From Arenicola marina (taxonomy: Eukaryota > Annelida > Polychaeta > Arenicolidae): a stretch of DNA of 64,000 bases. Within the stretch, counting starts at the first letter, position 1, and each line of letters starts with the position of its first letter. The notes below the pieces were generated by a model. That model was not told where the DNA came from and made no database searches. It saw nothing but the letters and a program-made list of their open reading frames with translations. Where the stretch lies: the NCBI GenBank assembly GCA_964019135.1, contig OZ025248.1:29815670-29879669 (forward strand), written 5' to 3'. This document shows, piece after piece, positions 1-64,000 of the stretch. Position numbers and translations under genes: made by a program.

Positions 1-56
1 CAAACGCGGTGACGCTCAATCTCCGAAATCGATTATTTGCTGTTGAGCTAAAATTG

Positions 57-76
57 CAATTAGTTCGAACTAATTG
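57..76. promoter_or_regulatory. 20-bp perfect palindrome in the array promoter
   Basis: The sequence CAATTAGTTCGAACTAATTG is its own reverse complement and lies about 100 bp upstream of the TATA box. It recurs at the same offset in nearly all units; single changes break it in units 3, 9, 11 and 12. The symmetry suggests binding by a dimeric factor, but I do not recognise the site. It is not a canonical heat-shock element, because TTC and GAA are directly joined. Confidence 0.5.
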
Positions 77-176
77 AATAACAATTCGAATCTCAGTGGT
101 GGCAGTTAGAATAGTACTGTCTCTTTCCCGGGATTGTTGAGTGTCAACGGAACTGCTCCTGACACTGACATACCTC

Positions 177-184
177 TATTTAAG
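177..184 (+). promoter_or_regulatory. TATA box of array gene copy 1
   Basis: TATTTAAG sits about 130 bp before the ATG, with a plausible start site 25-30 bp downstream in the stretch around 201-210 (CATACTTCAT). The block is conserved in all twelve units at the same offset. Just upstream are TTTCCCGGGA and an inverted repeat GTTGA-N3-TCAAC (about 135-147). This makes each unit an independent RNA polymerase II gene. Confidence 0.7.
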
Positions 185-315
185 GCAGACAGACCACCAC
201 CATACTTCATTGTATACTCCTAGGACTCTTTGAGAAACAACAACGAGTACAGTACTAAAGCAGACACGCCATAATACTATTATTCAATATCAGCTGAGCT
301 TGGTGCAAGGCAAAG

Positions 316-1017
316 ATGGCACTGCTTCGACCTTTGCCTCAGCCGTACTGCTGCCTGAAGCTTTGCGCATGCGGAAACAAGTCCAGGCTGGAAACTGTCA
401 CTAGCCTCAGCTCACCACAGACTAGTCGATGGAGCGGCAGTTTGATACATGAAGCCAGCAGCCATATGTACATCAACCGGATGCCGAGTTCTAAGTGGGA
501 ATCCTCCGAAGGTGGTGACAACTTGTTCGAGAGTCTTTATTCCTGCCTCTCTTGCGCTGAAGAATTTGTCAGAGAGGATGGAAGAAAAGGCTGGGAGGAC
601 TTCCCTGCATTTCAAATTCCCTCCATAGACTTCGGAGACAGCGACATGATATCGTCCCGAACGTGCCTGAGGAACATGTCTACAACCTCGGACACAAGCC
701 TCCCGCGCGAAGGAAGAACTCGTGGCGACGGTTGCGAAGAACCAGCAGATGTACCAACAAGGCGGCACCCATCAAACACAAACAATTATTTTGTCGACCT
801 TCAGACTCAGTCTATAGCATTCAGACGATGTGGATCTGGACGTAGCAGCCGCGCTCGTTATGCAGACCAAATGGAGGATGGACAGTCACATAACCCACGG
901 CCGTCTCTGTCACCAAGGAAGAAGCGATTATTGTCGCGAAGACTGAAACGCATGAACCGTCATTTACAACAGAATGGCGTTTCATCGCTTCAGCTACAAA
1001 CCTTGGCTCTTCTGTGA
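316..1017 (+). CDS. Array gene copy 1, unknown 233-aa basic protein
   Basis: The protein is unrecognised. What is visible: a cysteine cluster at residues 12-19 (CCLKLCAC); a Ser/Thr-rich stretch at 24-65; an acidic/aromatic patch at 91-110 around GWEDFPAF and IDFGDSD; Arg/Ser segments at 169-182; a strongly basic stretch at 200-216 (SPRKKRLLSRRLKRMNRH) that could be a nuclear localisation signal; and a leucine-rich tail ending QTLALL. There is no signal peptide or membrane segment. The ATG is the first in the predicted leader and is shared by all intact copies. The coding sequence is a single exon followed by a 70-nt 3' UTR. A small nuclear regulator is one guess, but nothing in the sequence proves it. 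This copy has W61, E72, Y75, C117, P152 and Y158. Confidence 0.75.
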   Translation: MALLRPLPQPYCCLKLCACGNKSRLETVTSLSSPQTSRWSGSLIHEASSHMYINRMPSSKWESSEGGDNLFESLYSCLSCAEEFVREDGRKGWEDFPAFQIPSIDFGDSDMISSRTCLRNMSTTSDTSLPREGRTRGDGCEEPADVPTRRHPSNTNNYFVDLQTQSIAFRRCGSGRSSRARYADQMEDGQSHNPRPSLSPRKKRLLSRRLKRMNRHLQQNGVSSLQLQTLALL

Positions 1018-1083
1018 TACAGCTTGACTACCCTAATTTATTTCTATATAGCTTTTGTTTTAGCTGCATTGTTTACTTAAACC

Positions 1084-1089
1084 AATAAA
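1084..1089 (+). terminator. Poly(A) signal of array gene copy 1
   Basis: AATAAA lies 67 nt after the stop codon, followed 20-35 nt later by the GT-rich stretch GTGCTTGGTGTTTATT. That is the normal arrangement of a cleavage/polyadenylation site. The same block follows copies 2-11 and is missing after copy 12. Confidence 0.8.
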
Positions 1090-1556
1090 CAGGTCAAAAT
1101 TACCTTATCGTGCTTGGTGTTTATTCTGGCCAAACAAAATACAATACTACCATTGAAAGTGTCGAGATATGAGCCGCACACATGGTTAGTTAGCTTTACA
1201 AATTGCCAAATACATGCAGAGTAGTCATATTGACAAGATACTCGGAACGTACAATCAACTGTTAAGCGCTGTAGGGCAAGATACACATGCATAATTTTAC
1301 ACCATTGAATCAGCTCAGGAAAAACGCTGTATACATGGTGCATCAAGAAACTATTCCATATTTGCTTGAGCGTTATAGTTATTTGAAACGTTACGCATGC
1401 TCTACAAAAGGTGTATCATACAATCTGCTCTTCTTGCTCAGATCCATCTCCTGCGAAACCATTTGTGCCGAATTTCTATGAAACTTGTCGGAAATTAAGT
1501 AAAGTATTGATATTCGTTATATGTAATAGGCTTGACGGTAAAAAGAAGACAAAATG

Positions 1557-1564
1557 TTACGTCA
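1557..1564 (+). promoter_or_regulatory. CRE-like TTACGTCA element upstream of copy 2
   Basis: TTACGTCA, a CREB/ATF and PAR-bZIP type site, lies about 310 bp upstream of the predicted start site of the next gene and is present in every inter-gene spacer. A second TGACG half-site follows at the start of each unit (GGTGACGCTC, near 9-18 of each unit). Regulation by bZIP factors is only an inference. Confidence 0.4.
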
Positions 1565-1981
1565 CATTCACACTGATGTTTTGTAATAGAGAAAATAGCA
1601 GTAAAAGATTCCACAAATGAATCCTTAAAGTGACACATGCTAAAAATAGTGAGGCGATAGAAATAACAAACGCGGTGACGCTCAATCTCCGAAATCGATT
1701 ATTTGCTGTTGAGCTAAAATTGCAATTAGTTCGAACTAATTGAATAACAATTCGAATCTCAGTGGTGGCAGTTAGAATAGTACTGTCTCTTTCCCGGGAT
1801 TGTTGAGTGTCAACGGAACTGCTCCTGACACTGACATACCTCTATTTAAGGCAGACAGACCACCACCATACTTCATTGTATACTCCTAGGACTCTTTGAG
1901 AAACAACAGCGAGTACAGTACTAAAGCAGGCACGCCATAATACTATTATTCAATATCAGCTGAGCTTGGTGCAAGGCAAAG

Positions 1982-2683
1982 ATGGCACTGCTTCGACCTT
2001 TGCCTCAGCCGTACTGCTGCCTGAAGCTTTGCGCATGCGGAAACAAGTCCAGGCTGGAAACTGTTACTAGCCTCAGCTCACCACAGACTAGTCGATGGAG
2101 CGGCAGTTTGATACATGAAGCCAGCAGCCATATGTACATCAACCGGATGCCGAGTTCTAAGTGCGAATCCTCCGAAGGTGGTGACAACTTGTTTGACAGT
2201 CTTCATTCCTGCCTCTCTTGCGCTGAAGAATTTGTCAGAGAGGATGGAAGAAAAGGCTGGGAGGACTTCCCTGCATTTCAAATTCCCTCCATAGACTTCG
2301 GAGACAGCGACATGATATCGTCCCGAACGAGCCTGAGGAACATGTCTACAACCTCGGACACAAGCCTCCCGCGCGAAGGAAGAACTCGTGGCGACGGTTG
2401 CGAAGAACCAGCAGATGTACCAACAAGGCGGCACCTATCAAACACAAACAATTCTTTTGTCGACCTTCAGACTCAGTCTATAGCATTCAGACGATGTGGA
2501 TCTGGACGTAGCAGCCGCGCTCGTTATGCAGACCAAATGGAGGATGGACAGTCACATAACCCACGGCCGTCTCTGTCACCAAGGAAGAAGCGATTATTGT
2601 CGCGAAGACTGAAACGCATGAACCGTCATTTACAACAGAATGGCGTTTCATCGCTTCAGCTACAAACCTTGGCTCTTCTGTGA
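1982..2683 (+). CDS. Array gene copy 2
   Basis: An intact 233-codon copy. It carries C61, D72, H75, S117, L152 and S158 relative to copy 1, so it belongs to the second allele group in the array, with copies 5 and 7. Its promoter and poly(A) block are intact. The downstream spacer is one base shorter than in most units. Confidence 0.75.
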   Translation: MALLRPLPQPYCCLKLCACGNKSRLETVTSLSSPQTSRWSGSLIHEASSHMYINRMPSSKCESSEGGDNLFDSLHSCLSCAEEFVREDGRKGWEDFPAFQIPSIDFGDSDMISSRTSLRNMSTTSDTSLPREGRTRGDGCEEPADVPTRRHLSNTNNSFVDLQTQSIAFRRCGSGRSSRARYADQMEDGQSHNPRPSLSPRKKRLLSRRLKRMNRHLQQNGVSSLQLQTLALL

Positions 2684-3646
2684 TACAGCTTGACTACCCT
2701 AATTTATTTCTATATAGCTTTTGTTTTAGCTGCATTGTTTACTTAAACCAATAAACAGGTCAAAATTACCTTATCGTGCTTGGTGTTTATTCTGGCCAAA
2801 CAAAATACAATACTACCATTGAAAGTGTCGAGATATGAGCCGCACACATGGTTAGTTAGCTTTACAAATGCCAAATACATGCAGAGTAGTCATATTGACA
2901 ATATACTCGGAACGTACAATCAACTGTTAGGCGCTGTAAGGCAAGATACACATGCATATTTTTACACCATTGAATCAATTCAGGAAAAACGCTGTATACA
3001 TGGTGCATCAAGAAACTATTCCAGATTTGCTTGAGCGTTATAGTTATTTGAAACGTTACGCATGCTCTACAAAAGGTGTATCATACAATCTGCTCTTCTT
3101 GCTCAGATCCATCTCCTGCGACACCATTTGTGCCGAATTTCTATGAAACTTGTCGGAAATTGAGTAAAGTATTGATATTCGTTATATGTAATAGGCTTGA
3201 CGGTAAAAAGAAGACAAAATGTTACGTCACATTCACACTGATGTTTTGTAATAGAGAAAATAGCAGTAAAAGATTCCACAAATGAATCCTTAAAGTGACA
3301 CATGTTAAAAATAGTGAGGCGATAGAAATAACAAACGCGGTGACGCTCAATCTCCGAAATCGATTATTTGCTGTTGAGCTAAAATTGCAATTAGTTCGAA
3401 CTAATCGAATAACAATTCGAATCTCAGTGGTGGCAGTTAGAATAGTACTGTCTCTTTCCCGGGATTGTTGAGTGTCAACGGAACTGCTCCTGACACTGAC
3501 ATACCTCTATTTAAGGCAGACAGACCACCACCATACTTCATTGTATACTCCTAGGACTCTTTGAGAAACAACAGCGAGTACAGTACTAAAGCAGACACGC
3601 CATAATACTATTATTCAATATCAGCTGAGCTTGGTGCAAGGCAAAG

Positions 3647-4348
3647 ATGGCACTGCTTCGACCTTTGCCTCAGCCGTACTGCTGCCTGAAGCTTTGCGCA
3701 TGCGGAAACAAGTCCAGGCTGGAAACTGTCACTAGCCTCAGCTCACCACAGACTAGTCGATGGAGCGGCAGTTTGATACATGAAGCCAGCAGCCATATGT
3801 ACATCAACCGGATGCCGAGTTCTAAGTGGGAATCCTCCGAAGGTGGTGACAACTTGTTCGAGAGTCTTTATTCCTGCCTCTCTTGCGCTGAAGAATTTGT
3901 CAGAGAGGATGGAAGAAAAGGCTGGGAGGACTTCCCTGCATTTCAAATTCCCTCCATAGACTTCGGAGACAGCGACATGATATCGTCCCGAACGAGCCTG
4001 AGGAACATGTCTACAACCTCGGACACAAGCCTCCCGCGCGAAGGAAGAACTCGTGGCGACGGTTGCGAAGAACCAGCAGATGTACCAACAAGGCGGCACC
4101 CATCAAACACAAACAATTATTTTGTCGACCTTCAGACTCAGTCTATAGCATTCAGACGATGTGGATCTGGACGTAGCAGCCGCGCTCGTTATGCAGACCA
4201 AATGGAGGATGGACAGTCACATAACCCACGGCCGTCTCTGTCACCAAGGAAGAAGCGATTATTGTCGCGAAGACTGAAACGCATGAACCGTCATTTACAA
4301 CAGAATGGCGTTTCATCGCTTCAGCTACAAACCTTGGCTCTTCTGTGA
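3647..4348 (+). CDS. Array gene copy 3
   Basis: An intact copy close to copy 1 (W61, E72, Y75, Y158) but with S117. Its downstream spacer matches those of copies 5 and 8 rather than that of copy 1 (shared ERCIYLKR variant in the non-coding spacer). This is a mosaic pattern suggesting unequal crossing-over or gene conversion between units. Confidence 0.75.
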   Translation: MALLRPLPQPYCCLKLCACGNKSRLETVTSLSSPQTSRWSGSLIHEASSHMYINRMPSSKWESSEGGDNLFESLYSCLSCAEEFVREDGRKGWEDFPAFQIPSIDFGDSDMISSRTSLRNMSTTSDTSLPREGRTRGDGCEEPADVPTRRHPSNTNNYFVDLQTQSIAFRRCGSGRSSRARYADQMEDGQSHNPRPSLSPRKKRLLSRRLKRMNRHLQQNGVSSLQLQTLALL

Positions 4349-5312
4349 TACAGCTTGACTACCCTAATTTATTTCTATATAGCTTTTGTTTTAGCTGCAT
4401 TGTTTACTTAAACCAATAAACAGGTCAAAATTACCTTATCGTGATTGGTGTTTATTCTGGCCAAACAAAATACAATACTACCATTGAAAGTGTCGAGATA
4501 TGAGCCGCACACATGGTTAGTTAGCTTTACAAATTGCCAAATACATGCAGAGTAGTCATATTGACAATATACTCGGAACGTACAATCAACTGCTAAGCGC
4601 TGTAAGGCAAGATACACATGCATATTTTTACACCATTGAATCAATTCAGGAAAAACGCTGTATACATGGTGCATCAAGAAACTATTCCAGATTTGCTTGA
4701 GCGTTGTATTTATTTGAAACGTTACGCATGCTCTACAAAAGGTGTATCATACAATCTGCTCTTCTTGCTCAGATCCATCTCCTGCGACACCATTTGTGCC
4801 GAATTTCTATGAAACTTGTCGGAAATTGAGTAAAGTATTGATATTCGTTATATGTAATAGGCTTGACGGTAAAAAGAAGACAAAATGTTACGTCACATTC
4901 ACACTGATGTTTTGTAATAGAGAAAATAGCAGTAAAAGATTCCACAAATGAATCCTTAAAGTGACACATGTTAAAAATAGTGAGGCGATAGAAATAACAA
5001 ACGCGGTGACGCTCAATCTCCGAAATCGATTATTTGCTGTTGAGCTAAAATTGCAATTAGTTCGAACTAATTGAATAACAATTCGAATCTCAGTGGTGGC
5101 AGTTAGAATAGTACTGTCTCTTTCCCGGGATTGTTGAGTGTCAACGGAACTGCTCCTGACACTGACATACCTCTATTTAAGGCAGACAGACCACCACCAT
5201 ACTTCATTGTATACTCCTAGGACTCTTTGAGAAACAACAGCGAGTACAGTACTAAAGCAGACACGCCATAATACTATTATTCAATATCAGCTGAGCTTGG
5301 TGCAAGGCAAAG

Positions 5313-6014
5313 ATGGCACTGCTTCGACCTTTGCCTCAGCCGTACTGCTGCCTGAAGCTTTGCGCATGCGGAAACAAGTCCAGGCTGGAAACTGTCACTA
5401 GCCTCAGCTCACCACAGACTAGTCGATGGAGCGGCAGTTTGATACATGAAGCCAGCAGCCATATGTACATCAACCGGATGCCGAGTTCTAAGTGGGAATC
5501 CTCCGAAGGTGGTGACAACTTGTTCGAGAGTCTTTATTCCTGCCTCTCTTGCGCTGAAGAATTTGTCAGAGAGGATGGAAGAAAAGGCTGGGAGGACTTC
5601 CCTGCATTTCAAATTCCCTCCATAGACTTCGGAGACAGCGACATGATATCGTCCCGAACGTGCCTGAGGAACATGTCTACAACCTCGGACACAAGCCTCC
5701 CGCGCGAAGGAAGAACTCGTGGCGACGGTTGCGAAGAACCAGCAGATGTACCAACAAGGCGGCACCCATCAAACACAAACAATTATTTTGTTGACCTTCA
5801 GACTCAGTCTATAGCATTCAGACGATGTGGATCTGGACGTAGCAGCCGCGCTCGTTATGCAGACCAAATGGAGGATGGACAGTCACATAACCCACGGCCG
5901 TCTCTGTCACCAAGGAAGAAGCGATTATTGTCGCGAAGACTGAAACGCATGAACCGTCATTTACAACAGAATGGCGTTTCATCGCTTCAGCTACAAACCT
6001 TGGCTCTTCTGTGA
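5313..6014 (+). CDS. Array gene copy 4
   Basis: The predicted protein is identical to copy 1 (including C117 and Y158), with at least one synonymous change (the valine codon in FVDL is GTT, not GTC). The spacer downstream differs from that of copy 1, so identity is confined to part of the unit. Confidence 0.75.
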   Translation: MALLRPLPQPYCCLKLCACGNKSRLETVTSLSSPQTSRWSGSLIHEASSHMYINRMPSSKWESSEGGDNLFESLYSCLSCAEEFVREDGRKGWEDFPAFQIPSIDFGDSDMISSRTCLRNMSTTSDTSLPREGRTRGDGCEEPADVPTRRHPSNTNNYFVDLQTQSIAFRRCGSGRSSRARYADQMEDGQSHNPRPSLSPRKKRLLSRRLKRMNRHLQQNGVSSLQLQTLALL

Positions 6015-6978
6015 TACAGCTTGACTACCCTAATTTATTTCTGTAAAGCTTTTGTTTTAGCTGCATTGTTTATTTAAACCAATAAACAGGTCAAAATTAC
6101 TTTATCGTGCTTGGTGTTTATTCTGGCCAAACAAAATACAATACTACCATTGAAAGTGTCGAGATATGAGCCGCACACATGGTTAGTTAGCTTTACAAAT
6201 TGCCAAATACATGCAGAGTAGTCATATTGACAAGATACTCGGAACGTACAATCAACTGCTAAGCGCTGTACGGCAAGATACACATGCATATTGTTACACC
6301 ATTGAATCAATTCAGGAAAAACGCTGTATACATGGTGCATCAAGAAACTATTCCAGATTTGCTTGAGCGTTATAGTTATTTGAAACGTTACGCATGCTCT
6401 ACAAAAGGTGTATCATACAATCTGCTCTTCTTGCTCAGATCCATCTCCTGCGACACCATTTGTGCCGAATTTCTATGAAACTTGTCGGAAATTGAGTAAA
6501 GTATTGATATTCGTTATATGTAATAGGCTTGACGGTAAAAAGAAGACAAAATGTTACGTCACATTCACACTGATGTTTTGTAATAGAGAAAATAGCAGTA
6601 AAAGATTCCACAAATGAATCCTTAAAGTGACACATGTTAAAAATAGTGAGGCGATAGAAATAACAAACGCGGTGACGCTCAATCTCCGAAATCGATTATT
6701 TGCTGTTGAGCTAAAATTGCAATTAGTTCGAACTAATTGAATAACAATTCGAATCTCAGTGGTGGCAGTTAGAATAGTACTGTCTCTTTCCCGGGATTGT
6801 TGAGTGTCAACGGAACTGCTCCTGACACTGACATACCTCTATTTAAGGCAGACAGACCACCACCATACTTCATTGTATACTCCTAGGACTCTTTGAGAAA
6901 CAACAGCGAGTACAGTACTAAAGCAGACACGCCATAATACTATTATTCAATATCAGCTGAGCTTGGTGCAAGGCAAAG

Positions 6979-7680
6979 ATGGCACTGCTTCGACCTTTGC
7001 CTCAGCCGTACTGCTGCCTGAAGCTTTGCGCATGCGGAAACAAGTCCAGGCTGGAAACTGTCAGTAGCCTCAGCTCACCACAGACTAGTCGATGGAGCGG
7101 CAGTTTGATACATGAAGCCAGCAGCCATATGTACATCAACCGGATGCCGAGTTCTAAGTGCGAATCCTCCGAAGGTGGTGACAACTTGTTTGACAGTCTT
7201 CATTCCTGCCTCTCTTGCGCTGAAGAATTTGTCAGAGAGGATGGAAGAAAAGGCTGGGAGGACTTCCCTGCATTTCAAATTCCCTCCATAGACTTCGGAG
7301 ACAGCGACATGATATCGTCCCGAACGAGCCTGAGGAACATGTCTACAACCTCGGACACAAGCCTCCCGCGCGAAGGAAGAACTCGTGGCGACGGTTGCGA
7401 AGAACCAGCAGATGTACCAACAAGGCGGCACCCATCAAACACAAACAATTCTTTTGTCGACCTTCAGACTCAGTCTATAGCATTCAGACGATGTGGATCT
7501 GGACGTAGCAGCCGCGCTCGTTATGCAGACCAAATGGAGGATGGACAGTCACATAACCCACGGCCGTCTCTGTCACCAAGGAAGAAGCGATTATTGTCGC
7601 GAAGACTGAAACGCATGAACCGTCATTTACAACAGAATGGCGTTTCATCGCTTCAGCTACAAACCTTGGCTCTTCTGTGA
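6979..7680 (+). CDS. Array gene copy 5
   Basis: An intact copy of the C61/D72/H75/S158 group with a private T29S change. Residue 152 is proline, unlike copy 2. The spacer downstream matches that of copy 3. Confidence 0.75.
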   Translation: MALLRPLPQPYCCLKLCACGNKSRLETVSSLSSPQTSRWSGSLIHEASSHMYINRMPSSKCESSEGGDNLFDSLHSCLSCAEEFVREDGRKGWEDFPAFQIPSIDFGDSDMISSRTSLRNMSTTSDTSLPREGRTRGDGCEEPADVPTRRHPSNTNNSFVDLQTQSIAFRRCGSGRSSRARYADQMEDGQSHNPRPSLSPRKKRLLSRRLKRMNRHLQQNGVSSLQLQTLALL

Positions 7681-8644
7681 TACAGCTTGACTACCCTAAT
7701 TTATTTCTATATAGCTTTTGTTTTAGCTGCATTGTTTACTTAAACCAATAAACAGGTCAAAATTACCTTATCGTGATTGGTGTTTATTCTGGCCAAACAA
7801 AATACAATACTACCATTGAAAGTGTCGAGATATGAGCCGCACACATGGTTAGTTAGCTTTACAAATTGCCAAATACATGCAGAGTAGTCATATTGACAAT
7901 ATACTCGGAACGTACAATCAACTGCTAAGCGCTGTAAGGCAAGATACACATGCATATTTTTACACCATTGAATCAATTCAGGAAAAACGCTGTATACATG
8001 GTGCATCAAGAAACTATTCCAGATTTGCTTGAGCGTTGTATTTATTTGAAACGTTACGCATGCTCTACAAAAGGTGTATCATACAATCTGCTCTTCTTGC
8101 TCAGATCCATCTCCTGCGACACCATTTGTGCCGAATTTCTATGAAACTTGTCGGAAATTGAGTAAAGTATTGATATTCGTTATATGTAATAGGCTTGACG
8201 GTAAAAAGAAGACAAAATGTTACGTCACATTCACACTGATGTTTTGTAATAGAGAAAATAGCAGTAAAAGATTCCACAAATGAATCCTTAAAGTGACACA
8301 TGTTAAAAATAGTGAGGCGATAGAAATAACAAACGCGGTGACGCTCAATCTCCGAAATCGATTATTTGCTGTTGAGCTAAAATTGCAATTAGTTCGAACT
8401 AATTGAATAACAATTCGAATCTCAGTGGTGGCAGTTAGAATAGTACTGTCTCTTTCCCGGGATTGTTGAGTGTCAACGGAACTGCTCCTGACACTGACAT
8501 ACCTCTATTTAAGGCAGACAGACCACCACCATACTTCATTGTATACTCCTAGGACTCTTTGAGAAACAACAACGAGTACAGTACTAAAGCAGACACGCCA
8601 TAATACTATTATTCAATATCAGCTGAGCTTGGTGCAAGGCAAAG

Positions 8645-9346
8645 ATGGCACTGCTTCGACCTTTGCCTCAGCCGTACTGCTGCCTGAAGCTTTGCGCATG
8701 CGGAAACAAGTCCAGGCTGGAAACTGTCACTAGCCTCAGCTCACCACAGACTAGTCGATGGAGCGGCAGTTTGATACATGAAGCCAGCAGCCATATGTAC
8801 ATCAACCGGATGCCGAGTTCTAAGTGGGAATCCTCCGAAGGTGGTGACAACTTGTTCGAGAGTCTTTATTCCTGCCTCTCTTGCGCTGAAGAATTTGTCA
8901 GAGAGGATGGAAGAAAAGGCTGGGAGGACTTCCCTGCATTTCAAATTCCCTCCATAGACTTCGGAGACAGCGACATGATATCGTCCCGAACGTGCCTGAG
9001 GAACATGTCTACAACCTCGGACACAAGCCTCCCGCGCGAAGGAAGAACTCGTGGCGACGGTTGCGAAGAACCAGCAGATGTACCAACAAGGCGGCACCCA
9101 TCAAACACAAACAATTATTTTGTCGACCTTCAGACTCAGTCTATAGCATTCAGACGATGTGGATCTGGACGTAGCAGCCGCGCTCGTTATGCAGACCAAA
9201 TGGAGGATGGACAGTCACATAACCCACGGCCGTCTCTGTCACCAAGGAAGAAGCGATTATTGTCGCGAAGACTGAAACGCATGAACCGTCATTTACAACA
9301 GAATGGCGTTTCATCGCTTCAGCTACAAACCTTGGCTCTTCTGTGA
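8645..9346 (+). CDS. Array gene copy 6
   Basis: The predicted protein is identical to copy 1. The leader variant (AACAACAACGAG) and the private variants of the downstream spacer are also the same as in unit 1. The two copies lie exactly 8,329 bp (five units) apart. Confidence 0.75.
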   Translation: MALLRPLPQPYCCLKLCACGNKSRLETVTSLSSPQTSRWSGSLIHEASSHMYINRMPSSKWESSEGGDNLFESLYSCLSCAEEFVREDGRKGWEDFPAFQIPSIDFGDSDMISSRTCLRNMSTTSDTSLPREGRTRGDGCEEPADVPTRRHPSNTNNYFVDLQTQSIAFRRCGSGRSSRARYADQMEDGQSHNPRPSLSPRKKRLLSRRLKRMNRHLQQNGVSSLQLQTLALL

Positions 9347-10310
9347 TACAGCTTGACTACCCTAATTTATTTCTATATAGCTTTTGTTTTAGCTGCATTG
9401 TTTACTTAAACCAATAAACAGGTCAAAATTACCTTATCGTGCTTGGTGTTTATTCTGGCCAAACAAAATACAATACTACCATTGAAAGTGTCGAGATATG
9501 AGCCGCACACATGGTTAGTTAGCTTTACAAATTGCCAAATACATGCAGAGTAGTCATATTGACAAGATACTCGGAACGTACAATCAACTGTTAAGCGCTG
9601 TAGGGCAAGATACACATGCATAATTTTACACCATTGAATCAGCTCAGGAAAAACGCTGTATACATGGTGCATCAAGAAACTATTCCATATTTGCTTGAGC
9701 GTTATAGTTATTTGAAACGTTACGCATGCTCTACAAAAGGTGTATCATACAATCTGCTCTTCTTGCTCAGATCCATCTCCTGCGAAACCATTTGTGCCGA
9801 ATTTCTATGAAACTTGTCGGAAATTAAGTAAAGTATTGATATTCGTTATATGTAATAGGCTTGACGGTAAAAAGAAGACAAAATGTTACGTCACATTCAC
9901 ACTGATGTTTTGTAATAGAGAAAATAGCAGTAAAAGATTCCACAAATGAATCCTTAAAGTGACACATGCTAAAAATAGTGAGGCGATAGAAATAACAAAC
10001 GCGGTGACGCTCAATCTCCGAAATCGATTATTTGCTGTTGAGCTAAAATTGCAATTAGTTCGAACTAATTGAATAACAATTCGAATCTCAGTGGTGGCAG
10101 TTAGAATAGTACTGTCTCTTTCCCGGGATTGTTGAGTGTCAACGGAACTGCTCCTGACACTGACATACCTCTATTTAAGGCAGACAGACCACCACCATAC
10201 TTCATTGTATACTCCTAGGACTCTTTGAGAAACAACAGCGAGTACAGTACTAAAGCAGACACGCCATAATACTATTATTCAATATCAGCTGAGCTTGGTG
10301 CAAGGCAAAG

Positions 10311-11012
10311 ATGGCACTGCTTCGACCTTTGCCTCAGCCGTACTGCTGCCTGAAGCTTTGCGCATGCGGAAACAAGTCCAGGCTGGAAACTGTTACTAGC
10401 CTCAGCTCACCACAGACTAGTCGATGGAGCGGCAGTTTGATACATGAAGCCAGCAGCCATATGTACATCAACCGGATGCCGAGTTCTAAGTGGGAATGCT
10501 CCGAAGGTGGTGACAACTTGTTTGACAGTCTTCATTCCTGCCTCTCTTGCGCTGAAGAATTTGTCAGAGAGGATGGAAGAAAAGGCTGGGAGGACTTCCC
10601 TGCATTTCAAATTCCCTCCATAGACTTCGGAGACAGCGACATGATATCGTCCCGAACGAGCCTGAGGAACATGTCTACAACCTCGGACACAAGCCTCCCG
10701 CGCGAAGGAAGAACTCGTGGCGACGGTTGCGAAGAACCAGCAGATGTACCAACAAGGCGGCACCTATCAAACACAAACAATTCTTTTGTCGACCTTCAGA
10801 CTCAGTCTATAGCATTCAGACGATGTGGATCTGGACGTAGCAGCCGCGCTCGTTATGCAGACCAAATGGAGGATGGACAGTCACATAACCCACGGCCGTC
10901 TCTGTCACCAAGGAAGAAGCGATTATTGTCGCGAAGACTGAAACGCATGAACCGTCATTTACAACAGAATGGCGTTTCATCGCTTCAGCTACAAACCTTG
11001 GCTCTTCTGTGA
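10311..11012 (+). CDS. Array gene copy 7
   Basis: An intact copy with W61 but S63 changed to C, then D72, H75, S117, L152 and S158. It combines variants of both allele groups, again consistent with exchange between units. Confidence 0.75.
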   Translation: MALLRPLPQPYCCLKLCACGNKSRLETVTSLSSPQTSRWSGSLIHEASSHMYINRMPSSKWECSEGGDNLFDSLHSCLSCAEEFVREDGRKGWEDFPAFQIPSIDFGDSDMISSRTSLRNMSTTSDTSLPREGRTRGDGCEEPADVPTRRHLSNTNNSFVDLQTQSIAFRRCGSGRSSRARYADQMEDGQSHNPRPSLSPRKKRLLSRRLKRMNRHLQQNGVSSLQLQTLALL

Positions 11013-11975
11013 TACAGCTTGACTACCCTAATTTATTTCTGTATAGCTTTTGTTTTAGCTGCATTGTTTATTTAAACCAATAAACAGGTCAAAATTACTT
11101 TATCGTGCTTGGTGTTTATTCTGGTCAAACAAAATACAATACTACCATTGAAAGTGTCGAGATATGAGCCGCACACATGGTTAGTTAGCTTTACAAATGC
11201 CAAATACATGCAGAGTAGTCATATTGACAAGATACTCGGAACGTACAATCAACTGTTAAGCGCTGTAGGGCAAGATACGCATGCATAATTTAACACCATT
11301 GAATCAGCTCAGGAAAAACGCTGTATACATGGTGCATCAAGAAAGTATTCCATATTTGCTTGAGCGTTATAGTTATTTGAAACGTTACGCATGCTCTTCA
11401 AAAGGTGTATCATACAATCTGCTCTTCTTGCTCAGATCCATCTCCTGCGACACCATTTGTGCCGAATTTCTATGAAACTTGTCGGAAATTGAGTAAAGTA
11501 TTGATATTCGTTATATGTAATAGGCTTGACGGTAAAAAGAAGACAAAATGTTACGTCACATTCACACTGATGTTTTGTAATAGAGAAAATAGCAGTAAAA
11601 GATTCCACAAATGAATCCTTAAAGTGACACATGTTAAAAATAGTGAGGCGATAGAAATAACAAACGCGGTGACGCTCAATCTCCGAAATCGATTATTTGC
11701 TGTTGAGCTAAAATTGCAATTAGTTCGAACTAATTGAATAACAATTCGAATCTCAGTGGTGGCAGTTAGAATAGTACTGTCTCTTTCCCGGGATTGTTGA
11801 GTGTCAACGGAACGGCTCCTGACACTGACATACCTCTATTTAAGGCAGACAGACCACCACCATACTTCATTGTATACTCCTAGGACTCTTTGAGAAACAA
11901 CGGGGAGTACAGTACTAAAGCAGACACGCCATAATACTACTATTCAATATCAGCTGAGCTTGGTGCAAGGCAAAG

Positions 11976-12676
11976 ATGGCACTGCTTCGACTTTGCCTCA
12001 GCCGTACTGCTGCCTGAAGCTTTGCCCATGCGGAAACAAGTCCAGGCTGGAAACTGTCACTAGCCTCAGCTCACCACAGACTAGTCGATGGAGCGGCAGT
12101 TTGATACATGAAGCCAGCAGCCATATGTACATCAACCGGATGCCGAGTTCTAAGTGGGAATCCTCCGAAGGTGGTGACAACTTGTTCGACAGTCTTCATT
12201 CCTGCCTCTCTTGCGCTGAAGAATTTGTCAGAGAGGATGGAAGAAAAGGCTGGGAGGACTTCCCTGCATTTCAAATTCCCTCCATAGACTTCGGAGACAG
12301 CGACATGATATCGTGCCGAACGAGCCTGAGGAACATGTCTACAACCTCGGACACAAGCCTCCCGCGCGAAGGAAGAACTCGTGGCGACGGTTGCGAAGAA
12401 CCAGCAGATGTACCAACAAGGCGGCACCCATCAAACACAAACAATTCTTTTGTCGACCTTCAGACTCAGTCTATAGCATTCAGACGATGTGGATCTGGAC
12501 GTAGCAGCCGCGCTCGTTATGCAGACCAAATGGAGGATGGACAGTCACATAACCCACGGCCGTCTCTGTCACCAAGGAAGAAGCGATTATTGTCGCGAAG
12601 ACTGAAACGCATGAACCGTCATTTACAACAGAATGGCGTTTCATCGCTTCAGCTACAAACCTTGGCTCTTCTGTGA
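11976..12676 (+). pseudogene. Array gene copy 8, frameshifted after the start codon
   Basis: One C is missing in codon 6 (CGACTTTGCC instead of CGACCTTTGCC). The usual ATG then gives only about 13 residues before a stop. The rest of the frame is open and well conserved (with A18P and S114C). Translation could restart at the in-frame ATG of M51, giving a product of about 183 residues without the cysteine cluster. Promoter and poly(A) signal are intact. Either a young pseudogene or an N-terminally shortened variant. Confidence 0.7.
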
Positions 12677-13640
12677 TACAGCTTGACTACCCTAATTTAT
12701 TTCTATATAGCTTTTGTTTTAGTTGCATTGTTTACTTAAACCAATAAACAGGTCAAAATTACCTTATCGTGCTTGGTGTTTATTCTGGCCAAACAAAATA
12801 CAATACTACCATTGAAAGTGTCGAGATATGAGCCGCACACATGGTTAGTTAGCTTTACAAATTGCCAAATACATGCAGAGTAGTCATATTGACAATATAC
12901 TCGGAACGTACAATCAACTGTTAAGCGCTGTAAGGCAAGATACACATGCATATTTTTACACCATTGAATCAATTCAGGAAAAACGCTGTATACATGGTGC
13001 ATCAAGAAACTATTCCAGATTTGCTTGAGCGTTGTATTTATTTGAAACGTTACGCATGCTCTACAAAAGGTGTATCATACAATCTGCTCTTCTTGCTCAG
13101 ATCCATCTCCTGCGACACCATTTGTGCCGAATTTCTATGAAACTTGTCGGAAATTGAGTAAAGTATTGATATTCGTTATATGTAATAGGCTTGACGGTAA
13201 AAAGAAGACAAAATGTTACGTCACATTCACACTGATGTTTTGTAATAGAGAAAATAGCAGTAAAAGATTCCACAAATGAATCCTTAAAGTGACACATGTT
13301 AAAAATAGTGAGGCGATAGAAATAACAAACGCGGTGACGCTCAATCTCCGAAATCGATTATTTGCTGTTGAGCTAAAATTGCAATTAGTTCGAACTAATT
13401 GAATAACAATTCGAATCTCAGTGGTGGCAGTTAGAATAGTACTGTCTCTTTTCCGGGATTGTTGAGTGTCAACGGAACTGCTCCTGACACTGACATACCT
13501 CTATTTAAGGCAGACAGACCACCACCATACTTCATTGTATACTCCTAGGACTCTTTGAGAAACAACGGGGAGTACAGTACTAAAGCAGACACGCCATAAT
13601 ACTATTATTCAATATCAGCTGAGCTTGGTGCAAGGCAAAG

Positions 13641-14341
13641 ATGGCACTGCTTCGACTTTGCCTCAGCCGTACTGCTGCCTGAAGCTTTGCGCATGCGGAA
13701 ACAAGTCCAGGCTGGAAACTGTCACTAGCCTCAGCTCACCACAGACTAGTCGATGGATCGGCAGTTTGATACATGAAGCCAGCAGCCATATGTACATCAA
13801 CCGGATGCCGACTTCTAAGTGGGAATCCTCCGAAGGTGGTGACAACTTGTTTGACAGTCTTCATTCCTGCCTCTCCTGCGCTGAAGAATTTGTCAGAGAG
13901 GATGGAAGAAAAGGCTGGGAAGACTTCCCTGCATTTCAAATTCCCTCCATAGACTTCGGAGACAGCGACATGATATCGTGCCGAACGAGCCTGAGGAACA
14001 TGTCTACAACCTCGGACACAAGCCTCCCGCGCGAAGGAAGAACTCGTGGCGACGGTTGCGAAGAACCAGCAGATGTACCAACAAGGCGGCACCCATCAAA
14101 CACAAACAATTCTTTTGTCGACCTTCAGACTCAGTCTATAGCATTCAGACGATGTGGATCTGGACGTAGCAGCCGCGCTCGTTATGCAGACCAAATGGAG
14201 GATGGACAGTCACATAACCCACGGCCGTTTCTGTCACCAAGGAAGAAGCGATTATTGTCGCGAAGACTGAAACGCATGAACCGTCATTTACAACAGAATG
14301 GCGTTTCATCGCTTCAGCTACAAACCGTGGCTCTTCTGTGA
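13641..14341 (+). pseudogene. Array gene copy 9, same frameshift as copy 8
   Basis: It shares the one-base deletion in codon 6, S114C and the leader variant CGGGGAGTAC with copy 8, so both descend from one broken unit that was duplicated. Private changes are S40I, S58T, S197F and L230V. The following spacer is longer (unit of 1,682 bp) and more diverged than those to its left. Confidence 0.7.
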
Positions 14342-15322
14342 TACAGCTTGACTACCCTAATTTATTTCTATATAGCTTTTGTTTTAGCTGCATTGTTTAC
14401 TTAAACCAATAAACAGGTCAAAATTACCTTATCGTGCTTGGTGTTTATTCTGGCCAAACAAAATACAATACTACCATTGAAAGTGTCGAGATATGAGCCG
14501 CACACATGGTTAGTTAGCTTTACAAATTGCCAAATACATGCAGAGTAGTCATATTGACAATATACTCGGAACGTACAATCAACTGTTAAGCGCTGTAAGG
14601 CAAGATACACATGCATATTTTTACACCATTGAATCAATTCAGGAAAAACGCTGTATACATGGTGCATCAAGAAACTATTCCAGATTTGTTTGAGCGTAAT
14701 AGTTATTTAAAACGTTACGCATGCTCTACAAAAGGTGTATCATACAATTTGCTCTTATTGACTATAGCTAACTGCGTCTCAGATCCGTCTCCTGCGACAT
14801 AATTTGTGCCGACTGTCTATGAAACTTGTCGGAAATCGAGTAAAGTAATGATATTCTTTATATGTAATAGGCTTGACGGTAAAAAGAAGACAAAATGTTA
14901 CGTCACGTGAACACTGATGTTTTGTAATATAGAAAATAGCAGTAAAACATTCCACAAATGAATCCTTAAAGTGACACATGTTAAAAATAGTGAGGCGATA
15001 GAAATAACAAACGCGGTGACGCTCAATCTCCGAAATCGAATATTTGCTGTTGAGCTAGAATTGCAATTAGTTCGAACTAATGGAATAACAATTCGAATCT
15101 CCGTGGTGGCAGTTAGAATAGTACTGTCTCTTTCCCGGGACTGTTCAGTGTCAACGGAACTGCTCCTGACACTGACATACCTCTATTTAAGGCAGACAGA
15201 CCACCACCATACTTCATTGTATACTCCTAGGACTCTTTGAGAAACAACGGCGAGTACAGTACTAAAGCAGACACGCCATAATACTATTATTCAATATCAG
15301 CTGAGCTTGGTGTAAGGCAAAG

Positions 15323-16024
15323 ATGGCACTACTAAGACCTTTGCCTCAGCCATACTGCTGCCTAAAGCTTTGCGCATGCGGAAACAAGTCCAGGCTGGAA
15401 ACTGTCACTAGCCTCAGCTCACCACAGACTAGTCGATGGAGCGGCAGTTTGATACATGAAGCCAGCAGCCATATGTACATCAACCGGATGCCGAGTTCTA
15501 AGTGGGAATCCTTCGAAGGTGGTGACAACTTGTTCGACAGTCTTCATTCCTGCCTCTCTTGCGCTGAAGAATTTGTCAGAGAGGATGGAAGAAAAGGCTG
15601 GGAGGACTTCCCTGCATTTCAAATTCCCTCCATAGACTTCGGAGACAGCGACATGATATCGTCCCGAACGAGCCTGAGGAACATGTCTACAACCTCGGAC
15701 ACAAGCCTCCCGCGCGAAGGAAGAACTCGTGGCGACGGTTGCGAAGAACCAGCAGATGTACCAACAAGGCGGCACCCATCAAACGCAAACAATTCTTTTG
15801 CCGACCTTCAGACTCAGTCTATAGCATTCAGACGATGTGGATCTGGACGTAGCAGCCGCGCTCGTTATGCAGACCAAATGGAGGACGGACAGTCACATAT
15901 CCCACGGCCGTCTCTGTCACCAAGGAAGAAGCGATTATTGTCGCGAAGACTGAAACGCATGAACCGTCATTTACAACAGAATGGCGTTTCATCGCTTCAG
16001 CTACAAACCGTGGCTCTTCTGTGA
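15323..16024 (+). CDS. Array gene copy 10
   Basis: An intact 233-codon copy with several changes shared with copy 11: S64F, T155A, V160A and N193I. It also has L230V like copy 9. The leader reads GTGTAAGG instead of GTGCAAGG just before the ATG. This copy marks the transition to the diverged right edge of the array. Confidence 0.75.
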   Translation: MALLRPLPQPYCCLKLCACGNKSRLETVTSLSSPQTSRWSGSLIHEASSHMYINRMPSSKWESFEGGDNLFDSLHSCLSCAEEFVREDGRKGWEDFPAFQIPSIDFGDSDMISSRTSLRNMSTTSDTSLPREGRTRGDGCEEPADVPTRRHPSNANNSFADLQTQSIAFRRCGSGRSSRARYADQMEDGQSHIPRPSLSPRKKRLLSRRLKRMNRHLQQNGVSSLQLQTVALL

Positions 16025-16917
16025 TACAGCTTGACTACCCTAATTTATTTCTGTAGAGCTTTTGTTTTAGCTGCATTGTTCATTTAAACCAATAAACAGG
16101 TCAAAATTACTTTATCGTGCTTGGTGTTTATCCTGGTCAAACAAAATACAATACTACTATTGAAAGTGTCGAGATATGAGCCTCACACATGGTTACTTTA
16201 CAAATTGCCAAATACATGCAGAGTAGTCATATTGACAATATACTCGGAACGTACAATCAACTGTTAAGGGCTGTAGGGAAAGATACACATGCATAATTTT
16301 ACACCATTGAATCAGCTCAGGAAAAACGCTGTATACATGGTGCATCAAGAAACTATTCCAAATTTGTTGAGCGTTATATTTATTTGAAACGTTACGCATG
16401 CTCTACAAAAGGTGTATCATACAATTTGCTCTTCTTGACTATAGCTAACTGCGTCTCAGATCCATCTCCTGAGACCATTTGTGCCGAATTTCTATGAAAC
16501 TTGTCGGAAATTGAGTAAAGTAATGATATTCTTTATATGTAATAGGCTTGACGGTAAAAAGAAGACAAAATGTTACGTCACATGAACACTGATGTTTTGT
16601 AATATAGAAAATAGCAGTAAAAGATTCCACAAATGAATCCTTGAAGTGACACATGTTAAAAATAGTGAGGCGATGGAAATAACAAACGCGGTGACGCTCA
16701 ATCTCCGAAATCGATTATTTGCTGTTGAGCTAAAATTGCAATTTGTTCGAACTAATTAAATAACAATTCGAATCTCGGTGGTGGCATTTAGGGTAGTACT
16801 GTCTCTTTCCCGGGATTGTTGAAAGTCAACGGAACTGCTCCTGACACTGACATACCTCTATTTAAGGCAGACAGACCACCACCATACTTCATTGTATACT
16901 CCTAGGACTCTTTGAGA

Positions 16918-17051
16918 AACAACGGCGAGTACAGTACTAAAGCAGACACGCCATAATACTATTATTCAATATCAGCTGAGCTTGGACAACGGCGAGTACA
17001 GTACTAAAGCAGACACGCCATAATACTATTATTCAATATCAGCTGAGCTTG
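16918..17051 (+). repeat. 67-bp tandem duplication in the leader of copy 11
   Basis: The leader segment from ACAACGGCGAG to GAGCTTGG is present twice in direct succession, which explains most of the extra length of unit 11. It lengthens the 5' UTR and adds no ATG. Confidence 0.9.
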
Positions 17052-17064
17052 GTGTAAGGCAAAG

Positions 17065-17766
17065 ATGGCACTGCTTCGACCTTTGCCTCAGCCATACTGC
17101 TGCCTAAAGCTTTGCGCATGCGGAAACAAGTCCAGGCTGGAAACTGTCACTAGCCTCAGCTCACCACAGACTAGTCGATGGAGCGGCAGTTTGATACATG
17201 AAGCCAGCAGCCATATGTACATCAACCGGATGCCGAGTTCTAAGTGGGAATCCTTCGAAGGTGGTGACAACTTGTTCGACAGTCTTCATTCCTGCCTCTC
17301 TTGCGCTGAAGAATTTGTCAGAGAGGATGGAAGAAAAGGCTGGGAGGACTTCCCTGCATTTCAAATTCCCTCCATAGACTTCGGAGACAGCGACATGATA
17401 TCGTCCCGAACGAGCCTGAGGAACATGTCTACAACCACGGACACAAGCCTCCCGCGCGAAGGAAGAACTCGTGGCGACGGTTGCGAAGAACCAGCAGATG
17501 TACCAACAAGGCGGCACCCATCAAACGCAAACAATTCCTTTGCCGACCTTCAGACTCAGTCTATAGCATTCAGACGATGTGGATCTGGACGTAGCAGACG
17601 CGCTCGTTATGCAGACCAAATGGAAGATGGACAGTCACATATCCCACGGCCGTCTCTGTCACCAAGGAAGAAGCGATTATTGTCGCGAAGACTGAAACGC
17701 ATGAACCGTCATTTACAACAGAATGGCGTTTCATCGCTTCAGCTACAAACCTTGGCTCTTCTGTGA
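17065..17766 (+). CDS. Array gene copy 11
   Basis: An intact copy, closest to copy 10, with private changes S125T and S178R. Its leader carries a 67-bp duplication. The poly(A) block is conserved apart from single changes. Confidence 0.75.
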   Translation: MALLRPLPQPYCCLKLCACGNKSRLETVTSLSSPQTSRWSGSLIHEASSHMYINRMPSSKWESFEGGDNLFDSLHSCLSCAEEFVREDGRKGWEDFPAFQIPSIDFGDSDMISSRTSLRNMSTTTDTSLPREGRTRGDGCEEPADVPTRRHPSNANNSFADLQTQSIAFRRCGSGRSRRARYADQMEDGQSHIPRPSLSPRKKRLLSRRLKRMNRHLQQNGVSSLQLQTLALL

Positions 17767-18748
17767 TACAGCTTGACTACCCTAATTTATTTCTGTATAG
17801 CTTTTGTTATAGGTGCATTGTTTATTTAAACCAATAAACAGGTCAACATTACTTTATCTTGCTTGGTGTTTGTTCTGGCCAAACAAAAGACAATACTACC
17901 ATTGAAAATGTCGAGATATGAGCCGCACACACGGTTAGTTAGCTCTACAAATTGCCAAATACATGCAGAGTAGTCATATTGACAATATACTCGGAACGTG
18001 CAATCAACTGTTAAGTGCTGTAGGGCAAGATACACATGCATAATTTTACACCATTGAATCAGCTCAGGAAAAACGCTGTATACATGGTGCATCAAGAAAC
18101 TATTCCAGATTTGCTTGAGCGTCATAGTTATTTGAAACGTTACGCATGCTCTGCAAAAGGTGTATCATACAGTTTGCTCTTCTTGACTATAGCTAACTGC
18201 GTCTCAGATCCGTCTCCTGCGACACAATTTGTGCCCAATTTCTATGAAACTTGTCGGCAATTGAGTAAAGTATTGATATTCTTCATATGTAATAGGCTTG
18301 ACGGTAAAAAGAAGACAAAATGTTACGTCACATGCACACTGATGTTTTTGTAATATAGTAAATAGCAGGAAAAGATTCCACAAATGAATCTTTAAAGTGA
18401 CACATGTTAAAAATAGTGAGGCGATAGAAATAACAAACGCGGTGACGCTCAAACTTTGAAGTCGATTATTTGCTGTTGAGCTAAAATCGTAAATAGGTCG
18501 AACTAATTGAATAACATTTCGAATCGCAGTGGTGGCAGTTAGAATAGTACTGTCTCTTTTCCGGGATTGTTGCGTGTCAACGGAACTGCTCCTGACACTG
18601 ACATACCTCTATTTAAGGCAGACAGACCACCACCATACTTCATTGCATACTCCTAGGACTCTTTGAGAAACAACGGCGAGTACAGTACTAAAGCAGACAC
18701 GCCATAATACTATTATTCAATATCAGCTGAGCTTGGTGTAAGGCAAAG

Positions 18749-19498
18749 ATGGCACTGCTTCGACTTTTGCCTCAGCCGTACTGCTGCCTGAAGCTTTGCG
18801 CATGCGGAAACAAGTCCAGGCTGGAAACTGTCACTAGCCTCAGCTCACCACAGACTAGTCGATGGAGCGGCAGTTTGATACATGAAGCCAGCAGCCATAT
18901 GAACATCAACCGGATGCCGAGTTCTAAGTGGGAATCCTCCGAAGGTGGTGACAACTTGTTCGACAGTCTTCATTCCTGCCTCTCTTGCGCTGAAGAATTT
19001 GTCAGAGAGGATGGAAGAAAAGGCTGGGAGGACTTCCCTGCATTTCAAATTCCCTCCATAGACTTCGGAGACAGCGACATGATATCGTCCCGAACGAGCC
19101 TGAGGAACATGTCTACAACCTCGGACACAAGCCTCCCGCGAGAAGGAAGCTCTCGTGGCGACGGTTGCGAAGAACCAGCAGATTACCAACAAGGCGGCAC
19201 CCATCAGACCCAAACAATTCTTTTGTCGACCTTCAGACAGTCTATAGCATTCAGACGATGTGGATCTGGACGTAGCAGCCGCGCTCGTTATGCAGACCAA
19301 ATGGAGGATGGACAGTTACATAACCCACGGCCGTCTATGTCACAAAGAAAGAAGCCATTATTGTCGCAAAGACGACAGGTACAATATGAAAGCACTATGT
19401 GTATTTCTCATGTAATCCCATGCATAGACATCCCGATGTACCCTTTTACACTTGTCATTTGTTGTCATGTACCTGTTGTTGACTTCGGAACGAATTAG
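18749..19498 (+). CDS. Array gene copy 12, edge copy with divergent 3' end
   Basis: The last, most diverged copy (P6L, Y52N). Near residue 145 one base is missing, and about 50 bp later two more are missing, so roughly 17 residues are read in another frame before the usual frame returns. Similarity to the other copies stops at about 19376, after LLSQRR. From there the ORF runs 40 unrelated codons into the flanking DNA, with no array-type poly(A) signal. The break point reads GACAG|GTACAA, which looks like a 5' splice site, so this copy may have an intron or be a broken edge copy. Confidence 0.5.
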   Translation: MALLRLLPQPYCCLKLCACGNKSRLETVTSLSSPQTSRWSGSLIHEASSHMNINRMPSSKWESSEGGDNLFDSLHSCLSCAEEFVREDGRKGWEDFPAFQIPSIDFGDSDMISSRTSLRNMSTTSDTSLPREGSSRGDGCEEPADYQQGGTHQTQTILLSTFRQSIAFRRCGSGRSSRARYADQMEDGQLHNPRPSMSQRKKPLLSQRRQVQYESTMCISHVIPCIDIPMYPFTLVICCHVPVVDFGTN

Positions 19499-19503
19499 CA
19501 CAA

Positions 19504-20030
19504 ATACCAATATACACCTTGATTGGCCAATAGAGACCATGATTGGCTAATAGAGACCATGATTGGCCAATAGAGACTATGATTGGCTAATAGAGACCAT
19601 GATTGGTAAATCTACACCATTATTGGCCAATAGAGATCATGATTGGTTAATATACATCATTGGCTACTAGAGACCATTATTGGCTATTTACACCATCATG
19701 GGCCAATAGAGACCATCCTTGGCCAATAGAGACCATCATTGGGTAATATACACCATCATCGGCCAAAGGAGACCATGAATGTCTAATATACACCATCATC
19801 GGCCAAAGGAGACCATGAATGTCTAATACCATGGGCCAATAGAGACCGGCCTTGGCCAATAGAGACCATCATTGGATAATATATACCATCAGTGGCCAAT
19901 TGAGACCATAATTATGCACCATCAGTGGCCCATAGGGACCATGGCTAATAAACACAATTATTGGCCAATGGACCATTATATGCTAATATATACCATCTTT
20001 GGCCAATAGATACCATGACCTTAATGGGAG
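19504..20030. repeat. CCAAT-rich minisatellite, about 20-24-bp unit
   Basis: Some 20 imperfect copies of GATTGGCCAATAGAGACCAT and variants. Many units contain ATTGGCCAAT, a palindrome with CCAAT on both strands. It fills the intergenic space between the array edge and the reelin 3' end. No coding potential is evident. Confidence 0.9.
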
Positions 20031-20090
20031 CAGTGACTTCTTATATAAAGAAAGAATCCATGGAAAACTAGGGGGGCCGAAAAGTGTCTT

Positions 20091-20152
20091 TTGACTTGCG
20101 ACTTGTCACTTACGACTTTCGATTTGTGACTGTTGACCTGTGACTTTCAACG
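20091..20152. repeat. Short degenerate GACTTGTGACTT repeat
   Basis: Six or so imperfect 10-11-bp copies (TTGACTTGCG, ACTTGTCACT, GACTTTCGAT and similar) just beyond the reelin poly(A) signal. No function is visible. Confidence 0.6.
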
Positions 20153-20195
20153 GACAAACATAACGATCCGAGAATCATATTAAGCAAATAAGATC

Positions 20196-20201
20196 TTTAT
20201 T
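20196..20201 (-). terminator. RELN: Reelin poly(A) signal
   Basis: AATAAA on the minus strand, 352 nt after the reelin stop codon. It is the only canonical signal I see between the stop and the intergenic minisatellite. It places the mRNA end near 20180, giving a 3' UTR of about 370 nt (20180-20552). Confidence 0.65.
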
Positions 20202-20552
20202 TCACTGATCAGAACGGTACAGTTGTTATATGAAGAGGTATGAGGCCCTGTAATAAAAACAGAAGAAACGCTTTCAACTCCTAACGAAGCCTCATCTCTT
20301 CAAGCCGAATATAAATGCTTCCGAGAAAGTGGAAACACTTTGTAAATACACATCTGTATGTACACAAAATAGTTCGTACAATTAAATTTTTAAGTAAGTA
20401 TCATGGCTGATAAGGAACCCTTTATATATTAAGATAGGAATATAGGCATGATAAAATTGATAATCGCGGAATCTTTTGAAAGGTATCGTCTTCATGGGTA
20501 TAGTCAACGTTAACGCTAAAACTCTTCATGTAGAGGGCGCTGTGTCCGAGAT

Positions 20553-20634
20553 TCAGAACCAACGCCGTCTGGTGGCAGATGGGGACTTATGAAGATTGTT
20601 GTGAGATGAAGAGTAGACGGATTCTGAACGAATT
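20553..20634 (-). CDS. RELN: Reelin exon w47 (C-terminal region) with stop
   Basis: Encodes [16 protein letters not shown] and [10 protein letters not shown] then TGA. It joins w46 in phase through acceptor CTTTGTAG. The position, Ser/basic composition and RRR-aromatic end correspond to the vertebrate reelin C-terminal region (ending RRRRSLRRYP), but it is several residues shorter. Downstream is a 3' UTR of about 370 nt. Confidence 0.85.
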
Positions 20635-23600
20635 CTACAAAGGAGCAGAAAAAAACAAGCCACATCAGACCTTTGTCCAATTAAATATGACGCACGAAAT
20701 CATCTGTGGTCTACCTTTTTCGCATCCAATTAAATTACACAGTTATTAAACAAAGATACTCCAGCGGTTAATCAAATCAGTGTAATACATTACTATTAAA
20801 ACCAACTGCACATGTACTTTTGCCAGCGCGGAAATATAAAGAAAATGGCTATTTTACTCCCTGAATAACATACAAAATACAGCTGGGAGAGGGGAACTCA
20901 CAGTATGAGTTCCACGTGGTCTATGGCCCAGTGATCGTGACCTTGACCCCCGTGCTGAGGCTGCCACCATCGGAACTGGATCCCTCGAGCTCGGGCCTCC
21001 AGGGGCAATTCGTACCCGACCCGACGCGGCCTGAGGAATTCCCCGGCATCGTGGGTGGCGATCAGTCCCCAGTCAACGCCCTGCGGAGGGACAGTTAAAG
21101 GTTAAAGGTCAAAGGTCAAAGGTCAAGGTCGGGCTGGTCCGTGTGACCTTCGTATGTCGATATGTCGTACCCCAGTATGGCAGCCATGACATGCCTGGCC
21201 GCAAAGTAAATATATACGTAATTACAAAAAAAAATGGAAATAAAGAAATGTACTGTAGGATGATCATGTTATGACAATTAGATACTCACCCGTTCAGTGT
21301 ATACTTTAGGATGACCATGCCCTGACCATTAGATACTGACCTCGTTAAATGTATACCGTAGGATAAACATGACCATTAGATACTCACCCCGTTCAGTGTA
21401 TACTGTAGGATGACCATGTCATGCCCATTAGATACTCACCCCGTTCAGTGTATACTGTAGGATGACCATGTTATGCCCATTAGATACTCACCCCGTTCAG
21501 TGTATACTGTAGGATGACCATGTCATGCCCATTAGATACTCACCCCGTTCAGTGTATACTGTAGTATGACCATGCCATGTCCAGATCCTAGGCCAAGGTT
21601 AACTCGGCATAACGGGTTCTGTTGGACGCTGCCTATTTGCAGCACAAACATGATTTTGCTGAAATAAAGAAAAAAACATATATTTTTATATATCATATTT
21701 TTTACAATGTTATTGGAAACTTATCTAAGTCTAAGTCATCTAAACGTGTGGCTTTGCTAATTTTAAACTCAAAGAAGTATAGACCGAGAACTTTAACCGT
21801 TACAATGGTGGGACTTTCGGTCGCCCTTGAACAATTCGCCAAGGTCACGGCGTCTCGTATCGCAGTCGCTGGCGAATAATTGAGTTTTTTACGCTCCAGT
21901 GAACTCTGGGGTTCATTCCGAAACAATAACCAACCGCCAGACCCCCCCACCCCCCCCCGTTTCCGTTCTCATCTATTTAGCTGACCTGGCTTTCCTGGAG
22001 TCCAATTCCTGTGTGACCGCTTCGCGCTGACTGCAGCCCCCGAAGTACAGGTTGTTGCCGTGCGAGAGGGGCAGGAGAGGTCCGCAGCCCTGGCCCGCCC
22101 CGCCGCCCTGGCCCGCCCCGCCCCCCTCCACGCGGGCCCAGTGGCGGCTGGACACGCCGCCCTCGAAGCCGTCCATCAGACGCGTGGGGAGCGCCTTCCG
22201 CAGCGGGCGGCACGACTCGCCTGTAACGGGGAGAGGAGCAATGATACACGGGGGTGGGTGGGTGGTGGAAGGGGCTGAGGGGGTGACCGTGAGACGGGGG
22301 TTCTAAGAGAGAATCGAAGGAAGGAGGGGGAGGGGGGATCGTGTGAGAATGAGATAGAGAACGGAAAGGAGAGATAGTTTGACAGTAGCTTGTGACAATT
22401 AATAGAGAGCGAAAGCGAAAGAGAGCGGGTGAAAGAATGAGAGGTAGAGAACAGTGATAACTCAACCGAACTGTGTCCCTCATATTTGCTCTTCGGTGAG
22501 CGTTGAATACATTTTCGTTACAAAGTTCATAGTTTTTACACTTCATATTGCATTTTAAAGTACACTGCAAGATCCAAGTGAATGTGTATTTTCGGGAGGT
22601 TCTAGCAAGGGTTTACGGGGTACATTAACACCATGATGATTCGCAACGCATCGCCCATAAGTTATGATAACTAAGCAATACATCACATTTTATGCATATA
22701 TATATATATATATAATTACCCATCACAGACATAGAAGAGAAACATACTAAGCAAGGGTCAGGTCCCTATCTAGAAAATTGTGCCGGCGACTCCAAAACCA
22801 ACCCGCCTGCTCGTTTTCGGTATTCAGAACGATTATTTCACCAATCCGATTTCCAGTTCGGAAAAGAGTGTGACATTGATCATGTAGCCTGAATCCAGGG
22901 TCACGTCGCACCGTCTAAATATTAGTGGATGAACATTCTTCCGTTTACGCGCGACACGGAACAGACCCCACATAACATCTACCTACCGTCATAGCCGGGT
23001 TCACAGCGACACCGGCCGCTGACACAGTCACCGTGCCCGCTACACAGATCGGGACAGCTCTCGCCAATGTAGATGTCATCCAGGGCCCAGGGCAGTGGGG
23101 TGGGGGTCCCGTCGGTCGGCCCACCTACCCCCACCCCTCCACCTCCACCATCAACCTGTCTCCACCGGAAGCGAGTCTGACTGAAAAATGGCCGACGCAT
23201 CCGGTCTATTCGTCATATAAGAAAGCGATTATTTTCGCAACTGGAGCTTTAATATTGATCATTGACCAGAATAATGTCGTCATGTATCAGTAAAAAATAC
23301 TCTGTGGGTGCACTTGGCAGCTTTTTGAACACATTACATATTTAAGATTACGGTATCAAACCCAATTTTTGCTTTTTGCAAATGGACGGTAAGTCTATGA
23401 TAACTGGCAATGGATTATAAATAGTTGTGCATTACCGTAAACAAAGACTGAACAAGTCAATGACACAGCTGTGATTAAATGACATTATAAGACTAATGAC
23501 ATTGAGAGTAAGCAACGGTCACAGCGACACGACCTTGACTCCACACGAGAGGAACTCACGTGGAGAAGACTTTGGGGGGCAGCCGGAGGGTGACCCGGCG

Positions 23601-26600
23601 CCACTGGGGGCGGGGGCCGGCGGGGTAGACGGAGCCGGGGGTGAAGTCGTAGGGCCGACACTCCATGTTGACCTCGTGGCTGTTGAGGTGGCACCGAGGC
23701 AGGACGACCTCCCAGACGTCCGTCGTCGGGTCTCGGTTGTACTGCAGCTCCACCTGCCGGGTCTGGGTGCACAGCTCGTGGGCAGTGAGGCCACACCCCA
23801 CCTCTATCTATATGGGGGTCAGGGAAGGGAGGGAATCAGGGAGAGGAGCGATTCATACCATATGTTCATGCATGAATCACATTTATTGTTAGTTTGGTTT
23901 TTATTTCAATTTCAATATTTCAAGAATTGAATATTTGCATTCAAGACATGCAAGTCTGAACATGTGGAATAATCATGAATATGCAAAGTTTATACCGAAA
24001 TCGAGAAACGTGGCACGGGCTTCCACTGCGCGTTTATATATTTATAATATAGTTTTAAATTAGCTGTTTTAGGTTCGCTGAATCACGGTTGGTAACAGGC
24101 AGAGGGAAGTTGTTTACGTTCATCCACGTCGGGTTTGCTAATCCATTATGTTCGTTTGTGTAAAGACTCTGGATTTGCAGCAGTTATTTTGTTATATATA
24201 TAATATAAATATTTTTTCATTAAATTAAATTCCGTGACAGTTGCGCTTATACCGGAACAAATCATTTAACACTGGCAGAGAGCTTGCCAATTATGACGTC
24301 GTTGTAACCATTTTATTATTATCAGGTCTATTGGCTGTATATATACGACGGTAATATGAACAAAGTGATGGCCCACAAATGCCTTAAATATTGGTCTGAT
24401 CAACACATACTGCCAACAGTCGATCGCACCTTAAATTGCAGCATGTATCCACGTTGCACGATCATTTGCTGTGACGTCACGCTGGGCGGCATGACGCTCG
24501 ACTTGGAGCCCCACGTGACCGCGGGGTCGCTCCGCCCACATATCCCGGCGTGCATCTGGCCCCCGGGTAAGGATTCGACCGAGGTACTCATGGGGTCGTC
24601 GTTGAATGTCTCGTACATCTCGCTCGGGTTGATCTCCGAGCCTCCTGCGACGGGTAGATAGAGCGTGGGGTGGGGGAGTGGGGGGAGGAGGGTGAGTGGG
24701 TTGGTAGAGATTGTGGATATCAATGGGGAAATCAGTGCAATAAAGGGATGATCCAAAATGGGGAGCAGTGTCAGAAACAATGAATGGTGATAGGAATGCA
24801 AAGGGATAAAGGGTTCAGAGAAAGTACAGATAATGACGAACGGACAGAAATTAGGAAGGTTATGTAAGAATTCAGATATTATTGGAGAATGATTAATTAT
24901 AAGTGTTAATTTCTCTCACGCTGCCCCGAACGAAACAATTTGTGCGGCGGAAGTAATCAGTATACATGCATACTAAGTTAGAGCCCACCAAATGTATTAT
25001 TACAGTTTATGGCAGGCGTGAGTAATACGTGAGCTATGCAGGACAATGGTTCGCCCCAATATGGAAAAATCTACCATACTAACCGATATAGATGTCGTCG
25101 AGAGACCACCCCCTGGGTGGGGGACTAATGCCATCTGACGTCATCTGAAGCGGCTGCCACCAACGCACTCTGGTGGACAGCGTGCGCGCTTCTCTGGGCA
25201 GCGGAATATAGTCCCGCTGGGGGGCGCTGTGGTAGTTCTGGAAGTCCAGCACGTGCAGCATGTGCCATGTGATCCCTGGAACGGGATACGTCAGACACGG
25301 TTAGCTGACCCTTACTCAGTCTCAAACGATCGCCGATCTATATTGACCTGCCGTCATTACCTTAATAAGCCATAAACTCTACCCGGCGTGACCTCTACGC
25401 GACGTGACCTCAAGGCGTCGAAACCTCTATGCGTCGTAACGTCGACGCGTCGTAACCTCTACGGACCGTGACCCCTACGCGTCGTGACCTTCAAGAACCA
25501 TGACCTCTATACAATCCATGCCCTCTGCGCACCAAAGGCTTATACACGCAGCTAACACTAACGCCCTAACACCCATGTGCGATGACCTCAGCGTGCCATG
25601 ACCTCTACACACCATGACCTGTAGTAACATGACCTACCGGCGTCCGTGGAGTACTGCAGCAGGAGGCTTTCATTCCGTGACTTGGCAACACCGCATTCGG
25701 CGCGGGACGAGGCCCCTCCTAGCCCCGCGTAGTACTGCACGAATCTGTATGACAGCCAAGTCTACATCAGATACTACGCAATACAATATTATTATTTAAC
25801 TACCATGCATCCTGAAATCATCCTTAATTTGAAAAGATAACATAGACAATACAACGGGGAGATCTGATAGATAAACAGAAGGATCAAACAATGTTCATAG
25901 ACGGAGTCAATCTTTTGGTTTTGCAATATTTTATAATAATATTAGTTCTTTCACGGTATTTGATCAATATCGACGTTTAATCTTAATGGAACATTCATAC
26001 TAATTATGGATATTAATTCTGGAGTAATAATGTATTCTGGAGTAGTCAAGCCACGTGGTGCGTCCCACCTGGCGTTCCTGAGGTCAAGGTCGGCTGTGGT
26101 TACCAGTCTCTGTCCCCGGCCGCTGAAGTGGAGGCTGTGACCCTCCACCAGTTCCTGGCACCCTTCCCCCACGTGGCCACCCTGCACGAGGTCCCAGCGG
26201 CCCCCATCCAACTCCGGGCCGCTAAATGTGTCCCGTAGGTACATCTGGAACAACACCCCATCGCCCACAGAAAACGGGTGTAAGATAGCTGGCCCATGAA
26301 GCATGTAAATCAGATTTTAGCGATCGGCACCTTTCTTATAAAAAATCTTTTGTATAAGTATCGTATGTTACTAATTATTTTTTAAGGGGATTAATGAAAG
26401 CGATATTGGGTTCATTTTGCAACTTTATCATTAATATGTACAGGCCTAAACTGGGATTCGTCTTACCGTAAATTTGAAAAAGTATAAGGTAGGCGGATGT
26501 GGAAACGAGGATCACATTAGGAGCAACTACCACGAGTGACGACCAACATTTACCACACAGAAGGAGCTATGAACTTAAGACAAAACCAAAAGGAAAATAC

Positions 26601-29600
26601 GACTTTACAAGCAAATTTACGTACAAAAACATGACGAAAATGAGATGTAGCAGTAACCGAAATACCACATTTAATTTTGTTCTCATTATGTACGATCCAG
26701 CATTATGATATGACCTTGGTATACACCCACCTGTTTGTCCTTGGCCTCCTGACACGTGGCGCCGCCGTAGCCCGGGTCACACACACAGCGCGGGAAGTCA
26801 CAGCGTCCGTGGCCGTGGCAGTGGCTCTCGCAGCGCGGCCCTACGTACACGTCATCCAGCGCCCAGTGCTGTCTGCCCATCGCCATGTCTGACTGCAGGG
26901 CCTGCTGCCAGCGGAAGCGGGTCGCCCTGCAACACACCGGCAACCGAACTCAGTGCGAGAGGATTTGTATATTAGGGGTCTGGAAGGGGTAAAAAGCGAC
27001 TAGCGACACATGCATATTTGTCGCTAGTCGACGTTCAACATTGACCCCCAAATTCCGACACTGAGGAGCTGAAAAAGCGACATCGACACAGATAGTGGCA
27101 TTTGAGAAAAAAACGACACTGAACTTACCCAAAAAGCGACACGGCACGTCATGAAAAATCGACATTCGACACGGACGACTTAAAAAAATCGACACTGAAC
27201 ACTGGAAGGCCCCTTCCAGATCCCTTATATGTTATATCAAAATATGTTTAAAGCAACTTAATCATCAACGTTTTGGGTTGACAAAAGGCCACTAGCGTAT
27301 TTCATTTACATAAATGCAAAAGGTTAAGGAGAGAAATGCTGACATGACAGTTAACTTTTCTTATTTACTGTTTACGGTTGTTGCTATAATACAATATGAT
27401 TGACACATAAATAATGTAAATGATTCTGAGGGATTCGTTGGATATTTTTACGTAGTTTGAGCTTGACGGTCTGAAGCATATGGAAAAAGACACAGTAACA
27501 AGTCTACGGAATGACTTAGTTGGTTCAATTCACTCTGGTTTCCGGCAACAGCAGAGCTGGTTTGTGGACTGAATATGTGCCATGATGATTTAGTGAACTA
27601 TGTCTTCTCCACCAGGGCCTGATATACGCTTTAGAACTTTCGCTAAAAGCGAACTGGGATCATTTTGTAACAATAAAAAGAGAATAAATACGATAATAAC
27701 TACAGCCAGACATAGACGATAAGGACACGGGAGCTCACTTGCTAACTGCAGCGCCCTCCAGAGGGATGGTTACCCGCCGCCAGCCGGGGTTGCTGAAGTA
27801 GACGCTGGGAGGGGTGGCCTGGCCGTGACACTCGGGCAGGAAGTGCAGACACTGGTCGGTCACCAGGGCCCAGGTCATGCCGTAGTCCGTCGAGAACTCC
27901 AGGCGTACCGGCGACACCTCGGCGTCCCAGGAGGCGTTGCAGCCCACGCTGATGCTAAACTGCAGCACGTGGTCCGGTTGGACGGTGACGTCAGCCGTTA
28001 CCAAGGTGACCATCTCGCGCTCCTTGGGGACGGCCATGACGGCGTGTTCGGCTCGGCAGTAGGCGCCGTAACGGACGTTGTCCCGCTGAAGCCACGCCAG
28101 GGGCTGGAAGCCGTCGTTGAACCAGTCCTTCATATCGTTGGGGTTGGCCTCCTTGCCCCCGATCACCACCCCGTCCACGGCCCAGTCCCCGCGCCCCGGC
28201 CCGTCGTGGGAGGGCTGCCACCAGCGGATGCGGGCCCCGTTTGTCTTCGCCGCCTTCGGCAGATCCACCATTATGTAGCTGGAGAAGATGGGAGAAGTGG
28301 AGAATTGGATGATATTATAATTTAATAATTGTCTTACCCTGGAACTCAATATACAATGGGACCTCGTCCTTAGGACGTAGTTAGTCCGTTGGAAAGACAG
28401 AGTTGTTCCTGCCTGTCTGTTTGGGTGAGAATATGATAAACAAAACGTGCTGAATTGTCGAGATTCAGATTTTTACGCCAGAGAAATGGGACCATCAGAA
28501 AATGGGATTTCTTGACCTATTATGTGGTTCTAGATCTACGCTTCACATCATTCTATGCAATTCAAATCATTCCGCAAGAGGAAACGGGACCATTAATTAG
28601 TCCCTGACCGCGAAGTCGACCATGAGCGATAATATGATTCTCCGCTCCCATTTAATATAAATATCGAAATGTCGGATATTTACGCCAGAGAAATGAGACA
28701 ATGGACACCATGAACTAGCGAGGTCCGGGCCGGGGATATTCACTGCGTACCTGCCCTTGGGGTACTGGTCATAGTGCAGCTCGATGACGCTAGTCCACGT
28801 GCCGCCACCGTCCGTCGAGTAGTCCAGCAGCAGTCCCTCGTCCCGACCACGTGGCGACTTCAGGCAGCCGAAGATGAAGTTGAAGTGGATGAACATGGCC
28901 GCCCTCAGGTCAAGGTCAGTCGTGACCAGCTGTCGCCGGCAACCCTTTCAGGTCAATGGTAAGAGAAATATAGATGATGAAACGGATTGAATGGGAATTC
29001 TCCTTTCGTACCCGAGATAGTTGTTCAGTAGCTTAAAGTTGATATGATTTGCATTTAGGAAGTATTGTTTGGCAATGAAAATTGATTTTTGTGTATATTT
29101 TCCATGCTGCAATGTGAAATCATCGTTGACTAGGCGACCTGCAATCCGATTTAACGATACTATAAGCTGACGTTAACGTTAACGTTAACAAGCACATCAA
29201 GACTTCGAAATATCTCTTATATAGTTTTCAACGTATAACATTTCAGACCCCGTCAGGATCCAATAATAAATGAAATCGCTCCAACCGAGTATTTTTGTTT
29301 TGATAATATTATTCTAAAGTTTCGCTTTGCCTCGTGTCCTCCACTTACGCCTTGGAAATGGAGAGCCGGTCCGGCGGATAGTATGCCACATACACTGGAG
29401 ATGGCGCCACCGTTGACGGTGCTCCACTTGCTTCTGGACGGCGTCTCGCTGAAGTCGTCGGTCAGCATGGTGGGCAGTGACTGGAGGGGCTCGGAGCAGT
29501 CGTCCCCTCCCCAGCCCTTGTCACAGCTGCCCATCCAGATGGGTATAGGGGCGGAGGGGCCGGGTAAGCGGGGACGGTGGAGTGGGGGAGGGGGGGGGGT

Positions 29601-32600
29601 GGACGAAGGGAGAAGGGAGGATAAAGTGGAAATAAAGATTAATGATGATAACGAAGGAATTGTAAGGTTAGTTAGTTGGTGAGCAAGGAATTAATTTGCA
29701 ATTGGCGAAATCAAAGGCTAAATCGGGTTACATTAGCAGTTAAACGTACATGCTTGATTGGTAGTATTGCTGCTTAGGGCCATCTGATCATGGAATATTC
29801 CATAACGGAAACCTGGCGTACATGTAATTTAGCCATCAATATGAATACAAGGCTGACACTTTCTGTCCTGTTTTGGTTGTCATATCCGTCCGTCGACGCA
29901 CTACGATGGCTTTGCAACATTTGCCCACAGCGTCTTGTCTCCACTATAACGTTAACATCTGCATGAAGCCTCATAAGCCGAGTTGCGACTGGCATGTTCG
30001 TCCCACGCGTCACACGATTAATGCGGAGTATTAGTAAGGACGCTTTAACCCATTCTGGTCATATCGAGTCAATGGGAGAAGGAAGGGAACGGCAGATCCA
30101 TGTTCCCGGGGTAACCCCCTACTCTTTGAGAAGAAGGACATGGGATTTTATATCAAGGAGCTTCAGTAAGAGGAAATACAGATCCGCAGATTAAACGACT
30201 ATCACATCGGGTGTTGGGAGGGGATGGCGTTGTGTACGTACATACAGCGTCCCTTGCTGCACCGACCGTGACCCGCACACGAGCACTGACACTCGTCCCC
30301 GATATAGACTGACGTCACAGCCCACGTGTCACCCGAGGAGAAGGGCGCGTGCTGCATCCACCGGAAGCGCGTGGTTTTAGACCTATAACCATGGATACAA
30401 ATAACATATCTCCCTCGCCATAGCCACATGTAGCCCACGTGTTTTAACTACAACACATGATATTGTCTGCAATTCTAGTTGTGGGATATGCGCATAAAAC
30501 ATCCATAAATAATTAGAAGAACAAATCTGCCATGGAGCTATTCAAGTAGGTATCGCTGGGCCAAAACAATCACTGTAAAGTTCACAATGACGATTATACG
30601 AATGATGCATGTGTGCTGTAGGCTACCTTTGTGCACTGACTTATTTAAAGATACCCTAGAGTGGTCACAATTAGAAGTTTTATATACTGGAAGTGGAACT
30701 GGGTCGACAAATCTACAAAGAACGTTCAGGCTAAAATGAATGAGATTCATTATAATGATAAGGCGGGATGTGTTGGGCTTTTAGTTGGACGCTTTCAACC
30801 CTTGTTTGAGGTTATGGAGCGACAATGGGAAGGGTCACAGTAGAGAGGGGCCTTGTCTCCGGGAGTAACCCAGGGACAAGGCGGGGACCCACCTGACATG
30901 GTGGGGCAGGTGAATGGTGACGCGATTCCACCCGTGGTATACGTCAGACGTGAAGGTGCTGTCTCTATGGTAACTGGTACAGTTGACCAGCGACGGCAGA
31001 CAAGCCATCTCCACCAACTGCCAAGTCTTGCCCAGATCTCGCGAGAACTCGAGGTCTATTTCTGTGGATATAATGGAGGAAATTATACATAATGCGACGG
31101 GGTTGAAACCATATAACACTAAGAGTAGTTCCACCTCCCAAACCTAGAAGTTACGCCATGAAGCGATTAGCAACATAAAGACTTACATTAAAGTAATTAC
31201 TTTAAAGAACTACATTAAAATTTGCCCATATTTTTTTTACGAAGAACGCATGTTGGTTAGGATTCCGATCATCTCGGCTATCCTATGCTCGCTGTAAACA
31301 TGTATGTTCGTCAAATCATATCCGATACAACCGACGAATTAATAATATTAACGGGCAATAATCACTGGTACCAATTATGATATTGAAATCACTTGTGGGA
31401 GACGGCGACCTACCAAAGCATTTGCCGCTATATGAGCACCCCATGGAGAGGTAGAACTGGAGGTAGGTGGCCTCCGTGACTGACACGTCATTGGTAATGG
31501 CGTACCGCACGCGGTCGTCTCCTAGCAACGGTGAGCAGTAATTGAAGCAAGGAAACCCATAACTGTGCACAATATGGTTACATATATAAATATGGAAATC
31601 TTGCAGGGGCATCCAGGAGAAAATAAGGGCGATTTTATGACGGTGTAATATAGTATGAGGCCTTTAAGGATAGTATGATATGGTTTGATGTGGTTTTCGT
31701 GCCATTAGGACGAAATAGTATCGATTGTCAAATGAATTACATTTTTACAAAACTATATAATTATGACGAGGTTATGACAAGAATACTGACCACAGCAACA
31801 AAGCTGCTAACCTGTGGTAGTATAGACAAAAAAGCACGCAAACCATAAGCTATATATACCGCACTTAATTAGTCGCACATGCCAGTGCACCAATCACAAC
31901 AATACTTAGTTTACCTTAATAATGTGAAGCGCTAATTACTCGACAACGCTTTTTCAGCTTTCACATATGAGCGAGATATTTGATCTCAAAATAATAATGA
32001 TGGAGTCACCAATAACAACCGCTGGGCCACTGACTCACTAACCTGTGAAGTGCAGCGCCGGGGTGGTCAGCCCGCACGTGGTTTGTATCTTGGCGCCGGG
32101 CCACATGAGCCAGGCGTCGTTGTCCTTGTCCGTGAGGTCGCCTTCCACCACCATGGCCCCCATCGTGTCTCCGCCCAGGAACACCTGTGTGGGGTCGACA
32201 CGGACCACTGGTTACTACACGGTATACGGATGGGTCCGAGCCCAGGCCGTGAGCTAAATCCTCCATTAATGCGCGGCTTTGGGAAGCTTTGAGTTCAGTG
32301 CCCAGGGGGACATGCTGGTGTGTTTACTGTACGAAGAACTATGCAAATATGACGATGCACGATTGTGTAGTACAAGAAGTAGCCCCATGCTCAATGGCTC
32401 ATTCTCCAAGGAAAAGGCCCTCTGGCGGTCATGGTTAACATACCTGGTCAATGGCCCATTCTCCAAAGGAGACGCCATCTGGCAGTAGTAATTTACCTAC
32501 CTGGTCGATGGCCCATTCTCCAAGGCAGACGCCCTCAGGCGGTCATGGTTTACGCATCAGGTCAATGACCCAATCTCCAAGGGAGAGGCCCTCTGGCGGT

Positions 32601-35600
32601 CATGGTTTACGCACCTGGTCAATGGCCCATTCTCCAAAGGAGACGCCCTCTGGCGGTAGTAATTTACATACCTGGTCAATGGCCCATTCTCCGATGCAGA
32701 CGCCCTCTGGCGGTCATGGTTTACGCACCAGGTCAATGACCCATTCTCCAAGGGAGAGGCCCTCTGGCGGTCATGTTTTACGCACCTGGTCAATGGCCCA
32801 TTCTCTAAAGGAGAGGCCATCTGGCGGTCATGGCTTTCGCACCTGGTCAATGACCCATTCTCCAAGGAAGACGCCCTCTGGCGGCCATGGTTAACGTACC
32901 TGGTCAATGGCCCATTCTCCAAAGGAGACGCCCTCTGGCGGTCATGGTTTACGCACCTGGTCACTGGCCCGCTCTCCAAGCAAGACGCCCTCTAGCGGTC
33001 ATCGTTTACACACCTAATCAATGGCCCATTCTCCAAGAGATACGCCCTCTGGCGGTCATGGTTTACGTACCTGGTCAATGGCCCATTCCTCGAGGAAGAG
33101 TCCATCTTCAGAGGGTTGCCACCAGCGCAAGCGCGAGGCGTCGCTCCTGGCAACGTGAGGAATGTCGACGACGACGTACATTGGTTTGTTGGAACCCTTC
33201 CCGAAATGCCACGTGTGAATGGTGGTCCACGTGATGCCGCCATCTTTGGAGAACTGAAGGTGCACGGGTAGTTCTCGCGGATCGGGAGTCACGACACTGC
33301 AGCCCAGGCGTAGGTAGAACTGGAGCAAGCTGGAAGGGAGTCAGGGCGGCATGGACAGTTAGTTAATATATATTATACTAAGCCGTTACCGGTTTGTAGG
33401 TTTCCTCCTGATCTGATCACACCCCTAAAATATGCAAAGTAGTGGATAAAAAACGGGAAAATATTGGTTTGGTTAATTTCGGGTACATATAGGCTAACCT
33501 GGTCGATGAAACCTTCCCGAACAATGACATGGTTTTATACGAAATATGCGATTCAGGTATTAGGGCGCGAACGCATGACCTGTCGGCCCGTTGACCAACT
33601 TAACTCGAGCAGCGCCTTTCCCTAAACAGGTGACATTCGGGGCGCGATCAACACGAAACGATCGCTTTGGGTCGCGATACGGCACGACGCAAACTTGGTC
33701 AAGGACGTAAGGAACTATTGCAAAGGGAAGTGGGGCATAGTTCGCAGCGCGTGCGAGAGCAGGCCCGCATCATAGTATTAAACTCTGGACGGCAATTCTT
33801 CTCCAGTAAGTGGGATAACTCGTAAGTATCGATGCGCAATAAGTATCTCTTTTTTTCCCAATATTTTACACTATTTACATTTTCCTGCTGCATTGTGGGG
33901 AAGAAAATAGTCGACCTTGATCAATGTCGTTCAATATAGCGTGTACTTTTCACGACGGACGTACGACGGACGTACGACGGACGTACGACGGACGTACGCC
34001 GTGAGCGTACACGATACGGGAGTCGACCATGTACCTAATATGAATCTGAAGAACAAATTAATGTATGATTTAGAACGGCTTATGCCAGCACTTATTGCGA
34101 CGGTTCGTGACACTGACCGTGCGGTGGTGAGGTCCAGGTCAGTGGTGACGACCTGCCGCGAGCCCTGGCCGAAGAAGTGGAGGCTCCAGCCACTGAGGAG
34201 GGTGCCGCACTTGGTGGTCCTGTCGGCGCCACTGACCAGCCACCATTTGGCGCCACTCAGCGGCTGCAGAGAGCCTCCTACATCACAGACACACCCAACA
34301 GGTATAAGCCAACAGAACAACAAGATACAAAGATCCCCCAAAAGACACAAAAGCATCGATGCAACTGCACAACAGAAGTATCTATAAAACGGAATACAGA
34401 TCTGCAAAAAGATACCAATGCACCAGACAATCATACCAGCCGATGACTGCATAACATAGCTACATAATATTACAACGCAACGTCTGAAAACAAATCTCGA
34501 TCCCTCATGGGCTCCGACAATAAATACAGTTAAATAACGTACCATATGTATAACTTAGTTTGAAGGCATGACATCCATGCTGAATGACGCCAGATCACTT
34601 ACACAACACAATCTTGTCATAAATAGATCAAAGGTAAAATAGCAGACACATGAAGACTCAAGACACTATACATAATAAATTACTTTATAAAAAACCCAAA
34701 CAAAATGGCGACCATAAAATATATATATATATAGATGCTTACCGTCAAAGTCTTCCTTGAAGAACTTTGGATTTTGCTTGACGGGCACGCAGGTGTCACT
34801 ACCGTAGTTATCCTGACACTGACACAGCATGCCGTAGAGACAGAAGCCGTGGCCCATACAGTGGTCCACACACTGGAACCCGATGTACACGTTCCGGAGC
34901 GCCCACTCCGGAACCCCGACGGTCGACGCCTCATCCGGGTAGTAGTCCTGGTACCACCGGAAGCGGGCTGTGCTGAGAGAACAGGGCGTCGGGGGGTAAG
35001 ACATCGTGACAGGGCTATGGGGTAGTAATTAACCGAAGGGCAGACATCAGCTAACAGATTACATTTACTCACAATGATAAAACTACAAAAATATGCCCGT
35101 ATTAAAGTGGGAATTATATTTCATTTCGTAAAGGTAAAATACGTATTTATATATGTAACGGCCGGGGCTGGTTGGTACCCGGCGGGAATCGAACTCATGA
35201 TCTCACAATCTCCAATCCGCTACTCCACCTATTCGGCTGTAAGTATATATTTGGTGTATATTTTGTATATCTTGAACCGACGCCGGCCACACACACACCA
35301 CTCCCGAAGTCAAAATTGACTATAATACTACAACAATATATTTAATACTATTTATGATATCTTAAATATGTTTAACATAGCGACCACAATCACTAATTAA
35401 ACGGCGTTTCTCCAGCCATTGTGACGCTGCGAGCACATGGCCTTGCGCCAGCCTACCCGCAGATCTGCAGCGCCTGCAGTGGCACCACCACGCGGCGCCA
35501 GTAGGCGGTCTCCCCGGGGTAGTAGATGGTGGCGGGGAGGCCGTCCCTGCCGCACAGCTCCCGGCTGCCCTCGGCCCCGCAGGGGGTCACCAGGAGCTGC

Positions 35601-38600
35601 CAGCTGAGGCCGTGGTCCGTCGAGTACTCCAGGCTGACGGGGTGCTCACGAGACACCTGGCCGCTGCAGCCCACGTTAATCTGCGCCAAGACATGCACGG
35701 AGGTAAATTCTGGGGATTCTCCTTAGTGCAATGAGTAAGAGGACTGAGCAGTGTCTACGTACCTAAAACTATCACTATATTTTGCAGCATGTTCACAGTA
35801 TACAGTTTTCACGGGACCTCAAACATGATCACCATATAGCTTGTAGTGTATGCATGTGCACTGCATATCTTCGCGTACCTCAAACTGTACCACCGTCATA
35901 TCGTTGACACTGAGGTCCTGTGACGTCACAGAATGTTCTCCAGGCTTCCGGCGGAAGACGAGTGATGACGGACTTCCCAGCATGCTGTCTGACCTGCCAG
36001 AGTGATATGGCAAAACATGGCTGTTACACACAGGGAAAAATAAGGTAAAATAAACAGGTGCAGACAGGTAACGCCGTAACCACCCTTAACACATAGCTAT
36101 GTGGCGTAATTTGTCATAGCGCCATTTTCTGCACGATATGACGACGAAGATAATAACTCATTCACATTCTGGTCCTTCTGACTAGACGTCATAAGATTTT
36201 AAACCAGAAACGCCTCTTCATACCCTGCCTCACACGGACCGAGGTCACCATGTCACTCTGGGCACGACAGGATAAGTTGGTCGGCCTGTCGGTGATATTT
36301 AGATAGAACCGAGGATATCAAAACCAAGTCTCAGAATATTGTGTGAAGCCACCCCCCCCCCCTCTCTATCCACAGACCTGGTGTTGGCGGAGCAGAAGGT
36401 GTCGATCTCGCCACCCGGCCAGAAGAGCCACATCTCGGGGTTGGGTTCGCTGTCCAGCATGGCCACCAGACTGTCGAGGAGCACGATGCTGCCGCCCACA
36501 AACACGTCGTCGATACCCCAGACCGACTGCATCAGGCCTGGCGGACGGGGTACCAATACATTAGTATGGTCAGGCCTGGCGGACGGGGTAACAATACATT
36601 CGTATGGTCAGGCCTGGCGGGCAGGGTAACAATACATTAGTATGGTCAGGCCTGGCGGACGGGGTAACAATACATTAGTATGGCCAGGCCTGGCTGGCGG
36701 GGTATAACAATACATTAGTATGGTCAGGTCTGGCGGACAGGTGACAACACATTAGTATGGCCAGGCCTGGCGGACGGGTGACAACACATTAGTATGGTCA
36801 TGTCTGGCGGACAGGTGACAACACATTAGTATGGTCAGGTCTGGCGGACAGGTGACAACACATTAGTATGGCCAGGCCTGGCGGACGGGTGACAACACAT
36901 TAGTATGGTCAGGTCTGGCGGACAGGTGACAACACATTAGTATGGTCAGGTCTGGCGGACAGGTGACAACACATTAGTATGGCCAGGCCTGGCGGACGGG
37001 TGCAACACATTAGTATGGTCAGGCCTGGGTAACAACTCATTATATTATGGTTAGTGATTTTTATCCTGACGGGTCTTATCCCGTTTGGCTAGCTAGCCAG
37101 GTGCACATCAAGTTATTTTACATTTCAACAAACAGACGTATTATCAACGTTACACATAAGTTCCGAAGCGTTGTACATATTTCTATAATATGAAATCATC
37201 TGAAAACTGTATATCTATAGCATCCGCCCTTTAGGACCACCCACCCTCTGAAACCAATTCCCTAACAGCCAGCCACCCACGACTACCACCTCCCTTACGA
37301 CCACCCACCATTAACGACCACCTCCGTAACGCCCCTCCACCCTTGACGACCACCTCCCTAACGACCCTCCGCCCTTAACGACCGCTTCCCTTACGACCCC
37401 CACCCTTGACAACCACCTCTCTAACGACCACCCACCCTTGACGACCACCTCCCTAACGACCACCCACCCTTGACAACCACCTCCCTAACGACCCTCCGCC
37501 CTTAACGACCGCTTCCCTTACGACCCCCCACCCTTGACAACCACCTCCCTAACGACCACCCACCCTTGACGACCACCTCCCTAACGACCACCCACCCTTG
37601 ACAACCACCTCCCTAACGACCACCCACCCTTGACGACCACCTCCCTAACGACCACCCACCCTTGACGACCACCTCTCTAACGACCACCCACCCTTGACAA
37701 CCACCTCCCTAACGACCCTCCGCCCTTAACGACCGCTTCCCTTACGACCCCCCACCCTTGACCACCACCTCCCTAACGACTACCAACCCTTGACTAGCAC
37801 CTCCCCAACGACCACCCACCCTTGACAACCACCTCCCTAACGACCACCCACCCTTGACGACCACCTCCCTAACAACCACCTATCCTTGACAACCACCTCC
37901 CTAACGACCACCCACCCTTGACAACCACCTCCCTAACCACCACCCACCCTTGACGACCATCTCCCTAACGACCACCCACCCTTGACGACCACCTCCCTAA
38001 CGACCACCCACCCTTGACAACCACCTCCCTAACGACCACCCACCCTTGACGACCACCTCCCTAACGACCACCCACCCTTGACGACCACCTCCCTAACGAC
38101 CACCCACCCTTGACAACCACCTCCCTAAAGACCACCCACCCTTGACCACCACCTCCCTAACGACCACCAACCCTTGACTAGCACCTCCCCAACGACCACC
38201 TCCCTTACGACCGCTTTCCTTATAACCCCCCACCCTTGACAACCACCTTCCTAACGACCACCCACCCTTGACGACCACCTCCCTAACGATCACCCACCCT
38301 TGAGAACCACCTCCCTAACGACCACCCACCCTTGAAGACCACCTCCCTAAGGACCACCAACCCTTGACCAGCACCTCCCCAACGACCACCTCCCTTACGA
38401 CCACCCACCCTTGACGACCACCTCTCTCACGACCACCACCATAACGACCCCCCATCCTGATCTCTACCACATGTGTCTCACCTTCATGGCGAGGCTGCCA
38501 GAAGCGGAAGCGAGTGGCGTTGGTGCGCGCAGTGAGGGGCAGGGGTAGATGGAAGTGGCTGCAATAGAGGGCACACAGAAAAGTAAAACTTAGTGAACAA

Positions 38601-41600
38601 CACACATATTGCAGAAATATTAAAATATATTTATAACATAGCAGAGCGTTTCTATCCAAACTGTTCTTGCATTGTTGTGTATTAAAAGACGAACAAGTAT
38701 CGTATTACACTGCATCCAACAAAGCACAGTTAGTAGCGGCTAAAGAGATGATTAAACACTCCATAACTTGATTACATATTTCCATGTGTGACTAATAACT
38801 CCATGACGATTATACTAAATAAAAAAAGGATAAATATAACCCGCAATTCCATTAAATACATCACCATGTGAATAAATACATCATAATATAATTAAATACA
38901 TCATAATATAATTAAATACATCATAATATAAATAAATACATCATAATATAAATAAATACATCATAATATAATTAAATACAGCATGATATAACCAAATTCA
39001 TCATAATGTAATTAATGCATCATAATTTCAATAATACATCATAATGTGACTAAATACAAGGTAGTTTCACTAAATCCAATTCAACATAGGACACAGGACT
39101 GACTGCCCAATTATGGCAGTCCTGAGCTATTCTTATCCGGATTAGCTTATCCCGATTAGCTTATATCCCAATTAGCTTATCAGAGCCGGACAGACTCCCA
39201 CCGAGGATGGTGGATGCCGCTGTAGGAATGGAGATCCTGGAAGAGGTTCCAGAGGATGCCGCCATTGGTGGAGTACTGGAGCAGCACGGTGTGCTCCCGT
39301 TGCCAGGACGCGTCGTCATGGTTACAGCCGAATTGAAACTGGAACTGCATAAATGTCGCCATGGAGACGTCCAAGTCTCTCGTTATGGCCATTCGCAGGT
39401 TTTCCTGAAGGAAAGTAATAACATCACGATTGTGCAGTTCTGGACGATGCGGTTGGGGTATAACATTGATTAGTGAAGTGTCGCGTAAAAGTATATTTTG
39501 CACATAAATGATGTCAGCATTACAATATTTCTTATTCATATACGCATATCTATGATCTCAAATGTAGAGACTTTTTTTTTGATATTTCAACTTCAGGATG
39601 GAGACTGTCAGATTTAAAATTTGCAAAAGTAAACAAAAAATTCGCCCCCCCCCCCCTAACTCACATACACCCTCCACAACACGCACGGACACTCTGTCTG
39701 TTTTTGTTTGAGACAAGCTTGGATTCAACTAATACATTGTGACGTCCCGTGGGACACTGTAATGTTCACACCTTAAAGAAGGTGAGAGACTTTCCGGAGA
39801 CAATCCTTCCACAGGAGTCCGTCACCTCCGCCCCGTACACGTCCGGCCAGTCGCTCTGGATCAGTCCGTGGTCGAAGTCACTCTTCAGATCCATAGGGAG
39901 CGCCACTGTCGGCACACAAACTTCGCCACCGAAGCCAGGATCACAGCTGCACGCCCCCAAGCGGGCATATTGTGCAAGAAAAAAACACATAATAACACCA
40001 GAAAAACAAAGAGACGAGCAGTCAGCTAGGCTGGTGGTCACGTGTATACATAGATATAGTCAGGGTACTACTACAATAATACTAGAGAGGTGGAGAGGAT
40101 GGCAGCGGAGTGGGGTGAGTGGGAGGTAAGTTCTGGGGGTATATCCCTAACTCTGCGCTTGTAAAGAATTGGAACGTGTCACCATCGCCAAGTGTGACAT
40201 CGGCACAAGCACAAAACAAGGTGTGAAGTAACACACCTTACTTACTACATTGATTGTGCTACATTCATCTTCTTTAGCCTAAGATTCAAGTGCTGGGTTC
40301 TAGTTAAGCCATTTCAGCCTGGATTACAGCCCAAGTACCGAAATAACGATATATTATGGAACAGATGTCTACACCATTTTAAGGGCAATATAAATGGGAA
40401 CTAATCATACACAAACTAATGTTAACAAATTAAACTCCAGTGTAAGAGATGGACTTACACGCAGACCCCATGGTTGCAGTAGCCGTGGCCTGAGCACATC
40501 CATGGACAGCCGTCCCCCAGGTACACGTTGTCCAGGGCCCACACATTGCCGCGCACGGTCACCGTCTTCTGGAGCCAGCGGAGCCTCGTGGCCGGCGACC
40601 TGTGACAGCCGGGGCGTTCAGAGCAGGGTCAGACATAGTCCCAAGGCGTGGGTCTCACACAATAAGGCACAATTAGATATTCACCTAACGATAACTTTGC
40701 CTGTAAAGAACTGGATAAGCACCATTTAGGGCTTTCAGCATAATTCTTTTAATTTGCATCTTCGTTAATGTGTGCACATAATTCGCCGTTGTGATCCTGG
40801 TAATTAAAAGTAAATACAGCTCATATTAAACAATATATATTTTTAAAATATATAATTACTTTCTATCCAGAACAGTACGTATTTACATTAATATATTATA
40901 ATATAATGTCCATACAATTAACAGTAACTCACACAGCCCCTGGTGGCAGATACAGCGTGATCCGTGTCCAGTTGGTGTGAGCTTCCGACACCATGCTACT
41001 GCTGAGGTGGTATCCGCTGCAGCGACCGCTAGGAGGCAGACACTCCTCCATGACGGGCCGCCAGTGGCGCCCCATGTCGGTGGAGTATTCCAGCATGACG
41101 CTGTAGAGAGTGGAGTAGGTACCGCTGCAGCCCATGGCGATGTCGAACTGCAGGAAGGTGGATGGGTTCACCTGGTAGTCCCACGTCTCCGCGTACCGCA
41201 TCTGACCTGCAGCACGAAGCGATGTCATTGGATGACTGGCTTGTAAGGAAGGCTGGCATTGGATGGCTGGTTTTCTAAGAAACGCAGTGATTGGTTGGAT
41301 GTTTGGTTTGGAGGCTCATTGGCTACCTTTTTACATGGTAGATACTGATTGGACGGCTGGCCGTTGAGAAGGGCAGGATTTGTGTGTTTGACTGTTTTAG
41401 GGCATGTAATTGCTTCGTTGGCATGTTTGGAAAATTTCGGTCTCTGCGCAACGCAATTGCTCGACCTGTAAGGCAGAACAATTTAATTGGATGACTGGCT
41501 TGTAAGGAAGGCCGGCATTGCGATTAAATCACTGGCTTGTAAGGAAGGCTGGCTCGTTGGTTTGGAGAGATCGATTAAGTCGCTTGTTGAATTGAAACGA

Positions 41601-44600
41601 TTCATTGGCTGTGGCATGTGCATGAGATTCAATGAAGACAAGATTCACTTATAGAACAGACGCTCACCATTTTTGCTGAATTCCAGGGCATTATCTCGTG
41701 AGCTGCACGTGATCTTAGGTACGGCGTTCATCGCCATGTACCACACCTCGGGCTGCAGAGGGTTAAAGTTCTCCTGGAAGCCCTGTCTGCTGGTCTCGTT
41801 AACCGCGATGATGACGTCATCTAGCGCCCACTCGGCCCGCGGACGGTCTGACCCATCATAATCATGTGCATTACAAAATAATCAACAATTCGTCGAAAGT
41901 GAAATGTCGCTGGGCGCTGCGCACGCATAATAAAAAGGGCGAATTCAAAGGCACTGTTTAATAACCCAAAGCATCTTGTCATCTCTAGTCATCCTGAGAA
42001 TAAAATCTGATTTTAAGAGAAACGAGCCATATGGAATACATGAACTATGAATACAATTAAAGGCTTAATAATATAAATAAATATATCTGAATTACATATT
42101 ATTCTGATTCAGCAATTTACAATCGTGTAAAATGTAACCCCTCATATCTCCAAACCTCTCCTCTTTCCTGTTTCCACACTGGGATCCCCTAGAGCACCCA
42201 CTCTCCTCCTTCCTGTGACAGTGGGCTGCCACCACCGGATGAGAGTGGCCGATGTCTTGTCCTGGGACGGCAGCTGCTCGGTCACAATGTGACCCCCTTA
42301 CCACCACCCCGCCCCTCCTCCTTCCTGCTAACCTGTGACAGTGGGCTGCCACCACCGGGTGAGTGTGGCCGATGTCTTGTCCTGGGACGGCAGCTGCACG
42401 GTCACAATGTGACACCCCTTACCACCCACCCCCACCCCCCCCCCCCTCCCCTCCTCCTTCTTGCTAACCTGTGACAGTGGGCTGCCACCACCGGATGAGT
42501 GTGGCTGATGTCTTGGCCTGGGACGGCAGCTGCTCGGTCACAATGTGACCCCCTTAACCCCCACCCACCCCCTCCTCCTTCCTGCTAACCTGTGACAGTG
42601 GGCTGCCACCACCGGATGAGTGTGGCCGATGTCTTGGCCTGGGACGGCAACTGCTCAGTCACAATGTGAGGCTCGTCACTGAACAACTCGGCGTCTAGGA
42701 CGTCCAGAATGTTCCACGTGACCCCGCTGTCAATGGAGTAGTCTACGATGACGCCTTCGTTCCTGTCCTTGGGCGCCCGGCAACCCTCGGCACCAGCCTT
42801 GTTCCCAATCCGGATGCTGAACTGCAGTAGTCTGGTCCAACCGAGGAGAGAGGACATGCATGGAATTATCATATGTATGACGATACGCCGTCCCACACTC
42901 CGAGCTAAGCCCCGCCCACGAGTGAGTCTTTTATCGTTAATCCTGAGTAGGAAATTGACAATCACTGCTGAAATCCAGTGAATAGTACTCATGTCTGAAA
43001 TTGACAAGAAAGTCACATGCTACTTTGTTTATCGGACTTGTTCGTCGGACTTGTTTGTCGGACATAACGCAGGTGGAACACCCTTTTTTAGCATTGTCTA
43101 CTAACTCCTGCTAACGGAGGGTGATTCACGTTTAGTTCACAGGGATTTGTCATATGATAGCATAAGTACTACCCCTTCAGGGTGCCAGTGTCTGAACCTA
43201 AGCAAGTGCACCCGCACTAAACCATTATTGATAATGCTTTCAAGGGCAGCACAACACAAACGGCTGCTATCTGGTTCTCTTTGAATTATATACTTGGCAG
43301 TAACCAACAGCTGTCATTGTAAGTGATAGAATAACAAGTAACATGTTGTGTAAAAAACTTTAGTAAATATTAGTGACATACATTATCAATTGTGAGCATA
43401 TTTGTAGGTGTAATGTACATGTATACAAAACGGTTGCCCAGCTTTCATTAGGTAGCAACAGAACGAAAATCAATTCGTATCCACGTACTATATTGCAGTA
43501 GCTCAAGTGTATAGTTGAACTGAAAAGACAACAACTTCATATGCTTTAAGTTACATATTATTTTGTTAAAAAGATTTATGCAACAAATCAGGTTCAATGG
43601 TGTATCGGGGGTCAACAAAAATATATCATTGAATCTGTAAAACCTGCTTGAACGTTAATAAATGTGCCTTGTGTCTGACGACCATAATTGACTCTAACAC
43701 ACGCTGGACACAAAAACTCCATTCCACGCTATAAGTAGCCACAGGGCGGGCCTACCTGATGTCAGTCGTGTTGAGAGCCACAGTGGTCGCCTCCCTGGGA
43801 CCCCCCTCCCCCATTCCACGCTATAAGTACCCACAGGGCGGGCCTACCTGATGTCAGTCGTGTTGAGAGCCACAGTGGTCGCCTCCCTGGGACCCCCATT
43901 CCACGCTATAAGTACCCACAGGGCGCGCCTACCTGATGTCAGTCGTGTTGAGAGCCACAGTGGTCGCCTCCCTGGGACCCCCATTCCACGCTATAAGTAC
44001 CCACAGGGCGGGCCTACCTGATGTCAGTCGTGTTGAGAGCCACAGTGGTCGCCTCCCTGGGACCCCCATTCCACGCTATAAGTACCCACAGGGCGGGCCT
44101 ACCTGATGTCAGTCGTGTTGAGAGCCACAGTGGTCGCCTCCCTGGGACCCCCCTCCCCCATTCCACGCTATAAGTACCCACAGGGCGGGCCTACCTGATG
44201 TCAGTCGTGTTGAGAGCCACAGTGGTCGCCTCCCTGGGACCCCCATTCCACCCTATAAGTACCCACAGGGCGGGCCTACCTGATGTCAGTCGTGTTGAGA
44301 GCCACAGTGGTCGCCTCCCTGGGACCCCCATTCCACGCTATAAGTACCCACAGGGCGGGCCTACCTGATGTCAGTCGTTTTGAGAGCCACAGTGGTCGCC
44401 TCCCTGGGACCCCCATTCCACGCTATAAGTACCCACAGGGCGGGCCTACCTGATGTCAGTCGTGTTGAGAGCCACAGTGGTCGCCTCCCTGGGACCCCCA
44501 TTCCACGCTATAAGTACCCACAGGGCGGGCCTACCTGATGTCAGTCGTGTTGAGAGCCACAGTGGTCGCCTCCCTGGGACCCCCATTCCACGCTATAAGT

Positions 44601-47600
44601 ACCCACAGGGCGGGCCTACCTGATGTCAGTCGTGTTGAGAGCCACAGTGTTCGCCTCCCTGGGACCCCCATTCCACGCTATAAGTACCCACAGGGCGGGC
44701 CTACCTGATGTCAGTCGTTTTGAGAGCCACAGTGGTCGCCTCCTTGGGACCCCCCTTCCCCATTCCACGCTATAAGTACCCACAGGGCGCGCCTACCTGA
44801 TGTCAGTCGTGTTAAGAGCCACAGTGGTCGCCTCCCTGGGACCCCCATTCCACGCTATAAGTACCCACAGGGCGGGCCTACCTGATGTCAGTCGTGTTGA
44901 GAGCCACAGTGGTCGCCTCCCTGGGACCCCCCTTCCCCATTCCACGCTATAAGTACCCACAGGGCGGGCCTACCTGATGTCAGTCGTGTTGAGAGCCACA
45001 GTGGTCGCCTCCCTGGGACCCCCATTCCACGCTATAAGTACCCACAGGGCGGGCCTACCTGATGTCAGTCGTGTTGAGAGCCACAGTGGTCGCCTCCCTG
45101 GGACCCCCATTCCACGCTATAAGTACCCACAGGGCGGGCCTACCTGATGTCAGTCGTGTTGAGAGCCACAGTGGTCGCCTCCCTGGGACCCCCATTCCAC
45201 GCTATAAGTACCCACAGGGCGCGCCTACCTGATGTCAGTCGTGTTAAGAGCCACAGTGGTCGCCCCCCTGGGACCCCCCTCCCCCATTCCACGCTATAAG
45301 TACTCACAGGGCGGGCCTACCTGATGTCAGTCGTGTTGAGAGCCACAGTGGTCGCCTCCCTGGGACCCCCCTCCCCCACTCCACGCTATAAGTACCCACA
45401 GGGCGAGCCTACCTGATGTCAGTCGCATTGAGAGCCACAGTGGTCGCCTCCCTGGGACCCCCCTTCCCCATTCCACGCTATAAGTACCCACAGGGCGCGC
45501 CTACCTGATGTCAGTCGTGTTGAGAGCCACAGTGGTCGCCCCCCTGGGACCCCCCTCCCCCATTCCGCGCTATAAGTACCCACAGGGCGGGCCTACCTGA
45601 TGTCAGTCGTGTTGAGAGCCACAGTGGTCGCCTCCCTGGGACCCCCATTTCACGCTATCAGTACCCACAGGGCGGGCCTACCTGATGTCAGTCGTGTTGA
45701 GAGCAACCGTGGTGGCCTCCCTGGGACCCCCCTCCCCCATTCCACGCTATAAGTACCCACAGGGCGGGCCTACCTGATGTCAGTCGTGTGGAGAGCCACA
45801 GTGGTCGCCTCCCTGGGACCCCCATTCCATGCTATAAGTACCCACAGGGCGGGCCTACCTGATGTCAGTCGTGTTGAGAGCCACAGTGGTCGCCTCCCTG
45901 GGACCCCCCTTCCCCATTCCACGCTATAAGTACCCACAGGGCGGGCCTACCTGATGTCAGTCGTGTTGAGAGCCACAGTGGTCGCCTCCCTGGGACCCCC
46001 ATTCCACGCTATAAGTACACACAGGGCGGGCCTACCTGATGTCAGTCGTGTTGAGAGCCACAGTGGTCGCCTCCCTGGGACCCCCCTCCCCCATTCCACG
46101 CTATAAGTACCCACAGAGCGCGCCTACCTGATGTCAGTCGTGTTGAGAGCCACAGTGGTCGCCTCCCTGGGACCCCCATTCCACGCTATAAGTACACACA
46201 GGGCGCGCCTACCTGATGTCAGTCGTGTTAAGAGCCACAGTGGTCGCCTCCCTGGGACCCCCCTCCCCCATTCCACGCTATAAGTACCCACAGGGCGGGC
46301 CTACCTGATGTCAGTCGTGTTTTGCGGTCGGTAAATTTATCGACGTAGCCATGAAACAACGTGTGTAAAATGTTCTCTTTCTGTGTTCTCGTTGCATGGC
46401 AACACGCGTGTATTTACATGTCGTAGACCAAAAATAAAAGAATTGAATTGAATTGAATTGAATTGAATTGAATTGAATTGTTAAGAGCCACAGTGGTCGC
46501 CTCCGTGGGACCCCCATTCCACGCTATAAGTACCCACAGGGCGCGCCTACCTGATGTCAGTCGTGTTAAGAGCCACAGTGGTCGCCTCCCTGGGACCCCC
46601 CTCCCCCATTCCACGCTATAAGTACCCACAGGGCGGGCCTACCTGATGTCAGTCGTGTTAAGAGCCACAGTGGTCGCCTCCCTGGGACCCCCATTCCACG
46701 CTATAAGTACCCACAGGGCGGGCCTACCTGATGTCAGTCGTGTGGGGAGCCACAGTGGTCGCCTCCCTGGGACCCCCATTCCACGCTATAAGTACCCACA
46801 GGGCGGGCCTACCTGATGTCAGTCGTGTTGAGAGCCACAGTGGTCGCCTCCCTGGGACCCCCCTCCCCCATTCCACGCTATAAGTACCCACAGGGCGCGC
46901 CTACCTGATGTCAGTCGTGTTGAGAGCCACAGTGGTCGCCTCCCTGGGACCCCCATTCCACGCTATAAGTACACACAGGGCGCGCCTACCTGATGTCAGT
47001 CGTGTTGAGAGCCACAGTGGTCGCCTCCCTGGGACCCCCCTGCCCCATTCCACGCTATAAGTACCCACAGGGCGCGCCTACCTGATGTCAGTCGTGTCAA
47101 GAGCCACAGTGGTCGCCTCCCTGGGACCCCCATTCCACGCTATAAGTACCCACAGGGCGCGCCTATCTGATGTCAGTCGTGTTAAGAGCCACAGTGGTCG
47201 CCTCCCTGGGACCCCCCTCCCCCATTCCACGCTATAAGTACCCACAGGGCGCGCCTACCTGATGTCAGTCGTGTTGAGAGCCACAGTGGTCGCCTCCCTG
47301 GGACCCCCATTACACGCTATAAGTACCCACAGGGCGGGCCTACCTGATGTCAGTCGTGTTGAGAGCCACAGTGGTCGCCTCCCTGGGAGTCCCATTCCAC
47401 GCTATAAGTACCCACAGGGCGGGCCTACCTGATGTCAGTCGTGTTGAGAGCCACAGTGGTCGCCTCCCTGGGACCCCCATTCCACGCTATAAGTACCCAC
47501 AGGGCGGGCCTACCTGATGTCAGTCGTGTTGAGAGCCACAGTGGTCGCCTCCCTCGGACCCCCCTTCCACGCTATAAGTACCCACAGGGCGGGCCTACCT

Positions 47601-50600
47601 GATGTCAGTCGTGTTGAGAGCCACAGTGGTCGCCTCCCTGGGACCCCCCTTCCACGCTATAAGTACCCACAGGGCGGGCCTACCTGATGTCAGTCGTGTT
47701 GAGAGCCACAGTGGTCGCCTCCCTGGGAAGCCCCTTCCCCATTCCACGCTATAAGTACCCACAGGGCGGGCCTACCTGATGTCAGTCGTGTTGAGAGCCA
47801 CAGTGGTCGCCTCTCTGGGACCCCCATTCCGCGCTATAAGTACCCACAGGGCGGGCCTACCTGATGTCAGTCGTGTTGAGAGCCACAGTGGTCGCCTCCC
47901 TGGGACCCCCATTCCACGCTATAAGTACCCACAGGGCGGGCCTACCTGATGTCAGTCGTGTTGAGAGCCACATGGGTCGCCTCACTGGGACCCCCATTCC
48001 ACGCTATAAGTACCCACAGGGCGGGCCTACCTGATGTCAGTCGTGTTGAGAGCCACAGTGGTCGCCTCACTGGGACCCCCATTCCACGCTATAAGTACCC
48101 ACAGGGCGGGCCTACCTGATGTCAGTCGTGTTGAGAGCCACAGTGGTCGCCTCCCTGGGACCCCCATTCCACGCTATAAGTACCCACAGGGCGGGCCTAC
48201 CTGATGTCAGTCGTGTTGAGAGCCACAGTGGTCGCCTCCTTGGGACCCCCATTCCACGCTATAAGTACCCACAGGGCGGGCCTACCTGATGTCAGTCGTG
48301 TTGAGAGCCACAGTGGTCGCCTCCCTGGGACCCCCATTCCACGCTATAAGTACCCACAGGGCGGGCCTACCTGATGTCAGTCGTGTTGAGAGCCACAGTG
48401 GTCGCCTCCCTGGGACCCCCCTCCCCCATTCCACGCTATAAGTACCCACAGGGCGGGCCTACCTGATGTCAGTCGTGTTGAGAGCCACAGTGGTCGCCCC
48501 CCTGGGACCCCCATTCCACGCTATAAGTACTCACAGGGCGGGCCTACCTGATGTCAGTCGTGTTGAGAGCCACAGTGGTCGCCTCCCTGGGACCCCCATT
48601 CCACGCTATAAGTACCCACAGGGCGGGCCTACCTGATGTCAGTCGTGTTGAGAGCCACAGTGGTCGCCTCCCTGGGACCCCCATTCCACGCTATAAGTAC
48701 CCACAGGGCGGGCCTACCTGATGTCAGTCGTGTTGAGAGCCACAGTGGTCGCCTCCTTGGGACCCCCATTCCACGCTATAAGTACCCACAGGGCGGGCCT
48801 ACCTGATGTCAGTCGTGTTGAGAGCCACAGTGGTCGCCTCCCTGGGACCCCCATTCCACGCTATAAGTACCCACAGGGCGGGCCTACCTGATGTCAGTCG
48901 TGTTGAGAGCCACAGTGGTCGCCTCCCTGGGACCCCCCTCCCCCATTCCACGCTATAAGTACCCACAGGGCGGGCCTACCTGATGTCAGTCGTGTTGAGA
49001 GCCACAGTGGTCGCCCCCCTGGGACCCCCATTCCACGCTATAAGTACTCACAGGGCGGGCCTACCTGATGTCAGTCGTGTTGAGAGCCACAGTGGTCGCC
49101 TCCCTGGGACCCCCATTCCACGCTATAAGTACACACAGGGCGGGCCTACCTGATGTCAGTCGTGTTGAGAGCCACAGTGGTCGCCTCCCTGGGACCCCCA
49201 TTCCACGCTATAAGTACCCACAGGGCGGGCCTACCTGATGTCAGTCGTGTTGAGAGCCACAGTGGTCGCCTCCTTGGGACCCCCATTCCACGCTATAAGT
49301 ACCCACAGGGCGGGCCTACCTGATGTCAGTCGTGTTGAGAGCCACAGTGGTCGCCTCCCTGGGACCCCCATTCCACGCTATAAGTACCCACAGAGCGGGC
49401 CTACCTGATGTCAGTCGTGTTGAGAGCCACAGTGGTCGCCTCCCTGGGACCCCCCTCCCCCATTCCACGCTATAAGTACCCACAGGGCGGGCCTACCTGA
49501 TGTCAGTCGTGTTGAGAGCCACAGTGGTCGCCTCCCTGGGACCCCCATTCTACGCTATAAGTACCCACAAGGCGGGCTTACCTGATGTCAGTCGTGTTAA
49601 GAGCCACAGTGGTCGCCCCCCTGGGACCCCCATTCCACGCTATAAGTACCCACAGGGCGGGCCTACCTGATGTCAGTCGTGTTGAGAGCCACAGTGGTCG
49701 CCTGCCTGGGACCCCCATTCCACGCTATAAGTACCCACAGGGCGGGCCTACCTGATGTCAGTCGTGTTGAGAGCCACAGTGGTCGCCTCCCTGGGACCCC
49801 CATTCCACGCTATAAGTACACACAGGGCGGGCCTACCTGATGTCAGTCGTGTTGAGAGCCACAGTGGTCGCCTCACTGGGACCCCCATTCCACGCTATAA
49901 GTACCCACAGGGCGGGCCTACCTGATGTCAGTCGTGTTGAGAGCCACAGTGGTCGCCTCCCTGGGACCCCCATTCCACGCTATAAGTACCCACAGGGCGG
50001 GCCTACCTGATGTCAGTCGTGTTGAGAGCCACAGTGGTCGCCTCCTTGGGACCCCCATTCCACGCTATAAGTACCCACAGGGCGGGCCTACCTGATGTCA
50101 GTCGTGTTGAGAGCCACAGTGGTCGCCTCCCTGGGACCCCCATTCCACGCTATAAGTACCCACAGGGCGGGCCTACCTGATGTCAGTCGTGTTGAGAGCC
50201 ACAGTGGTCGCCTCCCTGGGACCCCCCTCCCCCATTCCACGCTATAAGTACCCACAGGGCGGGCCTACCTGATGTCAGTCGTGTTGAGAGCCACAGTGGT
50301 CGCCCCCCTGGGACCCCCATTCCACGCTATAAGTACTCACAGGGCGGGCCTACCTGATGTCAGTCGTGTTGAGAGCCACAGTGGTCGCCTCCCTGGGACC
50401 CCCATTCCACGCTATAAGTACACACAGGGCGGGCCTACCTGATGTCAGTCGTGTTGAGAGCCACAGTGGTCGCCTCCCTGGGACCCCCATTCCACGCTAT
50501 AAGTACCCACAGGGCGGGCCTACCTGATGTCAGTCGTGTTGAGAGCCACAGTGGTCGCCTCCTTGGGACCCCCATTCCACGCTATAAGTACCCACAGGGC

Positions 50601-53600
50601 GGGCCTACCTGATGTCAGTCGTGTTGAGAGCCACAGTGGTCGCCTCCCTGGGACCCCCATTCCACGCTATAAGTACCCACAGAGCGGGCCTACCTGATGT
50701 CAGTCGTGTTGAGAGCCACAGTGGTCGCCTCCCTGGGACCCCCCTCCCCCATTCCACGCTATAAGTACCCACAGGGCGGGCCTACCTGATGTCAGTCGTG
50801 TTGAGAGCCACAGTGGTCGCCTCCCTGGGACCCCCATTCTACGCTATAAGTACCCACAAGGCGGGCTTACCTGATGTCAGTCGTGTTAAGAGCCACAGTG
50901 GTCGCCCCCCTGGGACCCCCATTCCACGCTATAAGTACCCACAGGGCGGGCCTACCTGATGTCAGTCGTGTTGAGAGCCACAGTGGTCGCCTGCCTGGGA
51001 CCCCCATTCCACGCTATAAGTACCCACAGGGCGGGCCTACCTGATGTCAGTCGTGTTGAGAGCCACAGTGGTCGCCTCCCTGGGACCCCCATTCCACGCT
51101 ATAAGTACACACAGGGCGGGCCTACCTGATGTCAGTCGTGTTGAGAGCCACAGTGGTCGCCCCCCTGGGACCCCCATTCCACGTTATAAGTACTCACAGG
51201 GCGGGCCTACCTGATGTCAGTCGTGTTGAGAGCCACAGTGGTCGCCTCACTGGGACCCCCATTCCACGCTATAAGTACCCACAGGGCGGGCCTACCTGAT
51301 GTCAGTCGTGTTGAGAGCCACAGTGGTCGCCTCCCTGGGACCCCCCTCCCCCATTCCACGCTATAAGTACCCACAGGGCGGGCCTACCTGATGTCAGTCG
51401 TGTTGAGAGCCACAGTGGTCGCCTCCCTGGGACCCCCATTCCACGCTATAAGTACCCACAGGGCGAGCCTACCTGATGTCAGTCGTGTTGAGAGCCACAG
51501 TGGTCGCCTCCCTGGGACCCCCTCCCCCATTCCACGCTATAAGTACACACAGGGCGGGCCTACCTGATGTCAGTCGTGTTGAGAGCCACAGTGGTCGCCC
51601 CCCTGGGACCCCCATTCCACGCTATAAGTACTCACAGGGCGGGCCTACCTGATGTCAGTCGTGTTGAGAGCCACAGTGGTCGCCTCACTGGGACCCCCAT
51701 TCCACGCTATAAGTACCCACAGGGCGGGCCTACCTGATGTCAGTCGTGTTGAGAGCCACAGTGGTCGCCTCCCTGGGACCCCCCTCCCCCATTCCACGCT
51801 ATAAGTACCCACAGGGCGGGCCTACCTGATGTCAGTCGTGTTGAGAGCCACAGTGGTCGCCTCCCTGGGACCCCCATTCCACGCTATAAGTACCCACAGG
51901 GCGGGCCTACCTGATGTCAGTCGTGTTGAGAGCCACAGTGGTCGCCCCCCTGGGACCGTCACCGCTGAAGTACAGCGAGTTCCCGGCGGCGATCTCCCCG
52001 CAGCCCACGGCCAGCTGGCCCCCAACCACGCTCCCCCACAGAGGCCCCGGCTCGCTGGTGTCCTCAAACCTCTCAATCATTCCACTGGGACGCGTGCCCT
52101 TCGCTGTGCACTCAGGGGCTGTGGTTGAGCAGTTAGAAAACATGTTCTCAAGCTTTGTTTTGATCCAAATTATATTAGACTCATTGGCATTCGGTTACAT
52201 ATTATATAGTTACATATACGCATGACGGGATCGAAATAAATGTAATTGATCATACAATCAAACGATATTTTATATAAATAAATATAAAATAAATACCACC
52301 CTGCACATGATGACTGTATTTGTTGATAATTAACACTGGCATAAGTTTTATCCAATTTAGCTACCGTATTTAAGACACCTCGAACAAAAAAATCTATCAC
52401 ATGTGAGAACATATTTTTAGCGTACCTCATTGTATTCTGCCCCACTCCCCTTTATAACGTGGGTTAACCGACGGAATAAACCTGATTCAGCGAAGATATG
52501 CGTTCTGACCTTCAAACCCGTCCTCGCATTTGCATGCCCCCTGGTGACAGACGCCGTGACCGCTGCACATGGCGGGACACGGGGGTCCTATGTACACGTC
52601 ATCTAGGGCAAAGGTCGCGCGGGGGTCACCCTTCTGCCACCACCGAAAGTTCGTCTTCCTGCACAGCAAGAGCCTTATACATCATGGCAGTACCTTCTGC
52701 TTCAGCCACACATGTTAACACACTCAGAATCTTATTGCATGCTAAATAGTAGGAACTTACGCAGAGCAGTTGTTCGTTCGTCAGAGGGATATAGTGATTC
52801 GCAAGTAATATATTGTACTTTCCGAACACTTCAGTTTCTGATTCAGGCTCTGATTAAATTTCATGTTAAATTATACATCAAAACATGACCTCGATCGTTA
52901 CTGTCTTCATGGGAAATAAAAATAATCTTTTATCATTCAAATGTTAATAATACCACTTTACAGCACGTGTCTGGGAGTAAAATGATTAGGATTTTTCGGT
53001 GTTAAAACGAAGCTCTTGAAATTGCCATGTGAGGAACACGTCACGGGACTCACTTATGGAGGAGTCGCTCGGGTACGGGCATGGTGACGAGGGTCCAGTC
53101 CCCATGGGAACCGGCGTGGTAGACGCTGCCGGGGGTGTAGTGGTCGTGGCACTGGTCAGCCATGTAGCAGGGAGGCTCCACTAGTTGCCACGTCATCCCG
53201 GCGTCTTGGGAGGCCTCGAACAGTACGGGCCAGTCGGCAGAGTACGTCTTGGTGCAACCCACGTTAATCTGAAGACGGCAGATATGTATTACACAGGATC
53301 TAGATAATGCGATAACAATATTAGTGACTTTACTAGATCTGAAGAGATTTGGGTCATACTATGGATTGCATTAGTCTTCCCTTTCCATTTACATATGTAG
53401 AGGTGTCTTTTTACAATAAGTATTTAGTGGTTAATTAAACTACTACACCGTGTGTCGGAAAGCCCGAAAATTATACTAATTATAGACAATAAAGGTGTTG
53501 TACTCACATATATATATGGTTCTAACCAATTAGCAAAGGCGATCCATACACCCTTAATATACGGACAGTCCCAGAAGAGATGGGTGATGGATTCTGATTG

Positions 53601-56600
53601 CATTAGCTAATACTTCATGCGAACGACAGAGGCCTAAAGCACCAACATTTAATATCATTGCATTTCATTTCCGCATTAGTTATTCCAGCAATGCCAACAT
53701 CGGTGTTGAGGACATGACAGATAAAGGTGATTGAGAAAATAAAAAATGTCAACGAACGTTACGTAACGAGTGACAGTGATAAGAAGGCATTACATGAGAA
53801 CAGTTTAATTTGTACAGGCCTTTACTGATGGCCAAAACTATTGTCTCGGCACCATGTGGTGCTCTCCCAGGTCACTTTTTGAAACTAAAATATTTCGTCC
53901 TATTCTGTGATTCTACGAATAAACAGGTAGATTATTTATGCGACCTGGCCGAAGTAATTGCAATATCATCTTTAAGCAAACAACAAAACAGTCAGTAGTT
54001 GCTTTTTACTTCAAATGATCAGTTTCATAATGCGTCGATAAGAAGTTCCCTCGCTGAATCAGACCGCGGTTTTCTCTCGTGCGGACCCACCTTGAACTGT
54101 ATAACGTAACCCTCCTTCAGCCTGACGTCCTTGGTGACCGCCATCTTCTCTGAGGCCTGGTTAGCGAACATCAGGCTGGTTCCCTGAGAGCCACAATAGG
54201 ACGCCTGCATGCCTTCCGTCAAGGTCAACCAGACGCCGTGACCTCCGGCAGACGGGTCGTCCTTCACCTGTTCAGTATATCAACACAAGATCACCTTATA
54301 AGTTATCATTTTGCATTAAAATAGAAGTAAACGTTTACGTCAGGGGTAAAATGTTACCACCTAATTGTAGTATATGTATGCTGTTATCCTGTTCTCTTAA
54401 CTGCAGTAACTCTTTATCGGCAGGACTAAAGTGATTAAATGTTAATTTTCTCCACCATAGTGAGGCATTTCCAGCACCATATATTTTCTAGAGCACATGC
54501 TCGTGTTTCCCTGGTTTGTGCGATGGACCTTCGCCGTGATGGCATTAGTAAAGCTCATTTCGGAGCAAGTCCGGATCAGGCAGATTTGAACGGCTACGAT
54601 ACGATATTCAAACAACGCCTGAAATCGCTCATTGTTTTGATGTCTTCTCGATGATTCAATCGAGACAGCTGAAGGTACACAAGTGGCGTCATTCGATCCA
54701 TTAACAGGACTCGACACACACACACGACCCTTGCCTCAAAGTGGTCCTCCAGCTGAGCCATCTCCTCGTACTTGGCGACCAGAACCTGGTCGAGGGCCCA
54801 CTGGCCGTCCCCAGGGCCCGAGTGGGTCGGCTGCCACCACCGGAAACGGGTGGCTGGTGTCCGGGCCTCGGCCGGCAAGGGCAGGTGCACCAGCCTGGTG
54901 AGGTGGAATTGGGTTAACAATGTAACATGGCGTGGGGCGAACTGCTAACGAGTCCCGGGAAAGTTCGTATTAAAATATTATTGCAAATAAAATAAATGAA
55001 ATTATAAACCCTAAATTCATATTTAGTTTTTCAGCTTCGTAATTGTAGATGTGTTTATGACATGGCATCCGAATCCCCGATAAGAAACTTCATATCCTCC
55101 AACAGCTGCTAAATTAGACACAGCTAAAGAACACTGATGACGTTTCAATTGGTAATAATACATGAACTAGATGTAGGCTAAAGTAGTTCATGGATATACT
55201 CCCACCTAGCTTTGGTATAGTCTGGTCCCTGTAGTTCATCTAACAGCCGCCACGTGACACCACCGTCCGCGCTGTACTGGACGAGGACACTCTCCGCTCG
55301 CGTGTCGACCCCGTAACACTGGAGGTCGTTGCCTCCAAGGCGGGCGTAAAACTGCAAGAAGTCTGCAGTCGTCGTGTTCACGTCACGTGACACCAGTTTC
55401 CGGGGTCCAAGCTGCGTACATTGTCACATAGAACAAAGGATTAATGTATTGCAAGAAATGTAACATTGTAATGCTGAACTGCATCTTCGATTGTGAATAC
55501 CAAAGTTTCTCAACTTGTGTCGTGCGATGGTACACATTATGCATATTCATGAAATGCAGTAACGATCTCTACAGATAACATCGCTATAATAAATAATAAA
55601 ATTTACACGCAAACGAGGCAAGCCAGATGATTATCACGCGAAGTAGAATCAATGGAAAAGGCGTTACCATGAATCAAGCAATATTTCTTCAGATATATGG
55701 TCCAATCTCTCCAAGCTAAGGACCCACGAAGTTGATAATTATGGAAACAAATGTATTCGCTTCAAAATGGACAACAATCCGACTTATTCTAGTTACCTCT
55801 GAAAAGTAGATGGACTCGCCGGACAGAATGGTACCGCATCCCTGATTGGTTCCCACCACTTCGCCGCCTAGGACCATTGACCAATCAGCGTCCAGCTGTG
55901 AGAGCAGGGTGAAGTCTGTGCTGAGCTCGGGACTAATCGGTTCGACAGGGCTGCATCCGGGTCCTCCGAAACCCTCGTCACAACTGTGAAGGAAATATAT
56001 GTCATATAATATTTATATATTAAACATGTTTTTTCTCAGCATCCAGGGTAGTGCCGCTATGTCGATCAACGCTATCATGTACATTTAAATAGCTTGACAC
56101 CAGCGCGCGACAACGAATTTGCAAAACATTAGCATTAGTTCACCTGCACTCCGCCTGGTGGCACTGCCCATGTCCGCCACAGAGCTCCGGGCACTGCAGG
56201 CCGATATAGAGGTCACTCAGCGCCCAGCTGTCACTGGGACCCCAGCGCGACTGGCGGAACCGGAAGCGGGTGGCACTGGACCTGCAATGAAACCATCATA
56301 AGTATGAACCAAATGAGCGGTATTTACAAATTCAAACTCAAATTACAAAAAAACAAACATGTTACCAATAGCTTCATGAAAGTTAGGTCAGTGTAAATCT
56401 CAGAAGATGGCGAATATCGAGCATCGACAAAAGCAAGTCTTATCATCGAGCATTATATAACACAACAGAAATACATGTATAAATAGTTTACTGCTAAAAA
56501 TGTCAGTTTTTGTACTAGTATAATATCAAAACCAAAAGCGTTATTTTCAACAAATAACAAAAGGTAATTTATACCAGAAATTTGAGGTTTAGCAGTAAGA

Positions 56601-59600
56601 GGAACGGCCAACAACGCACTTAAGTATCAGAAGATGACTGATATAATGTACGCTCATCATATTAAACAACTTGACCATGCGGCCAAATATCGAGCGTTAC
56701 TTTATTCACATATATCAAGAGTCAAATTGATAATAATTTTATCGTGAAGAAAGTCTCTATAATAGGCAAACACTCACCATGTGGCGGGCGGCAGCTCCAT
56801 GGTAACGCGGCGCCAGTTCTGGAACTCCGCGGCATGGTAGACGCTGGGCTCGCGGTAGGCTTCGCACATGCGCGGTGGCCAGCAGCCCTGCCGCACCAAG
56901 TCCCAGGTCATGCCGTGATTGGTGGAATATTCCAGGTAGACCTCGTTGTCATCGTCGGTTGAGATGTGCCTCGTGCAGCCCATGGCCAGACTGAACTGCA
57001 TCATGTAGGACGGGCCGATGGCCAGTGCGGTGGTCGCCAGGTAGCGCTGCTCTCCGGGGGTGTAGTGGCCGGTGAAGCTGGTAGGTGACCATGGCGACAA
57101 CAAGCGAATCAGTTGTAACGGGGGTGACTTTCAGAGACGCACAACAGATTGTACATTTTTGTTCTTACTGTCTAGTGATGTTAACATAATGGATGGTCTC
57201 TGTCTGGTGATTAATTTAAATAATAATAAGAAAAGCTCAAAAAAAACTCAGCATAGCCCTTAGATGAACCTTCCTGTTCCAGAAATGAAAGTTTGTACTG
57301 CTTTCAATAATTTAGTATTATCTTCAAGATTAATGTTGGAGGAACCGAATAAGAGGAGATTGCACGATTTAAACGCAGCCGTAAGATCCAAGATAAAACC
57401 ATATTCAATAACGAAGGAGATACCATTTAGTAGCGCATTGCGAAGGTTGTTATACGATGGACATTGTAGTCGGTAGTGGATTGAATCTTCAGGTTTTTTA
57501 GTAGTCCTGCAGAGTAGTTCAAAGTATAAGTCTTTGAAAACTACCTTACTGTATGAGGCCGGCCACAGTAGGGCCCCGCCTCGCCTTGGTGGACCACTGC
57601 CCGGCGGCCTACCCTAGTGTATGAGGCCGGCCACATTAGGGCCCCGCCTCGCCTTGGTGGACCACTGCCCGGCGGCCTACCTTAGTGTATGAGGCCGGCC
57701 ACAGTAGGGCCCCGCCTCGCCTTGGTGGACCACTGCCCGGCGGCCTACCTTAGTGTATGAGGTCGGCCACAGTAGGGCCCCGCCTCGCCTTGGTGGACCA
57801 CTGCCCGGCGGCCTACCTTAGTGTATGAGGCCGGCCACAGTAGGACCCCGCCTCGCCTTGGTGGACCACTGCCCGACGGCTTACCTTAGTGTATGAGGCC
57901 GGCCACAGTAGGGCTCCGCCTCGCCTGGGTGGACCACTGCCCGGCGGCCTACCCTAGTGTATGAGGCAGGCCACTGTAGAGCCCCGCCTCGCCTTGGTGG
58001 ACCACTGCCCGGCGGCCTACCCTAGTGTATGAGGTCGGCCACAGTAGGGCCCCGCCTCGCCTTGGTGGACCACTGCCCGGCGGCCTACCTTAGTGTATTA
58101 GGCCGGCTACAGTATGGCCCCGCCTCGCCTTGGTGGACCACTGCCCGGCGGCCTACCTTAGTGTATGAGGCCGGCCACATTAGGGCCCCGCCTCGCCTTG
58201 GTGGACCACTGCCCGGCGGCATACCTTAGTGTATGAGGCCGGCCGCAGTAGGGCCCCGCCTCGCCTTGGTGGACTACTGCCCGGCGGCCTACCTTAGCGT
58301 ATGAGGCCGGCCATAGTAGGGCCCCGCCTCGCCTTGCTGGACCACTGCCCGGCGGCCTACCTTAGTGTATGAGGCCGGCCACAGTAAGGCCCCGCCTCGC
58401 CTTGGTGGACCACTGCTCGGCGGCCTACCTTAGTGTATGAGGCCGGCAACAGTAGGATCCCGCCTCGCCTTGGTGGACCACTGCCCGACGGCCTACCTTA
58501 GTGTATGAGGCCGGCCACAGTAGGGCTCCGCCTCGCCTTGGTGGACCACTGCCCGGCGGCCTACCCTAGTGTATGAGGCAGGCCACTGTACGGCCCCGCC
58601 TCGCCTTGGTGGACCACTGCCCGGCGGCCTACCTTAGTGTATGAGGCCGGCCACAGTAGGGCCCCGCCTCGCCTTGGTGGACCACTGCCCGGCGGCCTAC
58701 CTTAGTGTATGAGGCCGGCCACAGTAAGGCCCCGCCTCGCCTTGGTGGACCACTGCCCGGCGGCCTACCCTAGTGTATGAGGCCGGCCACAGTAAGGCCC
58801 CGCCTCGCCTTGGTGGACCACTGCCCGGCGGCCTACCCTAGTGTATGAGGCCGGCCACAGTAGGGCCCCGCCTCGCCTTGGTGGACTACTGCCCGGCGGC
58901 CTACCTTAGTGTATGAGGCCGGCCACAGTAGGGCCCCGCCTCGCCTTGGTGGACCACTGCCCGGCGGCCTATCTTAGTGTATGAGGCCGGCCACAGTAGG
59001 GCCCCGCCTCCCCTTGGTGGACTACTGCCCGGCGGCCTACCTTAGTGTATGAGGCCGGCCACAGTAGGGCCCCGCCTCGCGATGGTGGACCACTGCCCGG
59101 CGGCCTACCTTAGTGTATGAGGCCGGCCACAGTAGGGCCCCGCCTCGCCTTGGTGGACCACTGCCCGGCGGCCTACCTTAGTGTATGAGGCCGGCCACAG
59201 TAGGGCCCCGCCTCGCCTTGGTGGACCACTGCCCGGCGGCCTACCTTAGTGTATGAGGTCGGCCACAGTAGGTCTCCGCCTCGCCTTGGTGGACCACTGC
59301 CCGGCGGCCTACCTTAGTGTATGAGGCCGGCCACAGTAGGGCCCCGCCTCGCCTTGGTGGACCACTGCCCGGCGGCCTACCTTAGTGTATGAGGCCGGCC
59401 ACAGTAGGGCCCCGCCTCGCCTTGGTGGACCACTGCCCGGCGGCCTACCTTAGTGTATGAGGCCGGCCACAGTAGGGCCCCGCCTCGCCTTGGTGGACCA
59501 CTGCCCGGCGGCCTACCTTAGTGTATGAGGCCGGCCACAGTAGGGCCCCGCCTCGCCTTGGTGGACCACTGCCCGGCGGCCAGTCTCCTCCAGGTCGTTG

Positions 59601-62600
59601 AAGTCCAGGCTGACGGCGTTGTACAGGTGGTCGGAGACGGCGAGGTCGTCCAGAGCCCACATGTCCTGTCCCTGACCCGAGTGCTGAGGCTGCCACCAGC
59701 GGAAGCGGCACACCTCCCCGCGGGCCTCCTCGGGCACCGGGACCCATAGCACTCTGAGGGGAGGGATGGGGGCGGTGGTGGCAGGAGAGGGGAGGGGAGG
59801 GGAGGAGTGGGGGGGGGGAGAGTTGGAGTGGAATGAGAAACGGGATTGACACAGGCAAGGGAGGACAATACAGATATGATATTAATAATATAATTAATTG
59901 TTGGGTTAAACACAAGTGTACTTTTGTAACAAATTTGAAATATACAGATGCTATACAACGCAAAATAATTTGCATCTAATTATAGTTAAAACAAATAGGT
60001 GACATTTAAGGACAACAGTAATGTCAACAACATCTGGATGAAATGATGACCTCATGACACTCACACAGGTTCCGTGTACTTGCCGGGCGGTAGTTCCTCT
60101 AACTGCCGCCAGGAGATGCCCCCGTCACACGTGTAGTGAATGTACACCCCCTCGGTGACGTCATCGGGAGGTGGACAGTTACCAGCAACGGAATCGCTTC
60201 CCATTCTCACGCTGAACTGCAGGTATCTGTAGCAACAGTAGACTAGTAGCGTGTTTTAAGGAGGAATATTATTCCATTACAGTTCGGTGGCTCTTGGACT
60301 GGCTCTGTCAGGAGATTCTGGCTGGGGCAGACAGACCTGATCCGTGTAACATCGTAAACCTAAACTGAAACCTAGCTGAATCTGATAATCCAGCTAAATC
60401 TGATAATCCAGCTGCATCTGATAATCCAGCTGAATCTGACAATCCAGCTGAATCTGATAATCCAGCTGAATCTGATAATCCAGCTGCATCTGATAATCCA
60501 GCTGCATCTGATAATCCAGCTGAATCTGATAATCCAGCTGCATCTGATAATCCAGCTGAATCTGACAATCCAGCTGAATCTGATAATCCAGCTGAATCTG
60601 ATAATCCAGCTGAATCTGACAATCCAGCTGAATCTGATAATCAAGCTGAATCTGATAATCCAGCTAAATCTCACAATCCAGCTGAATCTGATAATCCAGC
60701 TGAATCTGATAATCCAGCTGAATCTGATAATCCAGCTGAATCTGATAATCAAGCTGAATCTGATAATCAAGCTGAATCTGACAATCCAGCTGAATCTGAT
60801 AATCCAGCTGAATCTGATAATCCAGCTAAATCTCACAATCCAGCTGAATCTGATAATCAAGCTGAATCTGATAATCCAGCTGAATCTGACAATCCAGCTG
60901 AATCTGATAATCAAGCTGAATCTGTTAATCCAGCTAAATCTCACAATCCAGCTGAATCTGATAATCCAGCTGCATCTGATAATCCAGCTGCATCTGATAA
61001 TCCAGCTGCATCTGATAATCCAGCTGAATCTGATAATCCAGCTGAATCTGATAATCCAGCTGCATCTGATAATCCAGCTAAATCTCACAATCCAGCTGAA
61101 TCTGATAATCCAGCTGAATCTGATAATCCATATGATGGGGATCATTGCATGCATCTCAATATTCGGTTAGAATCCGGCAAATTCTGAATCAGGAAATATT
61201 GGATCCCTAGATGCTATACATTGAGCCCATGTTGCCATCCTGTGACCTGGTATATGACCCAAGTGACACTGTCGTGACTTAATAAAACCCTCTCCGGCAA
61301 CCATGGAGGATGGGACCCCGGGTGACCTTCTTGTGAGCTGACCTGACCGTCGTGGTGTTGAGCTCTACGGTCTCCAGGCGGCGAGGTCCGTCCCCGCTGA
61401 AGACCAGGGCCTTGCCCGTGGAGACCACTCCGCACGTGTAGCCCAGGCCCGGGGCCCCACGCACCATGGCCAGGCTGCCCGAGGTCCCCTCCAGGGAGGT
61501 GAGGTCTTCCACCAGCTGGGTGGGGAGGGAGCCCTCGGCCCGCTCACACAGCGCCCCCGTGAAGCCCAGGTCACACCTAGAGGGGGCGGATATGTGAAGG
61601 TTATGGGTAAGATGATCTACGGGCTGACACGATAGGGGATGGGTCAGATGATCTACGAGATGACGCGATAAGTTGAAGAGTCGATGATTTAACGTACTGA
61701 TAATGGATTATTAATTGTGATTATGATCATACGCATGACACGGAAAATTGGAAAATAAAACGTCACCGAAGTCGAGCTAAGCGAGGGAGAGACAGCTAAA
61801 ACACCAATTAATTAGAGAATTAGAAAATCGTACCTGCAGCCTTCAGGGGTACACGCACCGTGTCCATGACAACCCTTCTCACAACGGCCGATAAAAACTG
61901 AAATGTTACGTCAATAGGTTGTAGCCAAAGAAAATACTATATATCTAATGATGTACCTTGAGCAAATAAATGCAAACATCAAACCCAAATACAACAGAAA
62001 CAAATCTACCTTAATCTATACATATCAAGGCGGAAAATGAAGACGAAGCCAAAAATCAGTTTCGTACGTATGACCAATACGTAAGTTCAAATACGATCGT
62101 AACAACTCATTATGACAATTATTTCAATAAACCATCCTTAAAGATTAATATCAAAAATTAGCATGACGATTACGGTAAATATTGCACAGCCATAAGGGCC
62201 TATACCGTTGTCGAGGGCCCACGAGGCGGGGCTGGGGGAGTCCAGGGCCCAGCGGAGTCGCGTGTAGCGGGACAGGGCGGCGTGGGGCAGCGGCAGCGTC
62301 AGGCGGACCCAGCTACAGGGAGAGATGTCACCATGGATGCGCTCAACGTAAATACTAACAGCTCATAAGATAATGGTGAGGCACATGCGCACTTTTGATG
62401 AGCTGTGGCGAGTATAATGCGCACCTCGTAGTGAAATGGACAGCAAATTATGGCATAGCTTCTATCGTCAATAACATGGGTATCTGCCGTAGGACAGCCA
62501 TTAGACGCTGTCTTCTTCCCTCGCTAGCCCTATACCCGCCCTCGTCCTTTCTCAACTGCAATGTGTTTGTTACCACAGCGTGACTTTGAGAGTGCGACTA

Positions 62601-63968
62601 GACTATAATACCAACGGCTTACGTGGTAAGTATTTGCAAACTCTTGCGAAACCTTAGATTAAATCTACTTGATCAGGTATCTATGTTGCGTAGCTTGATA
62701 GCGATTAATCCCTTCTTGCCTAGTTATATCCTTTAGACGCTGTGCAAAGCTGGCGTGAGTGGAACCCGTGGTAATACTCATCTTCTAGGGTAACCACGTG
62801 ACGTACGCGCGAATCATATGTTGTCCTAATCACGTGACGCACGTGCGAGTCGCCATCTGTGGTAACCACGTGATGCACGTGCGACTCGACATCTGTGGTA
62901 GCCACGTGACGCACGTGCGACTCGCCATCTGCGGTGACCACGTGAAGCACGTGCGACTCGCCATCTGCGGTGACCACGTGACGCACGTGCGACTCGCCAT
63001 CTGTGGTAACCACGTAACGCACGTGCGACTGGTAACCATGTGACGCACGTGCGACTCATCTGCTGTGACAACCACGTGACGCAGTGACCCACCCTCTGTG
63101 CTAACCACGTGACGCAGCGACTCACCCTCTGTGCTAACCAGGTGACGCAGAGTGACTCACCCTCGGTGGAGACTGCCGCTGAAGGTGGCGCTGTTGGCGG
63201 CCACCGTCTGGATGCAGCTCCCGGAGCGACAGTTCTCGTACAGTGGCTGCCACGTGTGTCCGTGGTCGGCCGAGTACTGCAGCTCGACGCTGGTGGGCAG
63301 TGGGGGGGGGGGGGAGGGAAGCGAGGATATGTGGTCAACAGGGCGGTGCAGATATGGCTAACAGTTGGTCAACATGGTGGCGAATATTGTTATTTGTTAT
63401 TAAAATGGTGGCGAATATGTGGCAAAGATTTGTTCAACATGCTAGCGAATATACCGCTAACACATTTTAAATAATGCGGCGAATATGTTATAAAAACGGC
63501 AAACTTTACTGACTATTATTAAAACTTACTAAGCTGAGTGGTTTCTAAGCATAACATAAAATCATACTAGATGAGCAGATGGTTAACCTGCTGTGAACCT
63601 GTAAAGCCGCGTGCACCGTTCCAAACTACAGCTGTTCAAGCTCGATATAGCTATCACCTTACTTCTTGATTTCCTTCCCATTTCTACTTATCACTCAACG
63701 AGTGGTCAGGTCCAAAATAAAACACTGTCTTACATTTTATCCCAATACGAACTTACCTCGTATTATCTGAATCGTCATTCTCACAGTCCAAGTTCAAGTT
63801 GAACTGGACAAAGTGTGACGGTTCGCTAGGCATGACGGGATGGATTCGAACACTATCCAAACTCCAGACATCATGCCCGGATCCGTTGAACGTCTTCTGA
63901 TTCCAGCAAATTCTCGAGTCGGGATTGCGACTTGTTTGCGGGATAGCAATCGAAACTTCTCGTGGTAT
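20553..63968 (-). CDS. RELN: Reelin, repeat 1 to C-terminus (47 exons, 5' part missing)
   Basis: This is the secreted extracellular-matrix protein reelin, which in vertebrates binds VLDLR/ApoER2 and controls neuronal positioning. I place 47 exons whose phases all agree. They give 2,911 codons plus TGA, against roughly 3,460 residues for complete human reelin. The order is reelin repeats 1-8, each with subrepeat A, an EGF module (pattern CxxxCxGHGxC) and subrepeat B, then a basic C-terminal region. Diagnostic blocks recur throughout: [23 protein letters not shown]. The match to remembered human reelin is collinear from repeat 1A to the end. The signal peptide, reeler domain and start of repeat 1A lie beyond 64000. 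Exon w36 (540 nt) is far longer than the others. Confidence 0.96.
20902..21080 (-). CDS. RELN: Reelin exon w46 (repeat 8B end)
   Basis: Reads [47 protein letters not shown]. Compare human [21 protein letters not shown] and HDQWALDHVEVVL. Donor ATACT|GTGAGT. If this donor is not used, the frame meets TGA at once (CTG TGA). Confidence 0.94.
21099..21131 (+). promoter_or_regulatory. DR1-type AGGTCA repeats
   Basis: AGGTTA followed by three AGGTCA half-sites, each separated by one A, then an abutting AGGTC. AGGTCA-A-AGGTCA is the consensus for HNF4/RXR-type nuclear receptors. It lies in the last-but-one reelin intron, 19 bp from exon w46. It may equally be a short 7-bp simple repeat. Confidence 0.35.
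21248..21600. repeat. 52-57-bp exon-end/donor minisatellite after w45
   Basis: About six tandem copies beyond the exon itself. On the minus strand each contains ATGGTCATCCTACAGTATAC, ACTGAACGGG and GTGAGTATC, i.e. the last roughly 35 bases of w45 ([10 protein letters not shown]) plus the donor. The leftmost copies are degraded. Confidence 0.93.
21544..21658 (-). CDS. RELN: Reelin exon w45 (repeat 8B)
   Basis: Reads [20 protein letters not shown] and [10 protein letters not shown]. The first block equals human [14 protein letters not shown]. Acceptor ATTTCAG; donor AACGGG|GTGAGT, repeated in the array next to it. Only 115 nt, but phase and homology fix it. Confidence 0.92.
21986..22220 (-). 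CDS. RELN: Reelin exon w44 (EGF 8 end, repeat 8B)
   Basis: Reads [40 protein letters not shown] and [20 protein letters not shown]. Compare human [33 protein letters not shown] hexapeptide is tandemly duplicated. Acceptor CGTTACAG; donor GCCAG|GTCAGC. The intron 22221-22986 has purine-rich and TA-repeat stretches only. Confidence 0.92.
22987..23180 (-). CDS. RELN: Reelin exon w43 (repeat 8A end, EGF 8)
   Basis: Reads [20 protein letters not shown], then [20 protein letters not shown] and [12 protein letters not shown] Gly-rich insertion of about 15 residues lies in the loop before WALDD and is absent from human reelin (KGEETEKQSWAID). Acceptor TTTTCAG; donor GACG|GTAGGT. Confidence 0.93.
23560..23807 (-). 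CDS. RELN: Reelin exon w42 (repeat 8A)
   Basis: Reads [39 protein letters not shown] and [14 protein letters not shown]. Acceptor CATATAG; donor CCAC|GTGAGT. The intron 23808-24429 is AT-rich without recognised elements. Confidence 0.92.
24430..24644 (-). CDS. RELN: Reelin exon w41 (repeat 8A start)
   Basis: Reads [35 protein letters not shown] and [11 protein letters not shown]. Compare human GAEINPSQLVDTFDDEG and IIQPGYMMQFK. Acceptor CGTCGCAG; donor TTAAG|GTGCGA. Confidence 0.92.
25084..25275 (-). CDS. RELN: Reelin exon w40 (repeat 7B end)
   Basis: Reads [40 protein letters not shown] and WSLDDIYIG. Acceptor GTTCCAG; donor ATCG|GTTAGT. The intron 24645-25083 has only purine-rich stretches. 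Confidence 0.93.
25375..25637. repeat. Degenerate donor-adjacent repeat with AGGTCATG
   Basis: Imperfect 17-20-bp copies, on the minus strand GTAGAGGTCATGGTGC and variants with CGCGTAGAGGTCAC. The first copy starts at the w39 donor (GTAGGTCATG), so the array resembles a degraded junction repeat. The AGGTCA cores are nuclear-receptor half-sites by sequence only. Confidence 0.65.
25638..25744 (-). CDS. RELN: Reelin exon w39 (repeat 7B)
   Basis: Reads [33 protein letters not shown]. Compare human FLQYWGRIG and [14 protein letters not shown]. Acceptor ATACAG; donor GCCG|GTAGGT. Confidence 0.91.
26069..26244 (-). CDS. RELN: Reelin exon w38 (repeat 7B)
   Basis: Reads [40 protein letters not shown] and [13 protein letters not shown]. 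Compare human AVTQDLDLRGAK. Acceptor GTTCCAG; donor GCCAG|GTGGGA. Confidence 0.92.
26731..26926 (-). CDS. RELN: Reelin exon w37 (repeat 7A end, EGF 7)
   Basis: Reads [40 protein letters not shown] and [19 protein letters not shown]. The complete EGF 7 lies in this one exon. Acceptor TGTTGCAG; donor AACAG|GTGGGT. Confidence 0.94.
26990..27200. repeat. Degenerate AAAAAGCGACAC repeat with a 12-bp hairpin
   Basis: Six or more imperfect copies of AAAAAGCGACAC(TGAAC) in the w36-w37 intron. At 26997-27030 the arms CGACTAGCGACA and TGTCGCTAGTCG form a perfect 12-bp stem with a 10-nt loop. The rest of the intron up to 27738 is featureless. Confidence 0.75.
27739..28278 (-). CDS. RELN: Reelin exon w36 (repeat 6B end to repeat 7A), 540 nt
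   Basis: The longest exon. It reads [82 protein letters not shown] and [15 protein letters not shown]. In sister repeats this span is split over two or three exons, so introns were probably lost here (or not gained). Acceptor TCTCCAG; donor AGCAA|GTGAGC. Confidence 0.95.
28751..28944 (-). CDS. RELN: Reelin exon w35 (repeat 6B)
   Basis: Reads [40 protein letters not shown] and [15 protein letters not shown]. Matches human LLVTVDLNLTNAEFIQFYF and MEIFYDQYSKPG. Acceptor CTGAAAG; donor GGCAG|GTACGC. Confidence 0.93.
29349..29526 (-). CDS. RELN: Reelin exon w34 (EGF 6 end, repeat 6B)
   Basis: Reads [40 protein letters not shown] and ALHFQG. Compare human [25 protein letters not shown]. Acceptor TGGGCAG; donor AGGC|GTAAGT. 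The w33-w34 intron (29527-30241) has no recognisable element. Confidence 0.93.
30242..30382 (-). CDS. RELN: Reelin exon w33 (repeat 6A end, EGF 6)
   Basis: Reads [40 protein letters not shown]. Human has FRWHQPAPF and GDGCIDMCSGHGRC here. EGF 6 has one extra cysteine (CQCSC). Acceptor GGTTATAG; donor GTAT|GTACGT. In the vertebrate protein, repeat 6 belongs to the receptor-binding part. Confidence 0.92.
30893..31061 (-). CDS. RELN: Reelin exon w32 (repeat 6A)
   Basis: Reads [34 protein letters not shown] and [12 protein letters not shown]. Compare human IELEYSVDLGLSWHPLV. Acceptor ATCCACAG; donor GTCAG|GTGGGT. The intron 30383-30892 is unremarkable. Confidence 0.92.
31414..31521 (-). CDS. RELN: Reelin exon w31 (repeat 6A)
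   Basis: Reads [34 protein letters not shown]. Compare human TRYVVSTDVAVNEDSFLQ. Acceptor TTGCTAG; donor TTTG|GTAGGT. Confidence 0.91.
32043..32184 (-). CDS. RELN: Reelin exon w30 (repeat 6A)
   Basis: Reads [35 protein letters not shown] and PALHFT. The acceptor CACACAG fits the human junction DQ|ILIGG. Donor CACAG|GTTAGT. The intron 31522-32042 holds nothing recognised. Confidence 0.9.
32383..33074. repeat. 57-bp exon-end/donor minisatellite after w29
   Basis: Twelve tandem copies. On the minus strand each has GAGAATGGGCCATTGACCAG, a copy of the w29 end (EEWAIDQ region), then GTACGT or GTGCGT and about 33 bases of intron. Most copies keep a usable CAG|GT. The unit length is a multiple of three, which explains long spurious ORFs here. 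Confidence 0.95.
33071..33329 (-). CDS. RELN: Reelin exon w29 (repeat 5B)
   Basis: Reads [50 protein letters not shown] and AIDQ. Compare human [23 protein letters not shown]. Acceptor CTTCCAG; donor ACCAG|GTACGT, repeated downstream in an array. Confidence 0.94.
33953..33998. repeat. 12-bp repeat CGACGGACGTAC, four copies
   Basis: A short perfect tandem repeat in the w28-w29 intron (33330-34117). The same intron at about 33555-33610 has a weak tRNA-like A/B-box pair on the minus strand that may be another SINE relic. Confidence 0.85.
34118..34277 (-). CDS. RELN: Reelin exon w28 (repeat 5B)
   Basis: Reads [40 protein letters not shown] and TTDLDLTTA. Acceptor GATGTAG; donor CACG|GTCAGT. The intron 34278-34742 shows only an AT dinucleotide run. 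Confidence 0.92.
34743..34972 (-). CDS. RELN: Reelin exon w27 (repeat 5A end, EGF 5, repeat 5B start)
   Basis: Reads [53 protein letters not shown] and FFKEDFDG. A whole EGF module sits in one exon, as in repeat 7. EGF 5 has the extra residue before CxC that human EGF 5 also has. Acceptor TCTCTCAG; donor GACG|GTAAGC. Confidence 0.94.
35150..35250 (-). mobile_element. tRNA-derived SINE fragment
   Basis: On the minus strand an A-box-like GGTGGAGTAGCGGATTGG is followed about 20 nt later by the B-box GAGTTCGATTCCC, the internal promoter of a tRNA. The ends cannot form a tRNA acceptor stem and no normal anticodon arm is evident, so this is a SINE head rather than a tRNA gene. It lies in the w26-w27 intron, in reelin orientation. 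Confidence 0.7.
35457..35680 (-). CDS. RELN: Reelin exon w26 (repeat 5A)
   Basis: Reads [34 protein letters not shown] and [15 protein letters not shown]. Compare human INVGC and LHLCGSVRFRW. Acceptor TGGCGCAG; donor GCGG|GTAGGC, chosen because GG|C keeps phase into w27. Confidence 0.92.
35879..35993 (-). CDS. RELN: Reelin exon w25 (repeat 5A)
   Basis: Reads [37 protein letters not shown]. Compare human [21 protein letters not shown]. Acceptor CTGGCAG; donor TTGAG|GTACGC. Confidence 0.93.
36378..36537 (-). CDS. RELN: Reelin exon w24 (repeat 4B end, repeat 5A start)
   Basis: Reads [37 protein letters not shown] and SANT. Human has IVDDFIIDG and NWFFYPGGNIGLYCP here. Acceptor CCGCCAG, repeated upstream; donor CCAG|GTCTGT. 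Confidence 0.9.
36538..37035. repeat. 37-38-bp minisatellite carrying the w24 3' splice site
   Basis: About 13 tandem copies. On the minus strand each unit reads CCATACTAATGTATTG... then CCGCCAG|GCCTG. That is a TACTAAT branch-point-like motif 20-25 nt before a CAG acceptor, followed by the first bases of exon w24. The genuine acceptor is the copy next to the exon. Confidence 0.93.
37255..38455. repeat. 1.2-kb minisatellite, 32-33-bp unit, G-rich on the minus strand
   Basis: About 37 copies of a unit like ACCACCTCCCTAACGACCACCCACCCTTG. On the transcribed (RNA-like) minus strand it is G-rich with repeated GGGTGGGTGG and TTAGGGAGG, so G-quadruplexes in RNA or DNA are possible. It starts about 25 bp inside the intron from the w23 donor and does not copy the exon. 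Confidence 0.93.
38482..38558 (-). CDS. RELN: Reelin exon w23 (repeat 4B)
   Basis: A 77-nt exon reading [20 protein letters not shown] and QPRHE, matching human VPLPYTAQTNATRFRLWQP. Acceptor ATTGCAG; donor TGAAG|GTGAGA. Confidence 0.93.
38858..39058. repeat. AT-rich 20-bp repeat (AATACATCATAATATAAATA)
   Basis: About ten tandem copies in the w22-w23 intron (38559-39201), away from both junctions. Confidence 0.85.
39202..39404 (-). CDS. RELN: Reelin exon w22 (repeat 4B)
   Basis: Reads [31 protein letters not shown] and [20 protein letters not shown]. Acceptor TCCTTCAG; donor CCTCG|GTGGGA. The C-rich tract at 39642-39658 lies in the upstream intron. Confidence 0.92.
39772..39946 (-). CDS. RELN: Reelin exon w21 (EGF 4 end, repeat 4B)
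   Basis: Reads [37 protein letters not shown] and [13 protein letters not shown]. Compare human FGGPYCVPVVPLP and DLWPEVYGAE. The acceptor GCGTGCAG is weak; the donor is TTAAG|GTGTGA. Phase 0 out. Confidence 0.92.
40459..40599 (-). CDS. RELN: Reelin exon w20 (repeat 4A end, EGF 4)
   Basis: Reads [28 protein letters not shown] and [16 protein letters not shown]. The rare CPWMCSG is shared with human EGF 4. Acceptor TGTCACAG; donor TGCGT|GTAAGT. The intron 39947-40458 holds nothing recognised. Confidence 0.94.
40933..41206 (-). CDS. RELN: Reelin exon w19 (repeat 4A)
   Basis: Reads [40 protein letters not shown] and [12 protein letters not shown]. Matches human [20 protein letters not shown] closely. 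Acceptor TGCTGCAG; donor GCTGT|GTGAGT. Confidence 0.94.
41220..41600. repeat. Imperfect GGATGACTGGCTTGTAAGGAAGGCTGGC repeats
   Basis: Several degenerate copies of GATGACTGGCTTGTAAGGAAGG and ATTGGNTGGNTGG-type pieces in the w18-w19 intron. They do not include the exon junctions. Confidence 0.6.
41668..41847 (-). CDS. RELN: Reelin exon w18 (repeat 3B end, repeat 4A start)
   Basis: Reads [40 protein letters not shown] and DNALEFSKN. The acceptor GGGTCAG has a weak pyrimidine tract but is the only one in phase. Donor AAATG|GTGAGC. Matches human WALDDVLIGMNDSSQTGFQ. Confidence 0.87.
42188..42589. repeat. Three extra copies of the w17 exon end and donor
   Basis: Partial copies of the last roughly 95 bases of w17 (from [10 protein letters not shown] to QPTVT) occur at about 42210, 42330 and 42467, separated by C-rich spacers. 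Two keep ACAG|GTTAGC on the minus strand; in the leftmost the donor reads ACAG|GAAGG. Confidence 0.9.
42590..42831 (-). CDS. RELN: Reelin exon w17 (repeat 3B)
   Basis: Reads [40 protein letters not shown] and [14 protein letters not shown]. Matches human repeat 3B ([20 protein letters not shown]). The acceptor TTGGACCAG is adequate; the donor is CACAG|GTTAGC. The exon end and donor are partly repeated three more times downstream. Confidence 0.92.
43722..51910. repeat. 8.2-kb exon-end/donor minisatellite after w16
   Basis: About 95 tandem copies of an 85-bp unit, with a 91-bp variant carrying an extra CCCTCC-type stretch. Read on the minus strand, each unit has the last roughly 47 bases of exon w16 (coding [12 protein letters not shown]), the donor CAG|GTAGGC, and about 38 bases of intron (ACTTATAGCGTGGAATGG). 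Nearly every copy keeps the donor. A 1,289-bp higher-order repeat is visible between 49391 and 50990. The array takes up most of the 9.1-kb intron; the left remainder (42832-43721) holds nothing I recognise. Confidence 0.97.
46320..46481 (+). mobile_element. Short retroelement 3' end inserted in the 8.2-kb array
   Basis: About 160 bp of unrelated sequence interrupts one array unit. It ends in AATAAAA followed by seven GAATT pentamers, typical of a 5'-truncated non-LTR element or SINE tail. TGTT flanks both sides and may be a short target-site duplication. It carries no ORF. Confidence 0.6.
51911..52118 (-). CDS. RELN: Reelin exon w16 (EGF 3 end, repeat 3B)
   Basis: Finishes EGF 3 (APEC) and starts subrepeat 3B ([51 protein letters not shown]). 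The donor is ACATCAG|GTAGGC. The last roughly 47 nt plus the donor seed the 8.2-kb array that fills the following intron. Confidence 0.92.
52510..52658 (-). CDS. RELN: Reelin exon w15 (repeat 3A end, EGF 3)
   Basis: Reads [24 protein letters not shown] and [20 protein letters not shown]. Acceptor TGTGCAG; donor TGAAG|GTCAGA. The introns on both sides (about 390 bp each) hold nothing recognised. Confidence 0.93.
53054..53268 (-). CDS. RELN: Reelin exon w14 (repeat 3A)
   Basis: Reads [40 protein letters not shown] and GSVYHAG, then [15 protein letters not shown]. Collinear with human repeat 3A (LNIGC, HDAGMSWFLVKEGCYP). Acceptor TCTTCAG; donor CATAA|GTGAGT. Confidence 0.92.
53424..53606 (-). 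mobile_element. LINE fragment, ORF2 C-terminal end
   Basis: On the minus strand about 60 codons read [20 protein letters not shown] and FANWLEPYI to a stop. HLFW-x-C is typical of the C-terminal tail of non-LTR retrotransposon reverse transcriptases (for example Tx1/L1-type elements). A 5'-truncated remnant in the w13-w14 intron (53269-54090). The rest of that intron shows nothing I recognise. Confidence 0.65.
54091..54267 (-). CDS. RELN: Reelin exon w13 (repeat 3A)
   Basis: Reads [31 protein letters not shown] and [16 protein letters not shown], matching human repeat 3A (FAVTRDLTLKPGYVLQFK). Acceptor GAACAG; donor TCAAG|GTGGGT. In phase 0 at both ends. Confidence 0.92.
54735..54894 (-). CDS. 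RELN: Reelin exon w12 (repeat 2B end), GC donor
   Basis: Reads [34 protein letters not shown] and DHFE. No GT donor keeps phase 0 into w13, but GAG|GCAAGG does and matches the usual context of GC-AG introns. The intron 54268-54734 holds nothing else notable. Confidence 0.88.
55206..55411 (-). CDS. RELN: Reelin exon w11 (repeat 2B)
   Basis: Reads [30 protein letters not shown] and [20 protein letters not shown]. The acceptor TACGCAG has a poor pyrimidine tract; the donor is GCTAG|GTGGGA. The intron 54895-55205 is unremarkable. Confidence 0.9.
55797..55983 (-). CDS. RELN: Reelin exon w10 (EGF 2 end, repeat 2B)
   Basis: Completes EGF 2 ([10 protein letters not shown]) and starts subrepeat 2B ([33 protein letters not shown]). 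Acceptor CTTCACAG; donor AGAG|GTAACT; leaves in phase 0. The intron 55412-55796 has nothing notable. Confidence 0.9.
56144..56281 (-). CDS. RELN: Reelin exon w9 (repeat 2A end, EGF 2)
   Basis: Reads [27 protein letters not shown] and [16 protein letters not shown]. Acceptor TTGCAG; donor TGCAG|GTGAAC. The intron to w10 is only 160 bp. Confidence 0.92.
56778..57077 (-). CDS. RELN: Reelin exon w8 (repeat 2A)
   Basis: Reads [51 protein letters not shown] and [12 protein letters not shown]. This is one of the closest matches to human reelin ([26 protein letters not shown]). Acceptor CTACCAG; donor ACATG|GTGAGT. The intron to w9 (56282-56777) is AT-rich with nothing recognised. Confidence 0.93.
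57260..57548 (-). mobile_element. LINE fragment, reverse-transcriptase C-terminal end
   Basis: On the minus strand about 95 codons read [28 protein letters not shown] and so on to a stop. The C-x(n)-H-x(4)-C pattern is that of the zinc-knuckle-like end of non-LTR retrotransposon ORF2. A short 3' tail may extend to about 57130. It is a 5'-truncated piece in the same orientation as reelin, inside the w7-w8 intron. Clade uncertain. Confidence 0.65.
57549..59582. repeat. 68-bp exon-end/donor minisatellite after w7
   Basis: About 30 tandem copies of a 68-bp unit. On the minus strand each consists of the last roughly 60 bases of exon w7 ([15 protein letters not shown] coding) followed by ACTAAG|GTAGGC. 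Most units keep the potential donor. The exon itself supplies the rightmost unit. The left end abuts a LINE fragment. Confidence 0.95.
59517..59753 (-). CDS. RELN: Reelin exon w7 (repeat 1B end, repeat 2A start)
   Basis: Encodes [40 protein letters not shown] and a tail ending [10 protein letters not shown]. The tail corresponds to human repeat 2A around QPYCG. The donor is ACTAAG|GTAGGC. The last 65 nt of this exon and its donor are the founder sequence of the adjacent 2-kb array, so the true donor could in principle be any copy; the first keeps the reading phase into w8. Confidence 0.88.
60065..60226 (-). CDS. RELN: Reelin exon w6 (repeat 1B)
   Basis: Reads [31 protein letters not shown] and KYTEPV. 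Acceptor GCTACAG; donor CCTGT|GTGAGT. The following short intron (59754-60064) has a long pyrimidine-only tract before the next acceptor. Confidence 0.9.
60363..61128. repeat. 18-bp minisatellite (CCAGCTGAATCTGATAAT)
   Basis: About 42 copies in the intron between w5 and w6, with point variants (GCATCT, AAATCTCACAAT, AATCAAGC). Each full unit contains CAGCTG, an E-box. Because 18 is a multiple of three, it opens spurious long reading frames. Confidence 0.95.
61343..61576 (-). CDS. RELN: Reelin exon w5 (EGF 1 end, repeat 1B start)
   Basis: Completes EGF 1 ([11 protein letters not shown]) and starts subrepeat 1B ([29 protein letters not shown]). The donor GTCAGCTC is weak but fits the phase and the position used in sister repeats. 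Confidence 0.9.
61834..61897 (-). CDS. RELN: Reelin exon w4 (EGF 1)
   Basis: A 64-nt exon reading [20 protein letters not shown], the first half of EGF module 1. Acceptor TTTCAG; donor TGCAG|GTACGA. It is small but fixed by phase on both sides and by the CxxxCxGHGxC pattern. Confidence 0.9.
62206..62312 (-). CDS. RELN: Reelin exon w3 (repeat 1A end)
   Basis: Reads [20 protein letters not shown] and WALDN, matching the conserved end of subrepeat 1A (human ITIPLPNAALTRNTRIRW). Acceptor CTGTAG; donor AACG|GTATAG. The downstream intron (61898-62205) is unremarkable. Confidence 0.9.
62785..63160. repeat. Donor-adjacent minisatellite with about 15 CACGTG E-boxes
   Basis: About ten imperfect copies of a unit of about 35 bp (GGTGAGTCGC...GTCACGTGGTTAGC on the minus strand). 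It starts directly at the w2 donor, and the first units repeat its GGTGAGTC. I count 15 CACGTG hexamers. The rest of the intron (62313-62784) holds nothing recognisable. Confidence 0.85.
63161..63289 (-). CDS. RELN: Reelin exon w2 (repeat 1A)
   Basis: Reads [20 protein letters not shown], the Asp-box type strand pair of a reelin subrepeat. The acceptor follows a run of C on the coding strand (CCCACCAG); the donor is GAGG|GTGAGT. The donor is repeated in the adjoining intronic array. Confidence 0.9.
63757..63968 (-). CDS. RELN: Reelin exon w1 (repeat 1A)
   Basis: Encodes [11 protein letters not shown]..., [11 protein letters not shown] and [10 protein letters not shown], i.e. a FRWWQP-like end and the start of repeat 1A. 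The acceptor is a pyrimidine tract ending CTCCAG; the donor is CGAG|GTAAGT. Phase 0 in, 2 out. The intron to w2 (63290-63756) holds nothing I recognise. Confidence 0.88.
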
Positions 63969-64000
63969 CTGGAGCGGTGAGAAAATACTTGGCATTCACT

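Follow-up and report, generated by a model that had tools for sequence, protein, structure and literature searches.

Minisatellite-like arrays overlapping seven exon-intron junctions of one predicted reelin gene

The minus strand of the window, that is, the whole 64-kb stretch of DNA analysed here, carries a predicted reelin gene of 46 exons, which amount to 8,651 bp and 2,883 codons without a single stop:

20902..63968, minus strand: predicted reelin gene, running from exon w1 (63968-63757) to exon w46 (21080-20902); it may be incomplete at both ends

The exon chain was built from mutually similar stop-to-stop frames by means of a codon and splice-site score, two exon ends being placed by hand, and its exon order reproduced the w-numbers that the first-pass annotation had given to the exons. 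Exon w36 matched solved reelin chains (E 1.4e-53), which we take to be those of mouse. The Pfam reelin subrepeat model PF21471 matched three of the four exon stretches given to it, one of these matches lying below the curated cut-off, and EGF models matched exon w43. As judged from its sequence, the predicted gene is one that carries reelin subrepeats and EGF modules and matches known reelin.

Low scores occur at some splice sites of the model, including two donors (w3, w12) and five acceptors (w4, w18, w21, w34, w38); none of these coincides with a splice site overlapped by a tandem array. Exons w3, w25 and w45 entered the model without a homology seed, and w45 gains support from an alignment with a solved reelin chain across w45-w46. 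Once the arrays are collapsed, GC content is 0.626 in the exons versus 0.403 in the introns. Exon w44 contains an 18-bp coding repeat (22082-22127) that reads as a GGAGQG-like stretch in the predicted protein; no other array called at the standard threshold lies entirely within an exon.

Tandem Repeats Finder returned 31 rows in the window. Two rows outside the gene, the wholly exonic one and one nested microsatellite (46440-46480) were dropped, and merging of the overlapping rows gave 19 arrays in the non-coding space of the gene, which occupy 15,123 of its 34,416 intronic bases. Seven of these 19 arrays overlap an exon-intron junction, namely the donors of w2, w7, w16, w17, w29 and w45 and the acceptor of w24, each covering one junction only and never both ends of an intron, while the remaining 12 are free of junctions. 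The seven arrays and two others close to a donor are the following:

62789..63168, minus strand: 36/33-bp array over the donor of w2 (junction 63160/63161), with 8 exon bp inside the array
57541..59581, minus strand: 68-bp array of about 30 copies over the donor of w7 (59516/59517), 65 exon bp
43719..51957, minus strand: 85/92-bp array of about 94 copies over the donor of w16 (51910/51911), 47 exon bp
42211..42669, minus strand: array of about 121-bp units, 4 copies including the real one, over the donor of w17 (42589/42590), 80 exon bp
36532..37028, minus strand: 37-bp array over the acceptor of w24 (36537/36538), 6 exon bp
32391..33088, minus strand: 57-bp array of 12.2 copies over the donor of w29 (33070/33071), 18 exon bp
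21251..21583, minus strand: 52-bp array of 6.5 copies over the donor of w45 (21543/21544), 40 exon bp
37235..38458, minus strand: 32-bp array in intron w23-w24, starting 23 bp past the donor of w23, without junction overlap
25377..25637, minus strand: degenerate 16-bp repeat after the donor of w39, read by eye beyond the extent called by Tandem Repeats Finder (25377-25509)

Tandem Repeats Finder placed the w17 array at 42437-42669, and the lower limit listed above was set by eye; the last copy of this array has lost the donor through a small deletion. Spacing of the donor copies in the w16 array is mixed, with 66 spacings of 85 bp and 24 of 92 bp. The same array houses the nested GAATT microsatellite (46440-46480, 8.2 perfect copies). 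Intron w23-w24 (36532-38458) holds two distinct arrays, the 32-bp one near its donor and the 37-bp one over its acceptor.

All six of the arrays in which the first-pass annotation had seen the real splice site of the neighbouring exon (donors of w7, w16, w17, w29 and w45, acceptor of w24) were confirmed. Its further statement that two more arrays start at the donors of w2 and w39 held in part: the w2 array does overlap its junction, weakly, and the w39 array only abuts it. At w39 a repeat resembling the 16-bp unit can be followed by eye from a few bases past the donor; as the called part stops 128 bp from the donor, this array was left out of the junction count.

Copies of the splice sites were located in the arrays by ungapped matching, which strongly diverged copies may escape, and were scored with a generic table. 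Splicing at the first internal copy would lead to an in-frame stop in all six donor arrays (the first 3 to 6 copies being tested in each), and later donors share the reading of the first copy and would therefore meet the same stop. A stop was also met from each of the 12 decoy acceptors upstream of w24. On the other hand, with the exon-proximal sites the predicted protein aligned to solved reelin chains through w16-w17-w18 and w7-w8 with no gap or with gaps of a few residues, through the w29-w30 join without a gap, and through the w45-w46 join with one gap of one residue; the w23-w24 join was covered in lower-scoring stretches of the alignment, outside the best one. Continuity of the reelin protein was thus seen at six of the seven array-bearing junctions (w7, w16, w17, w24, w29 and w45). 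Considering that use of a decoy meets a stop and that the protein aligns along reelin, splicing very probably uses the exon-proximal copy.

The overlap with junctions was compared with a null in which a single unit stood for each array and was placed at random within the introns or across one junction. Longer units cover junctions more often by chance, and this null accounts for unit length. Under uniform placement 2.70 of the 19 arrays are expected to overlap a junction and 7 were seen (P 0.0087). The excess was concentrated in the long units, since among arrays with units of at least 30 bp the expectation was 2.15 of 10, again with 7 seen (P 0.00098), and among those with units of at least 36 bp seven of the eight arrays overlapped a junction (P 0.00018). 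Units of the junction arrays are indeed longer than those of the other arrays (Mann-Whitney P 0.0005).

The result changed when base composition was allowed for. When a GC weight was fitted to the 12 arrays lying entirely in introns, beta was 2.9 with a standard error of 1.9, so that the GC preference is itself uncertain. With this fitted weight 3.69 of 19 overlaps are expected (P 0.048), and 2.91 of 10 for units of at least 30 bp (P 0.007); with the weight raised by two standard errors, expectations are 5.15 (P 0.22) and 4.08 (P 0.053), respectively. Exact GC matching gave 5.50 of 19 (P 0.24) and 4.69 of 10 (P 0.071), and we judged it over-strict because a unit overlapping an exon is GC-rich through its location; the fitted weighting was therefore preferred, though it rests on 12 arrays. 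Lowering the repeat threshold (67 rows) added 20 short intronic arrays, none of them at a junction, and 2 further exonic ones, and with these weaker arrays included 3.31 of 39 overlaps were expected versus the 7 seen (P 0.035). A moderate excess at junctions is therefore present, mainly for long units and of uncertain size, in a pattern that was spotted post hoc in one gene. The first-pass annotation had called the overlap far more than chance, which is overstated: P is 0.0087 with uniform placement and ranges from 0.048 to 0.24 once GC is considered.

We also searched for the junctions independently of the repeat finder, by comparing 30-bp junction contexts with their own intron, limited to 2,500 bp, with 575 contexts from intronic DNA free of arrays as controls. 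Of the 90 junction contexts, 6 reached 21 or more matching bases of 30 within their own intron, compared with 8 of the 575 controls. Contexts of the donors of w7, w16, w17, w29 and w45 scored 29-30 of 30, the acceptor of w24 scored 21, and w2 scored 19, a range (19-20) also reached by 15 of the 575 controls. On this search alone, w24 and w2 are no better than controls, and w2 is the weakest case; the w24 array was nonetheless taken as real, since around the acceptor 27 of 28 bases agree in two of the 12 copies upstream.

Concerning how the arrays began, the exonic share of the unit takes the values 0.16, 0.22, 0.32, 0.55, 0.66, 0.77 and 0.96, and the position of the junction in the unit is indistinguishable from uniform (Kolmogorov-Smirnov P 0.98, n=7), seven points being compatible also with a weak preference. 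The exon-side edges of the arrays sit 6 to 80 bp within the exon. Such edges, together with the even spread of the junction in the unit, give no support to the mechanism proposed at first pass, a tandem duplication that starts at the junction itself. The alternative offered beside it, by which repeats are tolerated only when the splice site is duplicated along with them, is contradicted in this gene by the 12 of 19 arrays that contain no junction.

We think it probable that these arrays arose as ordinary minisatellites do, preferentially at GC-rich exon edges, and are harmless since the exon-proximal site is still used. Tandem duplication, presumably by slippage or unequal exchange, would be blind to splice sites and would tend towards DNA of high GC content, in this gene the exons and their edges. 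Wholly exonic duplications would alter the protein and be mostly removed. A duplication across a donor, on the contrary, would leave the exon with its own donor and drop the extra copies into the intron, and a duplication across an acceptor would do the mirror image, with the extra copies upstream; if the spliceosome picks the exon-proximal copy, such boundary duplications would be nearly neutral and could persist and expand. We favour this account of GC-rich edges because allowing for GC shifts the expected overlap towards the observed one. Three points count against it, as the enrichment of long units persists (7 of 10, P 0.001 to 0.07, depending on the null), the greater unit length of the junction arrays is accounted for in part only, and the GC preference is poorly measured.

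A mutational process that prefers junctions, for example one coupled to transcription or to R-loops at donors, might instead start the duplications there, although we regard it as rather unlikely. It would agree with the uniform null (P 0.0087 for the 19 arrays, P 0.00018 for the 8 with units of at least 36 bp) and with the ratio of six donors to one acceptor among the junction arrays. That ratio, however, is not significant (P 0.125), the breakpoints are unanchored at the junction, the enrichment falls both with GC weighting and when the weaker arrays are added (P 0.035), and the pattern is a post hoc one from a single gene. The broader proposal that boundary duplication has been recurrent and donor-biased in this lineage, placing long units at exon edges beyond what base composition would give and leaving seven arrays, one of them with about ninety strong decoy donors for the spliceosome to pass over, appears to us doubtful to a similar degree.

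Much less probable is that selection retains the copies, the repeated splice sites being functional, for example by holding U1 along a long intron or by strengthening the exon. The decoys are mostly intact, as GT is retained in 91 of 92 donor copies at w16, 27 of 28 at w7, 10 of 11 at w29, 5 of 5 at w45 and 2 of 3 at w17, and AG in all 12 acceptor copies upstream of w24, 11 of which equal or exceed the real acceptor in score. Yet the likeness extends over entire units and not only over splice sites, with a mean identity of internal units to the consensus of 0.97 at w7 and 0.95 at w16, and the diverged w2 array has lost most of its GTs (2 of 7 kept); the 12 arrays without a junction also argue against such a function. 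Selection on the copied splice sites was therefore rejected as the main account. At w7 and w16 the unit at the exon end is even nearer to the consensus (1.00 and 0.99) than the internal units, and the same holds for w17, w29 and w45, whereas it is farther from the consensus at w2 (0.73 vs 0.85) and w24 (0.89 vs 0.92).

We give slightly less credit still to the idea that the arrays are remnants of intron creation through tandem duplication of an exonic AGGT stretch, a model that has been published for mirages in globins (PMC3087553, in the portion available). Each array covers one junction and not both ends of the intron. Moreover, by eye the position and phase of the w16 intron recur after w5, w28, w38 and w44, and those of the w17 intron after w23, so that both introns look older than their arrays; for w29 compared with w3, and w45 compared with w39, the phase is off by a base. 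Intron gain at w16 was rejected on these recurrences of the same position and phase. Least likely of all would be an assembly artefact with repeats collapsed or expanded: according to the accessible parts of PMC3087553 and PMC3902484, lancelet assemblies contain errors at the globin and PGBD5 mirages or disagree over them, so that the copy numbers given here may be wrong, but the copies bear different substitutions, the seven units are different and each has its own junction, and copy number is more easily affected than the presence of the duplications.

The first-pass annotation had also pointed to minisatellites at junctions in amphioxus, and this link is borne out by publications that call them mirages, as far as the accessible portions of those papers go. 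They are minisatellite-like tandem copies across an exon-intron boundary, described in the globins BflGb6 and BflGb9 (PMC3087553), in PGBD5, whose splice sites carry two such repeat sets (PMC3902484), and in Adh3, as cited in the globin and PGBD5 papers (PMC3087553, PMC3902484). As in these mirages, the unit of the reelin arrays spans the boundary, 5' and 3' boundaries are both affected, many copies keep their AG or GT, and the reading frame is intact with the exon-proximal site. Mirages are further characterised by regular splicing that goes undisturbed, for which the continuity of the reelin protein is indirect support, by lengths that vary between alleles and in somatic cells, and by their occurrence in cephalochordates. 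Differences concern extent, with seven boundaries in the reelin gene against the two described in PGBD5 and one each in BflGb6 and BflGb9, and about 94 copies at w16 against 2 to 7 copies in the same three genes, again in the accessible parts of those descriptions. Furthermore, units at the cluster edge escape homogenisation in the globin mirages (PMC3087553, same portion), whereas the exon-end units of w7, w16, w17, w29 and w45 are as near to the consensus as the internal ones or nearer, those of w2 and w24 being farther from it. To judge by the letters, the predicted reelin arrays are of the mirage kind already published; they go beyond the described cases in density, a single gene having seven such boundaries, and in how long the w16 array is. 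The resemblance would also make a lancelet the likely source of the gene. Among the literature matches listed, at the level of titles and starts of abstracts and with subscription papers mostly outside the set, there was no genome-wide test of mirages and no reelin mirage.

Other systems resemble the arrays in part. The introns of amphioxus VCBP3 contain complete or partial exon copies that resemble neighbouring coding exons, some with canonical splice sites; unlike in reelin, minisatellite arrays are absent from the part of the description available (PMC2632668). The Rogers model of intron gain, by AGGT tandem duplication (as cited in the available portion of PMC3087553), involves splice sites as in reelin, but the reelin arrays cover one boundary each, and the w16 and w17 introns look to predate their arrays. 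Ordinary intronic minisatellites have similar unit lengths and near-identical units, to which the seven reelin arrays add exon sequence and a splice site. The earthworm metallothionein introns have a structure different from the reelin arrays (PMC12783039), and for amphioxus huntingtin tandem repeats are mentioned without junctions (PMC2206037), both as given in the accessible sections of these papers. About ninety near-identical strong donors beside the real one would provide a natural test of how the spliceosome chooses the exon-proximal site, and with seven such arrays at the boundaries of a single gene the mirage idea becomes open to testing as a rate, for which the null model needs to include base composition.

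Outside the gene, the window contains a tandem array of units of about 1,666 bp from 298 to about 19500, in which spacings of 1,666 and 1,665 dominate and ten unit starts were found. A 239-codon open frame is repeated in it on the plus strand and had no match in Pfam at the curated cut-off, and Rfam and tRNA scans of the 64-kb window returned no match. The array is edged by a second one of 20-bp units, with about 21 copies, at 19507-19913.
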